Below the pieces are notes generated by a model. It saw nothing but the letters and a program-made list of their open reading frames with translations. It ran no database searches and had not been told where the DNA came from. The position numbers and the translations under genes are program-made. From Ulva prolifera (lineage: Eukaryota > Chlorophyta > Ulvophyceae > Ulvales > Ulvaceae), in the NCBI GenBank assembly GCA_023078555.1, contig CM041199.1, positions 3,220,513 to 3,284,512 on the forward strand: DNA of 64,000 nt, given 5' to 3'. Of this stretch, positions 1 to 64,000 are shown in pieces (position 1 is the first letter of the stretch; each line of letters starts with the position of its first letter).

Positions 1-479
1 GTGCATGCGTGCGGCTTCGGTCCAACGCCCCTGCATACAAAGCAGCTCACCAACCACAAACGAACAACTAGCTGATAAATGCAAATACCATGTTGACACG
101 AGCAGGCCATGACTGCCGAGCACAGACGAGTGACCACCCAGCATCGGAAATAATGGTAACCGCATGTCGCTACAGCAGGCACATGCGCCCCCGGCACACG
201 TGTGTAGCAGTGTTGGGTCGCATTGCAGCATTTCCAGAATTGCTACCCAGACATTAGACCTGAATATTGGAAAATATTCTAGGTGTTCGGGCCAGATGAC
301 CTGGCACACGTGTGCAGCATGCTGAGTGTGGAAGTGGCGTGGATACCCTCTGGCAGGTTGGTGTGTGTTGAATGGTCTGTCTAGTTTGGCAGCACTGCCT
401 GCTAGCATGATTTTGCTTGTCACTGCCAGGGTGGAGCAGCACGTGGTCGGAGCCTGTGGCAATGCACATGGGCGGAACC
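1..479. other. No gene seen
   Basis: No exon-like frame, repeat or RNA gene could be supported here. It precedes the duplicated block that starts near 480. Confidence 0.5.
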
Positions 480-3399
480 CGTGGCAATGCACATCCTTCT
501 GGCTAAGGCAGGATCCCACAGAGAGGCGACTGTGATGCAACTTGCAGTATGTTGCAAGGCCTGCTGTGTTGCGACCGTCAGTGCATTGCCAAGGCCAGTT
601 AACATGCAGACAGTGTTCACGTCTACCACACCACACAATTCTGTATCCGGCTTCAGGGAAAGATGCAGCAGTGTGGAACATAAAGAGAGAGAGAAAGCAC
701 ACAGTGTTGGAAGGACACCGCACAGCACCACGACCTGCGTGTCATTCGCTGCTTCCATGGCACGCTTACATTCAACAGAGTTCATTGCAGCTGTATAGAG
801 CGCTACTCCAGGGCGGGATGTGTGTGTGTTCCTTGGAGGAGCGTGTGCGGAGCTGACAACGTCACAAGCGTGTACGAAGTGCTGGGTCAGCACGATTGGC
901 TCTAATACGTACCTGTGGCTTCCACTTGATGCCAAATTTGACTGCCTGGGTCATGCCGACGCCACATTGTGGCACTGAAACGTATCTTCGCTACTGAAGG
1001 TGCGCGGGGGATAGCGCCCCGCCACTCGCAACGGAGGGTGGGAGCATCGTGCAGGCTGCACAATTGCATTGAAGAACAGAGATGCCGAGACTCAGTGCAA
1101 GCCCGTGTGTGCATGTTTGGAACTGGACATATAAATGCGAGCGAGCACCCACTGACTGCATCTGATCCTGCAGAGCGCTATCGTGCTTGATCCCATAACA
1201 GGCAATCTTAAAACATTAGATTCAGGCTTCCACGTGTTGACAATTCCAGGTAATTCGCCATGAAGTCTGTTGTTGCAGCACGGGCACCAATAGGATTTTA
1301 CACAGGTCAAGCGCAACGTTCACAACAACTGACGTTGATGCTTTGCAGATCTCCAGCTGCAGCAAACATGGCCACAACAAAGACGGTCTTCCTCTGCAGC
1401 GCTGCAGTGCTGTTCTCTGTGGTGACAGGTGCGTTCTCGGGCCAGTCGCGCCTGGTACAACGCATCCATGGCAATGCAAGCACACCGTACATGCCAGTCC
1501 TGTGGGCCATGCTCAGCATTGCCTTGTTCACCGTGCAAGCCGTGCACTAGGCGTGAAGCTAGATGAACATGACATCTGCGCTTAAGTTCACCGCTGGATA
1601 TCGTATATACTCGTCCAAGGCATCTCCCGCATCTGTGAATCCAGCTGTCCACCCGTCACCGCGATAAGCCCTTCGCGCTGGCTGCTGATCTCCTCCTCAT
1701 ACCGTCACTGCACTGGTGATCTTCATCGCTCTGTACCGTGCAGGTCAAAACGTCTTCGAGAGAATCTGCAACGGGTCTTGCGCCTCGACGTGGGAGCAAT
1801 GCGCAGGCAAAGACATCGGCTTTGCCACGATCAGGCCTTGCTGCAGTGAAGAAGATCACTGTGTGACGGAAACCATTGAGTTCAGCCAGTGCAAGCCCAA
1901 GGACATCCCGCCGTGCCCCTTCGGATCCATCGAGACTTGCTCAGGCATGCCCCCATAAAGCTATACCTGCCCAATTCATGTATTCATGTTTGAGTACAAA
2001 TTCGTATGTAGTGGTATTCTGCGGTGTGAATGAACCTGCTGCCCAGCTCTTACGTGGCATCCACGATCAGAATCGTATGCACCGCTTCGAGAACAGATGC
2101 TGCGATTGAAGCAATATGTTCCCTGGATCAACATTGCTCTCAGTTGATCTGCTTCTCTAGGCGCGATGCTTGCGCCACTGCGGTCTCCCTGCAGCACAGA
2201 TGCACGTCCAAGAACAGCGTTCAATGGATCTCAGTCCCTGGTGTGGTTGCAGGCCCTTCAGTCTGCGATCCCGAAACCGTTGTAGCCACGCTGAGCGGGT
2301 TGTCAGCCAACTTGCGTGTGGACAACGATGCCATCAAGCTGGACTTCTTCCGCGGCGGTCAGCTGGATTACCTCGACTCCACCTGCATCGATGAGTGCCA
2401 GGCAAACGATGCATGCTTTGCCTTCGACGAAACAGCGGACGCAGAGTGCGTCGTTTCCCTCTAGTGCAGTAGATACGCCTGCTCTATCCTCTATTGTGCA
2501 TTTGCGCGTCGCCTCAGCTGCCAGGAAGCGAGACACACTGTCACAGCCAGCTCCTCGGCATCCAGTCCTGATCAAAGCAAACCACATCATGGTGGCATCA
2601 CTTAACTGGCTGCGGTGTCCATGCAGCTGCACTCTGTTTGGCAAGGACCTCTTCACCAGCGGCGACCTGCTGCCGTTCTTCGATGCGCAGATCTTCCTCA
2701 CCAAGTGCTCCCTCCCCGAGCCCAGTGCGCCCCCCACCTCATGCATCCTCCAACTGCCACCGCCCGCTCTCTCGCCTCTTGTTTGTCTAGCACAGCGATG
2801 CGCTGGCTGTGGTGCTCGACCTCCAGTGCATCTGTGTGTGCGAGAAGCTCTTGCCCAGGCTCGGTGCTCGGCTGAAACCGACGGTGGCAGCGCATCTCCG
2901 GAACACATTGCCATGCATCGTCTTCACTCAGTTCAGCGATGATTGCCACACATGTGTCACGCCCGATTAATACGCCCTGTCTACCCATCGCCCGAGCCAC
3001 GGTCATGGTGGTTCTGTTGCGCGCACCACAGCAGCCTGAACTGACAGCGTGCCACCGTGTCCCTTGAGCCACACGCGCCGACGCTCTGCTGCGCCACGTG
3101 CAGTTTGCGAGATCGCGACGGACGAAGTGGTCGTCCTGAACCCCGAGAGCACCCCCGACGGCGGGCCCCACCAGATGCACTTCGATCCCGACTTTGCGCA
3201 GTTCTTCGTCACCCCCGCGAACTACGCCCTCATCGCCGGCATCAACGTGTGCCGCCTGCAGCGCACCGAGCTCGGGGGCTGCATCGGCTTTGCGATCGAA
3301 GGCACGGCGGTCACTCTGCTGTACCCCGCTCAGGAGGGCACCGTGGACTACCGCGGCAACCCTGATGGAGGGGTGTACAGCATTGAGGGCTGCCTGTAG
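480..3399 (+). repeat. Segmental duplication, copy 1 (partner at about 9490-13050)
   Basis: This block and the one about 9 kb downstream match in the same order and orientation. Matches include non-coding landmarks (GGCAGGAT near 510 and 9517; GAAGTGCTGG near 878 and 9900; CCACTCGC near 1020 and 10047), the signal-peptide exon, the CBM1-like exon and the terminal exon. Similarity in flanking DNA shows duplication of genomic DNA rather than a retrocopy. Divergence is considerable, so it is not recent. Confidence 0.75.
1368..3399 (+). CDS. Secreted cysteine-rich protein with CBM1-like module (5 exons)
   Basis: Proposed exons: 1368-1428, 1744-1944, 2253-2445, 2627-2724 and 3104-3399. They join to 849 bases, exactly 283 codons including the TAG stop, giving 282 aa. 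Residues 1-20 (MATTKTVFLCSAAVLFSVVT) are a signal peptide. Exon 2 is bounded by phase-1 introns and holds WEQCAGKD, RPCC and FSQCKP. That spacing resembles fungal-type cellulose-binding module 1 (W-x-x-C-x-G ... S-Q-C), though the usual aromatic residues are not all present. Exon 3 has a compact motif C-x3-C-x5-C-F-A-F. The last exon has C-R-L and C-I-G-F, also found in the downstream duplicate. Donors are GTGCGT, GC-ATGC, GTGCGT and GTGCGC; acceptors end in CAG. A role on extracellular polysaccharide or cell wall is inference. Exon 3 and 4 borders are the least certain. Confidence 0.6.
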
Positions 3400-6281
3400 G
3401 TCTTTTGTTCCCGTCCTTTGGTGCTATACATGAAGTTGCGGCTGACCTGGAGATCGTCCCTGGAATGGAACGCGGCTGTTTGCTGCTGTTTGCGTATCGG
3501 CTGCTTTGTCCGCGCCGGCCGAGTCCAGCTCCTCCGCATCGCCCGGCATCTGAGCTTTGGCGCGGCGATGCCTGTGATGTCTTGCTGTAGCCGATCGTGC
3601 ATGCACGCTCTGGTGATATCTGATGTAGTGTGTGGGAGAAGTGTTTAGTGATAGGCTCCTGTGCGATGTGCCCCTCGCGAGGCAAAGGTTATGATGATGG
3701 TTCATGTAAACAGATGTGAATGTTGGTTGCTGTATGATATTTTCATTCGCAAGCTCCCGCTGCCGTTGGCAGTGGACAAGGCGGTCATCATCCTGCGCAC
3801 CATCATGTGCACGAGCCTTACGCAGGTGCAAGCCACTTTGGTTTCCACTGGCTTGGATTCCATACCAACTTGTGAACGATGTATGGATTTGCAGTGACTG
3901 CACCGCGTGTGATCAAGAATTTTGGTTTTCAAACAAGAAAAGGGTGCATATGCTGCATGATCTGTCAGCCAATGTCACAGACCGCTGCATGCATGCAGCT
4001 CCAACATGTAATGAGTGCCGTTGAACTGAAGTGCAGCAGATTACACCGGCGTGGCATGGTGTGCTCATGTGGCCGGCGGGTCTGAGGGACAACACCCACA
4101 TGGCATGGACGTATACTATAGCACTGCCAGGCTCTGCGGCTTCTCGAGATCTACTTCAGAAGAGATTGAAGTCATCAAACTTTGACATGGCCACAGGCCA
4201 TTGAATGTCTTGGTGCTGCATGGCTTGTGCGGGCACTGCCGTTGAGCAGCACAGAAGCTGTGGCTGGGGCGGCCCCGGTTGCTGCAAGCGAGGCTGCATG
4301 GGTTTGGGTTTACTATCCGAGGTAGAAGAGTGCACTGGTTGTTGCTGGTTACACGACAGTCACGGACAGACACGAAAGGTTTCGGCCTTGCCAAAGGGCC
4401 TCGATCATCAGATGTCTAGGTGAGTCAAGCAAACAACATCGATGCCAGAAAGCATGTTCCTAATATGTAGCCCTCGAGAGCGACGCTGTCTGCGTCCGGC
4501 AATCCACCGGGAGCACAGAAAAACCCAACATGGGGTAAGACAACGGGACAATGACATCACGTCGCCCACAAGAGTGAGCAATAGTATGCATGCAAGAGGC
4601 ACCGCACAGTGCACCTCCGCAGCACCCTTACCACGCGTGGCAGCGGCCCCGCGAGAAGAAATGGCAACTGCCAAAAGAACGCAGGAGAAAGGAAAAGCTA
4701 GCTAGGTAGCTTATAGGTAGCAGTGTCCACGAACAGCGAACAGCCAAGCGCAACCAGGCCAAGCCCAGGTGGGGACAAGACAACCAAAGGGACACCAAAC
4801 CACAAACCAAATCACACAAGAGCAAGTCCATGTCGGCAGCCAACAGACACCCGCCAGATGACGCGCAGCGACCAAGCCCATCTGGATCTAGATCGATCAC
4901 GTCGCAGCCAAAGGCAGCCAAAAGCCGCAGAAACACATCCCTGCCGGCGTAGAATTCGTCCTCCAGGATGCCAGGATGGAAGGTGCACTGTGGCTGGCCG
5001 CATGCGTGTGCGGTGTGACCATGTATGTGTGCATCGATGACATCACAGCTATACAGTTTACACCACCCGAGTGGTGTCAGATTGGCAATCCGTGAAAACA
5101 TGCTGTCAAAATGCATGTTTCAGCCACTGCTCTCTATTCATTGGAGCTGCAAAACCATGGATCTTCACCATCTCTGCGACAACAATCCAGCACATGCTGA
5201 CGGGGTCAGGGAGTGTAGATACTATCTCCAATCCGATTGGAGATAGTATGAGTCTGAGATGGTTGTGGGCAGGCTGGTCTGAATCTGCCCTGGCAGCATG
5301 CCTAGCCGGCAGCTGTACATGGATGTGGCATACACCTTGCACACGGATAGATTTCAGGCTGCAGGTGTGCAGCGCCTACTGGGTAGTATCGGTGCGTGCA
5401 TTTGCTGATAAACCGGTATCTCCTCAGTGGCGCAGGGCTCCGTGCTTGGCGGTGTGAGCCCCTCATTTGCAGCAATGGCATCTGGATCGACACAGGTCCG
5501 CAAGTCCCACCCACAGGCTTGCAAGATAAATGTAGTCCATCTGCTGTAACTGATCCTGCTTGCAACTGTCAGTACGCATCGGCACTCGTGGTAAACGTGC
5601 ACCGCAAGCAAAGCATTCGTGATATCTTACTTTGTTACGTACAGGTGCTACCGCAGCCATCAATCCCCACGCATTCTGCAAGAATTTTTTGCGTCTGGCT
5701 TTGGATAACGCCGGTGGTCTCGTCCGCGCTTTGTCTTACGCCCACTTCCGCGCAGCTGCAGGCACACGGCTTCTCCACATCATCCGCATCGGCCAAGAGA
5801 GGTGTGACTCTGCCGTAACGCACTCTACGCTAAGATGTTGTCTTTGCCAACACCGTGGGGCTTTCGCAATGGCACATTACCAGATGCTGGCGCAAACGTC
5901 AACAAGGTGCACGGCAAGGCCCCACACTTTAAGCTGCGTCACAACATTGAGCTTGAATATGTCACAGCTGTGCTACTGTTTCTGTCACCTGCCTGAGTAA
6001 TGCACCTGCACGGGTGCTTTAGCGTTGCTGTCGCAGTACCGTCCACCACATCGCATCCCTTATTGCATGGCCCACAGGTTCTCACAATGTCTGACAGTGT
6101 CATGACAGAGGCTGGGCCAAAGTGTTTGGCTCGCATAGTGCCTGCTGTTGGGGGTGGGGTGACACGACAAGCGCGTCCTGCTGTTTCTCTGCTGAGGTTT
6201 TTGATTGGGCATCTTGCTAGGCTTCCACAGTATATACAAGATGGCTGATATCAACGTACAGGTCGCTTTCGTTGAGAAAGA
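3400..6281. other. Mostly non-coding; possible exon near 5645-5807
   Basis: No protein could be supported over most of this stretch. One possible exon follows ACAG at about 5644 and runs to a GTGTGA-type donor near 5807; its frame (start ATAAINPHAFCKNFLRLALD) is open but matches nothing I recognise. A minus-strand reading frame at 4628-5116 is listed under rejected items. Confidence 0.3.
5219..5249. repeat. Near-perfect 31-bp palindrome
   Basis: Two 15-base arms (ATACTATCTCCAATC and its exact reverse complement) are separated by a single C. As RNA or single-stranded DNA this is a tight hairpin. No tract of T follows that would suggest a terminator. Confidence 0.85.
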
Positions 6282-9220
6282 ATGACTCGTGACAACGAAC
6301 CTGGCGACGCTGCAGCGACTGTCCTCCACCTCCAGGCAGGCACATTCTCATTTCATTCCCCGAACTCTGGCGTGGTAGAAATCCCTAATGAGTCCATCAG
6401 GCATAGCAAGCTGCTTCAGGACCTCGTGGACAGCACTGATGTTTCAGCAGAGGCCGAGGTGCCGATCACTGCAGCAGCTATGCAACTGTGGCTCTGCAGC
6501 ACTCAGCGCAACAGCTTTCCTGGACACCGCACTCGCAGCAAGCTCTGCCAACATGGCTCTCATCTTGGAACCACTGGCGTCAGCGTCGAAACCCCAAAGC
6601 AACGTTCTTGTCCGCCTGGCGTGGAAGGGCATGATTTGGCGAGAACTCCATCCAGCAACTTGTGCCTGAGCGTCCATGACAGCATCATACTGATGATGGT
6701 GTGTCACCTCTTTCGTCGGGAGCTCGCTGTTGGACATGATCAGTGCCCTCAGCTGTCTGCCAGTGAGTTGAGCTCTGACCCTATTGGAAACACGGCTGTA
6801 TGGATCCTAGCAGGAATCTCCTGCAGCTGCCATGGTCGCTTGCAAAAGCAGCCGAGGTGACAGTCCGGTCACCAGAAGTTCCATTGCCTGCAGGCTGCAG
6901 ATGTCTTGATTGATGACCGCACCAAGGCCTCCTGCGCACGCACCATCTCCACTACGATGCTGGAGAGCCTTCCTGACGAACTTGCTGAGATTGGCGAGGT
7001 GGGACTGTCCCTGGCAATCAATAGTGTGGCTTGTACTGTTGATCACCAAATCGTGTCACACCATCCATTGCCTCCGTGCAAACCGACTTCCAAACCATGG
7101 TAGGTTACGAGACAGGCCAGCACCCACTGCAACCTGTCACTTCAGCTTGAGCTGGCTCCCGGCGATATCTCAATGGCACATGTCGCTGCGCTCTCCATGC
7201 ACACGTGCCCTCATGCATGCCTGTATTGCCAGCTGTCGTCTGGTGCAGCTGACAAGGCTCCCGCCCCCCACGTGGTACTAACATGCAGGCCATCCAGGCA
7301 CTGCAAGAGCACCTCCAGCTGGCTGTCCTCTCGGCCGCGCCCCTCGCCTACTGCCTTGCTGATCTCCCACCTTCCTGGCACCCCCGCGCCCTCCATGCCC
7401 ACTACCCCTCCGCAGATGCCGCTGCCTCCCTTGCCCTCACCCGCCTCCCAGTGCCAGTCGTCCACATCGCCCTGTCCGCCGCCACTGCGTTGAGCAGTCT
7501 GCACACCCTGTCCCTCGCAGGCCTCACCCTGCCCTTTGACTGCGCCCCATGCATTCTGCTGTTGGAGGCGCTCCCAGCTCTCACCTCCCTCAACCTCCAC
7601 GACGTCGGCCTCCGCCGGCCGGCCGCCGCCGCCCTCGCCGCCGTGCTGCCCACGCTGCGGCAGCTGCGCAGCCTCGACCTCAGCAGCAACCGCGTCACAG
7701 CACCGCTCATGGAAGCGCTCGCGCCAGCGCTGCGGCGCTGCACCGCCCTGCGCTCCCTCGATCTCTGGAACACCCTCAGCCTGAACAGCGCCGCCGACAC
7801 CCTCTCGCTTGAAGACCTTGCGCCGGCTGTCGGACAGATGCTGCACCTGACTGCCCTGGGAATTGGTGTGTACTGGGCGACTCGAAGGCACGATTGTGAT
7901 ATCTGGTCATGTCAAGGCGGGCGGCCATCTGCGCCGGCTTGCCGTGCCCTCGCCACAAGCCTCCAGCGGCTGCCGCAGCTAGTGGACCTGAAACTCAATC
8001 TGTTCAACTGCGCCGTTCCTGTTGGCCACGCGCCGGCTCTCTTTGCTGCTGTTGCACAGCTGACTCAGCTGCAGCGGCTGCACTGGGCATTCCCACGCGC
8101 CCCCTCCAATGCTCCTCCGCAACGCCTCGCGGTGACTCTGCTCACGTCTGTCTACCTCGACTTCCTTCCTGGCAACAACGAGCAAGATGTGGGCGTCGCC
8201 GTCTCCCACACGGTGGCAGCCCTCGCCAACCTCCCGGCGCTGCCGCAGCTTGAGGTCCTGTGGCTGAGGTGTGCAATCCGAGATGACCATGAAAGTGCCG
8301 GCGAGCCGTGCGTGACACTGGCCACAGTTCTGCCGCAGATGGCGTGCCTCAGCCGCTTGGAGCTCCTTGCAGCGCCCCTGTACGCACATGGAAAGACCGT
8401 GCCGAGCCCCGGAGCGGCGTCAGTTGTCGAGGTCGTGGAGGCCGCCGTGTGCATGCCGCACCTGAAGCGTGTGCGCGTTCCAGTGCCGGTTGTGGAGAGT
8501 GCTAAGGAGCGCGTTGTTGCTGCTCTCGAACAGGTGGCAGCCCGCATGCAGCTGTCGGTGGACCTGTACCTGCGGGCCCAGGGCGCACCGCGCGGATGTG
8601 CGCGTGTCCTGGCTGCGTATGTGGCTGTGTTTCCCTACGTGCACACGCTAGATGTGGTGTGCGACATGGGGGACGCCAGACTGAAGCCGCTGCTGACTGC
8701 CGTGTCTGCTCTGAGACGACTCCACACGCTCAGCGTGGTGGCAGATGTGGCGTCATTCAGAGGCAGTGCCATTGCAGCGCTTCTGAAGAAATTGCCCAGC
8801 CTTGAATCTCTAGTGCGATTGAACTGGTTTGTCAGAGGCGACAGAGATGAGAAGTATCGTATGGGCACCTTCGCCGAGGGTGTGCGGCGCCTCACGGCCC
8901 TGACCCGCCTCGGCTTTGACATCGACGTGCACCCTGAGCAGGATCAGGCGCAGTTCCTGAGAGCTCTTCCCTCCCTCCCTCTCCTGCAGGCTCTTGACCT
9001 GGGCTGGTTCTCGAGATGGACTGCCGCGCCGTGCAGCGACGTGCTGCCGCAGCTGCACCTGAAGCGTCTGCTCTCGCGCCGGGGTGATGTTCTGGACGTT
9101 GTGCCACGCCTGGAGCACCTCCGGTGCGTGCTGGGCGAAGGCAGGTACGGCGGTGCAAATCGAAGTCTACGGAAGGCAGTAGCAGCGCTGCCAGCGTTTC
9201 AGTTTGCGGGTGACGGTTGA
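6282..9220 (+). CDS. Leucine-rich-repeat protein, probably with SKP1/BTB-like N-terminus
   Basis: The secure part is an open frame from about 7289 to TGA at 9220. About 640 residues hold a series of LRRs of the ribonuclease-inhibitor type, for example LTSLNLHDVGL, LRSLDLSSNRV and LRSLDLWNTL, becoming less regular toward the C-terminus. Upstream, an exon-like frame from ATG 6282 contains GVVEIPNESIRHSKLLQDLV followed by VPITAAAMQLWL. This looks like the N-terminal half of the SKP1/POZ fold. A second exon (6894-6998, acceptor CCTGCAG, donor GTGGGA) reads AADVLIDDRTKASCARTIST, like the helices that follow in SKP1. Exon 6894-6998 joins 7289 in phase 0 at an ATGCAG acceptor. The exact end of the first exon, and possibly one small exon, are unresolved. 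Such a protein would suit a ubiquitin-ligase adaptor, but that is inference. Confidence 0.55.
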
Positions 9221-10432
9221 CCGGGACAGCACCAAGAACAGTGGTGTGCTCTGCAGTGGGCAGCAGTGCCCGCCTGAGTGGGGCTCGAGGTCATTTCAGC
9301 GCCCTAGAATGCCCCAGGTGGACCAATTCCAGTTCTGTTCGCCGTCTTCAGGTTTCCGACCTGAGAACGTGAGGAAAGATACACAATTTGTGCTGTAGTA
9401 TGAGTCTGTTGCGTGTGGCAGTGCTGCAGGCTGCTGGCACGCGATGTGCGTGTCGCTACTACGATGCAGTCGTACTCGGGCGAAAACTGTGATAATTCAC
9501 GGAATTTGGCTCAGGCAGGATGCCACAGAGCAGCTGGAGTAATGGCGTGACGAGTCTTTCAGACCAGTGCATGGGCAGTGGGCCACAGCACGTTCGTGTC
9601 GTATCAAGATGTAGCACCTTAGATACTACTACATGCATCGCTGAGAAAGTGTCTGGGACACAGTGTCCGCTTTCAGATATAGCATCAGGTAACCTACCAA
9701 GAGCATACTTCACTGAAGGTGTATGACACAGCACAACAACCTGCATGCGACTGAACGAAACTGCAGATGTGTTCCGCTCCAGCATATTCCATTGCAGTTG
9801 AATGAGAGGGCTGCAGCTGAACTAGAGGGCTGCACTGGTGCCGGAGATGTATGTTCAATTGAGGAGCTGGTGGGGAGCTGCCGACTTCCCATGTGGACAC
9901 GAAGTGCTGGTCAGCAACTCGGGCTGTGAAACTTACCTCTGAACTCTGCTTGAAGCCACGGTTGGCTGTCCGGGTCAGGCGCAAGCCTGTTCGGCGCTGC
10001 GACGTCTCCTCGCGCCTGAAGGTGTGCGGCGGGTTATTGACCAGCCACTCGCGACGGAGGGTACAGAGCATCGCAAACGATGTACATGCGCCTTGAGGAA
10101 GCATGAGTGACTGCCTGGCCCCGGCGAAAGCGCATGCTTGAACGGCGGGACTGCAGACACAAATGGGCGAGCATCTACTGCTTGCATCTGACGAAGTGGA
10201 GCTCACACGTGATCAAGCGCAGCTTAGCCTAGCACTGATTCAAGCATCCGGGCGCTGCAGATTCGCGGTAATGTCCGCCATGAAGCCTGTCGTTGTGGCA
10301 GAGATGCAAAGCGAGCTGAGGCACCGGTGCCTGCTACCCTGCTAACCAGTAAAGCCACCCTCCTCAACGGACACAATGACTGGGATTCAGGTTTACCTTC
10401 TGCACAGATGCAATTTCACACCAGTTACGGCC

Positions 10433-13045
10433 ATGATGAACATTGTCTTCCTGTGCAGCGCGGCAGTGCTGTTCACTGTGGTGACAGGTGCTGCCTCGCC
10501 CCAGCTCGGCCCTACGACTTGAGCCTGTCAATCCATGCATACCATCCACGCCATGGAGACGGCCAGCCTGCGAACAAAAAGCATCACCTTCCTTGGTATA
10601 AATTTGATATCTTAGCGTGACACTAGGTTTCAGCTAAACATAGCTCGCTCAATGCACCTGTGCTGCAAGCTTGAGTGTTCTCGCGTCCAAGCCATCTCGC
10701 GGTCCTGTAACTCCACGGTTGATACTGCCGGCATTTGTATCCACCGCTAATCACATATATACACAGTGCATATACACAGGGGTGCTTTATCGCGGTGAAC
10801 TGTGCAGGTCAAGACTTGGTCTGAAGTGGGTCTTGCGTCGCGAGGTGGGCGCAATGCACAGGCAACGAGATCGCCTCTGGCACCATTATGCCTTGCTACA
10901 GTGATAACTATCACGTCGAGCATGCATCGCAATACAGCCAGTGCCTGCCCAAGGCTCAGGGCGTCCCGTCGTCATGGCCAAGCGGAGCCATCCTGACCTG
11001 CGCAGGCATGCTCCAAGATATGCAGATCCACATGTCATGAGCTCATCAAGAAATGCAATAAGTGCATGTTTGGCTGTGCGGTGCGGACGATAATGCTGCA
11101 CATCTCGCAGGTGGCACACACGATCATCGTTTGCACCTACATCCTGATTTCAGATGCTCCACTTGCACGAGATTCCATGGATTACTTAACTATAGGATCC
11201 TGCATGATCGAGCACGATGCTTGCACGGTTTTGGTGTCATTACAACATTACACCACTCATCCAGGAAGTCTCCATCCCTGTCGCCTGGCTCTCGTGCACA
11301 ATATCGCCCCCTGTATTTCCAACCCCACGACGGCCCACAACACGGAAAGGCACCGTGAGAACCACAACTTCCAGCAATGCTGCAGATGAGCAAAGCGCCT
11401 GCGCGGACCCGGCGGCCGTTAAGTGGGTGCAATACGCGGCCTCAGCTGCCTAGGCAGCTCCTTCACCAACGCCCAACGCCAGCTCAACCTCGGCTCGACG
11501 TAGGAGCTCGACGGCTGCGCCGAGGCGTGCGCCGCCAATGCTGACTGCTACGTGACTACGAGTTTGCCCGCGGCGGCAAATGGTGCGCCCCTACGCTGGC
11601 GGGAGCAATCACACTTCCCCATACCATGCTACCATGCTTTGTACAGACCATCCTACTCCTGAAAATACCCCCCCTCCCCCCCCCCCCCCCCCCCCCCCCC
11701 CTTTGTGCATTTCCTCCGATAGCCTGCACACGATGCTGCCCGATCAGAGCACCCCGAGTCGTCACTGCTCTGCACAGCAGTGTTGGGCCCGATTACATAG
11801 AACAATTAATTGCGAATATTCAGCTCTAATTCGGGGTGGCAGTTCTGGAAATGCTGCAAGTCAACCCAACACTGCTGCACAGCGGTCTCGCCTACCCAGA
11901 CCGCTGTATCTTGACATGCAGTAGTCTGGGGTGGTGTATAAATGGGCTGACATACATGAACTGATGCTGCGTGTTCAGCCTGAAACTTTGATGTCATCGG
12001 TTGGTTTTCAAATTTAGCTTCAGATGGTTTCCAGCCAGCCGGCCGGCTGGCAGTGAAGCATTTGAGGGGTCCCACCGAGCTCTGCATCCAGCCGCAAGAG
12101 CTTTCCGCCGGTGTGGCACAGAAATGTGATTGCACAGGGCAAGGGTCTACGATAATTGAAAAATAGCACACTGCCACGACATCACAGAGCACTTGAGCGT
12201 TGCTGCTAGCGGGCCTACGTGTCCCGTGTCGGCCGCACCTCGGTACTGCTGCAGCTGCGTGCACCTCTCTCGTGTTAGGTTATGATTAATGCGCAGAGTT
12301 TGGTGTGTAGCTGGGGCCTCTGGGCGCGCGGCCGCATTGCCACAGCGCCCTTGCTCAAGGACGTCTACAACGAACCAACCCAACCTCGAGCCGTCCCTCC
12401 ACAACAACATCTCATTTGTCAACCGCTTCACACCCCCTGCTCGTGCGCCTCCCTCCTGATGCTCCTTCTGATCGTTCAGGCCACAACTCATGTGTGCACC
12501 ATGCATGCAAAATACGTTCTCCCGTCAACCTCCTTGCACTTTCTACAATCGTCCAGCACATTCCTACCACGCATCACAAGTCAACTCACGACTTGCGAGA
12601 CTCACCTGGAGTTTGATGGGTCGGCAGCAGGTTGGAGGTTTCCCATGCATGCGTGTATGCATCTGGCGGTGGTGCGGTGCAGTGTGTGCCCCGGCGGGGA
12701 GGTGCGCGCGGTCGGCGCCGACACCGGCCCCTTCTTCAAACACAGAGAGGCCGGCGGCGGCAGTTCTGACCGCGACCGCGCCGCGTCCTTCTACACAACC
12801 GGCGACGCCGACGACACCTTCACGGCATGCATCGCCGTCTGCCGCCTCTCGCAGGATTCGCCCGGCGTTGCCGGTCGGCTGCACTGCATCGGCTTCGCGC
12901 TTGACGTCGAGGAAGTCGAGGGGGCACAGCGCACGCTGTGTGCACGCTGCTGTACGGCAACTCCGACGTCGCGCCGGAGAACGTGCCAAGCGTGGAGCCG
13001 CGCATCTTCTCGCTGGACGACTGCCCGACGAGCACTGACCCTGGT
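10433..13045 (+). pseudogene. Decayed paralogue of the 1.4-3.4 kb secreted cysteine-rich gene
   Basis: Exon 1 (about 10433-10487) still encodes a signal peptide (MMNIVFLCSAAVLFTVVT) ending at the equivalent donor, GTGCTG. The CBM1-like exon (about 10806-11007) aligns base by base, with the same GC donor context (CAG then GCATGC). It has an early in-frame TGA (codon 6, GTC TGA) and lost cysteines. The exon-3 equivalent lies near 11387-11560 (ELDGCAEACAANADC in one frame). The terminal exon (about 12672-13045) keeps CIAVCRLS and LHCIGFAL, then shifts frame near 12945 before LLYGNSDVAPENVP and a TAG. It looks like a dead copy, though the last exon alone is well preserved and use in a new transcript cannot be excluded. 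Confidence 0.6.
11668..11701 (+). repeat. Poly-C tract
   Basis: About 34 bases of almost pure C broken by one T, inside an intron of the decayed gene. The proline-rich reading frames across it are artefacts. Confidence 0.9.
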
Positions 13046-13050
13046 TAGTT

Positions 13051-14726
13051 GTAATGCATGATATGCATGCATGCGAGAGACACCTGCTGGCGGCAATCGT
13101 CCTGGTAGGGGGCGTCAGGGCGCGGTGCGTGTAAGATTGCTGTGTGGCTCTGTGTGTGCAGAGGTATGCACCCAGAGACGGCAGGCAAGCACGGCATGGC
13201 GTATTGAGGATCCAGCGAGGTGCCGAACACCTGTTCTGGCGACCCTGTCAAGTGAGTTCAACAAGTTCTAGGTAGTATGCTATGTCAGTGCAAGCAGTGT
13301 GAGTGGTTGCCTCACGCAGCAGTGCCGGCCCACCCGGGTGCTGCACCGTTGTTTGCCGACCCAAATGCTTGTATTTAATGAATACATTCGAATGAGACAT
13401 CCAGATGCGGTGTGGTACATGCTACGCCAGTTGCACCTGTTATGACAAGCAGGCACCCGCACCAAACCAACACATGCATTCCAGTGCCTACACAAACATG
13501 GACATCCCGAGATTCACCTTGTTGGTATGTCGCGCACGTGCACACACAATGACAGAATTTGTATGACCTCACTGGCTTGTGGACATGCGTGTGGCACCTG
13601 TGCAAAGTCATCAAGCTTCAGGGAGACCTGTTGCTTGTGCCGACAGGTCACCCAGTCAGTCCACATAACCATAAAACTGCCTATGGTCCTTCAGTTGAAG
13701 GGTAAACAGAAGCATGATCTTTAAGATTGTAGGGCAATCTGTGATACTTAATTGTCAGGTACAGTTTGACAATTTATGCAATCGAGGTAGCGTCCGCTGT
13801 TCAGGCACAGGTCCACGCGCTTGTGGCCGAAAATCTTGGTGATGTTATGAACTGCAGTTACAAAAAACGGCTGAACAGTTGCCGCGGGCCGTGCACATGC
13901 TATCTCCCAAGCTATGAGTGGGTGAGCTGTTGCAGCACACACCTCACCGCACCCCAAAAACGCGGGCCTCCGAGCCTGCAGATCCTCAATACAATGATAG
14001 TATACAAAGTACACTAGCCTACCCCGTGCTGAGCACTGAATTACTTTGAAACAGCGAATGGCACCATGGCCCAGGCTGCAGAGGTGGTCACGTGGTCGCG
14101 GGCACCCCCCGCCTGCAGCTGGACCCAGACAAGTGCTGCAGTGGCTGCCACTTAACCATTGCGGAGCCCCACAAATCAAAACTCCCCTTGAGCTTGGCGT
14201 GGTGAGCTCGTCGTAGAGAAGCCGGACATCAGCATGTTCATGTAAGATGGACATCGACGCCAGACCCCAAAGATCTCCTGCATAACAGCACCCTGTTGCT
14301 CGTTCAGAGTTGAGTCAAGCTCGACCAGGAAGAGCACAGCATCACCTCTGATGCCTGCGCATTCTGAGGGGCTGGACCACATGATCAGCAGTCCTCAGTG
14401 CATGCGGCAGGCGTCATCATCACAGGCGTAAGCGCGCATCCACAAATAGCCGTGCTCACTACAGCTAGTATCATGCACCGGTGCGCGTTCCTCCCGGAGA
14501 GCATCATCTGAAATCATTTCGGATGATATGATACTGCCGCGGCGCATGAATCATCATGCGTTGCACGCGGCTTGTGTGAGGAATCTGGCCACGGGAACAA
14601 GTGGCAATTGCAGACAGCACCAGCTGCTCGAGCTGCTGTGAATTGGTGTCCTCGCTGGTAATGACACTGACAGCACACACATCTTTGATGTCTGGGAGCG
14701 TACATGAGTTCTGTAGTTGTGACACT
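13051..14726. other. No gene supported
   Basis: Long overlapping minus-strand frames occur around 13.75-14.38 kb. One segment after a TATGCAG acceptor near 14280 reads DLWGLASMSILHEHADVRLL and could be an exon. No family was recognised and no second exon could be joined to it. Confidence 0.3.
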
Positions 14727-15530
14727 CTAATAAGGGTATTTCTTCTTACTGGAAGTGCCCTCATCGCCCTCATCTCCCTCATCATCGCCTTCACCAGCAC
14801 CTCCCTCGCCGACCATCCCTTCATCGCCCTCGCCTCCCTTGCCATCCTCGCCCTCGTCACCCTCATCGCCCTCATCATCACCCTCATCTCCCTTGCCTTC
14901 CATACCCTCATCACCCTCATCGCCCTCATCGTCGCCCTCATCATCACCCTCATCGTCACCCTCATCGTCACCCTCATCGCCGCCCTTGGGTGGAGCCGGG
15001 GCCGGGGGCAGCACCGGCTCGGGCATTGGCTCCGGCACAGCGCACACACCAGCGCCGTCAATGACAAGGCCGCTGTTGCAGGGTGACACGCCGGCCTCAG
15101 TGCAGGCAGGCTCGCCGGCGTCACCACAAGCCACACAAATGCCGCCGACGCAGCCCACCGTGTGCAGGTCACACTTGCTCTCCGGGCAGCATGCCTCCGC
15201 CTCGCCGCCGCACTCCGGCTCTGGCAGCGGCTCGACGCAGAAGCCGGCGGCGTCGGCTTCCAGGCCGGCGGAGCACGGGGAGACACCGTCTCCAGTGCAG
15301 ACAGGCTCGCCGAGGTCTCCGCAGGGCACCGGCTCGGGGTCGGCGATGGGGAGGCACAGCCCGTAGCTGCAGGAGAGGCCGGGGCCGCATTCGCCGGCAA
15401 TGGCGGGGTTGGTGAAGATCTTGCCGCCACAGCAGGCCGTGTTCTCGGAGCCGCACACGGGCGCCTTCAGGGCCAGCGCCTGGGGCGCCAGCAGCAGCGC
15501 TGGGTCGCGGCGTACATCATGGTCAGTCTC
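14727..15530 (-). CDS. Cysteine-module protein with Gly/Asp/Glu-rich tail (3'-terminal exon)
   Basis: The open frame runs down to the TAG stop at 14727. A TGCATGCAG acceptor just upstream of 15530 suggests this is the last exon and that the signal peptide lies in an unidentified earlier exon. Four short cysteine modules alternate as A-B-A-B. The A modules are CGSENTACC...C and CGGEAEACC...C; the B modules are CGDLGEPVCTGDGVSPC and CGDAGEPACTEAGVSPC. The AB pair has therefore duplicated. A proline-rich linker leads to about 85 residues of GDEGDDEGD-type repeats and a basic end (KKKYPY). The acidic tail is encoded by a minisatellite of CATCGCCCT units on the plus strand. Secretion and calcium or wall binding by the tail are plausible but inferred. 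Confidence 0.55.
   Translation of the reverse strand, partial: ETDHDVRRDPALLLAPQALALKAPVCGSENTACCGGKIFTNPAIAGECGPGLSCSYGLCLPIADPEPVPCGDLGEPVCTGDGVSPCSAGLEADAAGFCVEPLPEPECGGEAEACCPESKCDLHTVGCVGGICVACGDAGEPACTEAGVSPCNSGLVIDGAGVCAVPEPMPEPVLPPAPAPPKGGDEGDDEGDDEGDDEGDDEGDEGDEGMEGKGDEGDDEGDEGDEGEDGKGGEGDEGMVGEGGAGEGDDEGDEGDEGTSSKKKYPY
14750..14992. repeat. Minisatellite encoding the acidic tail
   Basis: Imperfect 9- and 12-base units (CCCTCATCG/CCATCA type) in frame with the minus-strand gene. In-frame unit gain or loss changes only tail length. Confidence 0.8.
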
Positions 15531-15539
15531 CTGCATGCA

Positions 15540-17222
15540 TCAAGAATGTCCTTTCGTGCTCGCCCACACGCGAGGAGCAGTACAGGTGACTCCACAACAT
15601 GTACATCCTGAGCTTAAATTAGCTTTAATTAGAAGTTCCGTGACAGCTGCTGTGGCACACAAGACCAGGCTCTAGAGCTAGCTTGGGATACTACATGTAG
15701 TGCTGTACAGCACTGATCACTAGTATGCTATCCACCAGCTGCACCTGCGCAGTCGTGTGCATGTGCATGCACATGATGTCTCTGGTAGAGATCGCTACAT
15801 ATATCTCTATGAGATCATATGATAGATGGCACCGTGAGGCCCCTCCACTAGATTACAACCGGGTGCAAGTTGCGATGTCACTGACCATGGCTGCAGACGA
15901 CATCGCAGAGTTTCGCATGGTCTGATTGACATCGGTGCTGCGCGTGTGAACGATCGCATGGTGACGGGTGCGGCTGCAGCTGTTGTTGATCATGAAGACG
16001 GTGGAAGTCGCACCTGTATCCTCAACTGCAGCTTGAAGTCCGAGAAAATGAGACAGCTTGTTATACTCTACTGTCAACAGACTGCCCGAGCCTTTATATA
16101 CCTCCTTATCGACCTGGCGCAAGCGCATACGCAGGCGAAGCGTGCCTTCGACGTGCGTCCTTGTGGCTATGAGTGCTGGCCACATGCCTGCATGAGCAGC
16201 GCGTAACGCATGTTGAGCACCTGAGACTCGCGTGTCCCTAGGCGCAGCTGGACTGCACGGCATTACACAGGGCGGATCTCTCTAGCAGCCTGCATGAGAT
16301 GCACGTTATGCATTCAACTCCTCGTCCGCGTTGTGTGCAAGGACTGACGGTGGGGCGTGAACATGGTATGCTTGAACAGTGTAATGTAGAAACGACACCG
16401 GAGTCGAGTGTAGAGAAATGAATGCCTTCGAATGCCTGTGCAATTCCACGTCCTGCTGCGTGTGGCAACACACCTGGTGACTCAACACGCGATGGCACTT
16501 CCTGAACGCAACCGGACCTCGTTCTGGATGAAGTCGCCGCTGTCCCCTCACCGCACGCACGCGCCCTCGTTCGCCACATCATATACTCATAAGGAGTGGT
16601 CAGAACGAGCAGACCACGCGGCGAGGGCGGGAGGTGAGTGTGGTAGCTACATGTTGACCTCAAACACGTCCAACCCGATCCTGCCAGGCTGACGCCAATG
16701 ACCGTCCAGCCTCGACAAGCACAATCTCTGAGTTCCTGCTTCTCACTGCGGCGTTACGGATGGTGTATGGTACAACGTCGGTGCCCTCTGGTGATGCGGC
16801 CGTCGCTGACTCCATGGCGCCACGCTTGACCGTTGCCCGCTGCGTGCAAGTCGTCTCCCTGCATCACCACCAATTTAGTAAAGCTGGAGAGGGTGACCGT
16901 AGCACAGCATATACAGCGCGTGTAGCTAGAGCGTGACCATGTAATGGCTGTTCAACGCACGGCACGACACACCAGGCAGTGCAGGTACTGCAGTATCCAA
17001 GTGGAGCAGCGTAGACGAGCGTAATGGGTCAGCTGGATCTCTGCAATGTGGTGATGATGCAGCCGTTGAATGGTCATTGCTCTGCACATGGTCAACACGA
17101 TCACCAAACACAAAACGGGAAAACCCACCGCGATCAACAACAGACACCCTTTACTTTTTTGCAGCAGCTGAATGTACAATTGGCGGTGCATGTCTGTGCA
17201 GAATGAGCTTCCATTGATGCCT
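15540..17222. other. No gene supported
   Basis: The upstream exon or exons of the minus-strand cysteine-module gene should lie here, but no signal peptide could be singled out. Nothing else was recognised. Confidence 0.4.
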
Positions 17223-17225
17223 ATG

Positions 17226-17334
17226 GCTGTCTAGCTATAGGCTGTCTAGCTATAGGCTGTCTAGCTGTCTAGCTATAGAAAAAAAAATATAAAAAAATAT
17301 AAATATATATAATATATTTTTTTAGCTATAGGCT
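17226..17334. repeat. CTGTCTAGCTATAGG tandem repeat with AT-only core
   Basis: Three to four copies of GGCTGTCTAGCTATA (some shortened) lead into about 45 bases of pure A/T. A final AGCTATAGGCTGT follows on the other side. The core runs from A-rich to T-rich, so the whole can fold back. Its base composition is unlike anything else in the window. Confidence 0.8.
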
Positions 17335-18263
17335 GTGTGCGCGTCCCTCTGTGGTGGTCCTGGTCCGGGGCTGTGCCTGGAGGCTGGCTTGATTGCCGTT
17401 GCTGTTACATGCTTTCATACACTGGTCGAGGTGTACGTGTTTTGACAACCGGCTGACAACTGACCACTGGCAGCTGCTGGTGCGCCCAGCCCTGTTCCAG
17501 TTCAATTGGTTCCCGTACACGGTCCGCCTCCAAGGCCTTAATAATGTTGCAAATTACAGTGCACATCTGCAGGTGATCATGTTCTTGGTTTGCCCAAACA
17601 GGCAGTGCTTCAGCAAGCTTGGCAGCTGCCTTGAAAAATCAGAGCTTAACAAACATCTATGTGCAATGGAAGCCCGGGAAAAAAGACATCTCTGGGATGA
17701 ATCACCAATTAATTGCTTGCAAGCAATGCGCAGACTTCAGGCTGTACGCCTGCATCGTCTACAGGATGCCTGAATCAGGCGTAGCAGAGGTCGCCGGCAT
17801 GGCCTCCCATCCACCTGACTGTTGTCCAAACGCTCCGCACCCAGCCAGAACGAGCCCCAGATCATGGGCCCTATAGATCTGCGACCAAACTCTCCATATC
17901 AGCCTGCTGCAGCAGGGCTTGCGGGATCCCAATGACTCATTGCACCAGACTTTGCTCAGCTGCTGTTGCCTATTGCCAATCGGTATCAACTGCCATGTGA
18001 GTGCAAGAGCATGCTGTACCGGTCACTGTTGCAGCGGTCGGTCGCCCCGGGCAGCCGCCTGCTCGAGCGTTCCGACACTTCAATGCCGGAAAGAACCGTG
18101 GCATAAATAAAGCAGGGCATGCACATGCCCACTTCAGCGAATCGGCTGTAAACTGTGTGAAGATGATGCAGAAGTAGTCAATGCCTTGGATAGCATCAGC
18201 AGGGCCAATGTCCCCCCCCTCCCCAAAAGTGCGGATGCCCACTTCGATTTACTTTACTTGACT
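17335..18263. other. No gene supported
   Basis: A 126-codon plus frame (17393-17773) has no recognisable domain or splice partner. GATTTACTTTACTTGACTT at 18246 resembles the 3' end of the tRNA-headed repeat near 49.1 kb. Confidence 0.35.
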
Positions 18264-21200
18264 TCACAAGGCCACACCCGGCTCTGAATGGCGGCCAGAC
18301 GCGTCTTGGCTGCCATGGCCTGCCCTGGAGGCGCGGCTGTAGCCAGAGGCGTGGGAGAAGCGGCTGCGCACCCCCACGGCCACGCGTGACGCCGCCGCCG
18401 CGCTCCTCTTGAGCCCCACCATCGTGAGCGAGAACGTGGCCGTTGTGATCAGGAACGACACGAGGATGAGGAAGATGCTGTTCCTGCGGCACACGCGCAG
18501 CTATGCGCTGGATGTGTTACGTGTGTGACGCATGCATGGTACATGTTCAGCGCTGTGCACACAGGAAAGGGGCCACCGGAAGCTGGGCCCGCGTCGGACA
18601 TGGAGCCATGCATGAGGTTTGGGTCGCGAAACGTGCATGTGGCACCCACGGGGTCGTTGCACCAGATACAAGCACAGCAGCTCTACCACCACGGGCACTT
18701 GTTCAGTAGAACGTATGCCGAGCACGTACAATCTGCGCCGTTTGTGGCTGGCTGGCTGTGTTGCAGACATCATCGGCTTTCGACACCCAGCAAAGTGGCA
18801 ACGAGCGGGGTGGGCCGGCGCAGGAGGGGCACACCTGCGATCAGCGGATGAGATATGGGTGGTAGGCTCCTAGAAGCCACTGAAGGGCTTCACGAGGGTG
18901 ACTGTGAGGATGCCGACCTCGCACGTGAAGCTCACGATGTGAACATACTTGTACACCCTGCAGGGCAGCCCCACTGAGCCGTGTTACAGCCACATTGGAT
19001 TCTGTGCAATGCCCGCAGTGTGGCGCACCTTCAAGTGGTGTGTTATGCCACCTCGGCAACAAGTGCGGCAGACACCTCGTTGCAGCATAGGCAAGGCACT
19101 GTATGATCTAGACAACGCGGTGCGCATGCACATGCATGTGGCACACACCTATGCAGCAGCACAGTAGCTAGAGCTATGTGCCTGCGGCTGCGGCGTGTGC
19201 CGAAAACACACCTAGGCCCCCTTTCAAGTATCTGCCTCGATGAACAACAATGCTGCCAGTGGTGGAACGCTGTCCCGGAGTCACGCAGACGTGATGCCGA
19301 GATACAACAGCGCATGCAGGCTGTGCACTGATGCATACACATCACGTGTACATCCGTGTTGGGTCATCGGGCCCCATCACATAGAACAATTTCGAAATTG
19401 CAGGTCTAATTTCGAGGTGCACCACGTGGCAGCCCCGGAAACGCCGCAAAGCTATCCAACACTGGTGTGCATGAGCGCCCCTGCGCGGGAGTTGAGCATG
19501 TGACCAGGCCGTGTTGTACTACCGTGCAGTGACTACTTTCGGACCCGCCTCCCATCCTCGGAGTCTGTCCTTCGCACGCGCCAACCAGGTGGCTTGAGGG
19601 CCGCGGATGCAAGCCTGCGGTGTGTGGACTGTGCACTCTGTAGGCGCCTGTGTCCACGAAAAGCAAAGTACAGCAAACCTACATGCACTGAGCCGCATGC
19701 TGAAGAGGACATCGGCGACTCCGAGTGAACGGGGGGCTGTGCGTACGCGGCTATTGGGGGCTGCCGCGGCGAAGGGGGGCTGTTCGTACGTGCATGCGGC
19801 AAAGCTCACAGCCGACGTTCCAACCCGCTGTAATTACATTGCCTGATATTGTGTGGATCTTGCACAGATGTGTCGAGTGAGCGCACCGGTGGAAGCGGGT
19901 CTCGCGGCCGGTGCTCTCCACGCGGCTCCCAGACATCGCAAAGAAGATGCTCAGCGCGAGGTCCGCCGACGTGAACACCCCCGCGCAGCCGGCCATGACG
20001 TGCCACCGCCGACACGAGGTGCGTGCCCCGAACCAGAAGCATGGCTCGCGAGCCTGCAGAGCAGCAGTGATCTGGCCACGGCCGACATGCATGTCATGTG
20101 CAGCGCCGCTGTGATCACGCCAGAGCTGGCGTGCATGCCAAGTGCTGTGGGGTGTTCGCAGGGCGGCCATGACCCAGAGCCCGGTTGCTCTGGATGCCGG
20201 TCCATGTCGGGACAAGAATCAGCGGACATCGGCAGATTTGGCCGATACCGAGCATAGACCCCATACATACTTGCAGATGTCAGGCAATGCATATGGTCCG
20301 GCAACAGCTAGCATCGCTGGCAATCAGATCTGGGTGATGTGGATGCTGAGGTGATGATATCCACGTGGAGACAGTGCTCGAGTCGGCAAACCGAGCGCAT
20401 TATGAAAAGGCAGAGCATCATGCTCTGCTACGCATCCAGTCAGGACCGTATGCGCATGTTCCTCATGCCGCACATCCAGTCAGACCCAAAGTCTGAGAAC
20501 GGATGATGGGCACTCGAGCAATAGCACCTGACATACTCTGGCTTGCGAAGCAAGGACACACACATAGATGTGAAGGGGATTACAAGCATTTGCGGTGCCA
20601 CTGCTCACCTGCAGCTACTCACCTGCAGCTACTCACCTGCACAGGCACGGGCAACGCCAGAGGTGGAGCATGAATGCTACTGGAAGCGGCAATGTCGACA
20701 AAAGCAGGCAATATCCATAGAAGAAGGCAGTGTCGATAGAAGACGGCTCTGCGCACCTGCTGGAGGACGAGGCGGATGACCAGCATGTCTGTGATGCCAT
20801 CAGACAGGCGGAGGGTGCGGACTGTCGCATTGATCAGCGCTGGTGCTAGTGACCTGCACACTAACCCACAAGTCACACACGAACAGTACAGAGTCCACAC
20901 GAGTCTGATTGACCGTGCAGCCAGTGAAAGAGCCATGGCCGCGAGTGTGCATCAGCACTGGGCACAACGACACAAGCAGCAGGCATGGTGTGGACATAAA
21001 CAGCAGCAGCCATGGTCTGGCAAAGGTCCCGTACTGGACACAAGGCCGGCGGCAGAAGGTGATATTGCACCTGTACGGACGGCGAGGGTGGTCTGGAGCC
21101 CAAGTACCGAGCATGGCTGCTATAATCCAGGTCTAGACGGTGACTGCGTTGATCAAAGCAAAGACCAGCCGGTTGTCAAAGGGGACATGATCATCTGGCC

Positions 21201-21650
21201 CAAGCATGAGACGAGCAGATAGACCAATCTGAAGAAATACAGCAGCACTGAAACATGCGTAGTATGCCTTCTGCTTGGCTATCAATGGGCCATTTACCCA
21301 GACAAGCAGCAACGCCATGGTATGGCAGGCAGTGTATCCCAAGCTTGGAGCGTGGTGGCTCCATCTGAGCGGTCTACTGCCAGAAAGCAGCAGCCAGGTG
21401 TTCACTAAAATTGTGGTCAGTGATGCGAGCACGCTGTAGACGAAAGCCTTGACAGGCTGCTCGTGGATGGACTCCCAGCCTTGCCACGCGGAGGGGCGAG
21501 CGAACGAGCGCAGGAGAGACGGTTGAAAGGTGGTCAACGCCACGTGATCTAGTTCCTTGCACGGGAACTCCCTGATGCCTGCTGCTTGCACAACACCTGT
21601 GCGGCTGGCGCGCCTGGAGAGCTGCCCTTCGAGAGACGCACTGTCGCCTT
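18264..21650 (-). pseudogene. Membrane-protein paralogue B, broken
   Basis: Exons on the minus strand: 21071-21650 (580), 20757-20853 (97), 19887-20053 (167), 18835-18957 (123) and 18264-18483 (220). Every length equals that of paralogue A. Readable parts include IHEQPVKAFVYSVLA, SLAPALINATVRTLRL, REPCFWFGARTSCRRWHVMA, VYKYVHIVSFTCEVGI and LILVSFLITTATF. Two in-frame stops are seen: TAG near 21133 where A has CAG TGG, and TAG after FSGF near 18868 where A has an open codon. Splice sites are otherwise intact. It is a recently dead duplicate, or it makes a protein lacking the later membrane segments. Confidence 0.75.
20606..20642. repeat. 13-bp tandem repeat
   Basis: Three successive ACTCACCTGCAGCT-like units lie in an intron of paralogue B. 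Confidence 0.8.
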
Positions 21651-23092
21651 CTGCAGCCAGTCGAGCTCATGCAGTGGGAACTTCATGCAAGCCAGCAACA
21701 TAGCCTTACAGGTTGGAGTGAATTCATACCGTGGTGACCGTTGGTTGGCTCCATGTGATCCGTGTGACCCGAGCAAGCGACCCGCTAGGCTCGACTTGCG
21801 CGCCATCAATTGCACAGGCGCGCTGTTCCCCCCACGCGGCGCGCAGCGTGACCTAGTGAAGCGATGACACCAACGTGTATATTCTCGTCGCGGTCTGTGG
21901 ACGTGATCATACACCGCTGAATGTGTCCAGCACTACGACGCATCGAATGTGTATCAAGCGCACAGCCACGCTTGCGTCTGGCTTCACCAACACAGAGCGA
22001 TGTATGCCAGTGCGACAAGGTTGCAACCTGTGGATACATACTGTGACCTCTCGGCACAGCCGAGGAAACGGCAGGAGCCACCGCGCTCGTTGTGGTGTCG
22101 AAACGGAGGGAGTTGACGTCGTCGCTGCGTCGCAAGATACCCCAAGAGATGTGTCATGTATGCTCCAGTAAAGTGATCCTGTAGCTATGTACCGTGCACG
22201 CTCCAAGTGTAGCACTTGACCAGCTGTGACACCAGGGCAACATCGGAGAGGCAAGTAGCACCTCAGGAACTTCACCGTACCTTAGGAACTGCCCAGGGAA
22301 AAAAGCACGACCAAGCTGTCAGCGCATAACTATCACATGGGCGTAGTGACCGCTGTTTACCATTTCGGTCGTGCCTGAGCAGAGCCCAGAGCCTCTGAGT
22401 GCAGGTCTATTCACTCTGCAGGCAGACAGACACCGTCATGCAGGGGGGTCTGCAGTGCAGATTCTGCACTCGGGCCATGCACACGTCCACCGGGAACGCG
22501 AGCCACTCAGACATCGCCCAGGGCCCTGGGCGGTTGACGTGGCGGTACTTCGTCTTTGTCCTTGCAACACCCATGCACTATATAGCGTGGGTGGCATATG
22601 GCGTGCTGTGTGCTCAGTTGGTGGACCTGCTCGGAGCTGCACACTGCTTTTTGTGGTGCTCCCAGCTTCACCCCGGGCCTCCGAGAGCCTCAGAGGGGAC
22701 AGGCTGTCCTTGTAACACAGTACACAACGCGAACGCTTTCTCGCATCTGTAGCATGCGGGGGCGGTTCACATACCCGCCACGCGCACATGCATGCAGCCC
22801 AGCGGCCGTCCTCTGCCTTTCCAGGTGCCCAGCAGAGCAACGGAGACTGCAGTGAGGCAAAAGTGAGTGTCCTGAACGTTGGCGGGCGATGGCAGCATAC
22901 GGTGACACTGGCATACTCAGCTCAGGCGGCTGGCCCGTTCCACAGGCAACGTGCTCGGGGTCAGCCCATACGGTCATGGCTTTCAAGTGCACCACGCGGA
23001 ATTGAACTTCATGGCCGGGCCACCTGGTCGCGCTTTGCCCACGTGCCTTGGCTGCAGGGCGCTCGGCCCTTTGCCACCGTCCTTGTGATAGC

Positions 23093-23112
23093 TCACTGTG
23101 ATATCACAGTGA
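23093..23112. repeat. Perfect 20-bp palindrome
   Basis: TCACTGTGATATCACAGTGA, exactly self-complementary. It resembles a bacterial CRP site by chance of form, but the context is eukaryotic intergenic DNA. Confidence 0.85.
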
Positions 23113-23647
23113 TACACACCATGATCATGAAGTTGAGTTGGTCCATGCAATATCCAGTGCCATCCCATGTTATTACATACTGCTTCCATATGCGCCTCAA
23201 CAGACAGGCCATGCTTCAGCACACAGGCATTCCGCTGCATGATGTTACTGGCGCATGAGCATTTGCACAGTACAGATTATGATCGACTCGGAGCAAGCTC
23301 AGCGGCGTCCCCACAGAATTAGAGGTGCACAGCCATACTCTCGCTGGGTGCGGCGGAGCCGTGGGAAAACTGTGCCCGTGACGATGAGGTGCATGCTGCA
23401 GCAGCACGCAGCAGCGCTGCTAGCCACCTCGCCGAAGCCTAGGTGCTCTGAAACCAGCACGTACGCACATCGATGACTCTAGCCCTGTCCTGCAGACAGC
23501 TGGAAAAAAATCACACATCATGCCACGTCAGCATGCTGCAGCAGTGCTCGCCGGCCCCGCTGGCTCATCGCGGTACATCCAGCTCACTTGCTAGTGTCCA
23601 CTGGAAGTCGGGAACCAATGCCTACCAACAGTGAACTTCACTTTTGA

Positions 23648-23785
23648 AAAGGTACTGCCCATTGCCAGTTAATTGCTGCTGCTGATTGCCAGGCAATTGC
23701 TAGCGCCCATGGGCCACTGCGAGTCGATCGCTACTGCCCGTTGCCTATCATATGCTACTGCCCATTGCCGGGCGATGTTGCGTTC
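23648..23785. repeat. Degenerate tandem repeat of about 24 bp
   Basis: Around five diverged units built on CTACTGCCCATTGCC plus a GGCAATTG-like spacer. Confidence 0.6.
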
Positions 23786-24063
23786 AGTACAAGAGCATGC
23801 GGCCACGCGCTGCGCTGGTTCACACCGACTCGGAGCCGTGTGCACCCGAGTCGAGGCGCTCGCCCACACCGCTGCTGATAACTACCCAATGGCGCAGACA
23901 AGTCGCGGCATGCTCATGTCCGCTTTGCACGCTGGCTTGACAACGTGTATTTATCGACTAAAGCATGTCCATGCATTGCAGCCGCCTCAGCTAGGTCGGC
24001 TATTCATGTGATGCCCCCTCCGACCACAATCCGCACCCTGCCACCACTCCCGCCGCCTCCCAC

Positions 24064-26686
24064 TCACAAGCCCTCAGCAGACTCTGAAGATATGCCGGGC
24101 GCTTGTTGGCCGGCGTGGCCTGTCCTGGAGGCGCGGCTGTGTCCAGAGGTGTGGGAGAAGCGGCTACGCACCCCCACGGCCACGCGTGAGGCGGCAGCCG
24201 CAATGCGCTTGAGACCCACCATCGTCACCGAGAACGTGGCGGTTGTGATCAGGAACGAGACGAGGATCAGTGAAACGCTGTTCCTGCAGCACAAGGTATC
24301 GTCAGTGCGCTGCAGGCGGCATGCTGTGTTACAAGGATAAAGGTGGCGAGGCGGGCAGCACCGGGGGGCTGCTGGCGGCATGCTGCGTGGGTTAGCATGC
24401 ATGTGCAGCCGTGTGCGACTGGGCGCCCAGGACATGGAGCACCGCGCGTGAACGCGCAGGAGTGGTGCCAGGCAAGGGATCTACCGAATCTCTGTTGTTT
24501 CTCTGCTGTGTGCGTGCTTGCCAGTACTGGTGGCGGGGCAATAGACGGCGGCAGAGGTGGGTGCTCTGGTGCGACCAGCCTGGGAGCGGCTTTTGCAGCT
24601 GCAGCTATAATGCTGATCGCACACAGTCCGCGCAACGTTCAAGCCATAATTTCCAGGGCGGAGCCCCCGACAAATTGGAGAGGAGCGGCGCGGGCGCGCT
24701 GGAGGTGGAAGCACGCCTGCGCTCCGCGGGGGAGATGTTGATGGCAGGCTCGCGGAAGCTACTGAAGAGCTTGACCATGGTGACGATGAGGATGCCAAGC
24801 TCGCACATGAAGCTTACGATGTTAGCGTACTTGTACACGCTGCAGCACGGCCGGGAGCTTACTGACTGACTGACTGGCGTGCCTGGTGGCAATGGCGGAG
24901 CATGCGTCTGCGCAGACGCGAGGCCCCCGCGCACCAGCCTCCCACACACATGCTCACACCAGCAAACAGTAACAGACACACAGGTACTGGAATGGGGGTC
25001 CGAGTGAGGTCTTTGATGCGCGTTGGAGCTCCTGCAGCACAGCTCGCAGCAGAAGGGCGGCGACACCCGCGGATGCGCCAAAGCTGGAGCTTTCAACTGC
25101 CCTGGTTTGCATCGGGCCGGCGCACCGGTGGAAGCGGCTCCCCCTGCCGGAGCTCCCCACGCGGCTGCCCGACATCCCGTAGAAGACGCTGAGCGCGAGG
25201 TCCGCCGACGTGAGCACCCCCGCGCAGCCGGCCATGACGTGCCACCGCCGGCACGAGGTGCGCGCCCCGAACCAGAAGCACGGCTCGTGAGCCTGCACAG
25301 CAGCTGCGATCAGCGATTGCGGATCGCAGGGAGGACATGCCGGTGCAATGCATCTGACAGGATCTGTGGTGTGAACCTGGGCGATCCATGTGCACAGAGG
25401 GGCTCCCAATGAGACTCTCCAGCAGCATTGGGCCATCGGAGCCACCAACATAGAACGATACCAACCGTTTAGATCTTATCTCTCGATTGGAGCCATGGAT
25501 GTGCTGCAAGGCGACCCAAAACTGTTATCAAGATAGGCTCATGGGCTCGGTCAACAGTAGAAGTGGATCACACTAGCAGCTAGGATCACAACAAATTTAG
25601 TAGTGGCAGCGGCCTGGCTGCTCCTGGGAGCACCAGGGTGCATACAGGTAGGCTCTGCGCACCTGCTGCAGGATGAGCCGGATGACCAGCATATCTGTGA
25701 GGCCATCAGTCAGGCGCAGAGTGCGGACTGTCGCATTGATCAGCGCTGGTGCGAGTGACCTGCACAGCCACACATGTCACACACAGTATCATGCATACAT
25801 ACGTACACAGCTGGCTGCCATCACCGGCCGGGCTGTGGTACGTGCTCGTAACCGGCCTAGTGCCATGACTGCGTGAGTGGATTTGCGTGTGTGTTCCTGG
25901 CAATGGCTCGCGGCCCAGCCTCTGTCCTTTGTAACTACATACACAGCCAGGCCTCTTGGATTCCAGACCGGTCTCACTTGATGATCCGACCACACACAGA
26001 GCCAAGCGCATGAGCGCCTCGCAGCACTGCAGGATACGTCATGGGCAGTGACCGTGGCCAGGTCGCATGCTCAACACAAGGCAGGGGACGGAAGACGATG
26101 CACAACCTGTGTGGGCGACGAGGGTGGTCTGCAGCCCAGCACCCGAGCAAACTAGCCAGATTCCAGGTCCACTGGGTGAACGCATTGACCAGCTCAAAGA
26201 CCAACCGGTTCCGGAAGGGGACATGCTCATCTGGCCCAAGAACAAGACGAGCTGAAACGCCGATTTGTATGAAAACAGCGATACTGAAGCATGTATAGTA
26301 CGCCGTGGTCTTGGCTATCGATGGACCGTTGATCCACACAAGCAGCAACGTTGTGGTGTGGACGGCTATGTAGGCCAAGCTGAGAGCATGGTGACTCCAT
26401 CTGAGCGGTCTGCTAACGAAAAATAACACCCAGGTGTTCACTAGAATTGTATTCAGTGTTGCGAGCACGCTACAGACGAAAGCCTTGACAGGCTGCTCGT
26501 GGATGGCCTCCCAGCCTTGCCACGCGGAGGTGCGAGCGAACGAGCGCAGAAGAGACGGTTGAAAGCTAATCAACGCCACGTGATCTGGTTCCTTGCACGG
26601 CGACTCGCTGATGGCTGTTGCTTGCACAGCACCAGTGCGACTGGCGCGCCTGGACAGCTGGTCTCCGAGAGACGCACTGTCGTCTT
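24064..26686 (-). CDS. Membrane-protein paralogue A (5 exons seen, 5' exon missing)
   Basis: Exons on the minus strand: 26107-26686 (580), 25663-25759 (97), 25126-25292 (167), 24717-24839 (123) and 24064-24283 (220, TGA stop). They join in frame to at least 394 residues. The first listed exon begins at a GGCTGCAG acceptor, so the starting Met is on an unidentified upstream exon. Hydrophobic segments suggest about seven membrane spans, including AFVCSVLATLNTILVNTWVL, SLAYIAVHTTTLLLVWI, CFSIAVFIQIGVSARLVLG, NIVSFMCELGILIVTMV and SLILVSFLITTATFSVTMVG. CFWFGARTSCRRWH lies in a polar loop. The tail is basic and Ser-rich. The exon-4 donor is GC (AG then GCGTGC); alignment with paralogue C forces this. 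I recognise no family. Paralogue B lies downstream in the same direction and C diverges from A. Confidence 0.75.
24315..24385 (-). mobile_element. LINE-2 tail micro-insertion with 12-bp target duplication
   Basis: About 47 bases of family tail in minus orientation (reverse of ...CCTTTATCCTTGTAACA) lie between two GGCGGCATGCTG copies at 24315-24326 and 24374-24385. It sits in the last intron of membrane gene A and has no counterpart in paralogue B, so it postdates that duplication. Confidence 0.8.
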
Positions 26687-27997
26687 CTGCAGCCAGTCAA
26701 ACTTTCGTTATAGGATGAATGTGCACACCGTCAGGCATCTTTGCGAGCAGCAGTCCATTCACACCTCGGTAAACATCGATAGACTCCATATCATCCGTCT
26801 GAACTGAGCAACGGGTCAGCCGCGACGCCAGAACCAATTGCAGTGAGATACAGGTTCACACTGTTTTCGTCACGTAGCGCAAACTGACGTAACGAAGAGA
26901 GATTGTGACGGAAATGTACACTTCTGTGGAACATTATAGATTTGAACGTACACCGATCTGTTGAGCTTTGCAAGGCATCCTGTTTGAAGCAAGCGCACAC
27001 TGAAGCTTGAGGTACGGGGTAGCTGCATGAAACTGTGGCAGTGATGTATGGCAGTGCGAAGCTGATGCAGTCTGCTGACAGAGGAAGTAAAATGTGGACA
27101 CGGGTTATCTGGCGCGCGTACGCCATGGCGTAGCGCGGAGATGGTTTCGGAGGTCACGAGGCTTGCGCTGTGACAGATCATACGAGGAAGCGTATAGCAA
27201 ATTCCCATGAAGCGACCACGGCGTGTTCAGGTGCATCAGTGCACTGCAGTGTGGCCAGACGTCTCGCACAACCCATTTTGACCCAGCTACTCAGCTCACG
27301 AGACTGTCTTAACGCTCTTCAAAACTTCCAGTGCGGGCCCGCGGCTGCTACATGCTAGATCAAGACTCTATGTATCCTTGCCCAAGCCCGGAATACTCAT
27401 TGAGCTTGCCCACTTGACTTGAAGAGCAGGTGAATCGGCGCGCTGGTCGTCTGAATACCACACTGCGGTGCACTGCGCAGGGCCTACGACGGCGACATGC
27501 GAGCAATAAACAAGGTACTCCATGAAGTGCGAAGGCGTTCCATCAATCAGGTGCCAATCGTGTATCTCCTGCATATACTCAGTACACCATAGGTATAGCT
27601 AATCAGAAACATCCCGCAAGTACACCAGTGGCCACACACCCGCTGGGTATCCTTATTTGCAAGCTGACATCTCGTGATCACATAACTTGACTCCATCACT
27701 TGCTTGTCACACCTGATTCATATGCGTTGCATGGTCATTGTTCCGTGGGCCACTCTCTACCGACGCGAGCACGCAGGGAGTTGGCCAGCAACGCAGTCGT
27801 TTGGGGCACTTCAGACAGCGGCTGAAACCTAACATGATTCCGTGAATAATGTTCGATAGCTGGAACGTAGGAAGCAGGTTCATGTGATGCGGCCCGGTAC
27901 TGTCGCATAGACTGCGTTCCTCCAGGCCACCGTACGAGGTCCGTTGCCGCCTCGAGCAGCCTTATTCACACAAGAAACACACAGTTCAGTGGGTTTC
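26687..27997. promoter_or_regulatory. Shared upstream region of divergent membrane genes A and C
   Basis: About 1.3 kb separates the recognised 5' exons of A (minus) and C (plus). Missing first exons and both promoters must lie here. No TATA box or convincing start exon could be chosen, so the regulatory role rests on position alone. Confidence 0.3.
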
Positions 27998-30970
27998 ATG
28001 TGCGATAATTTCACCGCTCAAGAGATCTGCACCAACGGTGGCGATGAGAATGATGTCTGCACCGACAAGCAGCACGCCCAGGAGGAAAGACCTCCAAATT
28101 CGAAACTCGTCACTCAGCGATGGATTTCAATATTTGAACGCCTTGGAGTGCAATCAGAAGCATGGGTTGGTTGGGCAACTGTCCACGAGAGCCCTGTGAC
28201 AGGTTTTCTTGCTTGTACATTTGCAGGGCTCGCTGCAGTCACAGTCGGTGGATGCACCGCCATGACTAGTAGACCCCTTCGATGGGATCACCACGTTCCT
28301 GCTGCTGTGGCTACCGTTAGCCATCTCACATGGGTCCTTGTTCTGTGGAGGTGGGGTCCGTCTGTGACCAAGATGAAGGCTTACTATGCCTTGGCACTGA
28401 CTGTATTAGCGACTGAAATGCCTTTATCAATACGACTATTGCTAGGCCCTCTTGACCTTGTGCCATTTCGTAACAGATTGGCATACATTGTACTAAACGC
28501 ATTTTGCTCGTGGTGTCAGCTGTTTTCGGCCCAGGTTGGGGCATGGGAACCAGATAGCCCTGCTGCACCATACAGGTACCGCCCCTCTACCTGAACACTG
28601 ACCGTGCACTTTGCCCTGTTGATTTCTCCGCTTGTGGTGCTGCACATCTGCTCATGGCATGTTTCACAACTTCGCCCTCACGTGAGTATAGTGTATTGCC
28701 AAAAGCGTGATTGCCCAGATCGTCTGAAACTGACGAGGCCGCCGTTGCAGGAACCTGACAGCACCACTGCTCATCGCCACAATCCGCAATCTGCGGATTG
28801 CGGATGCTATCACTGACACAATGATCATCAAGCTGATGCTTGCACAGGTGCCGCTCCCATGTCAGTTTCTGTAGGGATCTGCATGTGACTTCAGCTGCTG
28901 CCCTGTGCTGAACTTGCTTTCACACCAGCCGTGGCATTGTGTGGTAAGCCTTGATCCTGATGTCGGTAAGGGGTCCTTTTGTGTTGAGGCCAACGTCAGC
29001 TGCAAGCACAACTCACACAGCATGCCTCTCTTCACCCTGCATCGCAGTCCTGTGATAAAGCAGTCATATCATTGGCCCAACATTGTATGCCATGTATTTC
29101 ACAGGAGTTCATCTGCTCCCTGTAAGGCGTGTGCATCTCTTACTTGTGAGCTCTCGCTTCTGGCCCCCTTCTGGCCTCGTCCTGGCAGTGCCCACATGTG
29201 TAGAGCAACGCTGATAGCTCCTCCGATTTCGAAAGCGAAGTCCATCTGCTGCGGGCTTATGGCTCAGTGTGTGTGCTTTGGCTCACTGCAATGCCCTAAT
29301 GCACACTGGATGACCTCTGGGCATACAATTCTGCATACACACTGCAGCGGAGCGCACGCCTCCACGTCTCTCGCTGTGGTGGCTGTCACTCCCCGCGAAA
29401 TCCGCAATTGTACAGGCACAGGCGCCGTGCTTCTGGTTCGGGGTCGAGGGCGGCTGCCTCCGCTGGACCGTCATCGCGGCACTCACCGCCATCTTCTCGG
29501 TCGTGGACTTTGTCACAAGCATGTACCTCGTCATGGGTGGCGCTGCAGATGCCAGCATCAAGGCCTCCGAGCGCGCCCTGCGGTGTGTCTCCTGCCTGTG
29601 CCGCCCGTTACTCTGTCTGACATGTCTCAGCCGACCCCAGATTGTTTGAGGTTAAGATGAACAACACTAATACTGTAGTGCGGGCTGCATGTGCTGCAAG
29701 CGTGTGTAGTGCAATCGCAACGTGGAAGCGTGCGTGCAAATGTGCATGCGGTTCTCCTTCGTGTGTCGACCATTCTTGCAGTGCCGGGTGAGGCTGCTGC
29801 TTCTGTCCTGAGGTGCTCTCTACCAAACTGAGCCAATTTACCTGCTGCGTCAGCAGTTCGTGTGTCATACATCCTGACCTTGTTCACTGTCCTGTGACAT
29901 ATGCCAATCGAGCTGGTGCTTTAGCCAGCCTTGCTGCGGTGCAGGGTGTACCGGTGGGCCCACACCGTGTCGTTCCTTTGCGAGCTGGGCATCCTGTCCG
30001 TTACGCTGGTCAACCTACTCAGCAAATTTGAGGAGCCTGCAGTGGTCGTGTCCGCTGCGGAACGGCGGTGCGCATCCCCACTGGTGACCGCTGGCCACTG
30101 CCTGTGATGCATTCCTCCTCACCTCAGTCCCTGTCGGCATCCGCATGCAAACACCCAGGGCCGCTTCCGTGCAAGATTTGTCCCTCAGAAGAGGCGGCGC
30201 TGTTTGCTGTGAGTCTGCCCATCCGCTTTCTTGGTCTCGAGATACGCGCCGTCACCGAATAGGCGCTGTGCCTGGCCAGCTGCCACCAGCCGAGCCAAGT
30301 GCTTGGAATGGTGGGCGCCAAACGCACGCATCTAGTACACACATCGGCCGTAATGCTCCACAGAGGATTTACTTCCCCGAAGTGTTCGCTGACCTGGGAT
30401 CCCTGCGGGGTTGCGGTGTCCTGTGGCACACAGCTTCTATCCCCTCCCCTTCAATACGCCCCCCGCCCCTCCATGCCTCTGGGCCACATATATCACGCGG
30501 GCTGCCGTCCAGCGCTGTTCAGCATGGACGCCGATGTCAGCCTCCATGCACAGCGTTGCCATTCTCAAATGGACATCCCCACCGTTTTCGCCGACCTGCG
30601 CCCCTGTCCCCACTATTCTATGTGCCAACTGCTTCAACCTCAGTTGCACCACTGCCTAGGTACATTGTGCATAGCGATCCTTCCCTCCTGCGGCCGTGTA
30701 AGCTGCGCGGCGAACAGCCACTTTCGTGCAGGCCGGCCGTACCGCGGTGCCGATGTTCCGGCTAAGCCACATGCATTGTGCAGGAATGCGATCTCGATGA
30801 CCGCAGCGTCTTTTGTTGTCACGCTCGCGTCGTTCTCGCTGACCATGCTGGGGATGAAGAGGGTGGTCCGGGCTGTCACCCGCGTCGGGGCGGACGTGCG
30901 CCAGCGCATCTCATGCGGCTCCCGCCCTGCGACTCAGCCAGGCGTCCACGGCCCTGGGCACCCATTATGA
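27998..30970 (+). CDS. Membrane-protein paralogue C (5 exons)
   Basis: Exons: 27998-28575, 28751-28847 (97), 29416-29582 (167), 29945-30067 (123) and 30784-30970 (187, TGA). They total 1152 bases, exactly 384 codons, giving 383 aa if translation starts at ATG 27998. The frame is open further upstream to a possible TTCAG acceptor in the same phase as the A and B exon start, so a separate first exon is possible. The exon-5 frame matches A but has a shorter tail. Conserved points with A and B include SRPLRW.HH, LGP...VPFRNRL, PCFWFG, VSFLCELGI and a Met-Leu-rich last span. Donors are GTACCG, GTGCCG, GTGTGT and GTGCGC. The acidic, Cys-containing N-terminus differs from A. Substrate, partner and membrane are unknown. 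Confidence 0.75.
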
Positions 30971-31689
30971 CCCGGGCTGGCAGCAAAAGGCGATCACGCG
31001 TATGGGGGGGTGCATCTGGTGATACCATCGACAGTCTTGCGCTGCAAATGTGGACGCTGGAGCAGGTGTGTGTGAAAGCAAGGCGGGCAGCACACATAGG
31101 ATAAGAGGCGTTTCTGGTTCACACCGTAAGCGTCACCGCTGGCACACGAGCTGATGTGGATTACCTTGGGTGATGCTGGACGAGCATCGAGGCGATGGCA
31201 TGGGAGTGTGGTAGCACGGCGTAAGGCGTAAGGTTCTCCTTGAGATTCATGCTTGACGACTGCTGGCAGAGGATTATCTTTACTGTGGAACCATGCGATT
31301 TGCAGCCGCCATCAAGGCCGCCGGCTGGTGTACTGGAAAATGCTTGGATCTCCTGGGTTGAACGGCTTCTGGGCTGTCGCGCTAGTGCTCAGGCGCAGTT
31401 CCCTGGTACCTGTGTGCATGTATCAATGTGACAAGTATCACTGGAAAGCAACGGGGTAGGCAAGGCTAGATCCACACATTGTAACAGGAGTCCTGTAATG
31501 GACATCGGATGGACAGTCATGGGATGGATCTGGCCAGCAGAAGGTGGGAACCACAGATACATCCCATTTGCAGTGGCCACCCAGTGCTAGAGGACGTGTC
31601 GAAGCACATACAGTTGATGTTGGTACATGCAGAACAGTGCCGATTGCGTGGCTCCCTGCAGCTGGCTGCACATGCTGAGCATGGGGTGT
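30971..31689. other. No gene supported
   Basis: Presumed 3' flank of gene C. Nothing recognised. Confidence 0.4.
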
Positions 31690-31874
31690 GGTGTGGGGGT
31701 ATGTGGATTTCTGTCATGCTGCGGTCGTGCGGGTGCTTGCTGTGACTGGGCCCTGCGTTCGGGCGGATTCGACGCGGGTGCCGCTCTCCTGCTGTGCGTG
31801 CCTTGGGCTGTTCGTGTGCTTGCTCGTTGTCATGGCGGTCCTACCGCCCCTTCGGCTTTGTCCTTGTAACACAC
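31690..31874 (+). mobile_element. LINE-2-related tail copy, divergent subfamily
   Basis: Ends GGCTTTGTCCTTGTAACACA like other family tails. Its body (GTGGTGTGGG...CTGTCATGCTGCGGTC...ACTGGGCCCTGCGTTCGG) matches the copy at 32.22 kb better than the main subfamily. No clear target duplication was found. Confidence 0.6.
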
Positions 31875-31972
31875 CCACCCCCGGGCCTGCACGCAATACG
31901 GCCCCGCCGCCCGCGCTGCTGCAGTGGCCCAAGCTAGCAGCCCGGACGGCCCCGGCCGAATGCGGAAGCCGG

Positions 31973-31974
<2 letters not shown>

Positions 31975-32006
<32 letters not shown>
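31975..32006 (+). repeat. Poly-C tract
   Basis: About 30 C residues between the two divergent tail copies. Confidence 0.9.
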
Positions 32007-32008
<2 letters not shown>

Positions 32009-32221
32009 CCCCCAACCCACTCCCCCTACTGCAGCCATCCCCCACTTCACTCCCGCACAAGAACCGAATAATGGCGGAGGAACGCGGCAGCGCTGGCGCC
32101 GTCACCCGCCCACCCACTCAGGATGCAGCACGCTCAAGGCCCATCGCCCACGGGACGCGTCCGGGCGTCGCATCACACGAATGAGGCGGCGCGCGCCGGC
32201 CAGAAAAGCTCCGGAGCCGCA

Positions 32222-32410
32222 GTTGTGTGGGTGTGGTGTGTGGGTGCGCGCTGGGTGTCTGTCATGCTGTGATCAGTCGACTGGGCCCTGTGTCGGCCGG
32301 ATTTCACGTTTGTGACAATCTCCTGAAGTACGTACGTTGGATTGTTGGTGTGCTTGTTCGTTACTCTGGCGGTGCGATCTGCCACTCCGGCTTTGTCCTT
32401 GTCCTCCCCC
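32222..32410 (+). mobile_element. LINE-2-related tail copy, divergent subfamily (second)
   Basis: Shares GGTGTGGTGTGTGGG, CTGTCATGCTG, GACTGGGCCCTG and CTCCGGCTTTGTCCTTGT with the copy 0.5 kb upstream, in the same orientation. It ends in TCCTCC instead of TAACA. Together they define a subfamily distinct from the copies at 42.7, 47.2 and 59.7 kb. Confidence 0.6.
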
Positions 32411-32739
32411 CAACACACGCTGCTGCGCCTGCACCTGGTGCCCGTGGACACTACAGCTAGCTGTCACGAGCGGCAGCGCCCATGTAAACAGAGCTGGCAT
32501 AGAGCCGCCGAAAGATGTAGTCAGCTCCGCCGTACGCATGATGCCTCGCAGTCATGCATGACCAAGGATGATTGCAGTACCACGAGTGCTGTGAAGACTC
32601 ACACGGAGTGTCAGATGTTGCAGGATCTTCATCGGATCCGCGGATCTGGACTGATCCTTGCGTGATCATGGATTCCAGGCCAGTTGCAGTGGATGCCTCA
32701 TTGCCACATCATGATGCCTTGTTGCCATATATGGCAATG

Positions 32740-32794
32740 ACAATGGACCACCTCATGAATTCATGAAGGTTAACCTCTTGAGGTGGTCCATTGT
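32740..32794. repeat. Inverted repeat, 16-bp perfect arms
   Basis: ACAATGGACCACCTCA at 32740-32755 and its exact reverse complement at 32779-32794, with a 23-base loop. Confidence 0.9.
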
Positions 32795-33237
32795 GGATAC
32801 ATGCGTCTTTGTCAAGTTGAACGCCACATACTGACAAGCGAGTTACGGGCACATTCACTCTACAGATCTGCGCAGAGCAGCTTATGCATGCGAATCCAAG
32901 ATACGGTCGGGGCGTGAGCGCACCGTGACGATGCAGCGGTCGCCCTCTTCGCCACAGTCAGAGCTCGACGTGTGGGATCGCGAACTGTTACAGACGAGTG
33001 AACTGGCACAGACAAACACAGCAAAACCATCTCTTCCAAATCACGAAGTCTGCTACCGAGTCTGCGATCGATGACTCTGCCACGGGATTCAGCTGGAGCG
33101 TGTGTACAGGGCCCTTCAGATATCGTCGACGACTCGGACCGTTGGCGACGTCTTCCACCATAGATTTTAACGGAGTCGAAGGACCTGGCCAGTCGCCGTC
33201 AGCCTGAGAGGAGTACTGAGAGGCCTCGTTGCCGCTC

Positions 33238-33582
33238 GCTATTCCAGGTGTGCGGGGACCCCCGTTGCGGACCGTCCGAGCAGCTTGCAGCACCACGGAG
33301 TTGGCCCCTGGGTCCGGGGTTGGTCGCGCTGATGGCTCCCCATCAGAGGACGGCATTGTGGTGCAGCCCGCCGGCGACCTGACCCGAACGTGGTTCTCAG
33401 AATTTATTGGGCGCGAGGCGGTGCCCAGGTTTTCCTACACCGCGACAGCATCTTCCATGTCAACGGATGTGGAGGTGTCGCTTGACATCTACCCTGGAGT
33501 CATCTTCACTGCGAGCAATGTACTGAAACTTTCGTCACCAGGGTCTGAAGACTACGACTACAGCGATACAGAGACGGGGTAG
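33238..33582 (+). pseudogene. 3' fragment of the 40.5/61.1 kb secreted cysteine-rich family
   Basis: From about 33250 to TAG at 33582 the frame aligns with the C-terminal third of the two full genes: ACSTTELAPGSGVGRADGSP, then TRTWFSEF and DVEVSLDIYPGVIF, and an acidic Tyr-rich end. The upstream 250 bases do not match the family. A TATTCCAG acceptor stands at the border. It is either a 5'-truncated copy or the last exon of a spliced gene whose other exons I cannot see. Confidence 0.5.
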
Positions 33583-35432
33583 TGTTATGGGTAGATTTGC
33601 CATGTCCGCCATGCATGACAGCCCGCCAAGGCGTGCCCGCCAAGGCGTGCACTGGCAGGTGGGTGTATCAGCTTGCTCTTATGCTGTGAATATTGACACA
33701 GCGGATGCGTCGCTATTTGGGAAAGTGCTGTAGAGAGTAGGTACCAGTGCTCCGTTGTGCTGCCGGCCGCAATCTGTTGTCCATGACAGGATTCCGACTT
33801 GGTAGATATTTGGGCTGGCCGATGACCGTTGATCCGTCTGCCAGACCCAACTGATCAAGCCAGCGTTTAGCTCCAGTAGAATTTTCGCCCCCGTGTTCCA
33901 GCGTCCAATGGAGTGCGTACGTTCTTCCATATGGATGCATCCCCCAGGCTGCCAATACTATGTTCTTTGTGACTGTAACATATCACATGTGTAACATATC
34001 ATATGATAGAAGGCCAGACAGAATACTATAGTACACAAATCAGCATTGATACTATACCTAGTAGGTGTCGCAGCAGAGTTTTGCCTGCAGCCACCAGCAC
34101 TTGTAGTAGCCGCCTGGGCAATCGATATCGCTACGGAAATCATGATGCTGATGCCTACATCTGGACCATGGCCGTGCGGTGCGGTCTACTACTAGTAGAT
34201 ACTAGTAGTGTACACGGCACACTGTGCCCATGCATATGCGAGCCTCGGGTGGGTGATATCACTGAGTGGGTGACATATCACCCATCAGTCTAATAAGACG
34301 CCCACGTGGGCCCACGTAGTGCACTACGGCAGAAAATAGCCTGAGTGTGCGCAGAGTTGCATTAATACGCGTATCTTTCGATTTCGGTACGTTTAATACG
34401 CGTATTTCATGCTTACGTACTTTATAAGCGTACAGTACGCGCGTACGCTTCGGACTTGAGCGATTTCGGAAAGCCTGGAGCTCTGCACTGAAGTGCACTT
34501 CTAGCCACAAGGCCAAAGAAGGTCTTGAACATCCCTTGCATTGCATGATGAACATGAGTAACCTGATCATCTGATTGACAGCTAGTTCATTGTACCGTAG
34601 TGACTATTCTCTGCAACGGTGTGCCTAAGCACAGGTGACAGTGACAGTGGCACTTTCAAGTCTGGCCATCATGCATATGGGCTTGGCGCCTCTGGCGTCA
34701 TGGCTTGCAAGCCAGCAATGTAGCCTATACAGCGTACTATTCAACCCCCCCTGATTAGAGCCAACGTATCATACGCGTATTTGTGCCTAGCGTACTTTTT
34801 CACGAAACGTACTAATGCAACTCTGAGTGTGCGTGTGTGGTAGAAAACTGCCCGTGTTCATCCGTATCCGATCCCGGGCCTGTCCAATCCATGCTGTTGC
34901 CAGTGGCCGGGCCTAGGTGATGAGTGAGACCGTCTGAGGTCACGATGGGGACCTGCTTTCCCTTGGGCATCATGGCGTGATACGAGGCACCCTGCACAGC
35001 TGAGGCATGGTGACTCGGATGGCATAATGGTCAGCGAGGCACATGTGCACTGCAGTGCTGGTGATCGATTCATGAATTGGTCTGCATCCTCTGATTCTGC
35101 AAGGATCACATGATGCCACATGCCGTGGCGGTCGGTGTCCTGCCAGTTTTGCTCACCTCCGAGTGGATGTGCTGCCAAATTGGTGATGGGGGTGGCCGTG
35201 TGAGTTGAATGCGTTTGTCCGAATTGATGATTGTGTTCATTCACTGCTGGCTGGTCCCGCGGTGCTGCCCGCCTCGCCGTCATCGTTGCAAAACACTGGT
35301 GATGCCATCACATGCCAAAAGGGAGACCGCCCATAAATCCTCAGGCGCCCCTCCAATGGGTGCAGCTGCAGCATATGACTGACCCCAATGTTTGGAAGGT
35401 TCATGAACCTGATCAGCAGCGCATGCAAGCCA
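33583..35432. other. No gene supported
   Basis: Contains short tandem GCCCGCCAAGGCGT (33629-33656), many small CTACTAGTAG-type palindromes near 34.2 kb, and a possible degraded family tail (CGCGGTGCTGCCCGCCTCG) near 35255. No coding region was recognised. Confidence 0.35.
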
Positions 35433-35440
35433 CACAGCTG

Positions 35441-35545
35441 CAGCTAGCACTGCGGCTTGTTGCGTGGCGTGCGGTTCCCCTGGTTGCTGCTCGCGGTGCT
35501 ACCTGCCTTGCTTGCTTTGTCCTTGTAACACAGCTAGCACTGCGG
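35441..35545 (+). mobile_element. LINE-2 tail micro-insertion, 75 bp, with target duplication
   Basis: The insert 35456-35530 ends ...GCTTTGTCCTTGTAA. It is flanked by CAGCTAGCACTGCGG at 35441-35455 and 35531-35545 (15 of 15). Its body (GTGCGGTTCCCCTGGTTG) matches the 3' end of the LINE-2 copy at 52.7 kb, so the two belong to the same subfamily. Confidence 0.85.
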
Positions 35546-35636
35546 AAGGCAGCAGTGAGTGACTCTTCCGTACCGTACGGAAGTGACTGAATGATCGGGT
35601 GAGTGTGTCGCCTGTTTACTCAGCCTATACCAGAGT

Positions 35637-36690
35637 GACACCCACACACGCACGCACAGACCCCACGACCCACACACAATAACACAACGGTGCGGTGCGG
35701 CGTGGGCCGGCGAGGCTGCGCGGCGGTGTGCCGGGCTGGCGTGGTGTGCTGTGGCTCGGTGGGGTGGGGGTGGGTCTTGGGGCTAGGGCGGCCCCCAGCA
35801 ATCGGGCGGCCATGATGGGCGGCCTCAGGCAGCAGTGTGTTGGGTTTGGCCCTGTCGTACGGCGGCGGGCGTTGTGGTGTGGGTGGTTGTGATGTTGTGT
35901 GTCGCCGGTGGGGTCTGTGCGTGCGTGTGTGGGTTCGGGTTTGTGGGTGTGTGGGTGTGTGGGTGTGTGCTTGGCGGTCTGCGGATCTGTGTCTTTTGAT
36001 GCGCCGGTGGTGGGTCTCCTGGGCGTGGTGGGTGTCGCGTGCGTGCGTGTCTGTGTGTTTGCTTCGTCTGTTTGCTTCTGTCGCGGTGCTGCCCGCCTTG
36101 CTGCGTTTGTCCTTGTAACACAATAACACAACCCCCAACGCCGCAACGCCCGCAGCTGCACGACAGGGCCGCGCCCAACACACCGCTGCCCGAGGCCGCC
36201 CATCCTGGCCGCCCGATTGCCGGGGGCCGCCCCAGCCCCAAACCCCAGCCCACCCGCAGAGCCACGCCAGCCCGGCACACCGCCACGCAGCCCCGCCGGC
36301 CCACGCCGGACCGTTCCCAGGACGACGCAGCGCCCAAGCTGCCGCCGCAGCCCCTGCACATGCCAACAAAGGCATCCCGCACGCCCAGCGGACCCGGCCC
36401 AGCCGGAGTCAGCGGCCATCGGTGGGTGGCGTCAAGCGGGCGGGGCCCCCGAGGGGCATCCCACCGCTCAGGCAGGATGGCCTGTAAGCGGCGAGAGGTC
36501 ATCAGACGGGACTGTGAGCTCCGCCAAAACTGCCTTGCCCGCATGACGTGCCATCAGCGGAGCTGCGGCGCGCACCTGGCGCGCCACTGCACGACAGATC
36601 TAGAGCGTCGTCGAGAGATCGCTCATTGCGTTCTCCAGGAATCGCCGCCGAGAGGCCGCGCCAGACCCTCAAGCCACATCATCAAGCCTG
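35637..36690 (-). mobile_element. LINE-2 3' part, antisense, interrupted by a sense copy
   Basis: Reading minus, the copy starts in the C-terminal coding part. Around 36466-36550 the frame reads MARHAGKAVLAEL then SDDLSPLTGHPA and TGA. It continues through the 3' UTR and is cut at 35688/36133 by the nested copy, resuming at 35674-35637. The two halves join across the target duplication and align continuously with the UTR of other copies. The last 200 bases or so of the UTR, including the TTGTAACA end, are missing. Confidence 0.75.
35675..36132 (+). mobile_element. LINE-2 3' UTR copy nested in an antisense copy
   Basis: The element 35689-36118 (430 bp, 5'-truncated within the UTR) ends CTGCGTTTGTCCTTGTAA. 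Perfect 14-bp duplications CACAATAACACAAC lie at 35675-35688 and 36119-36132. Confidence 0.9.
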
Positions 36691-37400
36691 CCAGCCACAT
36701 TATTGTTGTGTGTACACTAGAGTGCCACATCCTACGCCTGCACCACAGTGAAGGCCTAGCACTGCATAGACTATCCATCCCTTTTGTACAGGGAAGACTG
36801 CGATAAGGCAGTTGCACTGCACAGCTAAGCAAAGCGCGCAGGTCTAGGGCAGGACGTCCCCACAGTGTTAATGAACGCAGCTACAGAACGCCTCCAATAC
36901 ATAGCCAGCATCCCGCACATCACGACCAGCAGGCTAGCCCGTGGAAGTAGCTCCATTTCTTGAAGAGTACTGCTGGTTGAACGCACGTGTCCAAAGAGGC
37001 GGAGTGACAGCTGTGGCATTCTATGAAGTTCATGCATGCAAATTGCCTCCCTGCCATCTCACGGCGGTAGTGCACGCCAAACATTAAGCATAGATCGCGC
37101 AGCGCCCTCTGCCTGCTCGTCCGTCAGGCCTATAGCTAGGAGCATGTGTGTTACAATGACCAAGTCGGAGAGGCCGGCAGCACCGCCAAGGCCGTGCACA
37201 TCCATGCTTTCTGAAGCCACGGATTGCGACGGGCGCCGACCCAACGCCGAAAACCGACCATTGCTGCAGAGCACAGCAAGATGGTCGTACACGCACGCCA
37301 GCCGCACACCTGCACATGCACCCACACTCACCCACCCATCTAGGAGCATGCATGTGTGTGTGAAAGGGGTGAAAGGGCAGTAGTATGACCGCTACACCAC

Positions 37401-37420
37401 TGGGGCCTTGCAAGGCCCCA
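37401..37420. repeat. Perfect 20-bp palindrome
   Basis: TGGGGCCTTGCAAGGCCCCA. The flanks (GACCGCTACACCAC on the left, GGTGTATCCGCC on the right) extend the fold imperfectly. The left flank reversed contains GTGGTGTAGCGGTCATA, shared with 39.2 kb. Confidence 0.85.
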
Positions 37421-37666
37421 TTGGTGTATCCGCCGTGCCACTGGAGTACTCCTAGTGTCAAGTACTACGAGTGTCAACTTGATTGAATCTGTGGGCGGAC
37501 TCGGAGGCCTGATGCTGGTCTGATTCTGGTCATGCATGAATATGGATGCCTTCATGAAGGCTGCAGGCAGGAGAACATGATGCTAGCCTGTGTGAAAGTT
37601 CACGACTGGAGAACGCCAGGTCCATGGGAGTGCAGCCGTGCATTGTAGCCATTGCATGCAGCCGTT

Positions 37667-37708
37667 GTACAGTCAGATGCGAACAGTCAGATGCGTACAG
37701 TCAGATGC
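37667..37708. repeat. 14-bp tandem repeat, three units
   Basis: GTACAGTCAGATGC, GAACAGTCAGATGC, GTACAGTCAGATGC. Confidence 0.9.
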
Positions 37709-38663
37709 AGCACATAGCTGCCACGGTGCTGTGATGTATGTGATGTAAATTACGCATTGTACAACCCAAGCGGCGACACAAACTTGCACGACGACGATAG
37801 CTACATATGTTATGAGAACTACTGGTGGTGAAGGAGTGCCGTTTCTGGAACTTCCGGCTTGAAACACATTAGCACGTACATGATCATCACGTCGAAGTGA
37901 TCTCTTCTTCTGGTGTGTTTGTCTATTCCTGTTCATTCTTCTGCAAATAGGACCTACTACCAGATGAGTCAAATGTTCTGGTGCAAACATTACACTGTCT
38001 GGCATGATCAGCCGCAGGTGTGGCCAGAGCAAACTGCATTTGCGGCTGTTCTCCTGGCAAGCCCACACATTGGCCAAACTTGTAGCGGCCCAAATACGCA
38101 CGCCCTATTAGTAGTCTGGCAGGATCAGGGCCCGCGGGGGCTTCAAGTTGCCCCGCATCACAGCGCCAAACTTGTCACTAAGCCCATGTGACGCGCGCCC
38201 ATCACTGACTGGCAGAGGGCCAGGCCTAGGGTTCTACACATGTGACACCGGTACGTGGCGCTATTATTGGCTGAGTCTAGCATGCATATCAGTGGCGAAT
38301 TGAGCCAGAGGCCGCCCGATGCGTGCACCTGCGTGCATCTGCACGTGGCATATATGGCAGACTTCGCACAGTGCTCGCCACCACACTGGCAGCTGCTGTA
38401 CAGCATGTAACGTTCTACCCACGCACTCTTGGGTCACGTCTGCGTATCCAATAGGAGCTCCTGTCTAGACAGAACTGCTGCCTTCGTGTTGTTTGAAGCA
38501 TCCGCGTCGTCTTCGCCTGTAGGCAGCCACGATCCTGGGTACCCGCGTGACTCTCCACAGTACGTGGCAGCAGTCTGAGCAGCAACAGGCCTGAGGAGGC
38601 CCGACCGGCACATCTTCTGCGGCTCTCGGCGGCGTTACTTGTTACAGTTGTCGGTGTACTACT

Positions 38664-38709
38664 AGTTGTGGTCACAAAAGAGCGAACGGGAGCAGACAAA
38701 CAGTTGTGG
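38664..38709 (-). mobile_element. LINE-1 tail micro-insertion, 30 bp, with 8-bp duplication
   Basis: The insert 38672-38701 (TCACAAAAGAGCGAACGGGA...) is the reverse of the LINE-1 3' end. AGTTGTGG flanks it at 38664-38671 and 38702-38709. Confidence 0.7.
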
Positions 38710-39213
38710 ACGTAGTGGTAATTCGCGTATCGAGCAGCTGCACCTTACTTACCAGGTGCCTTGGTCCGACACGGAGTCCGTGTCTCAATTGAGAGTTCGA
38801 GCTACTGTGGACTCTGAAGGCTCGCGGAGGAATCGACGTCTCACGGCGAGGACAGGTGCTGCGGGGTTGGAGCTGACGCCCCTGAAACCACGAAGTCATG
38901 CCCGGCGCGACGTCACGGGTGCGATCATCGCGCTGCATGCATTGCTGTTCGCGTGCGCGTCATGTATGCACACCTGTATCTGCATGTTGGTGGGAGCCAG
39001 GGAAGATGCAGCCAAGGCCTTGGAACGCTGCTGCCCACGCACAGCAGTGTGGGCACATATGTGCATGCTCCACAGATGGACGTGAATCTGTTCGGACACG
39101 GCTGTTTAAATTTTGAGCCAGCTGATGTAGCACTTGCACTTGGTGCCGTCTGCTCTGAGTCCATGTGCAAGCTTGCGCAGCCTGAGGGCACCATGGGCTT
39201 GAGCTAGCATTGC

Positions 39214-39255
39214 GGCAATCCAGTGGTGGTGTAGCGGTCATATCACTGGATTGCC
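39214..39255. repeat. Foldback hairpin, 12-bp perfect arms
   Basis: GGCAATCCAGTG and CACTGGATTGCC around an 18-base loop with GTGTAGCGGTCATA. Outer GCTTGAG/CTCAAGC extends the pairing. The TCCAGTG...CACTGGA core recurs at 48.7 kb. Confidence 0.8.
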
Positions 39256-39844
39256 TCAAGCGCCTATGTTTCTTTGACCAATTGATATTGGTTCAAACTG
39301 ACTGAGTGCTGTGTGCATACGGTGTCTGGCAGGCGGTCGCTTGATGCAGAATTTTCGTTCGCAGCCTACACAAGCTGCTGCCAGTACACGTGTTGGTACC
39401 ATACGTGCTGTGCTTGTGTCTGTGAGCCTGTTGTAGACTTGCTTACCTCATCACATCTTGTACTGCATGGTGTGACGTACATGTAGTACATGCAAAGCTG
39501 CCACCGAGTTCAGGCTGGGCAGGCTTGGGTGCTGGCTGAGATGGTCTTCTCTTGCATCAACAATTGCACTCATGATATCGTGCTGGTCTACACCATACAT
39601 GCATGTGATACATGTGTGCAGACAAGCTTTGTTCTGGGATGCATGTTCTTGGTCAACACAGGTTCGTACTCTTATGATGGCGCAGGCACCACGTGTGGTG
39701 CCCGCGGCGATACCTACGCTGCCTCCCTGACTTGGTGCTGCAATTGCAAGTCGGAGAGGCAGCGCTGCCTAGGCACCTAGGAAGCTGCCTCTCTGACAGG
39801 CAGCCTATGCAGCACCGCAACAGATACACATGCACTCGCAGTTT

Positions 39845-39911
39845 CACACAGCGCTACTGCCTTAACTTGCTTGCTTGCTTGCTTTGTGATTGTAACACAC
39901 AGCACTACGGC
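39845..39911 (+). mobile_element. LINE-2 tail micro-insertion, 35 bp
   Basis: The insert 39861-39895 ends ...GCTTTGTGATTGTAA. Flanks CACACAGCGCTACTGC (39845-39860) and CACACAGCACTACGGC (39896-39911) match at 14 of 16, which suggests an older event. Confidence 0.75.
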
Positions 39912-40169
39912 ATGCATGTTTGTTGCCGGCCTCTCCGCGGCGCCCTGGCGATGCTGCCGGCCTCTCCGCGGCCGGCTTTCGCTTTGCAACACACGGCAGT
40001 TTTGCCGGTGCACGCGGCGCGCCATGCGCGGCGGTGATTATAATCACCATAGCACAGCACTGCTAGTATACAATGTGGCCATATCGGCAGCGGCAGAAGA
40101 TTGTTGTAAACAAGGCGAGAAGGGTTCCAGACGATACTCATGACTGTGTATACATGTACATGGATGTGT

Positions 40170-40233
40170 GTTGATGTTGATTCGGATGAGATTCGGTTTC
40201 AGTGTTTGCTTTCTCCAGTTCACTCTTTTGTAA
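40170..40233 (+). mobile_element. LINE-1 3' tail fragment, 64 bp
   Basis: GATTCGGATGAGATTCGGTT followed by a copy of the tail ending CACTCTTTTGTAA matches the last bases of LINE-1 almost exactly, in plus orientation. No adjoining target duplication could be confirmed. Confidence 0.8.
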
Positions 40234-40523
40234 ATCCTGGACATGGATCGACATATCATAGCGCTTATGCAGGTAGCCCGCTACTAGCTAGTAGAAGTCC
40301 TGCAGCGAACGCTGATTCCAGCAGCGTGTGCCTGTGCCCGGGGGATCCTCCACGCGGCTCATGTCCGAACTCTTTCCCTACTAGTATCCGTCACATCGCT
40401 GAAGGATAGTTTGCGTCACATCGCTGAAGGAAGGCGCAGCGGCTGGATCAGAGCATCAGCTACACCACTGCCGGCAAGTCCACTGCTTTCTCCATCGTGA
40501 ACTATTTTCTCAGTCGTCAAGTC

Positions 40524-41801
40524 ATGCTGCCGATGGACATGAAGTATGTCATGCTGTGCCTTTACATGTGCTTGGCCCTCATCTGCACATCAACTAGAGT
40601 GCGTGGCGTACCTGCGTCAGCGGGGGTCACCCCACAGCCTCGCATCGGACGGCTTTCCACCCAGCAGCAAGATGCACTTGAGCTTGACAGCGCTTCACTC
40701 AGAGCGCCCGATGCAGACTCTCAGTCCGAACACGCCGCCGGCGCCTCTGACGCCAGACATGCATTCTCGGAGTGGGAGACAACTGACATGTACACTGTCG
40801 CGAGGCCGTATGTGATCAGCGACTCCACCATCGGCGGTCTCGCTGCACCGGAGCTTCAGGCTGAGCTGGAGGCTGAGCTTCAGGGCCAGCAGCGGGTCGT
40901 TTCGGCGGCCGCGGCGCTGCGGGGGCTACTGCATGGGCGTCTCGAGCCCAGGAAGTACCCGACCTGCTCAAGGTGCAGAATCGTGCAGTGCCGGCGCAGC
41001 CGCAGCGGGCGGAGGTGCACCGGCCACTGCCGCACCGGCACGCGGCTGCTCAACTGCAGCTCGTCCAGCATCTCCATGGCGGCGTGCGCGGTCCCCGATC
41101 CGCCGCCGACGATCGAGGAGCTACGGAGTCTGGGGCCCAGCAGAATCGATGCTATCGCGGAGTACGACACGGTGGTGGTGACCGCTGAGGCGCCGTACAT
41201 CGGCTGCGCCGACATCGCCAACCGACCCTCCTCCTGCCCGGCCCCTGGCACGCGTGCAACACTCGGCCGCTTGCCGGCAACGGTGATGTCCAGCCGCTGT
41301 ATATCGGAGTACTATCTTGCGTTCTGCGAGCCGCTACTTCCATTTGGGGTGTGCGACTGCTTGTACCGCCTGGGGTCAGCCCGCCCTGGCTCGCGCAGAG
41401 CACGATTTACGCGGCGCCCCTGCAGAACGTCCGAGCTAGCAGCGGGATCTGGTGTCGGTGGCGCTGACGGGACCCCGTCAGACGCGGACATCACGGTGCT
41501 GCCTGCCGGAAACATTACGCAGACATGGTTCTCAAATTTCACAGATCCAGGGCAGGAGCCACGGTATCAGTTCAGCTTGACCGCGTCGGTCAGGGGGACC
41601 AATGTGGATGTGTCTCTAGACATCTACCAGGGGGTAATCACGTACGCGGACTATCCGTACGGGGAAGTGTATGAAGGTCCAGAGGATGGCGAAGGATACC
41701 ATGATAATGCATATGATTACGGCTATGACTACGGTGATGAGCCTGTGCCATCCGGCGATGGTGATGTTCTTGTTAGTCCTGTAGATGGATTAGCCATCTA
41801 A
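40524..41801 (+). CDS. Secreted cysteine-rich protein, family 2 (single exon)
   Basis: 425 codons from ATG 40524; MDMKYV at 40533 is an alternative start. The N-terminus has a hydrophobic signal stretch (YVMLCLYMCLALICTS). A variable Ser/Ala-rich region follows, then LQAELEAELQ, a dense cysteine cluster (YPTCSRCRIVQC...CTGHC) and EYDTVVVTAEAPYIGCADIA. Next come CPAPGTRATL, LLPFGVCDCLY, AAGSGVGGADGTPS and WFSNFTDPGQEPRY with a possible N-glycosylation site (NFT). VDVSLDIYQGV is followed by a Tyr/Asp/Gly-rich acidic tail. Most of the length is shared with the gene at 61.1 kb. No known family recognised. Unlike its neighbours it has no introns. An extracellular structural role is inference. Confidence 0.75.
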   Translation: MLPMDMKYVMLCLYMCLALICTSTRVRGVPASAGVTPQPRIGRLSTQQQDALELDSASLRAPDADSQSEHAAGASDARHAFSEWETTDMYTVARPYVISDSTIGGLAAPELQAELEAELQGQQRVVSAAAALRGLLHGRLEPRKYPTCSRCRIVQCRRSRSGRRCTGHCRTGTRLLNCSSSSISMAACAVPDPPPTIEELRSLGPSRIDAIAEYDTVVVTAEAPYIGCADIANRPSSCPAPGTRATLGRLPATVMSSRCISEYYLAFCEPLLPFGVCDCLYRLGSARPGSRRARFTRRPCRTSELAAGSGVGGADGTPSDADITVLPAGNITQTWFSNFTDPGQEPRYQFSLTASVRGTNVDVSLDIYQGVITYADYPYGEVYEGPEDGEGYHDNAYDYGYDYGDEPVPSGDGDVLVSPVDGLAI

Positions 41802-42705
41802 ACAGTAGGACACTGTCTGGCAGATCAGAGGTTGTGGTGCGAGGCATGCAGTCAGTCTAGACCAAAGATAGTGAAATGTTTGTACAATACAGTAGAGTAA
41901 ATATGGATTCACTCAGCCGTATCCTGAGAAGGATATCAACAGGTCGGGTCGAATGTGAAGCGCTTGCCCACTTACGTCGCTTACAAATCAGCACGAGCCA
42001 CGTTCAGTGGCACGGCTAGCCGCCTACGCAATTGGACAGCTGCGAGGGCGTGGTGCGGTACATGCATCACGTGTGACAGAACGCACCGCCAGGATGTTGC
42101 AATTGGTGACCGGTATGCCAACTTGAAGCCACAAGTGCCTGTACCTGCAGCTAGGTGCAGATATCTTGCATGTACCTGCTACACCGTGTGCTGCAGTACT
42201 ACTAGTAGTGTATTGCAATATTGCACGGGAGATTGTGGTGCTGTGAAAAGCAGGACCTGCCAGCAGGACACCGCAGCAGTACATCATGCTGGCAGCATCA
42301 GGACATGCCAAAAAGCTCACGTGAGCTTTTTGGCATCTCCTCAGGCTGCAGGGCCTTGGGCACCCCAGAGGCACACTGCATGCATGTCCACAGGACATAT
42401 GCGATGATGGTTTACTAAAACTAGTAGCTGATAACAGCACACCGGCAATGTAAGGCGGTTGTTGAGATGTAGTTCCCGCATAGAGCAGGTAATCCTCAAG
42501 TTCACTCGCAATATTAATTAATTGCAAGGCAAGCTTAAGCATGCAAGCAGCTGCAGTGAGTGATGGCTGGTGGAAAATATTAACTTGCTACGGACTGTTG
42601 GTCACATCTCTATAGCCTCAGGCTAACTACAGGCTGTAGTCCTTGCGTGCCCTGCAGCTGGCGCTAATCATAAGCCTGCTATGCAGCATAGCAATCAGAT
42701 GGGTG
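41802..42705. other. Intergenic; nothing coding recognised
   Basis: Holds only the palindrome at 42305-42336. Confidence 0.4.
42305..42336. repeat. Perfect 32-bp palindrome
   Basis: ATGCCAAAAAGCTCAC and its exact reverse complement with no loop. This is the longest perfect palindrome found in the window. Confidence 0.9.
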
Positions 42706-43196
42706 CACAACTCTGCTGAACGGCTTGGGCGATGCCTTGTCCTGGGTGCGGTGCGGCGTGGGCCGGCGAGGCTGCGCGGCGGTGTGCCGGGCTGGCGTGG
42801 TATGCTGTGGCTTGGTGGGGTGGGGGTGGGTCTTGGGGCCGGGGCGGCCCCCGGCAATCGGGCGGCCATGATGGGCGGCCTCAGGCAGCAGTGTGTTGGG
42901 TTTGGCCCTGTCGTACGGCGGCGGGCGTTGTGGTGCTGGTGGTTGTGATGTTGTGTGTCGGCCATGGGGTTTGTGCGTGCGCGTGTGTGGGTTTGGGTTT
43001 GTGGGTGTGTGGGTCTGTGCGTGTGTGTGCTGGTGTGTGGGTGTGTGCTTGGCGGTCTGCGGATCTGTGCCGTTTGCTACGCCGGTGATGGGTGAGATGT
43101 TCGTGGGTGTCTTGGTGTTTGCTTCGTCTCAGGCTGCTTGCTCCTTTCGCGGTGCTGCCCGACTTGCTGCCTTTGTCCTTGTAACACAACTCTGCT
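42706..43196 (+). mobile_element. LINE-2 3' UTR copy with 12-bp target duplication
   Basis: The element 42718-43184 (467 bp) starts within the UTR (GAACGGCTTGGGCGATG) and ends CTTTGTCCTTGTAA. CACAACTCTGCT flanks it at 42706-42717 and 43185-43196 without mismatch. Confidence 0.9.
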
Positions 43197-45897
43197 CGTC
43201 GCTAATATAGTGTGCAGTCACTCAGGATCTCGACTTAATTGGACTTCAAATTCCATTGAGATCGTGGTGCTGGCGCCCATGGCCATGGCCACAGAGCTAC
43301 TTGCCTTATGCAGTGCACATGACGTGCATTTCTAGTGTGGCACATGTCTAGATCTACTAGTAGAGCACATGTCTAGAGTAGCTACATGTACTGTTGGGGT
43401 ATGCACGCGTGTATGCGAGCGATGCTGCAGCTGTACAGGCTCACTAGGTTGTCTCCAGTTAGACTAATAGAATGAAACTTTCATTGAACTGTCTAATAGA
43501 TGACAGTCTTCTCCCGTTTACTATTCTGTAACGATGGCACTACGTGCCTAGCCCACCGGGCGGGGTGCGCGCTAGGTTTCGGGATTCCGATATATGTGAT
43601 GTGGTTGCTGTAGCCTCAACAGGCCCGTCCACGGGGGCGAGGGGCTGCGGAGGTGGCATGTGGGGCCGAGGTGCTGAGATGGTGGCAGCAGGGCACTTAG
43701 GTAGCAGCAACAGCTGTTCTGAACGTTTTAGGTAGTTGTGAACGTGTGTATGCTCTGAAGAGGGCAGATGGCTGCAGGTGTTGTGGTGGGCGTGCATGCT
43801 TCGGAGTTTGAAGCCAGTGTGAGTGCATGTTTGTTGGTCCCTCGCAGTGGGAGGATAGCCTGGCTCTAGAAGTGCAAGCTTCATTTGTAGCAACTTGTGC
43901 TGTGTTGCTCTATGTTGTGGTGCCCATTGAGTTCCTAGCAAAGGACAGATGGTGTGGGCCAGAGTGTGCAAGCTTCTGTTGCGATAACTTGAGTTCTTCT
44001 GTGATCAGATGACATCTGTCCATGTGCAGAGAATGCAGGCCTGAATGTGCATGCCTCAAGCACCGCAGTGCTGCTGCTTGTGTGACATTGTGTTGTTTTT
44101 GCTATTCCATCGTTCCATGCTTCGAGTGGTCTGCTTGCTTTGCTATCAGAAGGCCAGCGCCAATTGTGCTACCGAAACGACTGGCCAGATCTATGTCGTG
44201 AGGGGCTGCAGCAGGCTGTGGTGCTGAACAGACTGTAAGTGCTGTCACGGAGCGGCTCAGTGAAATAGCGGATTGTGGCCATCGGCAGACAGTGCATGCT
44301 GTGCGATGCAGCAAAATGTGCAGTCGAGAGTTTATTTGTCAGTTGTCGAGGGCTTGTGCTGCAGTGTGCGCAGCGGTAGTGCATCTTCGCAACAGCGACG
44401 GTACATGCCGCTGGAATAGCAACGCAGCATGTCGCTTCTCCAGCTATATGTGAGCTACAGAACGGTACATGTGTTGAGCGAACAATCGATGATGTGTTAA
44501 CGTTGCATCCGGCGTGCTTGGTAGCTGGTACGTACTGCTTGGTAGCTGTCCCAGCGTATACGCTGGGACAGCACGTCATGCTGCTGTGCAAGCAGCCGAG
44601 CAGAGCAAACGCCATAGTCTAATGCGGTGACATGAGCCTCGTTGCCTTTCTCCAGAGATCTCTGCGAGTGTATAGACAGCGAAGCGGTGCACAGCAAAGG
44701 AGAGTGGCCAGGCGTCGCGGGCACTACAGAGCTGTTGCATCATTGACAGCTCTGCGTGGAACATACTGTTGTGACACTATGCTCGATGCAGCATGGCCAT
44801 ACGATCGACAGGGCCGCAAGAAGCAAGAGTGTGATTTGTGACAGCATACCCGGACCATCAGTCCGAAGATGGCTACCAATCGAACTTCATCGGAGGCAGA
44901 CCAGGGCAGGCAGTCGCAGCATATACGGCTGCTTGAGACGATATCAATCCTCTGCAAGCTGTGCGCGGTTGGATTCGCACACAGCAGGCATTCAGCACGG
45001 CTCACAGCTCGCACAGAGCATCGTCGACTACAGAAACAGAGGATGCAGCCAGCGAAATGATCAACGCATGCAGCGGGAACGCCGCTTGTAAACTACAGAA
45101 TCTCGGCATCTACATGTGCAGCTGCAAAGTTTGTCTGATCGGTGAAAGCAACCGTCCGTGCCAAGTCTGCTCGGCAGCCGGTACGCCGGGACATGAACGG
45201 GCTGCACCGCTGTCCTGCTGGGACGGCATATCGAAGCATGCAGCAAAATTAATTGTGTACCTGTTTCCGGCTGTGTCGCCGCACGTCCGCACGCTGCAGG
45301 TTTCGCGCGGACCTGTGAAGGTCGGTGCCGGGACCATGCCGGAACGATTGATCGAATATTCCGGAACAGTTGACCATGTACGCGGTCGACGCGGCGCCAG
45401 GGGGCGATCGCTACACTAAAAACGCGTGGAATCGGTGGCGAGGGGGGCGATCCGACACGTCGGGAGGGGGCGGAGCCTCTAAGGCCCGGTGGGCAATAAC
45501 TGCTTACTTCTGAACAGCGAATCACCACCGCGTCAGGCCGTGCCCCGGGTGTGAACAACTCCGTATCCACCGTGGTGACCGCGTTCCACGCTGCTGCAAC
45601 GAAGGTGTGAAGTACACGCTGGCCAGTTGTATTCACGAGCGGCTGCAGCCACGCACACTTACGACACAATCCCGCAACGCCTGCTCTAGTATCATACCAT
45701 AGACATACATATATGATTTTGTTGGTGAAACATTCGTCGTCCGTGAGTTTACTTATGGCGCATTGACGTCTTCGTCGTGTCCCTGCGTAAGCCGTCATTG
45801 CGAAGCCAGGTTTTCGCAAGCTGGCGAATCATGCCGCATTTTCTGCTGTAGCAGGTGTAAGCTTTGGTGGTTCCGGAGGTGCCAGCTGGCCGGCGCC
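43197..45897. other. No gene supported
   Basis: A LINE-1-like tail remnant (TCTCCCGTTTACTATTCTGTAAC) lies near 43510-43532. The rest shows no recognisable exon or repeat apart from the palindrome at 44545. Confidence 0.35.
44545..44572. repeat. Perfect 28-bp palindrome
   Basis: GCTGTCCCAGCGTA and its exact reverse complement without a loop. Confidence 0.9.
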
Positions 45898-46083
45898 ATG
45901 AGTGGAAACGACGCCGCGAAACAGCGCGAGGATGACCCGCAGCAGCACGGCGTGAAGCATGCGACACGTTGTCTCCAAGGAAAGACACCGATGATATTGT
46001 TGGCATCCTTCTGGCTGCTCAACCTGGTGCGCAACCGGCATCACTCCGCAATCTCTCGTCCAGACCTAGATATTGTCTTGTAG
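45898..46083 (+). pseudogene. Fragment of the 49.8-52.5 kb membrane-protein family
   Basis: A 61-codon frame from ATG 45898 to TAG 46083. Its middle (GVKHATRCLQGKTPMILLAS, then FWLLNLVRN) aligns with VGHDVQQAKERFLGNTLLVV and LWLFNVVRI of the second exon at 50.7-51.2 kb. Flanking exons are not visible. Confidence 0.35.
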
Positions 46084-47162
46084 CTCGCATGGCTCACCCC
46101 AGCATGGGCAAGTTCAACAGCAGAACTGCTACGCACACTGCCATTAGAAAGGCTACCTGGTGCTTTGGCTGTCCCTTTGCTCTATTCGCAGGGACTTTGT
46201 AGAGTTTGCTCGAAGGTCGACCGACGCTGGAATGCTGTACTTGGGATAGCACACAAGTAACATGGAAAGAGCAACGACTTTGGGTTTCAACCCATATTCC
46301 TGAAGAGGTTTTTTGTCTTACCGGCTGATTGGTGTATTGTGCGGGTTTGCGTGTGTTCCTGGGCGACTGTGACAGCGTGCCAGCTGGAGATGCTGGCTGT
46401 TGATGTGATCGAGCGCTGGTCCAGAAAAATTAATCAACACATCAACCTGTTTCGTCCGGTGTCCGTCTTCTTTGATCAATGCCTGCATTGTCGTGCCGTT
46501 GAAGCGCCTGCACTTGTCGCGCACAGGCGCTTCCTCGCAGCAAAAACCGTCTCAGATTTGCTATACACATGTGGTCGGAGTCTTTCCTGCAGCTGCATTG
46601 TCAATGTTTGTCCATTGGTGAGTACTCACGTGGTTCTCCACAATGAATGTGGCCATCGACGTAGGTGCAATCCAAGCGACCAGCGCGGAACACCACTGCC
46701 GACGTCGAGGATCCTGAGACGTACTTCCTCAGGCGAACTTCCTCAGGCGAAGTCATTGTCTGTTCGTTAACTCTTCTGTAACATCCATGCAGCACCTGCT
46801 CTGGCTGATCACCCGAAATGTGACTGCTGGCACAAATTTCACAACTCAGCACGCCCGGGCTATAGCTATATAATATATTGCCATATCATATGGTATACCA
46901 GTGATATCGATGATATGAAATATCGATATTCCTGCATATCATGCAGTACATGTTCTGATCTGTTACCCGTGATAGGGAAAACGGGTGTGCCCGCATGTGC
47001 AACGACACACTCCGCATGCATTGCATGAAGGTACAGTATTTACCTCACCAGTACTGCCCAGTACGTGGTGACCATGAGCCTGAGTCGATGGCCACACCGT
47101 TGCCGCCAGTCGGTGCCGCCACGCGCAAGGGGCAGACGCACGGGCTCATGGTGGGGCAGATA
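46084..47162. other. No gene supported
   Basis: Contains a tandem pair CTTCCTCAGGCGAA at 46723 and 46738. Just after it is a LINE-1-like tail remnant (TGTTCGTTAACTCTTCTGTAAC, 46761-46782) that may be linked to that duplication. An AT-rich patch of small palindromes follows at 46.87-46.93 kb. Confidence 0.35.
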
Positions 47163-47792
47163 CACACATGCATGGTCTGCAGGCCATCCGGCCTGAGCGG
47201 TGGGGTGCCCCTTGGGCGCCCCGTCCGCTTGATGCCACCGACCTGTGGCCTCTGACTCCAGCTGGGCCGGGTCCGATGGGTGTGCGGGATGCCTTCGTTG
47301 GCATGTGCGGGGACTGCGGAACGGCTTGGGCGATGCATTGTCCTAGGTGTGGTGCGGCATGGGCCGGCGGGGCTGCGCGGCGGTGTGCCGGGCTGGCGTG
47401 GTATGCTGTGGCTTGGTGGGGTGGGGGTGGGTCTTGGGGCCGGGGCGGCCCCCGGCAATCGGGCGGCCATGATGGGCCTCAGGCAGCAGTGTGTTAGGTT
47501 TGGCCCTGTCGTACGGCGGCGCGTTGTGGTGCTGGTGGTTGTGATGTTGTGTGTCGGCCGTGGGGTTTGTGCGTGCGCGTGTGTGGGTTTGGGTTTGTGG
47601 GTGTGTGGGTCTGTGCGTGTGTGTGCTGGTGTGTGGGTGTGTGCTTGGCGGTCTGCGGATCTGTGTCACTTCCTACGCCGGTGATGGGTGAGATGTTCGT
47701 GGGTGTCTTGGTGTTTGCTTCGTCTGCTTGCTCCTTTCGCGGTGCTGCCCGACTTGCTGCCTTTGTCCTTGTAACACACATGCATGGTCTGC
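47163..47792 (+). mobile_element. LINE-2 3' UTR copy, UTR-length, with 18-bp target duplication
   Basis: The element 47181-47774 (594 bp) starts AGGCCATCCGGCCTGAGCGG, where TGA corresponds to the stop codon of the LINE-2 ORF (GHPA then stop), and ends CTTTGTCCTTGTAA. CACACATGCATGGTCTGC flanks it perfectly at 47163-47180 and 47775-47792. It thus consists of the whole 3' UTR and almost nothing else. Confidence 0.9.
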
Positions 47793-47857
47793 TTGCTTCT
47801 TTCGTGGTGCTGCCCGCCTTGCCGGCTTTATCTTTGTAACACACATGCATGGTATGC
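47775..47857 (+). mobile_element. LINE-2 tail micro-insertion at the same target
   Basis: The insert 47793-47839 (47 bp, ...GGCTTTATCTTTGTAA) lies between the second and a third copy of the 18-bp site (47840-47857, one mismatch). Two insertions in the same orientation therefore used one target sequence. Confidence 0.85.
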
Positions 47858-47930
47858 TCGCGGGATGTCCGGATGCACACCTATTACTACTGTATCAGAT
47901 AAGTTCTCCTGCAGGAGGACATGCCTGATG

Positions 47931-48018
47931 CACTCATGGGGTCATGCTTCTTTCGCGGTGCTGCCCGCCTTAAGGCCTTAATTAATTGCTGCCTTTGTCC
48001 TTGTAACATTCATGGGGT
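47931..48018 (+). mobile_element. LINE-2 tail insertion, 64 bp, with internal AT insert
   Basis: The insert 47943-48006 ends GCCTTTGTCCTTGTAA. Flanks CACTCATGGGGT and CATTCATGGGGT match at 11 of 12. The stretch AAGGCCTTAATTAATTGC inside it is absent from other copies. Confidence 0.8.
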
Positions 48019-48710
48019 ATGTATGCTGGACCAGCATCTCAATGCTGGGTTCGCGTCGGCAGGTCCCCACGGTGGTCGGCAACTGGCAGCCGTGGCGTCT
48101 CCGGCGGGAACTGCTGATGGTACCACATCTTGACATCCGTCACCATCCAGGAGCCTGGGGTACGCCAATATGAGTGAGGTCGATGTGGGGCTTTGGTGGG
48201 GTTGGGTCGGGGTTCAGTTCGGGGTGCATGCGTTGAATCATCAATAATTGTTGACCATGAACATCCCGCGACCGGCGGCAGCCCGGGCCAGGCCGGGGCC
48301 GGGCCGGGCGTTTTTGGAGCGTGACCAAGCAGTACAGTACAGTCAGCAGCATCGCCATGTGTGACAAGGCTGCAGCTGTGCCCGTGTGCTGCGTGTAGAG
48401 ACCGGTGCCGCCGTGGCATATGTCTCCACACCGGCCACTCTGTGAGCGCGTGGGGTATGTATCACATGTTGCATGACATACAGAACTGCAAGCACATGCG
48501 GACTCGAATGGGAGGGGGAGGGCGCTGGGGTGCTACAGGTCGGGGGCGCTTGGGTATACGTACGTACGGCCGTGCACATGCAACAGCGTGGCCGTCAGCA
48601 CCATGGCTGTGCCTGCATTGCAGCTACAGCACTGGAGGTAGCTGTAGCATGGCAGCTACAGTAGCCACAGCATGTGGAGCTTACCTTGGCTTGATCTGTA
48701 TCTGTGGCAG
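48019..48710. other. No gene supported
   Basis: Open frames here lack recognisable domains or splice partners. Confidence 0.4.
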
Positions 48711-48800
48711 TCCAGTGACATGGCCGCGATACCACTGGATCCTTAAGCTTGCACGTCGCAACGAGCAACGATCCAGTGGTATCGCAGCCATCTCACTGGA
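48711..48800. repeat. 90-bp foldback element, 30-bp arms
   Basis: Arms 48711-48740 and 48771-48800 are reverse complements at 28 of 30 positions, with a 30-base loop. Each arm is itself a TCCAGTG...CACTGGA hairpin like that at 39.2 kb. No target duplication identified. Confidence 0.85.
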
Positions 48801-48879
48801 GTACCACAGTATCGTGTGGTGTGGGCGCTCAATGCCTGCACTGCGGTGCACTCTGCTTCTCTGACGTTGAGGCGGTCTT

Positions 48880-49145
48880 ACAAGTTGGTCCAATGGGTTG
48901 AGGACAGAGTAAAAGCTACCACCTGCGTTTCAGGAGGTCGTGGGTTCGATTATGCGTGCGCTTTGGGGAATCGAAACGGCCGTACGTGACCACCTTGCTT
49001 AGCACAGGAGGAGGCCCTGTGCGTTGCATACGGTCGTCTGAGGGGGTTTTCCAGGTGGTTTACCCCTTCGGCATATGTGGTCCCGTTAACTCGGAGTTGT
49101 CAATGTCCAATAGGATACGGCTCGGTATATTCAGATTTACTTGAC
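48880..49145 (+). mobile_element. tRNA-headed SINE-like repeat
   Basis: TTGGTCCAATGGGTTGAGGA resembles a pol III A box with D arm, and GTGGGTTCGATT about 50 bases on is a perfect B-box core. The spacing fits a tRNA-derived head. A non-tRNA body follows to TCAGATTTACTTGACTTTAC. A similar 3' end (GATTTACTTTACTTGACTT) is at 18246. It abuts an antisense LINE-2 tail at 49148. It is not called as a functional tRNA because no acceptor stem closes. Confidence 0.5.
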
Positions 49146-49147
49146 TT

Positions 49148-49184
49148 TACAAGGATAAAGGCCGCGAGGCAGGCAGCACCGTGA
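49148..49184 (-). mobile_element. LINE-2 tail fragment, antisense
   Basis: TTACAAGGATAAAGGCCGCG and the following GGCAGGCAGCACCG are the reverse of the family tail. No target duplication resolved. Confidence 0.65.
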
Positions 49185-49504
49185 AACCAGCATCAAGATG
49201 CGTCGAAAGAACATGGCCACCAAACCGACTTTGACCGTGTGACCACGCGCACCCCGTGGCGGCCCGGGCTGACCTCATTTGAGGCTCCCAGAAATCTTTT
49301 CCAAAAGCAAGCACACAAAAACTTCAAATGAATGCCGCGAACATCGCAACATGGCCACTGCACCTTCCTGGTTTCACACACGTGCACGCGCGGTGCCACT
49401 GCGATTGCAGGAAATGTGACATTCAGCCGGACGCCCGGCGCACACTTGTGCTTGGGAGTCACAAGTGCTGCTTCCGTGCGCACTGTAGCATGTTGGTGTT
49501 TCTT

Positions 49505-49563
49505 TTTTTGCGCTGCTGTTGTTTCTGCAGTGCCACCCACCTGGCCTGCTTTGCCTCTGTAAC
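49505..49563 (+). mobile_element. Diverged LINE-2 tail fragment
   Basis: GCGCTGCTGTTG...CCTGGCCTGCTTTGCCTCTGTAACAC parallels the GGTGCTGCCCGCCTTGCTGCC...TTGTAACAC tail with several changes. Confidence 0.5.
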
Positions 49564-49766
49564 ACGCAAGAATATGCCCGTGCACACTGTACGTGAGCAC
49601 ATTGAATACATGTTTACACAATATGTTGCACAGCGTTCCGACGGTGCGACCTGCTAGCTACTCTGGCTGTGCTTTTTCGAGAAGTGGCCTTCGAATTCGC
49701 ACCAGAGTATCCCTCAGTTAACTTTCGAAGGCGAATTCGCTCTGGTCACCATGCTGCACGGTGCAG

Positions 49767-51164
49767 GCACTCGTAGCGATATCCACAGCGGTGTGGCGTA
49801 ACTATCTGGACTACCACATCGAAAACGAGCGCCATTGGGGTGAAGTCATGCTGGGACAGATGCTTACACCGGCCTACAGGGCCGCCGCGGCGATGCAGCT
49901 AGCGGTGCTGGTCCCGTGGCCAGCTCTCATGTGCGTTGTGGCTTGGAGGGGCCCCGCCAGGAGAAGGCGGTCAGAGGCAGCCTTCAAGGCACACTGCCTG
50001 GCGGCGCTGATCGGCGGCATACTCACGTCAGGACTGCTCATGCTCCTCATGGTCACACTGCTCCACCACACTAATGCAAATCTAGGTATGTGCCACTCTA
50101 GGCCTGCTGCTCAGGTCACCTGCTCCACGCGGGGCGTGCGGCCGCAGGTTTCAGGACCGGTGGCATGCATATGGGGTGTTGCTCGGACGTAGCAACCGTG
50201 TGGATTTGGGTTTCAGTGAGCGTGCCAGCCAAAGCTACACACCATATGTTGGGTCATCGGGTCTGCCCGATCCGAATCTTTCAAATAAGTTATGTCTAAC
50301 TTCTGCAGGGCAGCCCTGGATATGCTGCAATGCAGCTGTGGAGCTGCAGGAGCCCAATATGGAGAGGCCCCTATATATGCTGCCGTACTGTGCATTTCTG
50401 TTGTGGCGTGCTTCGGACATGTGTTTGTGAGATGCCGCATTTGCGTCAATACTGGTTTGCCGGGTGCAGTGCCGTTGTTATTCAATTGCGCCCGATCTCG
50501 CTTCTGTCGTGATGAACAGGATGCGTTACCAAACAGTCGCGACTGCATGCTCACTGAGCATGGCAGCTGAGGTACCAAAACACGGGTACAACGGCGGCAA
50601 CTCGGAGCACCGCACACGCACGCATGGCGCCGCCTAGTGGCCACCAGTGCCGATCACCACCTGGTCATGCGATTGTATGATCTGTACATGTGTGCTCTCG
50701 ACTTGAATTACATGTTTGCACGCCATTCAGGTGCAAACCAATACGCCACTGAGGGTCTGGAGGATTACTTCATGAGAGTGATGGTTATGTACGCAGCCTT
50801 TGGCGTGGCTTCCGCGATCCTGGCTATGGTGGCGGGTGTCCGCTCTGCGTGGACTCTGAGGAAGGTTGGGCATGATGTTCAGCAGGCAAAGGAGAGGTTT
50901 CTCGGGAACACGCTGCTTGTAGTCCTGGGCTGTCTGTGGTTGTTCAATGTGGTGCGCATAACCTCTCCCTGGTTCAGTCTGTTTCTCGTCATGTATGCGA
51001 ACGCACTCGTGGTTACTGCGCGGTCACGGAATGATCGATACCAATCCAAGGGAGAAGTGCCCATGCCAGTGGCTCCGGGGGGGGGGGGGGGGGGGGCCCC
51101 GGAGGACCCCCCGGGGGGTCCCTGGGCAGGGCCCCACCGCCTGGCTGTGCGCGTAGTAGAGTAG
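49767..51164 (+). CDS. Membrane protein, family 3, gene D (two 3' exons)
   Basis: Exons 49767-50085 (319) and 50731-51164 (434, TAG stop). They join in frame to 250 residues; the GGTGCAG acceptor at 49766 shows that an earlier exon exists. Predicted spans include AAAAMQLAVLVPWPALMCVV, CLAALIGGILTSGLLMLLMV, VMVMYAAFGVASAILAMVAG and TLLVVLGCLWLFNVV. Between spans 1 and 2 is a basic loop (RRRR). The C-terminus carries a Gly run encoded by a poly-G tract (51079-51096), then a Pro/Gly-rich end. Gene E follows 330 bases downstream with the same exon phases. The family was not recognised; function unknown. Confidence 0.65.
51079..51096 (+). repeat. Poly-G tract inside gene D
   Basis: About 18 G residues code for glycine. 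Length change would shift the last 20 or so codons. Confidence 0.85.
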
Positions 51165-51496
51165 TCTGTCACTGGACAGGGGAGAGATGCTCTGCGGGCA
51201 TGGCAGCTGCCTAGAGTGCAGAGACCGAAGTGTCAGTGTCACGGTGTGGATCAGCATGCATGCACTCAGTTGCCATCAGACTTCGTACGCGATTTGCGCT
51301 CAGCGGTCAGCCCCCATGGTGCCCAATGGCCAGGGGCATCAACATCAGCACTCGAGCGGAGGAACCACATCAATGCTTCCCATGTTGTGCGAGATCACTG
51401 GGACTGGTCTGCATGCATAAGCAAGAATAAAGCCCTCTGGGCGCATCCGTGTCCGGTCTCTAGCTCGCCTTTGCGAAAGCACCTGCCGCTGTGTAG

Positions 51497-52485
51497 GCAT
51501 TGATGATCGTGTCCATAGTCGTGTGGAAGACATTCCTGGATCAGCATTTGAGACCTGGTAGCTGGGATGACGATTTCGGCAGGGTGGCCGCTGCCGCCTA
51601 CCAGTACACTGTAGCCACTCAGGCGGCAGTGATGCTTCTGTGGCCAGGCATCACGTGCGCATTGCCGTGGAGGAGCAGAGCCACGTGGCGGACAGATGCC
51701 TTTCAAGCGCACTGCAATGGCGTCCTCACCAGCGGCATGCTGGCATCAGGGCTGCTGGCGATCCTTGTGGCCACTTTTATCCGTCAAATGGACATCAATG
51801 ATGGTGCGTGCAGTACCTGAGAGTTACATGATGTGACTTCAATTATGTGTCTTTGATGATCTGCTCCCACCTGCAGTGAACTGGTTACAAGCTTGTAACC
51901 AGGTGTAGAAAGTACACACATGCATGCTGCAGCCACGGGGACATTGACGTGCACATGCATGTCTGCTACGACCGCTGCTGCTACTAGTTCCTATCGCGTG
52001 ACTCAGCTGGTGTATGATTTGCAGATGGAGAAGGTGTGCTGTTCAGTAAAGCAAAGGGAGACTACTACCTGCGAGTGGTCCGCACATGGGAGGCCTTCGG
52101 CTACGTTTCTGTGATATCTGCAGTACTGCTAGGCCTGTCTGCTGCGTGGCTGGTGGGACAACAATCTGCAGATATCGATGAAGGCGCCTGTGGATACTAT
52201 GCGGGAGTGCGTGCACCCAGCCAAGAGGGCCCACAGCTGCCAGACCAGCTGCATCTGCAGCCCCAGCCGCATTACGGTACCGCGGCGAGCCAAGTGGCTG
52301 CAGGCGGTCTGAGTGGCGGCCACATGCATGCACCAATGTACGTGGGGCCTCACATGCATATGGTAGCTCAGCATCCGCCTGCGGTGGTGCATGGCACACC
52401 ACCTCCCCTGCATGCAGGGCAAGCCGTGTTGCAGACAGCCGGCTCTCCACAAACAGGCATCAGAGATGTGCAGACCCAGGTGTAA
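51497..52485 (+). CDS. Membrane protein, family 3, gene E (two 3' exons)
   Basis: Exons 51497-51803 (307, donor GTGCGT) and 52025-52485 (461, TAA stop) join to 255 residues. The first exon starts at a TGTAG acceptor with Ala-Leu, as in D, and aligns through VVWKTFLDQH, LLWPGITCAL, DAFQAHCNGVL and ASGLLAILVATFI. The second exon starts GEGVLFSKAKGDYYLRVV and has one more span (VSVISAVLLGLSAAWLV). D's last span is missing; instead there is a soluble tail of about 100 residues rich in Gln, Pro, His and Met (GGHMHAPMYVGPHMHM). The His-Met run could bind copper or another metal, by inference only. The first exon or exons are not identified. Confidence 0.65.
51881..51902. repeat. Perfect 22-bp palindrome
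   Basis: CTGGTTACAAGCTTGTAACC plus AG, in the intron of gene E. Confidence 0.85.
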
Positions 52486-52597
52486 TTCGTCCGACGAGTA
52501 GAGTCTGCACTAGGACATCCAGGTATGGTTAATCTTGGCGAAGAATAAGTCCTCGAATGTTCCATTCTGGCTGAAAGGCGTTGGTGCACATCAATGA

Positions 52598-52678
52598 TGC
52601 CAGGATCTTCATTCTTTACTCCGGGGCTGTACATGTGTTTGTGCTACAATTGCCAGGATCTTCATTCTTTACTCCGCG
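52598..52678. repeat. Direct repeat next to the LINE-2 3' end
   Basis: CCAGGATCTTCATTCTTTAC plus CCGSGGCTG occurs near 52600 and 52652, 24 bases apart. It may be a leftover of a target duplication at the LINE-2 tail, but the middle piece carries no tail. Confidence 0.6.
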
Positions 52679-52679
52679 G

Positions 52680-54110
52680 CTGCAACTTGAAGGACGAAGT
52701 AAGCAAGGCAGGTAGCACCGCGAGCAACAACCAGGGGAACCGCACACCATGGTGTGCGGTTCCCGTGCACGCAACAAGCCACACACAGCACACATCAACA
52801 CACGCACGCAACGGCAGCACCCGCGCCGGCCACAGCCACGCAGCCACACATACGACCACCCACACACTGGCAGCAAGCCACCCAAGGCTCCCACCCAGCA
52901 CCCACAAGCACAACCACACGCCCACCCCCTCCCGCACCCGGCCCACCAGCCAGGCGCAGGAGCCCCGAAAGCTCATGCAGCAAAGGCCGCCGAGCACAGA
53001 AACAGCGAAACCCCAACAACGACCCCCGCCCCGGGGGGGCCCCCGCCCAGCCCTTGCACATCACCCCGTCCACCCACAAACACATACCCGCAACCCCCAA
53101 AGACCAGCCCAGTGTGCCCAAACCACCCGGCCGCGCCCCAATGGCGGGCCACACGCAGACCCTCGAGCTCGGGATGCCAGCGGTGGAGCGCGGTACGCCA
53201 GAGCCACCACTACGACAAAGCGGACGAGGCCGCGAGCGCACGCAGCGACGACCGCTCATCAGGCAGCCTGGGCGGGCGCGCAGCGCCGCTCAGGCCGGGT
53301 GGCCTGTGAGCGGCATGAGGTCATCGGACGGGAGTGCCAGCCCCGTCACAACTGCCTTGCCCGGATGGCGCGCCATCAGCGGGGCAGCGGCGTGCACCTG
53401 CCGAGCCGCCGCGCGGCACGCCGTCGTGGACAAGTCGCGCACCGCATTCTCTAAGAACAGCCGCAGAGAGGCTGCGCCCGAACCTGCAGCAACGTCAGCA
53501 AGCCGGTTCAGGAAGGCGAATGCGAACCCCCTCATATGCGCCCCGATCACCCGCAGCCGCACGCGCACAAAACGGAGCTCGAGCTGCCACCGCCAGCACA
53601 GCCAGGATGTTTCCACCTGAACGTCGGGGTGGGCCAGCCGCACAAAATACAGGGGGATGAGACACTCAACTCACACTCACACACCAGCGCGGCATACCGT
53701 CGCGACAACGCCGTCACCACCAAACGCGCCTGAGTGCGGCAAGCATGCCTGACTTGCTCACTGAAGCCACAGCAAATGCAGCGGCGTGCCATGGGTGCGC
53801 CCGGGCGTTCCAGCCACGGCAAAGACGGCTGCAGCCATGCTGGGGCGTGGCCCCCGGCGGAGTCGCGGCATCCGGCACCGGAGTCCGGCCATCTGGCCAG
53901 TGCGGGAGGAAGTGTTGCGGGGACGCGCCGGGCGGCCCGTCGCTCAGGCCAGCCAACCGCTGCTGCAGTGTCTGAGAGCTGCCTGTGTGAGCGCTGTTCT
54001 GGAAGAAATTTTCTCTTGCGATTGCGCGGGGGGTCCCGGGGGCCATGCAACCGCAGGAACTTCACACAGGCGCGGGCTTTCCCAGCTGACGCATTTGCTG
54101 AGCGTGTAAT
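52680..54110 (-). mobile_element. LINE-2, 5'-truncated and decayed 3' part
   Basis: Reading minus, the coding part is clearest at 53290-53500: LNRLADVAAGSGAASLRLFL, a basic stretch, MARHPGKAVV and DDLMPLTGHPA, then TGA. The first of these parallels VGQLGDVAAASGRISKGAFV near the C-terminus of LINE-1, so the two are related. Further upstream, to about 54.1 kb, frames change and stops appear; a Cys-rich piece (CICCGF) may be the remnant of the zinc knuckle. About 600 bases of C/A-rich (plus) UTR follow, ending GTCCTTCAAG instead of GTCCTTGTAA. The 5' limit is approximate. Confidence 0.65.
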
Positions 54111-54225
54111 CGGTTGAAGTCACCGATTGGCAATATTGAGGGAGCACCGTCAGCCCTAGTGCACCGTGGAGGCAGGTGTTGATGACGACGGGAAAACGTC
54201 ACCCTACACATGCGCACAGGTTTAC

Positions 54226-54298
54226 AGCGCGCGCGTGCCTCCGCCTTTACAAAAGAGTGAACGGGAGAAAACAAACACAGAAACCGCGCGCGCGTGCC
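54226..54298 (-). mobile_element. LINE-1 tail micro-insertion, 45 bp, with 14-bp duplication
   Basis: GCGCGCGCGTGCCT at 54226-54239 and 54285-54298 flanks CCGCCT plus TTACAAAAGAGTGAACGGGA and further tail sequence, the reverse of the LINE-1 3' end. Confidence 0.85.
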
Positions 54299-54538
54299 TT
54301 ATCTCGTATGAGTTTGAAGTCACACATCTCTGATCATGGGACACGCGATGGCGATGACGATCGAATGTGTGTGCGAATCTGGCTGCTGTTCGAGATGCGT
54401 GCCGGCGCCGCTCAAGTCTCGCTTTACCGACCCTGACGGATATTTAGAATACGTCTTCGATCTATCTCGAGATACGTACACAGCCTCGCCTCAACTTCCT
54501 CGTGAGGCACCTTCGATGTCGCGGGACCGAGCCTCCCC

Positions 54539-54594
54539 ACGACTCATTGGTTACAGGTTTGGTTACAAAAGAGTGAACGGGAACGACTCATTGG
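54539..54594 (-). mobile_element. LINE-1 tail micro-insertion, 32 bp, with 12-bp duplication
   Basis: ACGACTCATTGG at 54539-54550 and 54583-54594. The insert contains GGTTACAAAAGAGTGAACGG plus 12 extra bases (TTACAGGTTTGG) on the tail side. Confidence 0.8.
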
Positions 54595-54635
54595 TGGACT
54601 AGTACTCCGTCACAATTGTACATGTGTTGATTCTG

Positions 54636-54673
54636 CGCATGACCTGTTACAAAAGCGTGTTACCGCATGACCT
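54636..54673 (-). mobile_element. LINE-1-like 18-bp insertion with 10-bp duplication
   Basis: CGCATGACCT at 54636-54645 and 54664-54673 encloses only GTTACAAAAGCGTGTTAC. The first 13 bases match the LINE-1 end with one change. Smallest candidate retro-insertion in the window. Confidence 0.55.
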
Positions 54674-54812
54674 AGGTCACTTCGAGCGTTTGGCTTGCAT
54701 AAGAAGCCCTTCAAGTTAAGTTACAACAGGACTGCCTGGATTGTTCACTCTTCTGCAATATTTGCTTGAGGTGTGCCTGCCACTGATCGACTCGAGTCGG
54801 ACTCAGCATATA

Positions 54813-57800
54813 CATACACCTGCGCTCATTACAAAAGAGTGAACGGGAGAAAACAAACACTGAAACCGAATCTCATCCGAATCAAATGCAACATACACCC
54901 ACACACACACGAACACTACAACCGCACTCACAACTCAGTCCGGCAGGATCGCGTCCTCCAGGCCCGCATCATATCGCAACCCTTGCTCCCGAGAGATGAC
55001 AAGCCCAGACTTCCGATACATATCCGCATTGCCGCGCTGCAATGACACCGACAACACCCGCAGCGCCCACTGGACAAACGCGCCTTTGGAGATGCGCCCA
55101 CTGGCAGCGGCCACATCCCCCAACTGACCGACGAACCTCACGGCAGCCTTGCCCATGAAGCCACACGATTCGACCGCAAACGGAACAAACCGGAACGCGG
55201 CATGGTCAGGCACGTCCCGCCGGAAGCGGTCCCGCTTCCTGTCCTCCGCCCGCTCCGCCGTCGCACCCGTCTCCCGCGCCGCAGCGGCCACGTATGAGGC
55301 CGCCGGCGCATGCGTGACCACGACGTCCACGGCCGCCATCTCCAGGCGCGGCATGACCACGACGACGTCCCCGCGGCGATTCAGCTCAACACCCGCGCCC
55401 CTCGCGAGGGCACGGTAGAGCGGCTCCAGGGCAGACTGCAGTCCGGCGTAAGAGGCGACCAGGCGCAAGGCACGAGCCAGGTTATCATGGCGCATCTGGG
55501 TCTCCTTTGCCACCTTCTTGCAGACCATGGCGTGGTCTGGTTCGGCGGCAACACCTGCACTGCATTTGCACGGAGGGGGGGGGACGTCCGTCGGGACGCG
55601 GAATCGCAGGCGGTGCCACACCGCCAGGACAAACATGTCGTCGCCCATGGTGAGAACGCCGCCCGGCAGAGCGGAGAGGAAGGCGCCTGCAGGCCCCCCC
55701 GAAGCGCTCCTGAGCCACGCCGCTTCCCGCCTGCCGGCCGGCGTGTCGAGGTCGATGCCCTGTAGCACGAGTGAGGCCGCATGGTCCGCGACCGCGCGCC
55801 CCACCTCGCGCTGGGCCGCTAGCAGCTTGCCCGAGACGAACGCGTCCGGCAGGTCGCGGGCATCCGCCTCCCACCCCAGCAGCTCATGCAGCTCGTCGAA
55901 CAAGCCTTGCCAGCGCTGCAACAGACTGCCCCGGCTGTGGCCGCGGAGGGGGCGGAGCAGGTCCGGGCAGCCGGCGAGGTTGCGCTCAGCCGTGCCGGCC
56001 CCCGACAGGAAAGCCGCGTCAGCGACGCTGTCCACCAGCATCGTCAGTCCGAGCCCGCCATGCCTGACAGGGGACATCAGCCGGTAAGCAAGCCGCCGCG
56101 TCTCAGCGTCAGTGGCCGAGTTGTCAGACGCGGCAGCAGCATCCGCAACCTCAGGCGGCAGGCACAGGATTGCGGCGGCACCGCGCCACACAGCGGCCTC
56201 CGCCCTGCGCATGTGCGGCTCGAGCACGGCATACGGCACCGTCCGCATCAGGTGCGTCATGCGCACACTCAGGGACACACGCAGCAGGAGGAACTGCGCC
56301 TGCACTGAGAGCGGGATGCGCACGAGGGTCTCGACGAGGCCCTCGACCTCGCGCGCCCGCGCGTCCAGCACCTCGGCGACGTACTCCGGGGTGCCCAGCG
56401 GCGTGCCGACAGCCTTGAAGCCCGCGTGCAGATCCCGAATGCCGAGCTCTGCGGCCACGGCGGCCGCCGCCTCGGCGTCGGCGCTGTGGACGCCGCATTT
56501 TGCCGGGTTCACCTCAAGCCCAATGCTGCGCACGCCGTCAGCTTCCACGCACAGCCGCCGGAACACGGCAGCTCCAGCCGCGAGGTCGCCCGCAATGCTG
56601 ATGTCGTCCAGGTACGCCACCACAGGTGCGCCGGCGCCTGACGCGTCGACGCGCTCCAAGACAGGCTGCAGGGTCAACGCAAACAGGAGGGGGCCCAGGG
56701 GGTCACCTTGGCGGACGCCACGTTGGCAGAGGACCGGCTCGACGTCCTCCGGAGCGCCCGCGATGTGCAGCGGGGTCCCGGCGCCGTACGCCCACTGCGT
56801 GAAGGGCAGCAGCGCCGGGGCACGCTCCTTCACGGCAGCGAACATGGCCGCGCGGTCGATGCAGTTGAAGGCGTTCTTCATGTCGACCGAGAACACCGAA
56901 GCGCCCTCGGCCAGAGCAGAAGACAGGCCGTGCACGACTGTCTCGGTCCCGCCCCGTGTGCCAACGCCGACCTGCAGCGGCGCCAGGCTCTCTCCGATGT
57001 CGCGGCCGTACTCGCGCAGGGCGCACACTGCCGCGAACCGGTACCAGGTCTCCCCCACCGCGATCGGCCGCGTGCCACCGTCCGGCTTCTCCAGGCCGAT
57101 GAGGAGCCCGTCCAGCAGGAACGTCTCCCGTGGCAGCATGCCGGACAGCATGTGGTTGACGACCGCCAGCAGCGCGTCGGTGGCTGCGTCCGAGGATTGG
57201 CATGCTGCGCAGATCATCTCGAACGTCCAGCCGGACGGGCCGGCCGACGACCCCCGATGGTGTGCGCTCACGGCGGCCACCGCCGCCACCAGCGCCTCCC
57301 GTGTCAGGCACAGAGCGGGGACATCCGGGTTCGGCTCCAGAGGGACCGGCGGATCTGCTGGCGGGAACAATGCGCGCAGACCGGCTTGGACCTCCGGGGA
57401 CCGTGCATCTGCGGGCTTGCCATCCTGCAATCCGCGGCCAGCTTTGTGAATGGAGCGCTTGATGCGAAAGCATCTGTCGATGTGTTGCGCCCGCAGCTGA
57501 TCTGCAGACATGGGAGCTTTGCGCCTCCCGGGCCAGCGGCCGGGCGGCGTTTCCTCCCACATCTCCACGGGCAGCCCGAGGGCGTAGTCGCGGCACCGCC
57601 CTGCCGCCGCTTTCCCAGAGCGCCGCCCCCTGCTGTACGCTAGCAGGCGCATGGGCAGGCGCATGAGCTCCTCGAAAGCGGCAACAACCTCCTCTCGCGC
57701 GCTGTCGCCGCGCGCATGCGTGCACGCGTCGGCCACCAGCTCCCACACCCTGGTGCACGACTCGGCCCACCCCAGCCGGGCGGCTGGGGGGACATGCTGC

Positions 57801-58700
57801 GGCAGGCGCAGCCGTGGGGCCGCGTTGGCCCGCTGCACTGGCGGGGCCGATGCAGCCGCACGGAGCCCGGCCTGTCTGCGGGGGCCCGCCCGCTGCGACT
57901 GGCTACCTGCTCCCCGTCCCTTGCCTTTCTTCTTACCTCCCCGCCGGGCACGTTGCTGCTTGGCGTTGCCGCCCGTGCCCCCACTGGCCTGCGCAGGGGG
58001 GGGTGCGCCGGCGGCTGCTGCGGCTTGGCGATGCGGCCGGCGGGTAGCAGACTGCTTGGCTGCTGCGCCTGCGAGGCCAGGAGGCGGGGGAAGGGGCGGG
58101 GAAGGGGTGTCGGCGGAGGCGGGCGGGGGTGGATGGTGGCACTGTGCACTGCCGTGAGCCCTGTCGTGCTGGTCGTTGCTGGTGGCTGGCGGCTGCTGAG
58201 GGGCAGCCGTGGCGAGCTGAGTCTCACCAGGCACCACATTCAGCGCCGATTTTACCTGTTTGCTTGTATCTGCAGAGAGATGAGCCTCGGTAGCTGTCCC
58301 GCTGGCAGGTGCTGCGCGCCGGCGCTTGGGCTGTGGAGACCCGCGCGGTGACTCGCGCTGCACGACTGCGAGCTGTCCATTGTTGCAGTTAACAACTTCA
58401 TTAGTATCTAGGATGCTACGTTGGTCTGTAATCAATAGGCTAGGTCGCACGGGCGACTGCGAAGCGTGCTGGCGGTTCAGGTCGCTCAGCTTTGCCTTTG
58501 ACGGCTCCTTCCGCTTCGGCTTGCCCATGGGACCCTAGCATTGCAGATATGGCCTAACAAGTATTATCAAATGCCAAGCGCCGAGCCTCCGGGGGCTCGA
58601 CTGCCATGCCGTGGACGAGGTCAATCGACACGACCAACAACAATCGACCAGCAACAAACAGTTCCGACCAGCAACAAACAGGAAGCGCCATACACCTGCG
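54813..58700 (-). mobile_element. LINE-1, apparently full-length RLE-type non-LTR retrotransposon
   Basis: The element runs on the minus strand from about 58688 to 54829. It has about 160 bases of 5' UTR, one ORF, and a 3' UTR of about 105 bases ending TTCACTCTTTTGTAA with no poly-A. CATACACCTGCG flanks it at 54813-54824 (four extra bases CTCA on the tail side) and 58689-58700. A third near-identical copy of that site at 58752-58763 bounds an opposite-strand tail insertion. Several solo tails of the same family lie within 1 kb downstream of its 3' end. The intact ORF and identical duplications point to recent insertion. Confidence 0.8.
54935..58528 (-). CDS. Reverse transcriptase/endonuclease protein of LINE-1 (1197 aa)
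   Basis: Uninterrupted ORF from ATG 58528 (MGKPKRKEPSKAK). Residues 1-240 are low-complexity and basic (KKKGKGRGAG), probably RNA-binding. The reverse transcriptase occupies roughly 400-800: GLLIGLEKPDGGTRPIAVGE, FSVDMKNAFNCID (catalytic Asp, about 553), QRGVRQGDPLGPLLFAL (about 604) and YLDDI (about 637). After a thumb-like region comes a zinc knuckle, C-x-C-x9-H-x3-C in PCKCSAGVAAEPDHAMVC (about 990). It is followed by a restriction-like endonuclease region with RHDNLARAL, RRGDVVVVMPRLE and AVDVVVTH (about 1051-1070). An apurinic-type endonuclease upstream of the RT is not seen. This order is that of the R2/CRE-like class, which inserts by target-primed reverse transcription. The clade cannot be named without a tree. 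Confidence 0.85.
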   Translation of the reverse strand: MGKPKRKEPSKAKLSDLNRQHASQSPVRPSLLITDQRSILDTNEVVNCNNGQLAVVQRESPRGSPQPKRRRAAPASGTATEAHLSADTSKQVKSALNVVPGETQLATAAPQQPPATSNDQHDRAHGSAQCHHPPPPASADTPSPPLPPPPGLAGAAAKQSATRRPHRQAAAAAGAPPPAQASGGTGGNAKQQRARRGGKKKGKGRGAGSQSQRAGPRRQAGLRAAASAPPVQRANAAPRLRLPQHVPPAARLGWAESCTRVWELVADACTHARGDSAREEVVAAFEELMRLPMRLLAYSRGRRSGKAAAGRCRDYALGLPVEMWEETPPGRWPGRRKAPMSADQLRAQHIDRCFRIKRSIHKAGRGLQDGKPADARSPEVQAGLRALFPPADPPVPLEPNPDVPALCLTREALVAAVAAVSAHHRGSSAGPSGWTFEMICAACQSSDAATDALLAVVNHMLSGMLPRETFLLDGLLIGLEKPDGGTRPIAVGETWYRFAAVCALREYGRDIGESLAPLQVGVGTRGGTETVVHGLSSALAEGASVFSVDMKNAFNCIDRAAMFAAVKERAPALLPFTQWAYGAGTPLHIAGAPEDVEPVLCQRGVRQGDPLGPLLFALTLQPVLERVDASGAGAPVVAYLDDISIAGDLAAGAAVFRRLCVEADGVRSIGLEVNPAKCGVHSADAEAAAAVAAELGIRDLHAGFKAVGTPLGTPEYVAEVLDARAREVEGLVETLVRIPLSVQAQFLLLRVSLSVRMTHLMRTVPYAVLEPHMRRAEAAVWRGAAAILCLPPEVADAAAASDNSATDAETRRLAYRLMSPVRHGGLGLTMLVDSVADAAFLSGAGTAERNLAGCPDLLRPLRGHSRGSLLQRWQGLFDELHELLGWEADARDLPDAFVSGKLLAAQREVGRAVADHAASLVLQGIDLDTPAGRREAAWLRSASGGPAGAFLSALPGGVLTMGDDMFVLAVWHRLRFRVPTDVPPPPCKCSAGVAAEPDHAMVCKKVAKETQMRHDNLARALRLVASYAGLQSALEPLYRALARGAGVELNRRGDVVVVMPRLEMAAVDVVVTHAPAASYVAAAARETGATAERAEDRKRDRFRRDVPDHAAFRFVPFAVESCGFMGKAAVRFVGQLGDVAAASGRISKGAFVQWALRVLSVSLQRGNADMYRKSGLVISREQGLRYDAGLEDAILPD

Positions 58701-58763
58701 TGATTCGGTTTCGGTGTTTGCTTTCTCCCGTACACTCTTTTGTAGCATATGCATACGCCTGCG
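58689..58763 (+). mobile_element. LINE-1 tail micro-insertion, plus strand, at the same site as LINE-1
   Basis: TGATTCGGTTTCGGTGTTTG and the following tail to CTCTTTTGTAG (58701-58745), then CATATG, lie between CATACACCTGCG (58689-58700) and CATACGCCTGCG (58752-58763). Orientation is opposite to the adjoining full LINE-1. Confidence 0.8.
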
Positions 58764-58878
58764 TGAGAAAATGTGCACCGGCACAAGTTTTTCAGCAAAG
58801 CGCAAGGTCATGATTATAATGGAGTGATGTGACGCGCGTATGTAGAGGTAATCATTGATTGCGTACGGTGTACGTACG

Positions 58879-58915
58879 GGCACCCTGGCCAGGGTGCCAT
58901 ACACCGGTGTATGGC
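58879..58915. repeat. Two abutting perfect palindromes
   Basis: GGCACCCTGGCCAGGGTGCC (58879-58898) overlaps GCCATACACCGGTGTATGGC (58896-58915) by three bases. Confidence 0.85.
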
Positions 58916-59689
58916 GCTTCGGTCGACGTATATATGCATCATGCATGATGCATTTCCCAATTGCAAGGTAATCGATTGATATCGTGCTTGCAAGGTAATC
59001 GACCTACTTACAATAGCTGTGATCTGCAGTACTTTTGCCCATCGATGGTCTGGACCTGTCGTATACGATATACGTGTACAGTACGTCACGAGCGAGAGCT
59101 CTTGCAATATTGGCACTGCCACTGGGTGCCCTACCTGCATGCACCGCCACGTGGCAGCACCGGTCGACCGCGCAGTTCACCGATACAAGCGGCGCATGCA
59201 TGTGTGGTGAATGTGCATGGTCAGCATAGCCCTGATCGTGATGTCGACGTGGCGTGAGAGTGGCGGCGCGGGTCTTCATGCATGTGATGTGGCGGGGAGG
59301 GCCCCGCCGGTCCCCTGTACATGTGGTGCTCTACGAGTACCTTTCTCCCTCGGAAAGGTTCCCACCAGACTTTGGCTCTGAGCACGTTTTCAGCGGCCAA
59401 TACTGTCTGTCGCAGAGGCCTCCTGAAGCCACCTTTGGAAGTGAGCATGGTCATCCGGAATGTCCTGGCCGCGGTCGCACTGGACCTCCCAGGTGGGAGC
59501 TCCGGTGCATCCCAGGTGGGAGCTCAGCTGGCCACATGGCTCGTGGTGTTCAAGCAGCAGAATCCTCATGTCCTGCAAACTGCTCTGCACCGCATCACGG
59601 TGTGTGCATCTGCTGAGTGCATCTGTTGCAGCTGTCATGACGGCATGCAGCAATTGCACATGGCCACCGAGTCTGAGTAGCATCAGATG
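58916..59689. other. No gene supported
   Basis: A plus frame at about 59395-59680 (LLKPPLEVSMVIRNVLAAVA, QVGAQLATWLVVFKQQNPH) looks protein-like after a TTTTCAG acceptor, but no family or partner exon was found. Confidence 0.3.
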
Positions 59690-60292
59690 CACAAGGGTGG
59701 GCCGTCCGGCCTGAGCGGTGGGGTGCCCCTTGGGCGCCCCGTCCGCTTGACGCCACCGATCTGTGGCCTCTGCCTCCAGCTAGGCCGGGTCCGGTGGGTG
59801 TGCGGGATGCCTTCGTTGGCATGTGCAGGGCCTGCGGAGACGGCTTGGGCGATGCATTGTCCTGGGTGCGGTGCGGCGTGGGCCGGCGAGGCTGCGCGGC
59901 GGTGTGCCGGGCTGGCGTGGTGTGCTGTGGCTCGGTGGGGTGGGGGTGGGTCTTGGGGCCAGGGCGGCCCCCGGCAATCGGGCGGCCATGATGGGCGGCC
60001 TCAGGCGGCAGTGTGTTGGGTTTAGCCCTGTCGTACGGCGGCGGGCGTTGTGGTGCTGGTGGTTGTGATGTTGTGTGTTGGCCGTGGGGTTTGTGCGTGC
60101 GTGTGTGGGTTTGGGTTTGTGGGTGTGTGCTTGGCGGTCTACGGATCTGTGTCTTCTGCGCCGGTGCGGGGTTTTTTTTTGGGCGTGGTGGGTGTCGCGT
60201 GCGTGGGTGTCTGTGTGTTTGCTTCGTCTGTTTGCTTCTTTCGCGGTGCTGCCCGCCTTGCTGCCTTTGTCCTTGTAACACAAGGGTGGGCC
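59690..60292 (+). mobile_element. LINE-2 3' UTR copy, UTR-length, with 14-bp target duplication
   Basis: The element 59704-60278 (575 bp) starts GTCCGGCCTGAGCGG, six bases inside the start of the 47.2 kb copy and just before the LINE-2 stop codon. It ends CCTTTGTCCTTGTAA. CACAAGGGTGGGCC flanks it at 59690-59703 and 60279-60292 without mismatch. Confidence 0.9.
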
Positions 60293-61141
60293 AGGCGTCT
60301 CACAGCATGTGCTTTCCGGATGCTGCTGCCTCAGCACCCGGCACCGCCTTGGCGGGCTGCACAGCGTGTTGGGTATGCAACTGTTTTTCCAACCCTGGCG
60401 GCATTTCTGGGGGAAACGTCTAGTTCAGCTGGAATTCCAGCGGGGTGTACAGCAATTGTCTCCTCTGGCCACGCCATCATTTGCACGTGAAAGGACTGAT
60501 GTATATGGCTACATAGCTACTACAGTCAACTACACCATGGTCAGAGGGGCCTTGTCGACACATGAGTGCATGCGCCGAGTGGTGCATGGCCACTGGCATG
60601 CGTATCATGTGTGGTTCCCGCTGCAGCCACTGTTTGGTAGTGGCTCTATATATCATACAGACGTCTTTCAAGGGTAAAGTTGGCTTGAAGGCACGTAGCA
60701 CCGCCGGAACCATGCACAAGGACAGACACACAAAAGTGCCAGAGCGCCAGTGACTGCAGGCACAGCAGCTCACACACCTCCACAGCGCTCGCGCAAAGCA
60801 GGACCGGTACCGCCGCATGCCCCCCGCCTGCGCGCACAAACACACACACACACACATAAACCCACACCGCACCAATCGGCAATGCTGTCTGAATGGTATA
60901 GACCTCATGCCACATGAGTGAAGCACCAGGTTGCCTTGCAGGCATCACTGAGACACGGTCTCACCAATCGCTCCCGTCCAAGCTGCGGCATCGAGAAATA
61001 GCACCTGACAGAGTGCTGATCTGACGCCACTCCCCCGCGCCCACTACATTAGCACTGCTCTCAGCCCACGCCTGTGCGCAGGGTCATTGTCCTGAGCCAA
61101 GGTAGCTTGAAGGTGCCCACCAATTGCAAGGCCTCACATAC
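60293..61141. other. Intergenic; degraded antisense LINE-2 tail
   Basis: AAGGGTAAAGTTGGCTTGAA and GGCACGTAGCACCGCCGG at 60669-60708 resemble the tail reversed, and C/A-rich sequence to 60860 fits its UTR. No coding region recognised. The rest is the upstream region of the 61.1 kb gene. Confidence 0.4.
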
Positions 61142-62368
61142 ATGCCAACCATGACTGTCCGCTCGCTTGTGGTCTGGCTGCTGTTGGCCTCCAGGTGCGC
61201 CGCAGCACCTGAGGCCACGCCACCGCCGCAGCAACTGGCTCCGACCCCATCCCGCACCTCCAGCACCCCCTCGGACTCGCAACAGGTCTCCGTCCTGCAG
61301 CCGGACAAGCTTTTGTTCCTCAATGCCAGCAGCAGCAGACCCACTCCCGCCTCTGGCGACCATGCCGGCACATCAGACATGTTTGCACTCATCAAGCCAT
61401 TCATCGTCCGCAGCGCCACCATCCGTGGTCCAGTCAGCGCCGAGCTGCAGGCTGAGCTTGAAGCAGAGGAGTCAGCACAGCCACCAAGTTCCAGCTCATC
61501 ATCGGCCTTTCGGAGCTTGCTGCACGGCACGAAGAAGCCCAAGCAGTACCCCAAATGCACCCGATGCCGGATGCTGCGCTGCAACGCTCGCGGCACCTAC
61601 TGCTCAGGCCACTGCCGGCAGAAGAAGAAGCTCTTTTTCTGCGACACCAACGGTGTGCCCGTGTTCCGGTGCCCACCCACCTCACCTGATAAAGAGCCGA
61701 CCATCGAGGACTTTGAGGACGAGCCTCCTGGCAGCATTGAGGAGTACGACACGGTGGTGGTGACAGCGACGGCGCCGAACATCGGCTGTGCTGACATCGC
61801 CAACCGGGCCTCGGGCTGCCCGGCCCGCGGCACGCGCGCAACACTGCCCGATGGCAGGCCAGGGTCGGTGGTAGCCAGCTTCTGCCGGGCAGAGCGCTAT
61901 GTGCCAGACTGCTTGAGCCCGCTGCTGCCGTTTGGTGCTTGCGAGTGCTACTACCGCCCGCGTGGAGGGACGTTTTCGCCCCGGCAGATTGTGCGGGCGC
62001 CATGCAGCACCACGGCGCTGGCTGCGGGGTCGGGGGTCGGCGGCGCTGATGGCTCGCCGTCCAGCGATGACATCACAGTGCGACGGACACAGCAGCCGAA
62101 CGGCGGCGAGGTGACGGAGACGTGGTACTCCAACTTTACGGAGCCGGGACAGGAGCCAAGCTATGAGTACGCGCTGACTGCGACGGTCAGTTCGATAGAT
62201 GTGGATGTGTCGATGGCGATCTACGAGGGCTTGGTGCTGTTCTCTGACACGCTTCAGGCCGGGTCTGTGATTGCAGATGACTATACGGACGACTATGTGG
62301 CAGATCCGGAGGGGACTGCGGAGGACTACTACCAGGAAATGCTAGAGCGAGACTACGATGACAATTAG
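61142..62368 (+). CDS. Secreted cysteine-rich protein, family 2 (single exon)
   Basis: 408 codons from ATG 61142 (a second ATG is at 61151) to TAG 62368. The signal peptide SLVVWLLLASRCAAA is followed by a Pro/Ser-rich spacer. Shared landmarks with the 40.5 kb gene, in order, are LQAELEAE, YPKCTRCRMLRC...YCSGHCRQ, EEYDTVVVTATAPNIGCADI, CPARGTRATL, LLPFGACECYY, AAGSGVGGADGSPS, WYSNFTEPGQEPSY (possible NFT glycosylation site) and VDVSMAIYEG. The tail is acidic and Tyr-rich. The C-x2-C-x4-C ... C-x3-C cluster followed by KKK is the most ordered part and may form a small zinc- or disulfide-held fold. No known family recognised; extracellular location inferred from the signal peptide. Confidence 0.8.
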   Translation: MPTMTVRSLVVWLLLASRCAAAPEATPPPQQLAPTPSRTSSTPSDSQQVSVLQPDKLLFLNASSSRPTPASGDHAGTSDMFALIKPFIVRSATIRGPVSAELQAELEAEESAQPPSSSSSSAFRSLLHGTKKPKQYPKCTRCRMLRCNARGTYCSGHCRQKKKLFFCDTNGVPVFRCPPTSPDKEPTIEDFEDEPPGSIEEYDTVVVTATAPNIGCADIANRASGCPARGTRATLPDGRPGSVVASFCRAERYVPDCLSPLLPFGACECYYRPRGGTFSPRQIVRAPCSTTALAAGSGVGGADGSPSSDDITVRRTQQPNGGEVTETWYSNFTEPGQEPSYEYALTATVSSIDVDVSMAIYEGLVLFSDTLQAGSVIADDYTDDYVADPEGTAEDYYQEMLERDYDDN

Positions 62369-63927
62369 AGAGGCATAGATGCTGTGAAAGGTGACAGCCA
62401 ATCCATATAAGGTTGTAGAAGGTAACATGTACAGGCCACCCATAGAAGGGTGTAGCCCCGTTTTAGACGCTGTACCCATTAGCTAATTGTCCAGGACCGT
62501 AGATGCCAGTGTCACAAGCCCAAAGTAGTCTGCCGTTACGACGAGGTCGGATGACTGAGGTGATGGTGCTGTAGCCTTGCACTGGTGGTGAAGTCTGGTA
62601 AATGCCGTACATGGGGTTTTCCCGCTGACAGCAACTGTATTTCTCTTTCTTTTGTTTTGCGGGCCACGTACGTCCGTACGTACGTTTGTTTGTCGCTGCC
62701 ATCCACTGCAGCGGATGCACATGTGTCACAGAAGTGTGCACACTTCTCACGTGAGAAAGAAACAACGATCCTCGAGGCATATGCATACTGCGAGGGCGGT
62801 CACAGGGCCGCAGCGTGTCACTGAACGATGTTTCCACGCTTTGTTTTAGAATTCTGTTTTACATGTTGCTGCTGGGGGGAGTTGGTGCACCTCATGAGGA
62901 ATGCCACAGGCGAAGCAGCTGCTTTGGTAGCAGCTGCTTGTGTGGCTATGGGCTGCATGCGCTCATGGCCGTTGCTGAGTGTTTGAAATTGATTAATTGT
63001 TTTGACACTGTGGTCGAAATACAACATTTGGTAGACGATGCAGGCAGGGCTGTGCTCAGTCAAGCAAGTCAGAAAAGTCACGTGGCTGAGGTCTGTGTAG
63101 ACAATTTGATCTATTACAAACACAGTGGCAGTTTGGCAGTCAAAGGCAACTTGCCTGAAAACAGTAAGCACAGAACCTCAGAATCAGCCTCACAGGGTTT
63201 CTTCATCAGTTCTGAATTCAAAGATATGTAGTATATACACTATATCATAGTAAGACACCTACGCTGGGAATTTCAGTTCCATGGGCTCTGAAATAAACCA
63301 GCGAAAGGCAAACATGTACATGCTTAATAATTATTGCTTATAATTGGCATCCCTCAGGCTGCTGACGAGTCAAGACTACCGCAGGGGGCGCCGCAGGGGG
63401 CGCCCGTACGGGCACATCTAGATTTCGTCGCATGCCAGCAAGTGCGAGGTCCGCAAGACTTGCGTGAGAACAGTCAGAGAACTAAAAGCAGAAGCAGGAC
63501 GACACCAGACCAACCATCCAAGAGAATTACGACAACGGCTCACTCCTGCTTGTGTGTCAATGTTGGTGAAGTGTGCGATGTCAGTGGGCCAGTCGAGTGT
63601 GTGTTCTCTTTGCAGGTGCGTGCAGGACCTGCTAGCCCAGAATGGAGCAAGGGCCGTGCCCTCTGAGAGCACGACCGCGAATGTGCACATGCCGCTGCTT
63701 CTGCGTTAGCACCTGGGATCGTTGCTACCCTCCGCTTCGGAATTGCTCCCTGTCATGAACTGGTACATGCCAGGAATGTTCGTCATGCGACGATCTTGGT
63801 TATCGCAGCGCCTAGCGAGGAAAGTGCCCTGAACGTCACAACACGATGTTGCTGGCGACTGCCTGCACTTGGCCGAGGTCTGTCACCTATGTCCGATCAC
63901 GCGGTGGTATGACACCGGGGGCCCCAG
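62369..63927. other. No gene supported
   Basis: A plus frame ending at 63231 (YMLLLGGVGAPHEECHRRSS near its start) could give about 122 residues from an ATG near 62863, but matches nothing recognised. Short GC repeat GCAGGGGGCGCC is doubled at 63379-63404. Confidence 0.3.
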
Positions 63928-64000
63928 GACCTGCTGACAGCTGCAGCGTCGGATCTTCATCAGCAGGCAAGCTCCAGACCTGCTGACAGCTGCAGCGTCG
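63928..64000. repeat. Tandem repeat running off the window end
   Basis: GACCTGCTGACAGCTGCAGC plus GTCG occurs at 63928-63951 and 63977-64000 (period 49). At least two units are present; the array may continue. Confidence 0.8.

Follow-up and report, generated by a model that had tools for sequence, protein, structure and literature searches.

The window analysed here is a stretch of 64,000 nt of contig CM041199.1 of Ulva prolifera; the genome searched comprises 88.9 Mb in 44 contigs. The window contains copies of a LINE family, called here the CACA family, and an open reading frame of a related LINE, which belongs to a family used here as a control. It also gives 38 matches to the chlorophyll a/b-binding family, and one of its translated stretches resembles PDB proteins named chlorophyll a-b binding protein. 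The LINE features, with their target site duplications (TSD), are the following:

24309-24385, minus strand: short copy, target CGCAGCATGCCGCC (CGCA), junction CACAGCATGCCGCC (CACA); 18-bp duplication with one mismatch, offset 2.
35441-35545, plus strand: short copy with an extra CA; TSD 35441-35455, element 35456-35528, extra CA 35529-35530, TSD 35531-35545 (CAGCTAGCACTGCGG); 15-bp exact duplication, offset 2.
35675-36132, plus strand: 5'-truncated copy; TSD 35675-35688, element to 36118, TSD 36119-36132 (CACAATAACACAAC); 14-bp exact duplication, offset 0.
37136-37350, minus strand: diverged copy, junction CACACATGCTCCTAG, target CATGCATGCTCCTAG (CATG); 11-bp exact duplication, offset 4.
39845-39908, plus strand: weak copy with a 38-bp element, TSD CACACAGC[G/A]CTAC; 13 bp with one mismatch, below the duplication threshold.
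42706-43196, plus strand: 5'-truncated copy; TSD 42706-42717, element to 43184, TSD 43185-43196 (CACAACTCTGCT); 12-bp exact duplication, offset 0.
47163-47792, plus strand: 5'-truncated copy; TSD 47163-47180, element 47181-47774, TSD 47775-47792 (CACACATGCATGGTCTGC); 18-bp exact duplication, offset 0.
47775-47858, plus strand: second copy, short (46 bp) and with the other variant of the 3' end, lying inside the CACA junction of the 47774 copy; duplication of 19 bp, one mismatch; the left neighbour of its target is ccttgtaa.
47931-48018, plus strand: short copy, target CACTCATGGGGT (CACT), junction CATTCATGGGGT; 9-bp exact part plus one mismatch, below the score-9 threshold.
54935-58534, minus strand: LINE ORF of the control family, 1198 aa, with reverse transcriptase (RT), CKC..H..C and restriction-like endonuclease motifs (Pfam RVT_1, motif scan).
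59690-60292, plus strand: 5'-truncated copy; TSD 59690-59703, element 59704-60278, TSD 60279-60292 (CACAAGGGTGGGCC); 14-bp exact duplication, offset 0.

Further copies, at 31869 and on the minus strand at 49147, show no clear duplication within 1 kb. The original prediction listed nine junctions, seven at which the duplicated target would start with CACA directly after CTTGTAA and two of related form (48007 and 24.3 kb). All nine are present at their places in the window, and their copies end in TTTGTCCTTGTAA or variants of it. Seven follow CTTGTAA, but 47840 follows TTTGTAA and 39896 follows ATTGTAA. The duplications at 60279, 47775, 43185 and 36119 are exact and independent, with CACA at the start of both copies directly after TTGTAA. 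The junction at 47840 results from a second insertion into that of the 47774 copy and is therefore not independent. Three of the nine targets (35529, 48007 and 24.3 kb) lack CACA; at 35529 the first CA of the junction is absent from the target (the 5' copy reads gctg/CAGCTAGCACTGCGG), and the junction CA of the 24309-24385 copy is likewise not in its target. With these corrections, the pattern extends beyond the window.

The longest copy of the family (L111) spans about 5.4 kb, is flanked by 21-bp duplications and carries a 1535-codon open frame. Its duplication starts with CACACACACGG (target TG/CACACACACGG, junction TTGTAACT/CACACACACGG). The frame contains zinc-finger-like motifs, CPVC..H at 65 and CPYC..H at 103, an RT at 566-780 whose PDB matches are R2 proteins (E 2e-5), and a CPCG..H..C knuckle at 1132. 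In a Pfam scan of this frame, RVT_1 scored only 20.8 bits, a weak match below the cut-off of 29.6, and no endonuclease family was found, the APE kind included. LINEs with a restriction-like endonuclease have a catalytic PD..D..K motif at the C terminus. The C-terminal (R)GD, D and KRD residues, which are common to the CACA and control families, resemble such an enzyme; a PDB sequence search with the C-terminal part gave no match, and the fold model of the region has a pLDDT of 40. The endonuclease is putatively of the restriction-like kind, assigned by motif only. A single ORF with N-terminal zinc fingers, RT and a C-terminal zinc knuckle is the architecture of that group of LINEs (R2, R4, NeSL, CRE, HERO), and the L111 frame shows it. 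If LINE-2, as the original prediction calls the element, refers to the L2 clade, the name does not fit an ORF with zinc fingers, an R2-like RT and restriction-like endonuclease motifs: elements of the L2 clade have an N-terminal APE-type endonuclease in the RT ORF, and this clade was rejected, given that the Pfam scan showed no endonuclease family.

Among the 92 of 502 candidates that were scored in a genome search with the RT, at least 20 matched with 75% identity or more over at least 424 of the 458 query residues, and at least nine of these lie in frames 1440 to 1556 codons long. At roughly 40% identity there are at least dozens of further matches, often in frames of close to 1200 codons, which correspond to the control family, whose ORF is 33% identical to that of the CACA family. 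A zinc-finger motif scan found no N-terminal motif in the one control-family protein scanned. CACA follows the junction in all of six further long-frame copies chosen for reading. Pure (CA)n surrounds two of them and a CA-rich repeat a third, and at such sites a matching 5' side is no proof of a duplication. The remaining three junctions read CACACAAG, CACACCCA and CACATCCC; for CACATCCC no convincing duplication was seen. The 3' end of five of the six copies is TTTTTCCTTTGTAA, a variant outside the counting pattern.

The 3' end of the main subfamily, GCTTTGTCCTTGTAA, has 796 exact matches in the genome, followed by CA in 712 and by CACA in 628, and a second 3'-end variant of the family occurs at 247 places. 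The 3' end of the control family, GTTCACTCTTTTGTAA, also finishes with TTGTAA but is followed by CACA at only 26 of its 1144 matches. Similarly, none of the 24 control copies that were read starts with CACA, and several of them show clear duplications (e.g., L114 and L127, with 18 matching bases). That CACA so often follows the main subfamily is beyond chance (628/796 versus 26/1144).

Target site duplications were read in the first 100 of the 796 GCTTTGTCCTTGTAA places (95 distinct), the first 20 of the 247 places of the second variant and 12 window copies. One copy (L075) was left out because it lies in a duplicated segment and represents the insertion already counted as L099, which leaves 126 copies. 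Only flank bases from the fifth onward were scored, so that CACA could not select itself. The threshold score of 9 was passed by 65 of the 126 copies, and the chance rate at that score, determined with the first 95 copies only, is 2.9% of 373 flank-swapped pairs. Four passing copies were removed by judgement: L033 (tandem array), L039, L067 (microsatellite), and W47774, whose match falls within the element. In the 61 left, the median duplication length is 15 bases. The homology among copies ends where the duplication begins in most cases (exceptions are, e.g., L063 and L089), and it ends near the 5' duplication in most copies, which are thus 5'-truncated. L080, with only about 13 inserted bases, has a 16-bp duplication whose first bases are CACA.

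The target has CACA at the nick in 33 of these 61 copies, compared to a background of 0.91% per position in the same upstream sequences (binomial 5e-51). By set, the counts are 26/42 for the first set, 4/13 for the second 3'-end variant and 3/6 for the window. Since the duplications were judged on the bases after the fourth, CACA belongs to the target, and the claim that independent sites start with it is borne out. CACA is found at -2, 0 or +2 in 48/61 targets (20, 33 and 21 per position, respectively) and in 0/61 at each of -3, -1, +1 and +3, which indicates that the nick is in phase with the CA repeat. In 10/61 targets, including L147, which is cut by the end of its stretch, a single CA only is found, and in three (L053, L087 and L137) the first four bases have no CA by this alignment.

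The CA found at the junctions is not always that of the target. Eleven copies have a duplication that begins one or two bases past TTGTAA and a target whose first two bases are not CA; ten of them (L015, L045, L057, L066, L086, L104, L108, L146, W35528 and W-24329) still show CA at the junction, and L048 shows AA. By a hand estimate, ten of 11 has a probability of about 1e-11 if the two bases are random. The bodies of the duplications are exact in nine of the ten extra-CA copies. In seven of the ten, CACA also occurs one step further in the target, so that expansion of the CA run after insertion is possible there; L108, W35528 and W-24329 are clean cases. Five copies (L020, L038, L047, L078 and L147) show the opposite: their target has CA but their junction a different pair of bases, which may reflect later mutations or varying RNA tails.

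Empty sites were searched with 21 joined flanks. Among the 40 of 82 candidates that were scored, whole-length empty paralogues were obtained for L053 and L010, and none for the other 19 flanks. The junction of L053 reads TTGTAA(CA)6TC, while its 5' copy (CTATACACATC) and the empty paralogue L154 have (CA)2TC there. The empty paralogous sites are CTCTACACATC, CTCTACACACC and CTCTACAAACC; the two besides L154 read CACACC and CAAACC. The junction is longer than the 5' copy and the three empty paralogues, so that about four of its CA units have another source. In the case of L010, both copies of the duplication have CACAGC, whereas all 13 paralogues listed have CAGAGC: in this one case, the site that was hit had CACA, unlike its paralogues.

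Because CA persists at the junction where the target does not start with it (10/11 copies), and the junction of L053 has extra CA units, the element RNA most likely ends in CA units, like the '...TAACACA' of the original prediction. This CA might either be encoded by the element or originate from a transcript running into the flank.

We consider it probable, and the best explanation of these observations, that the element inserts at short CA runs by target-primed reverse transcription, in which an RNA ending in CA pairs with a TGTG primer. Target-primed reverse transcription is described as needing a 3' end at the nick (PMC2881922), and the place of the nick is read here from the duplications, assuming this mechanism. 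The restriction-like-endonuclease LINE would nick one strand after TGTG, that is, at CACA or a short CA run on the element strand. The TGTG 3' end would then prime reverse transcription on an RNA ending in ...CUUGUAA plus CA units, the CA part being deduced from the junctions. An RNA that ends in CA units can pair in more than one register, hence the two junction classes: if the nick is before CACA, four bases would pair, and if it is one step inside, two would pair and the extra CA would stay at the junction. A second nick about 15 bases downstream would generate the duplication. The endonuclease and the zinc fingers probably set a loose preference for CA runs, while the pairing of the RNA would fix the register and the start.

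The bases upstream of the nick suggest that pairing does not act alone. In the CACA targets, A is enriched at -1 (19/33, background 26%) and depleted at -2 (2/33, background 24%), which speaks against a simple extension of the pairing into TAA. Pairing alone predicts enrichment at both positions; therefore a preference of the protein probably acts too. Of the original prediction, the independent CACA targets are supported, and so is, as most likely, an RNA end of the ...TAACACA type; as to what chooses the site, sequence alone does not separate pairing with TGTG from a preference of the endonuclease or the zinc fingers.

A variant of the pairing mechanism, which we regard as conceivable but doubtful, is that the CA which pairs with the next TGTG target is not an element-encoded tail but CACA derived from the flank. 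Derived chlorophytes are described as using UGUAA for their poly(A) signal, and elements of this kind as being located 13 to 30 bases upstream of the cleavage site in animals and plants (PMC1868727). The element ends in UUGUAA and the cleavage site lies past UGUAA, so the transcript could include the flanking CACA. Each insertion would recreate CACA right behind its own TTGTAA, and the address would renew itself. For self-targeting of old junctions the evidence is weak: a second 3' end was found 15-45 bases after TTGTAACACA in 18 same-strand matches, 3 and 10 of which are in two short tandem arrays, i.e., at 7 loci, compared to 6 matches at 5 loci in convergent orientation in the same pattern search, which is no clear bias.

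It is unlikely that the endonuclease determines everything, the protein cutting after TGTG and joining an RNA that ends in UUGUAA, with no CA in the RNA and no pairing. The target match is at offset 0 in 25 of 50 copies with a score of at least 8, the preference for A at -1 is what the footprint of a protein would show, and zinc-finger motifs are present in one CACA-family protein scanned and absent in one of the control family, all of which fits such a rule. However, a pure endonuclease rule explains the target and not the extra CA, found in 10 of the 11 copies whose target lacks it, nor the four additional units of L053 compared to its empty paralogues. A preference for (CA)n microsatellites or open CA-rich DNA, CACA being the remnant of such repeats, appears improbable. 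Three CA units or more are indeed present in 24/61 targets compared to 58 of the 469 plus-strand runs of two or more units in the window, and two of the six long-frame copies are in pure (CA)n, but exactly two units are found in another 24 targets, one in 12 and none in one, and the bias is absent from the related family of this genome. The preference for longer runs fits both the pairing and the endonuclease readings. Finally, that CACA is wholly the 3' end of the element and the targets are random is very improbable: CACA follows 97 of the 126 junctions read, but the 5' copy of the duplication also starts with it in 33/61 copies (background 0.9%), and the duplications rule out CACA as element sequence only.

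Several known LINEs share features with the CACA family. R2 is an rDNA-specific LINE whose target is 28S rDNA. The CACA family resembles it by its RT sequence (PDB, E 2e-5) and its single ORF, but is not restricted to rDNA, and its C-terminal part has no PDB match; its places number hundreds, and those listed are spread over C1-C4 with varied targets. UnaL2, from eel, has a TGTAA-type 3' end like the CACA family and differs in belonging to the L2 clade; we know of no CACA target for it. Its 3' TGTAA repeats are described as being thought to serve template slippage (PMC3747384). Green-algal L1 and RTEX LINEs are reported to have 3' repeats that include (CA)n and (CTTGTAA)n (Ohshima 2013, PMC3747384); these CA or CTTGTAA ends are like those of the CACA family, the ORF of which has, in contrast, no APE-kind endonuclease family in Pfam. 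The Togen families, near NeSL, are described as (TG)n-specific LINEs (Kojima and Jurka 2015, PMC4640811), and the related Utopia families as having N-terminal zinc fingers, RT, a C-terminal zinc finger and an endonuclease (PMC4640811). As far as that paper describes them, the NeSL-related Togen elements resemble the CACA family by the restriction-like kind of endonuclease, which is putative in the latter, and by CA/TG repeats as target, but the CACA family needs only one or two CA units, its copies are mostly dispersed and its junction CA can exceed that of the target. Insertion into (TG)n or (CA)n is seen in two of the six long-frame copies, while 36/61 targets have only one or two CA units.

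In the open-access literature, we found no report of green-algal or Chlamydomonas LINEs with a restriction-like endonuclease, nor of LINEs with CACA and a target site duplication. CA-linked targeting by LINEs and 3' tails of the CA or CTTGTAA type are already known in kind, and as (TG)n-targeting LINEs have been described, the targeting of the CACA family is a variant. What the present case adds is the short CA target combined with CA apparently supplied by the RNA, together with a related control family in the same genome.

The CACA family thus seems to insert mostly at CACA, and its own RNA apparently ends in the same letters. This suggests that the RNA tail helps to choose or anchor the landing site. 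If the RNA took its CACA from the flank, targeting would be inherited through the landing site. It has long been asked whether LINEs choose their targets by the endonuclease or by pairing of the RNA end, and this genome offers a natural pair of families with a common TTGTAA end and different targets (CACA in 628/796 versus 26/1144). Since the copies number hundreds, clear duplications are frequent and some empty paralogues exist, target choice can be tested here, with the zinc fingers and the RNA tail as the exchangeable parts.

Thirteen empty paralogues of the element copy L010 (L157-L169) read CAGAGC at the target, whereas both copies of the L010 duplication read CACAGC. The 3' ends of a related LINE family, TTCACTCTTTTGTAA, served as the control for the CACA family, and no CACA follows those found in the window:

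window 54247-54834, minus strand, related-family 3' ends
window 40233, plus strand, related-family 3' end

The sequence TTGTAACACA at window 22710-22719 lacks the usual element body upstream and was excluded from the copy counts. Around the junction at 36118, where a 5'-truncated copy ends, the left side resembles, as judged by eye, the reverse complement of the right side (window 35680-36330); this copy may therefore be nested inside an older copy on the opposite strand.

Further loci lie elsewhere in the genome:

C1:9572824-9573924, L080, very short copy, insert of about 13 bases, TTTGTCCTTGTAA
C1:1803770-1803901 (L032-L035) and C6:7321933-7322282, tandem arrays of 3' ends
C1:11363758-11365531, L085 and L086, head-to-head pair of copies

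The L080 insert, the smallest among the copies seen in this analysis, is flanked on both sides by a 16-bp duplication whose first bases are CACATCTATGG. Each array unit consists of the element 3' end and its duplication, with unit lengths of 39 and about 34 bases in the two arrays. L085 and L086 have in common a single near-palindromic target, TGTGTGTGCACACTGTG, and are arranged as if reverse transcription had been primed from both strands.
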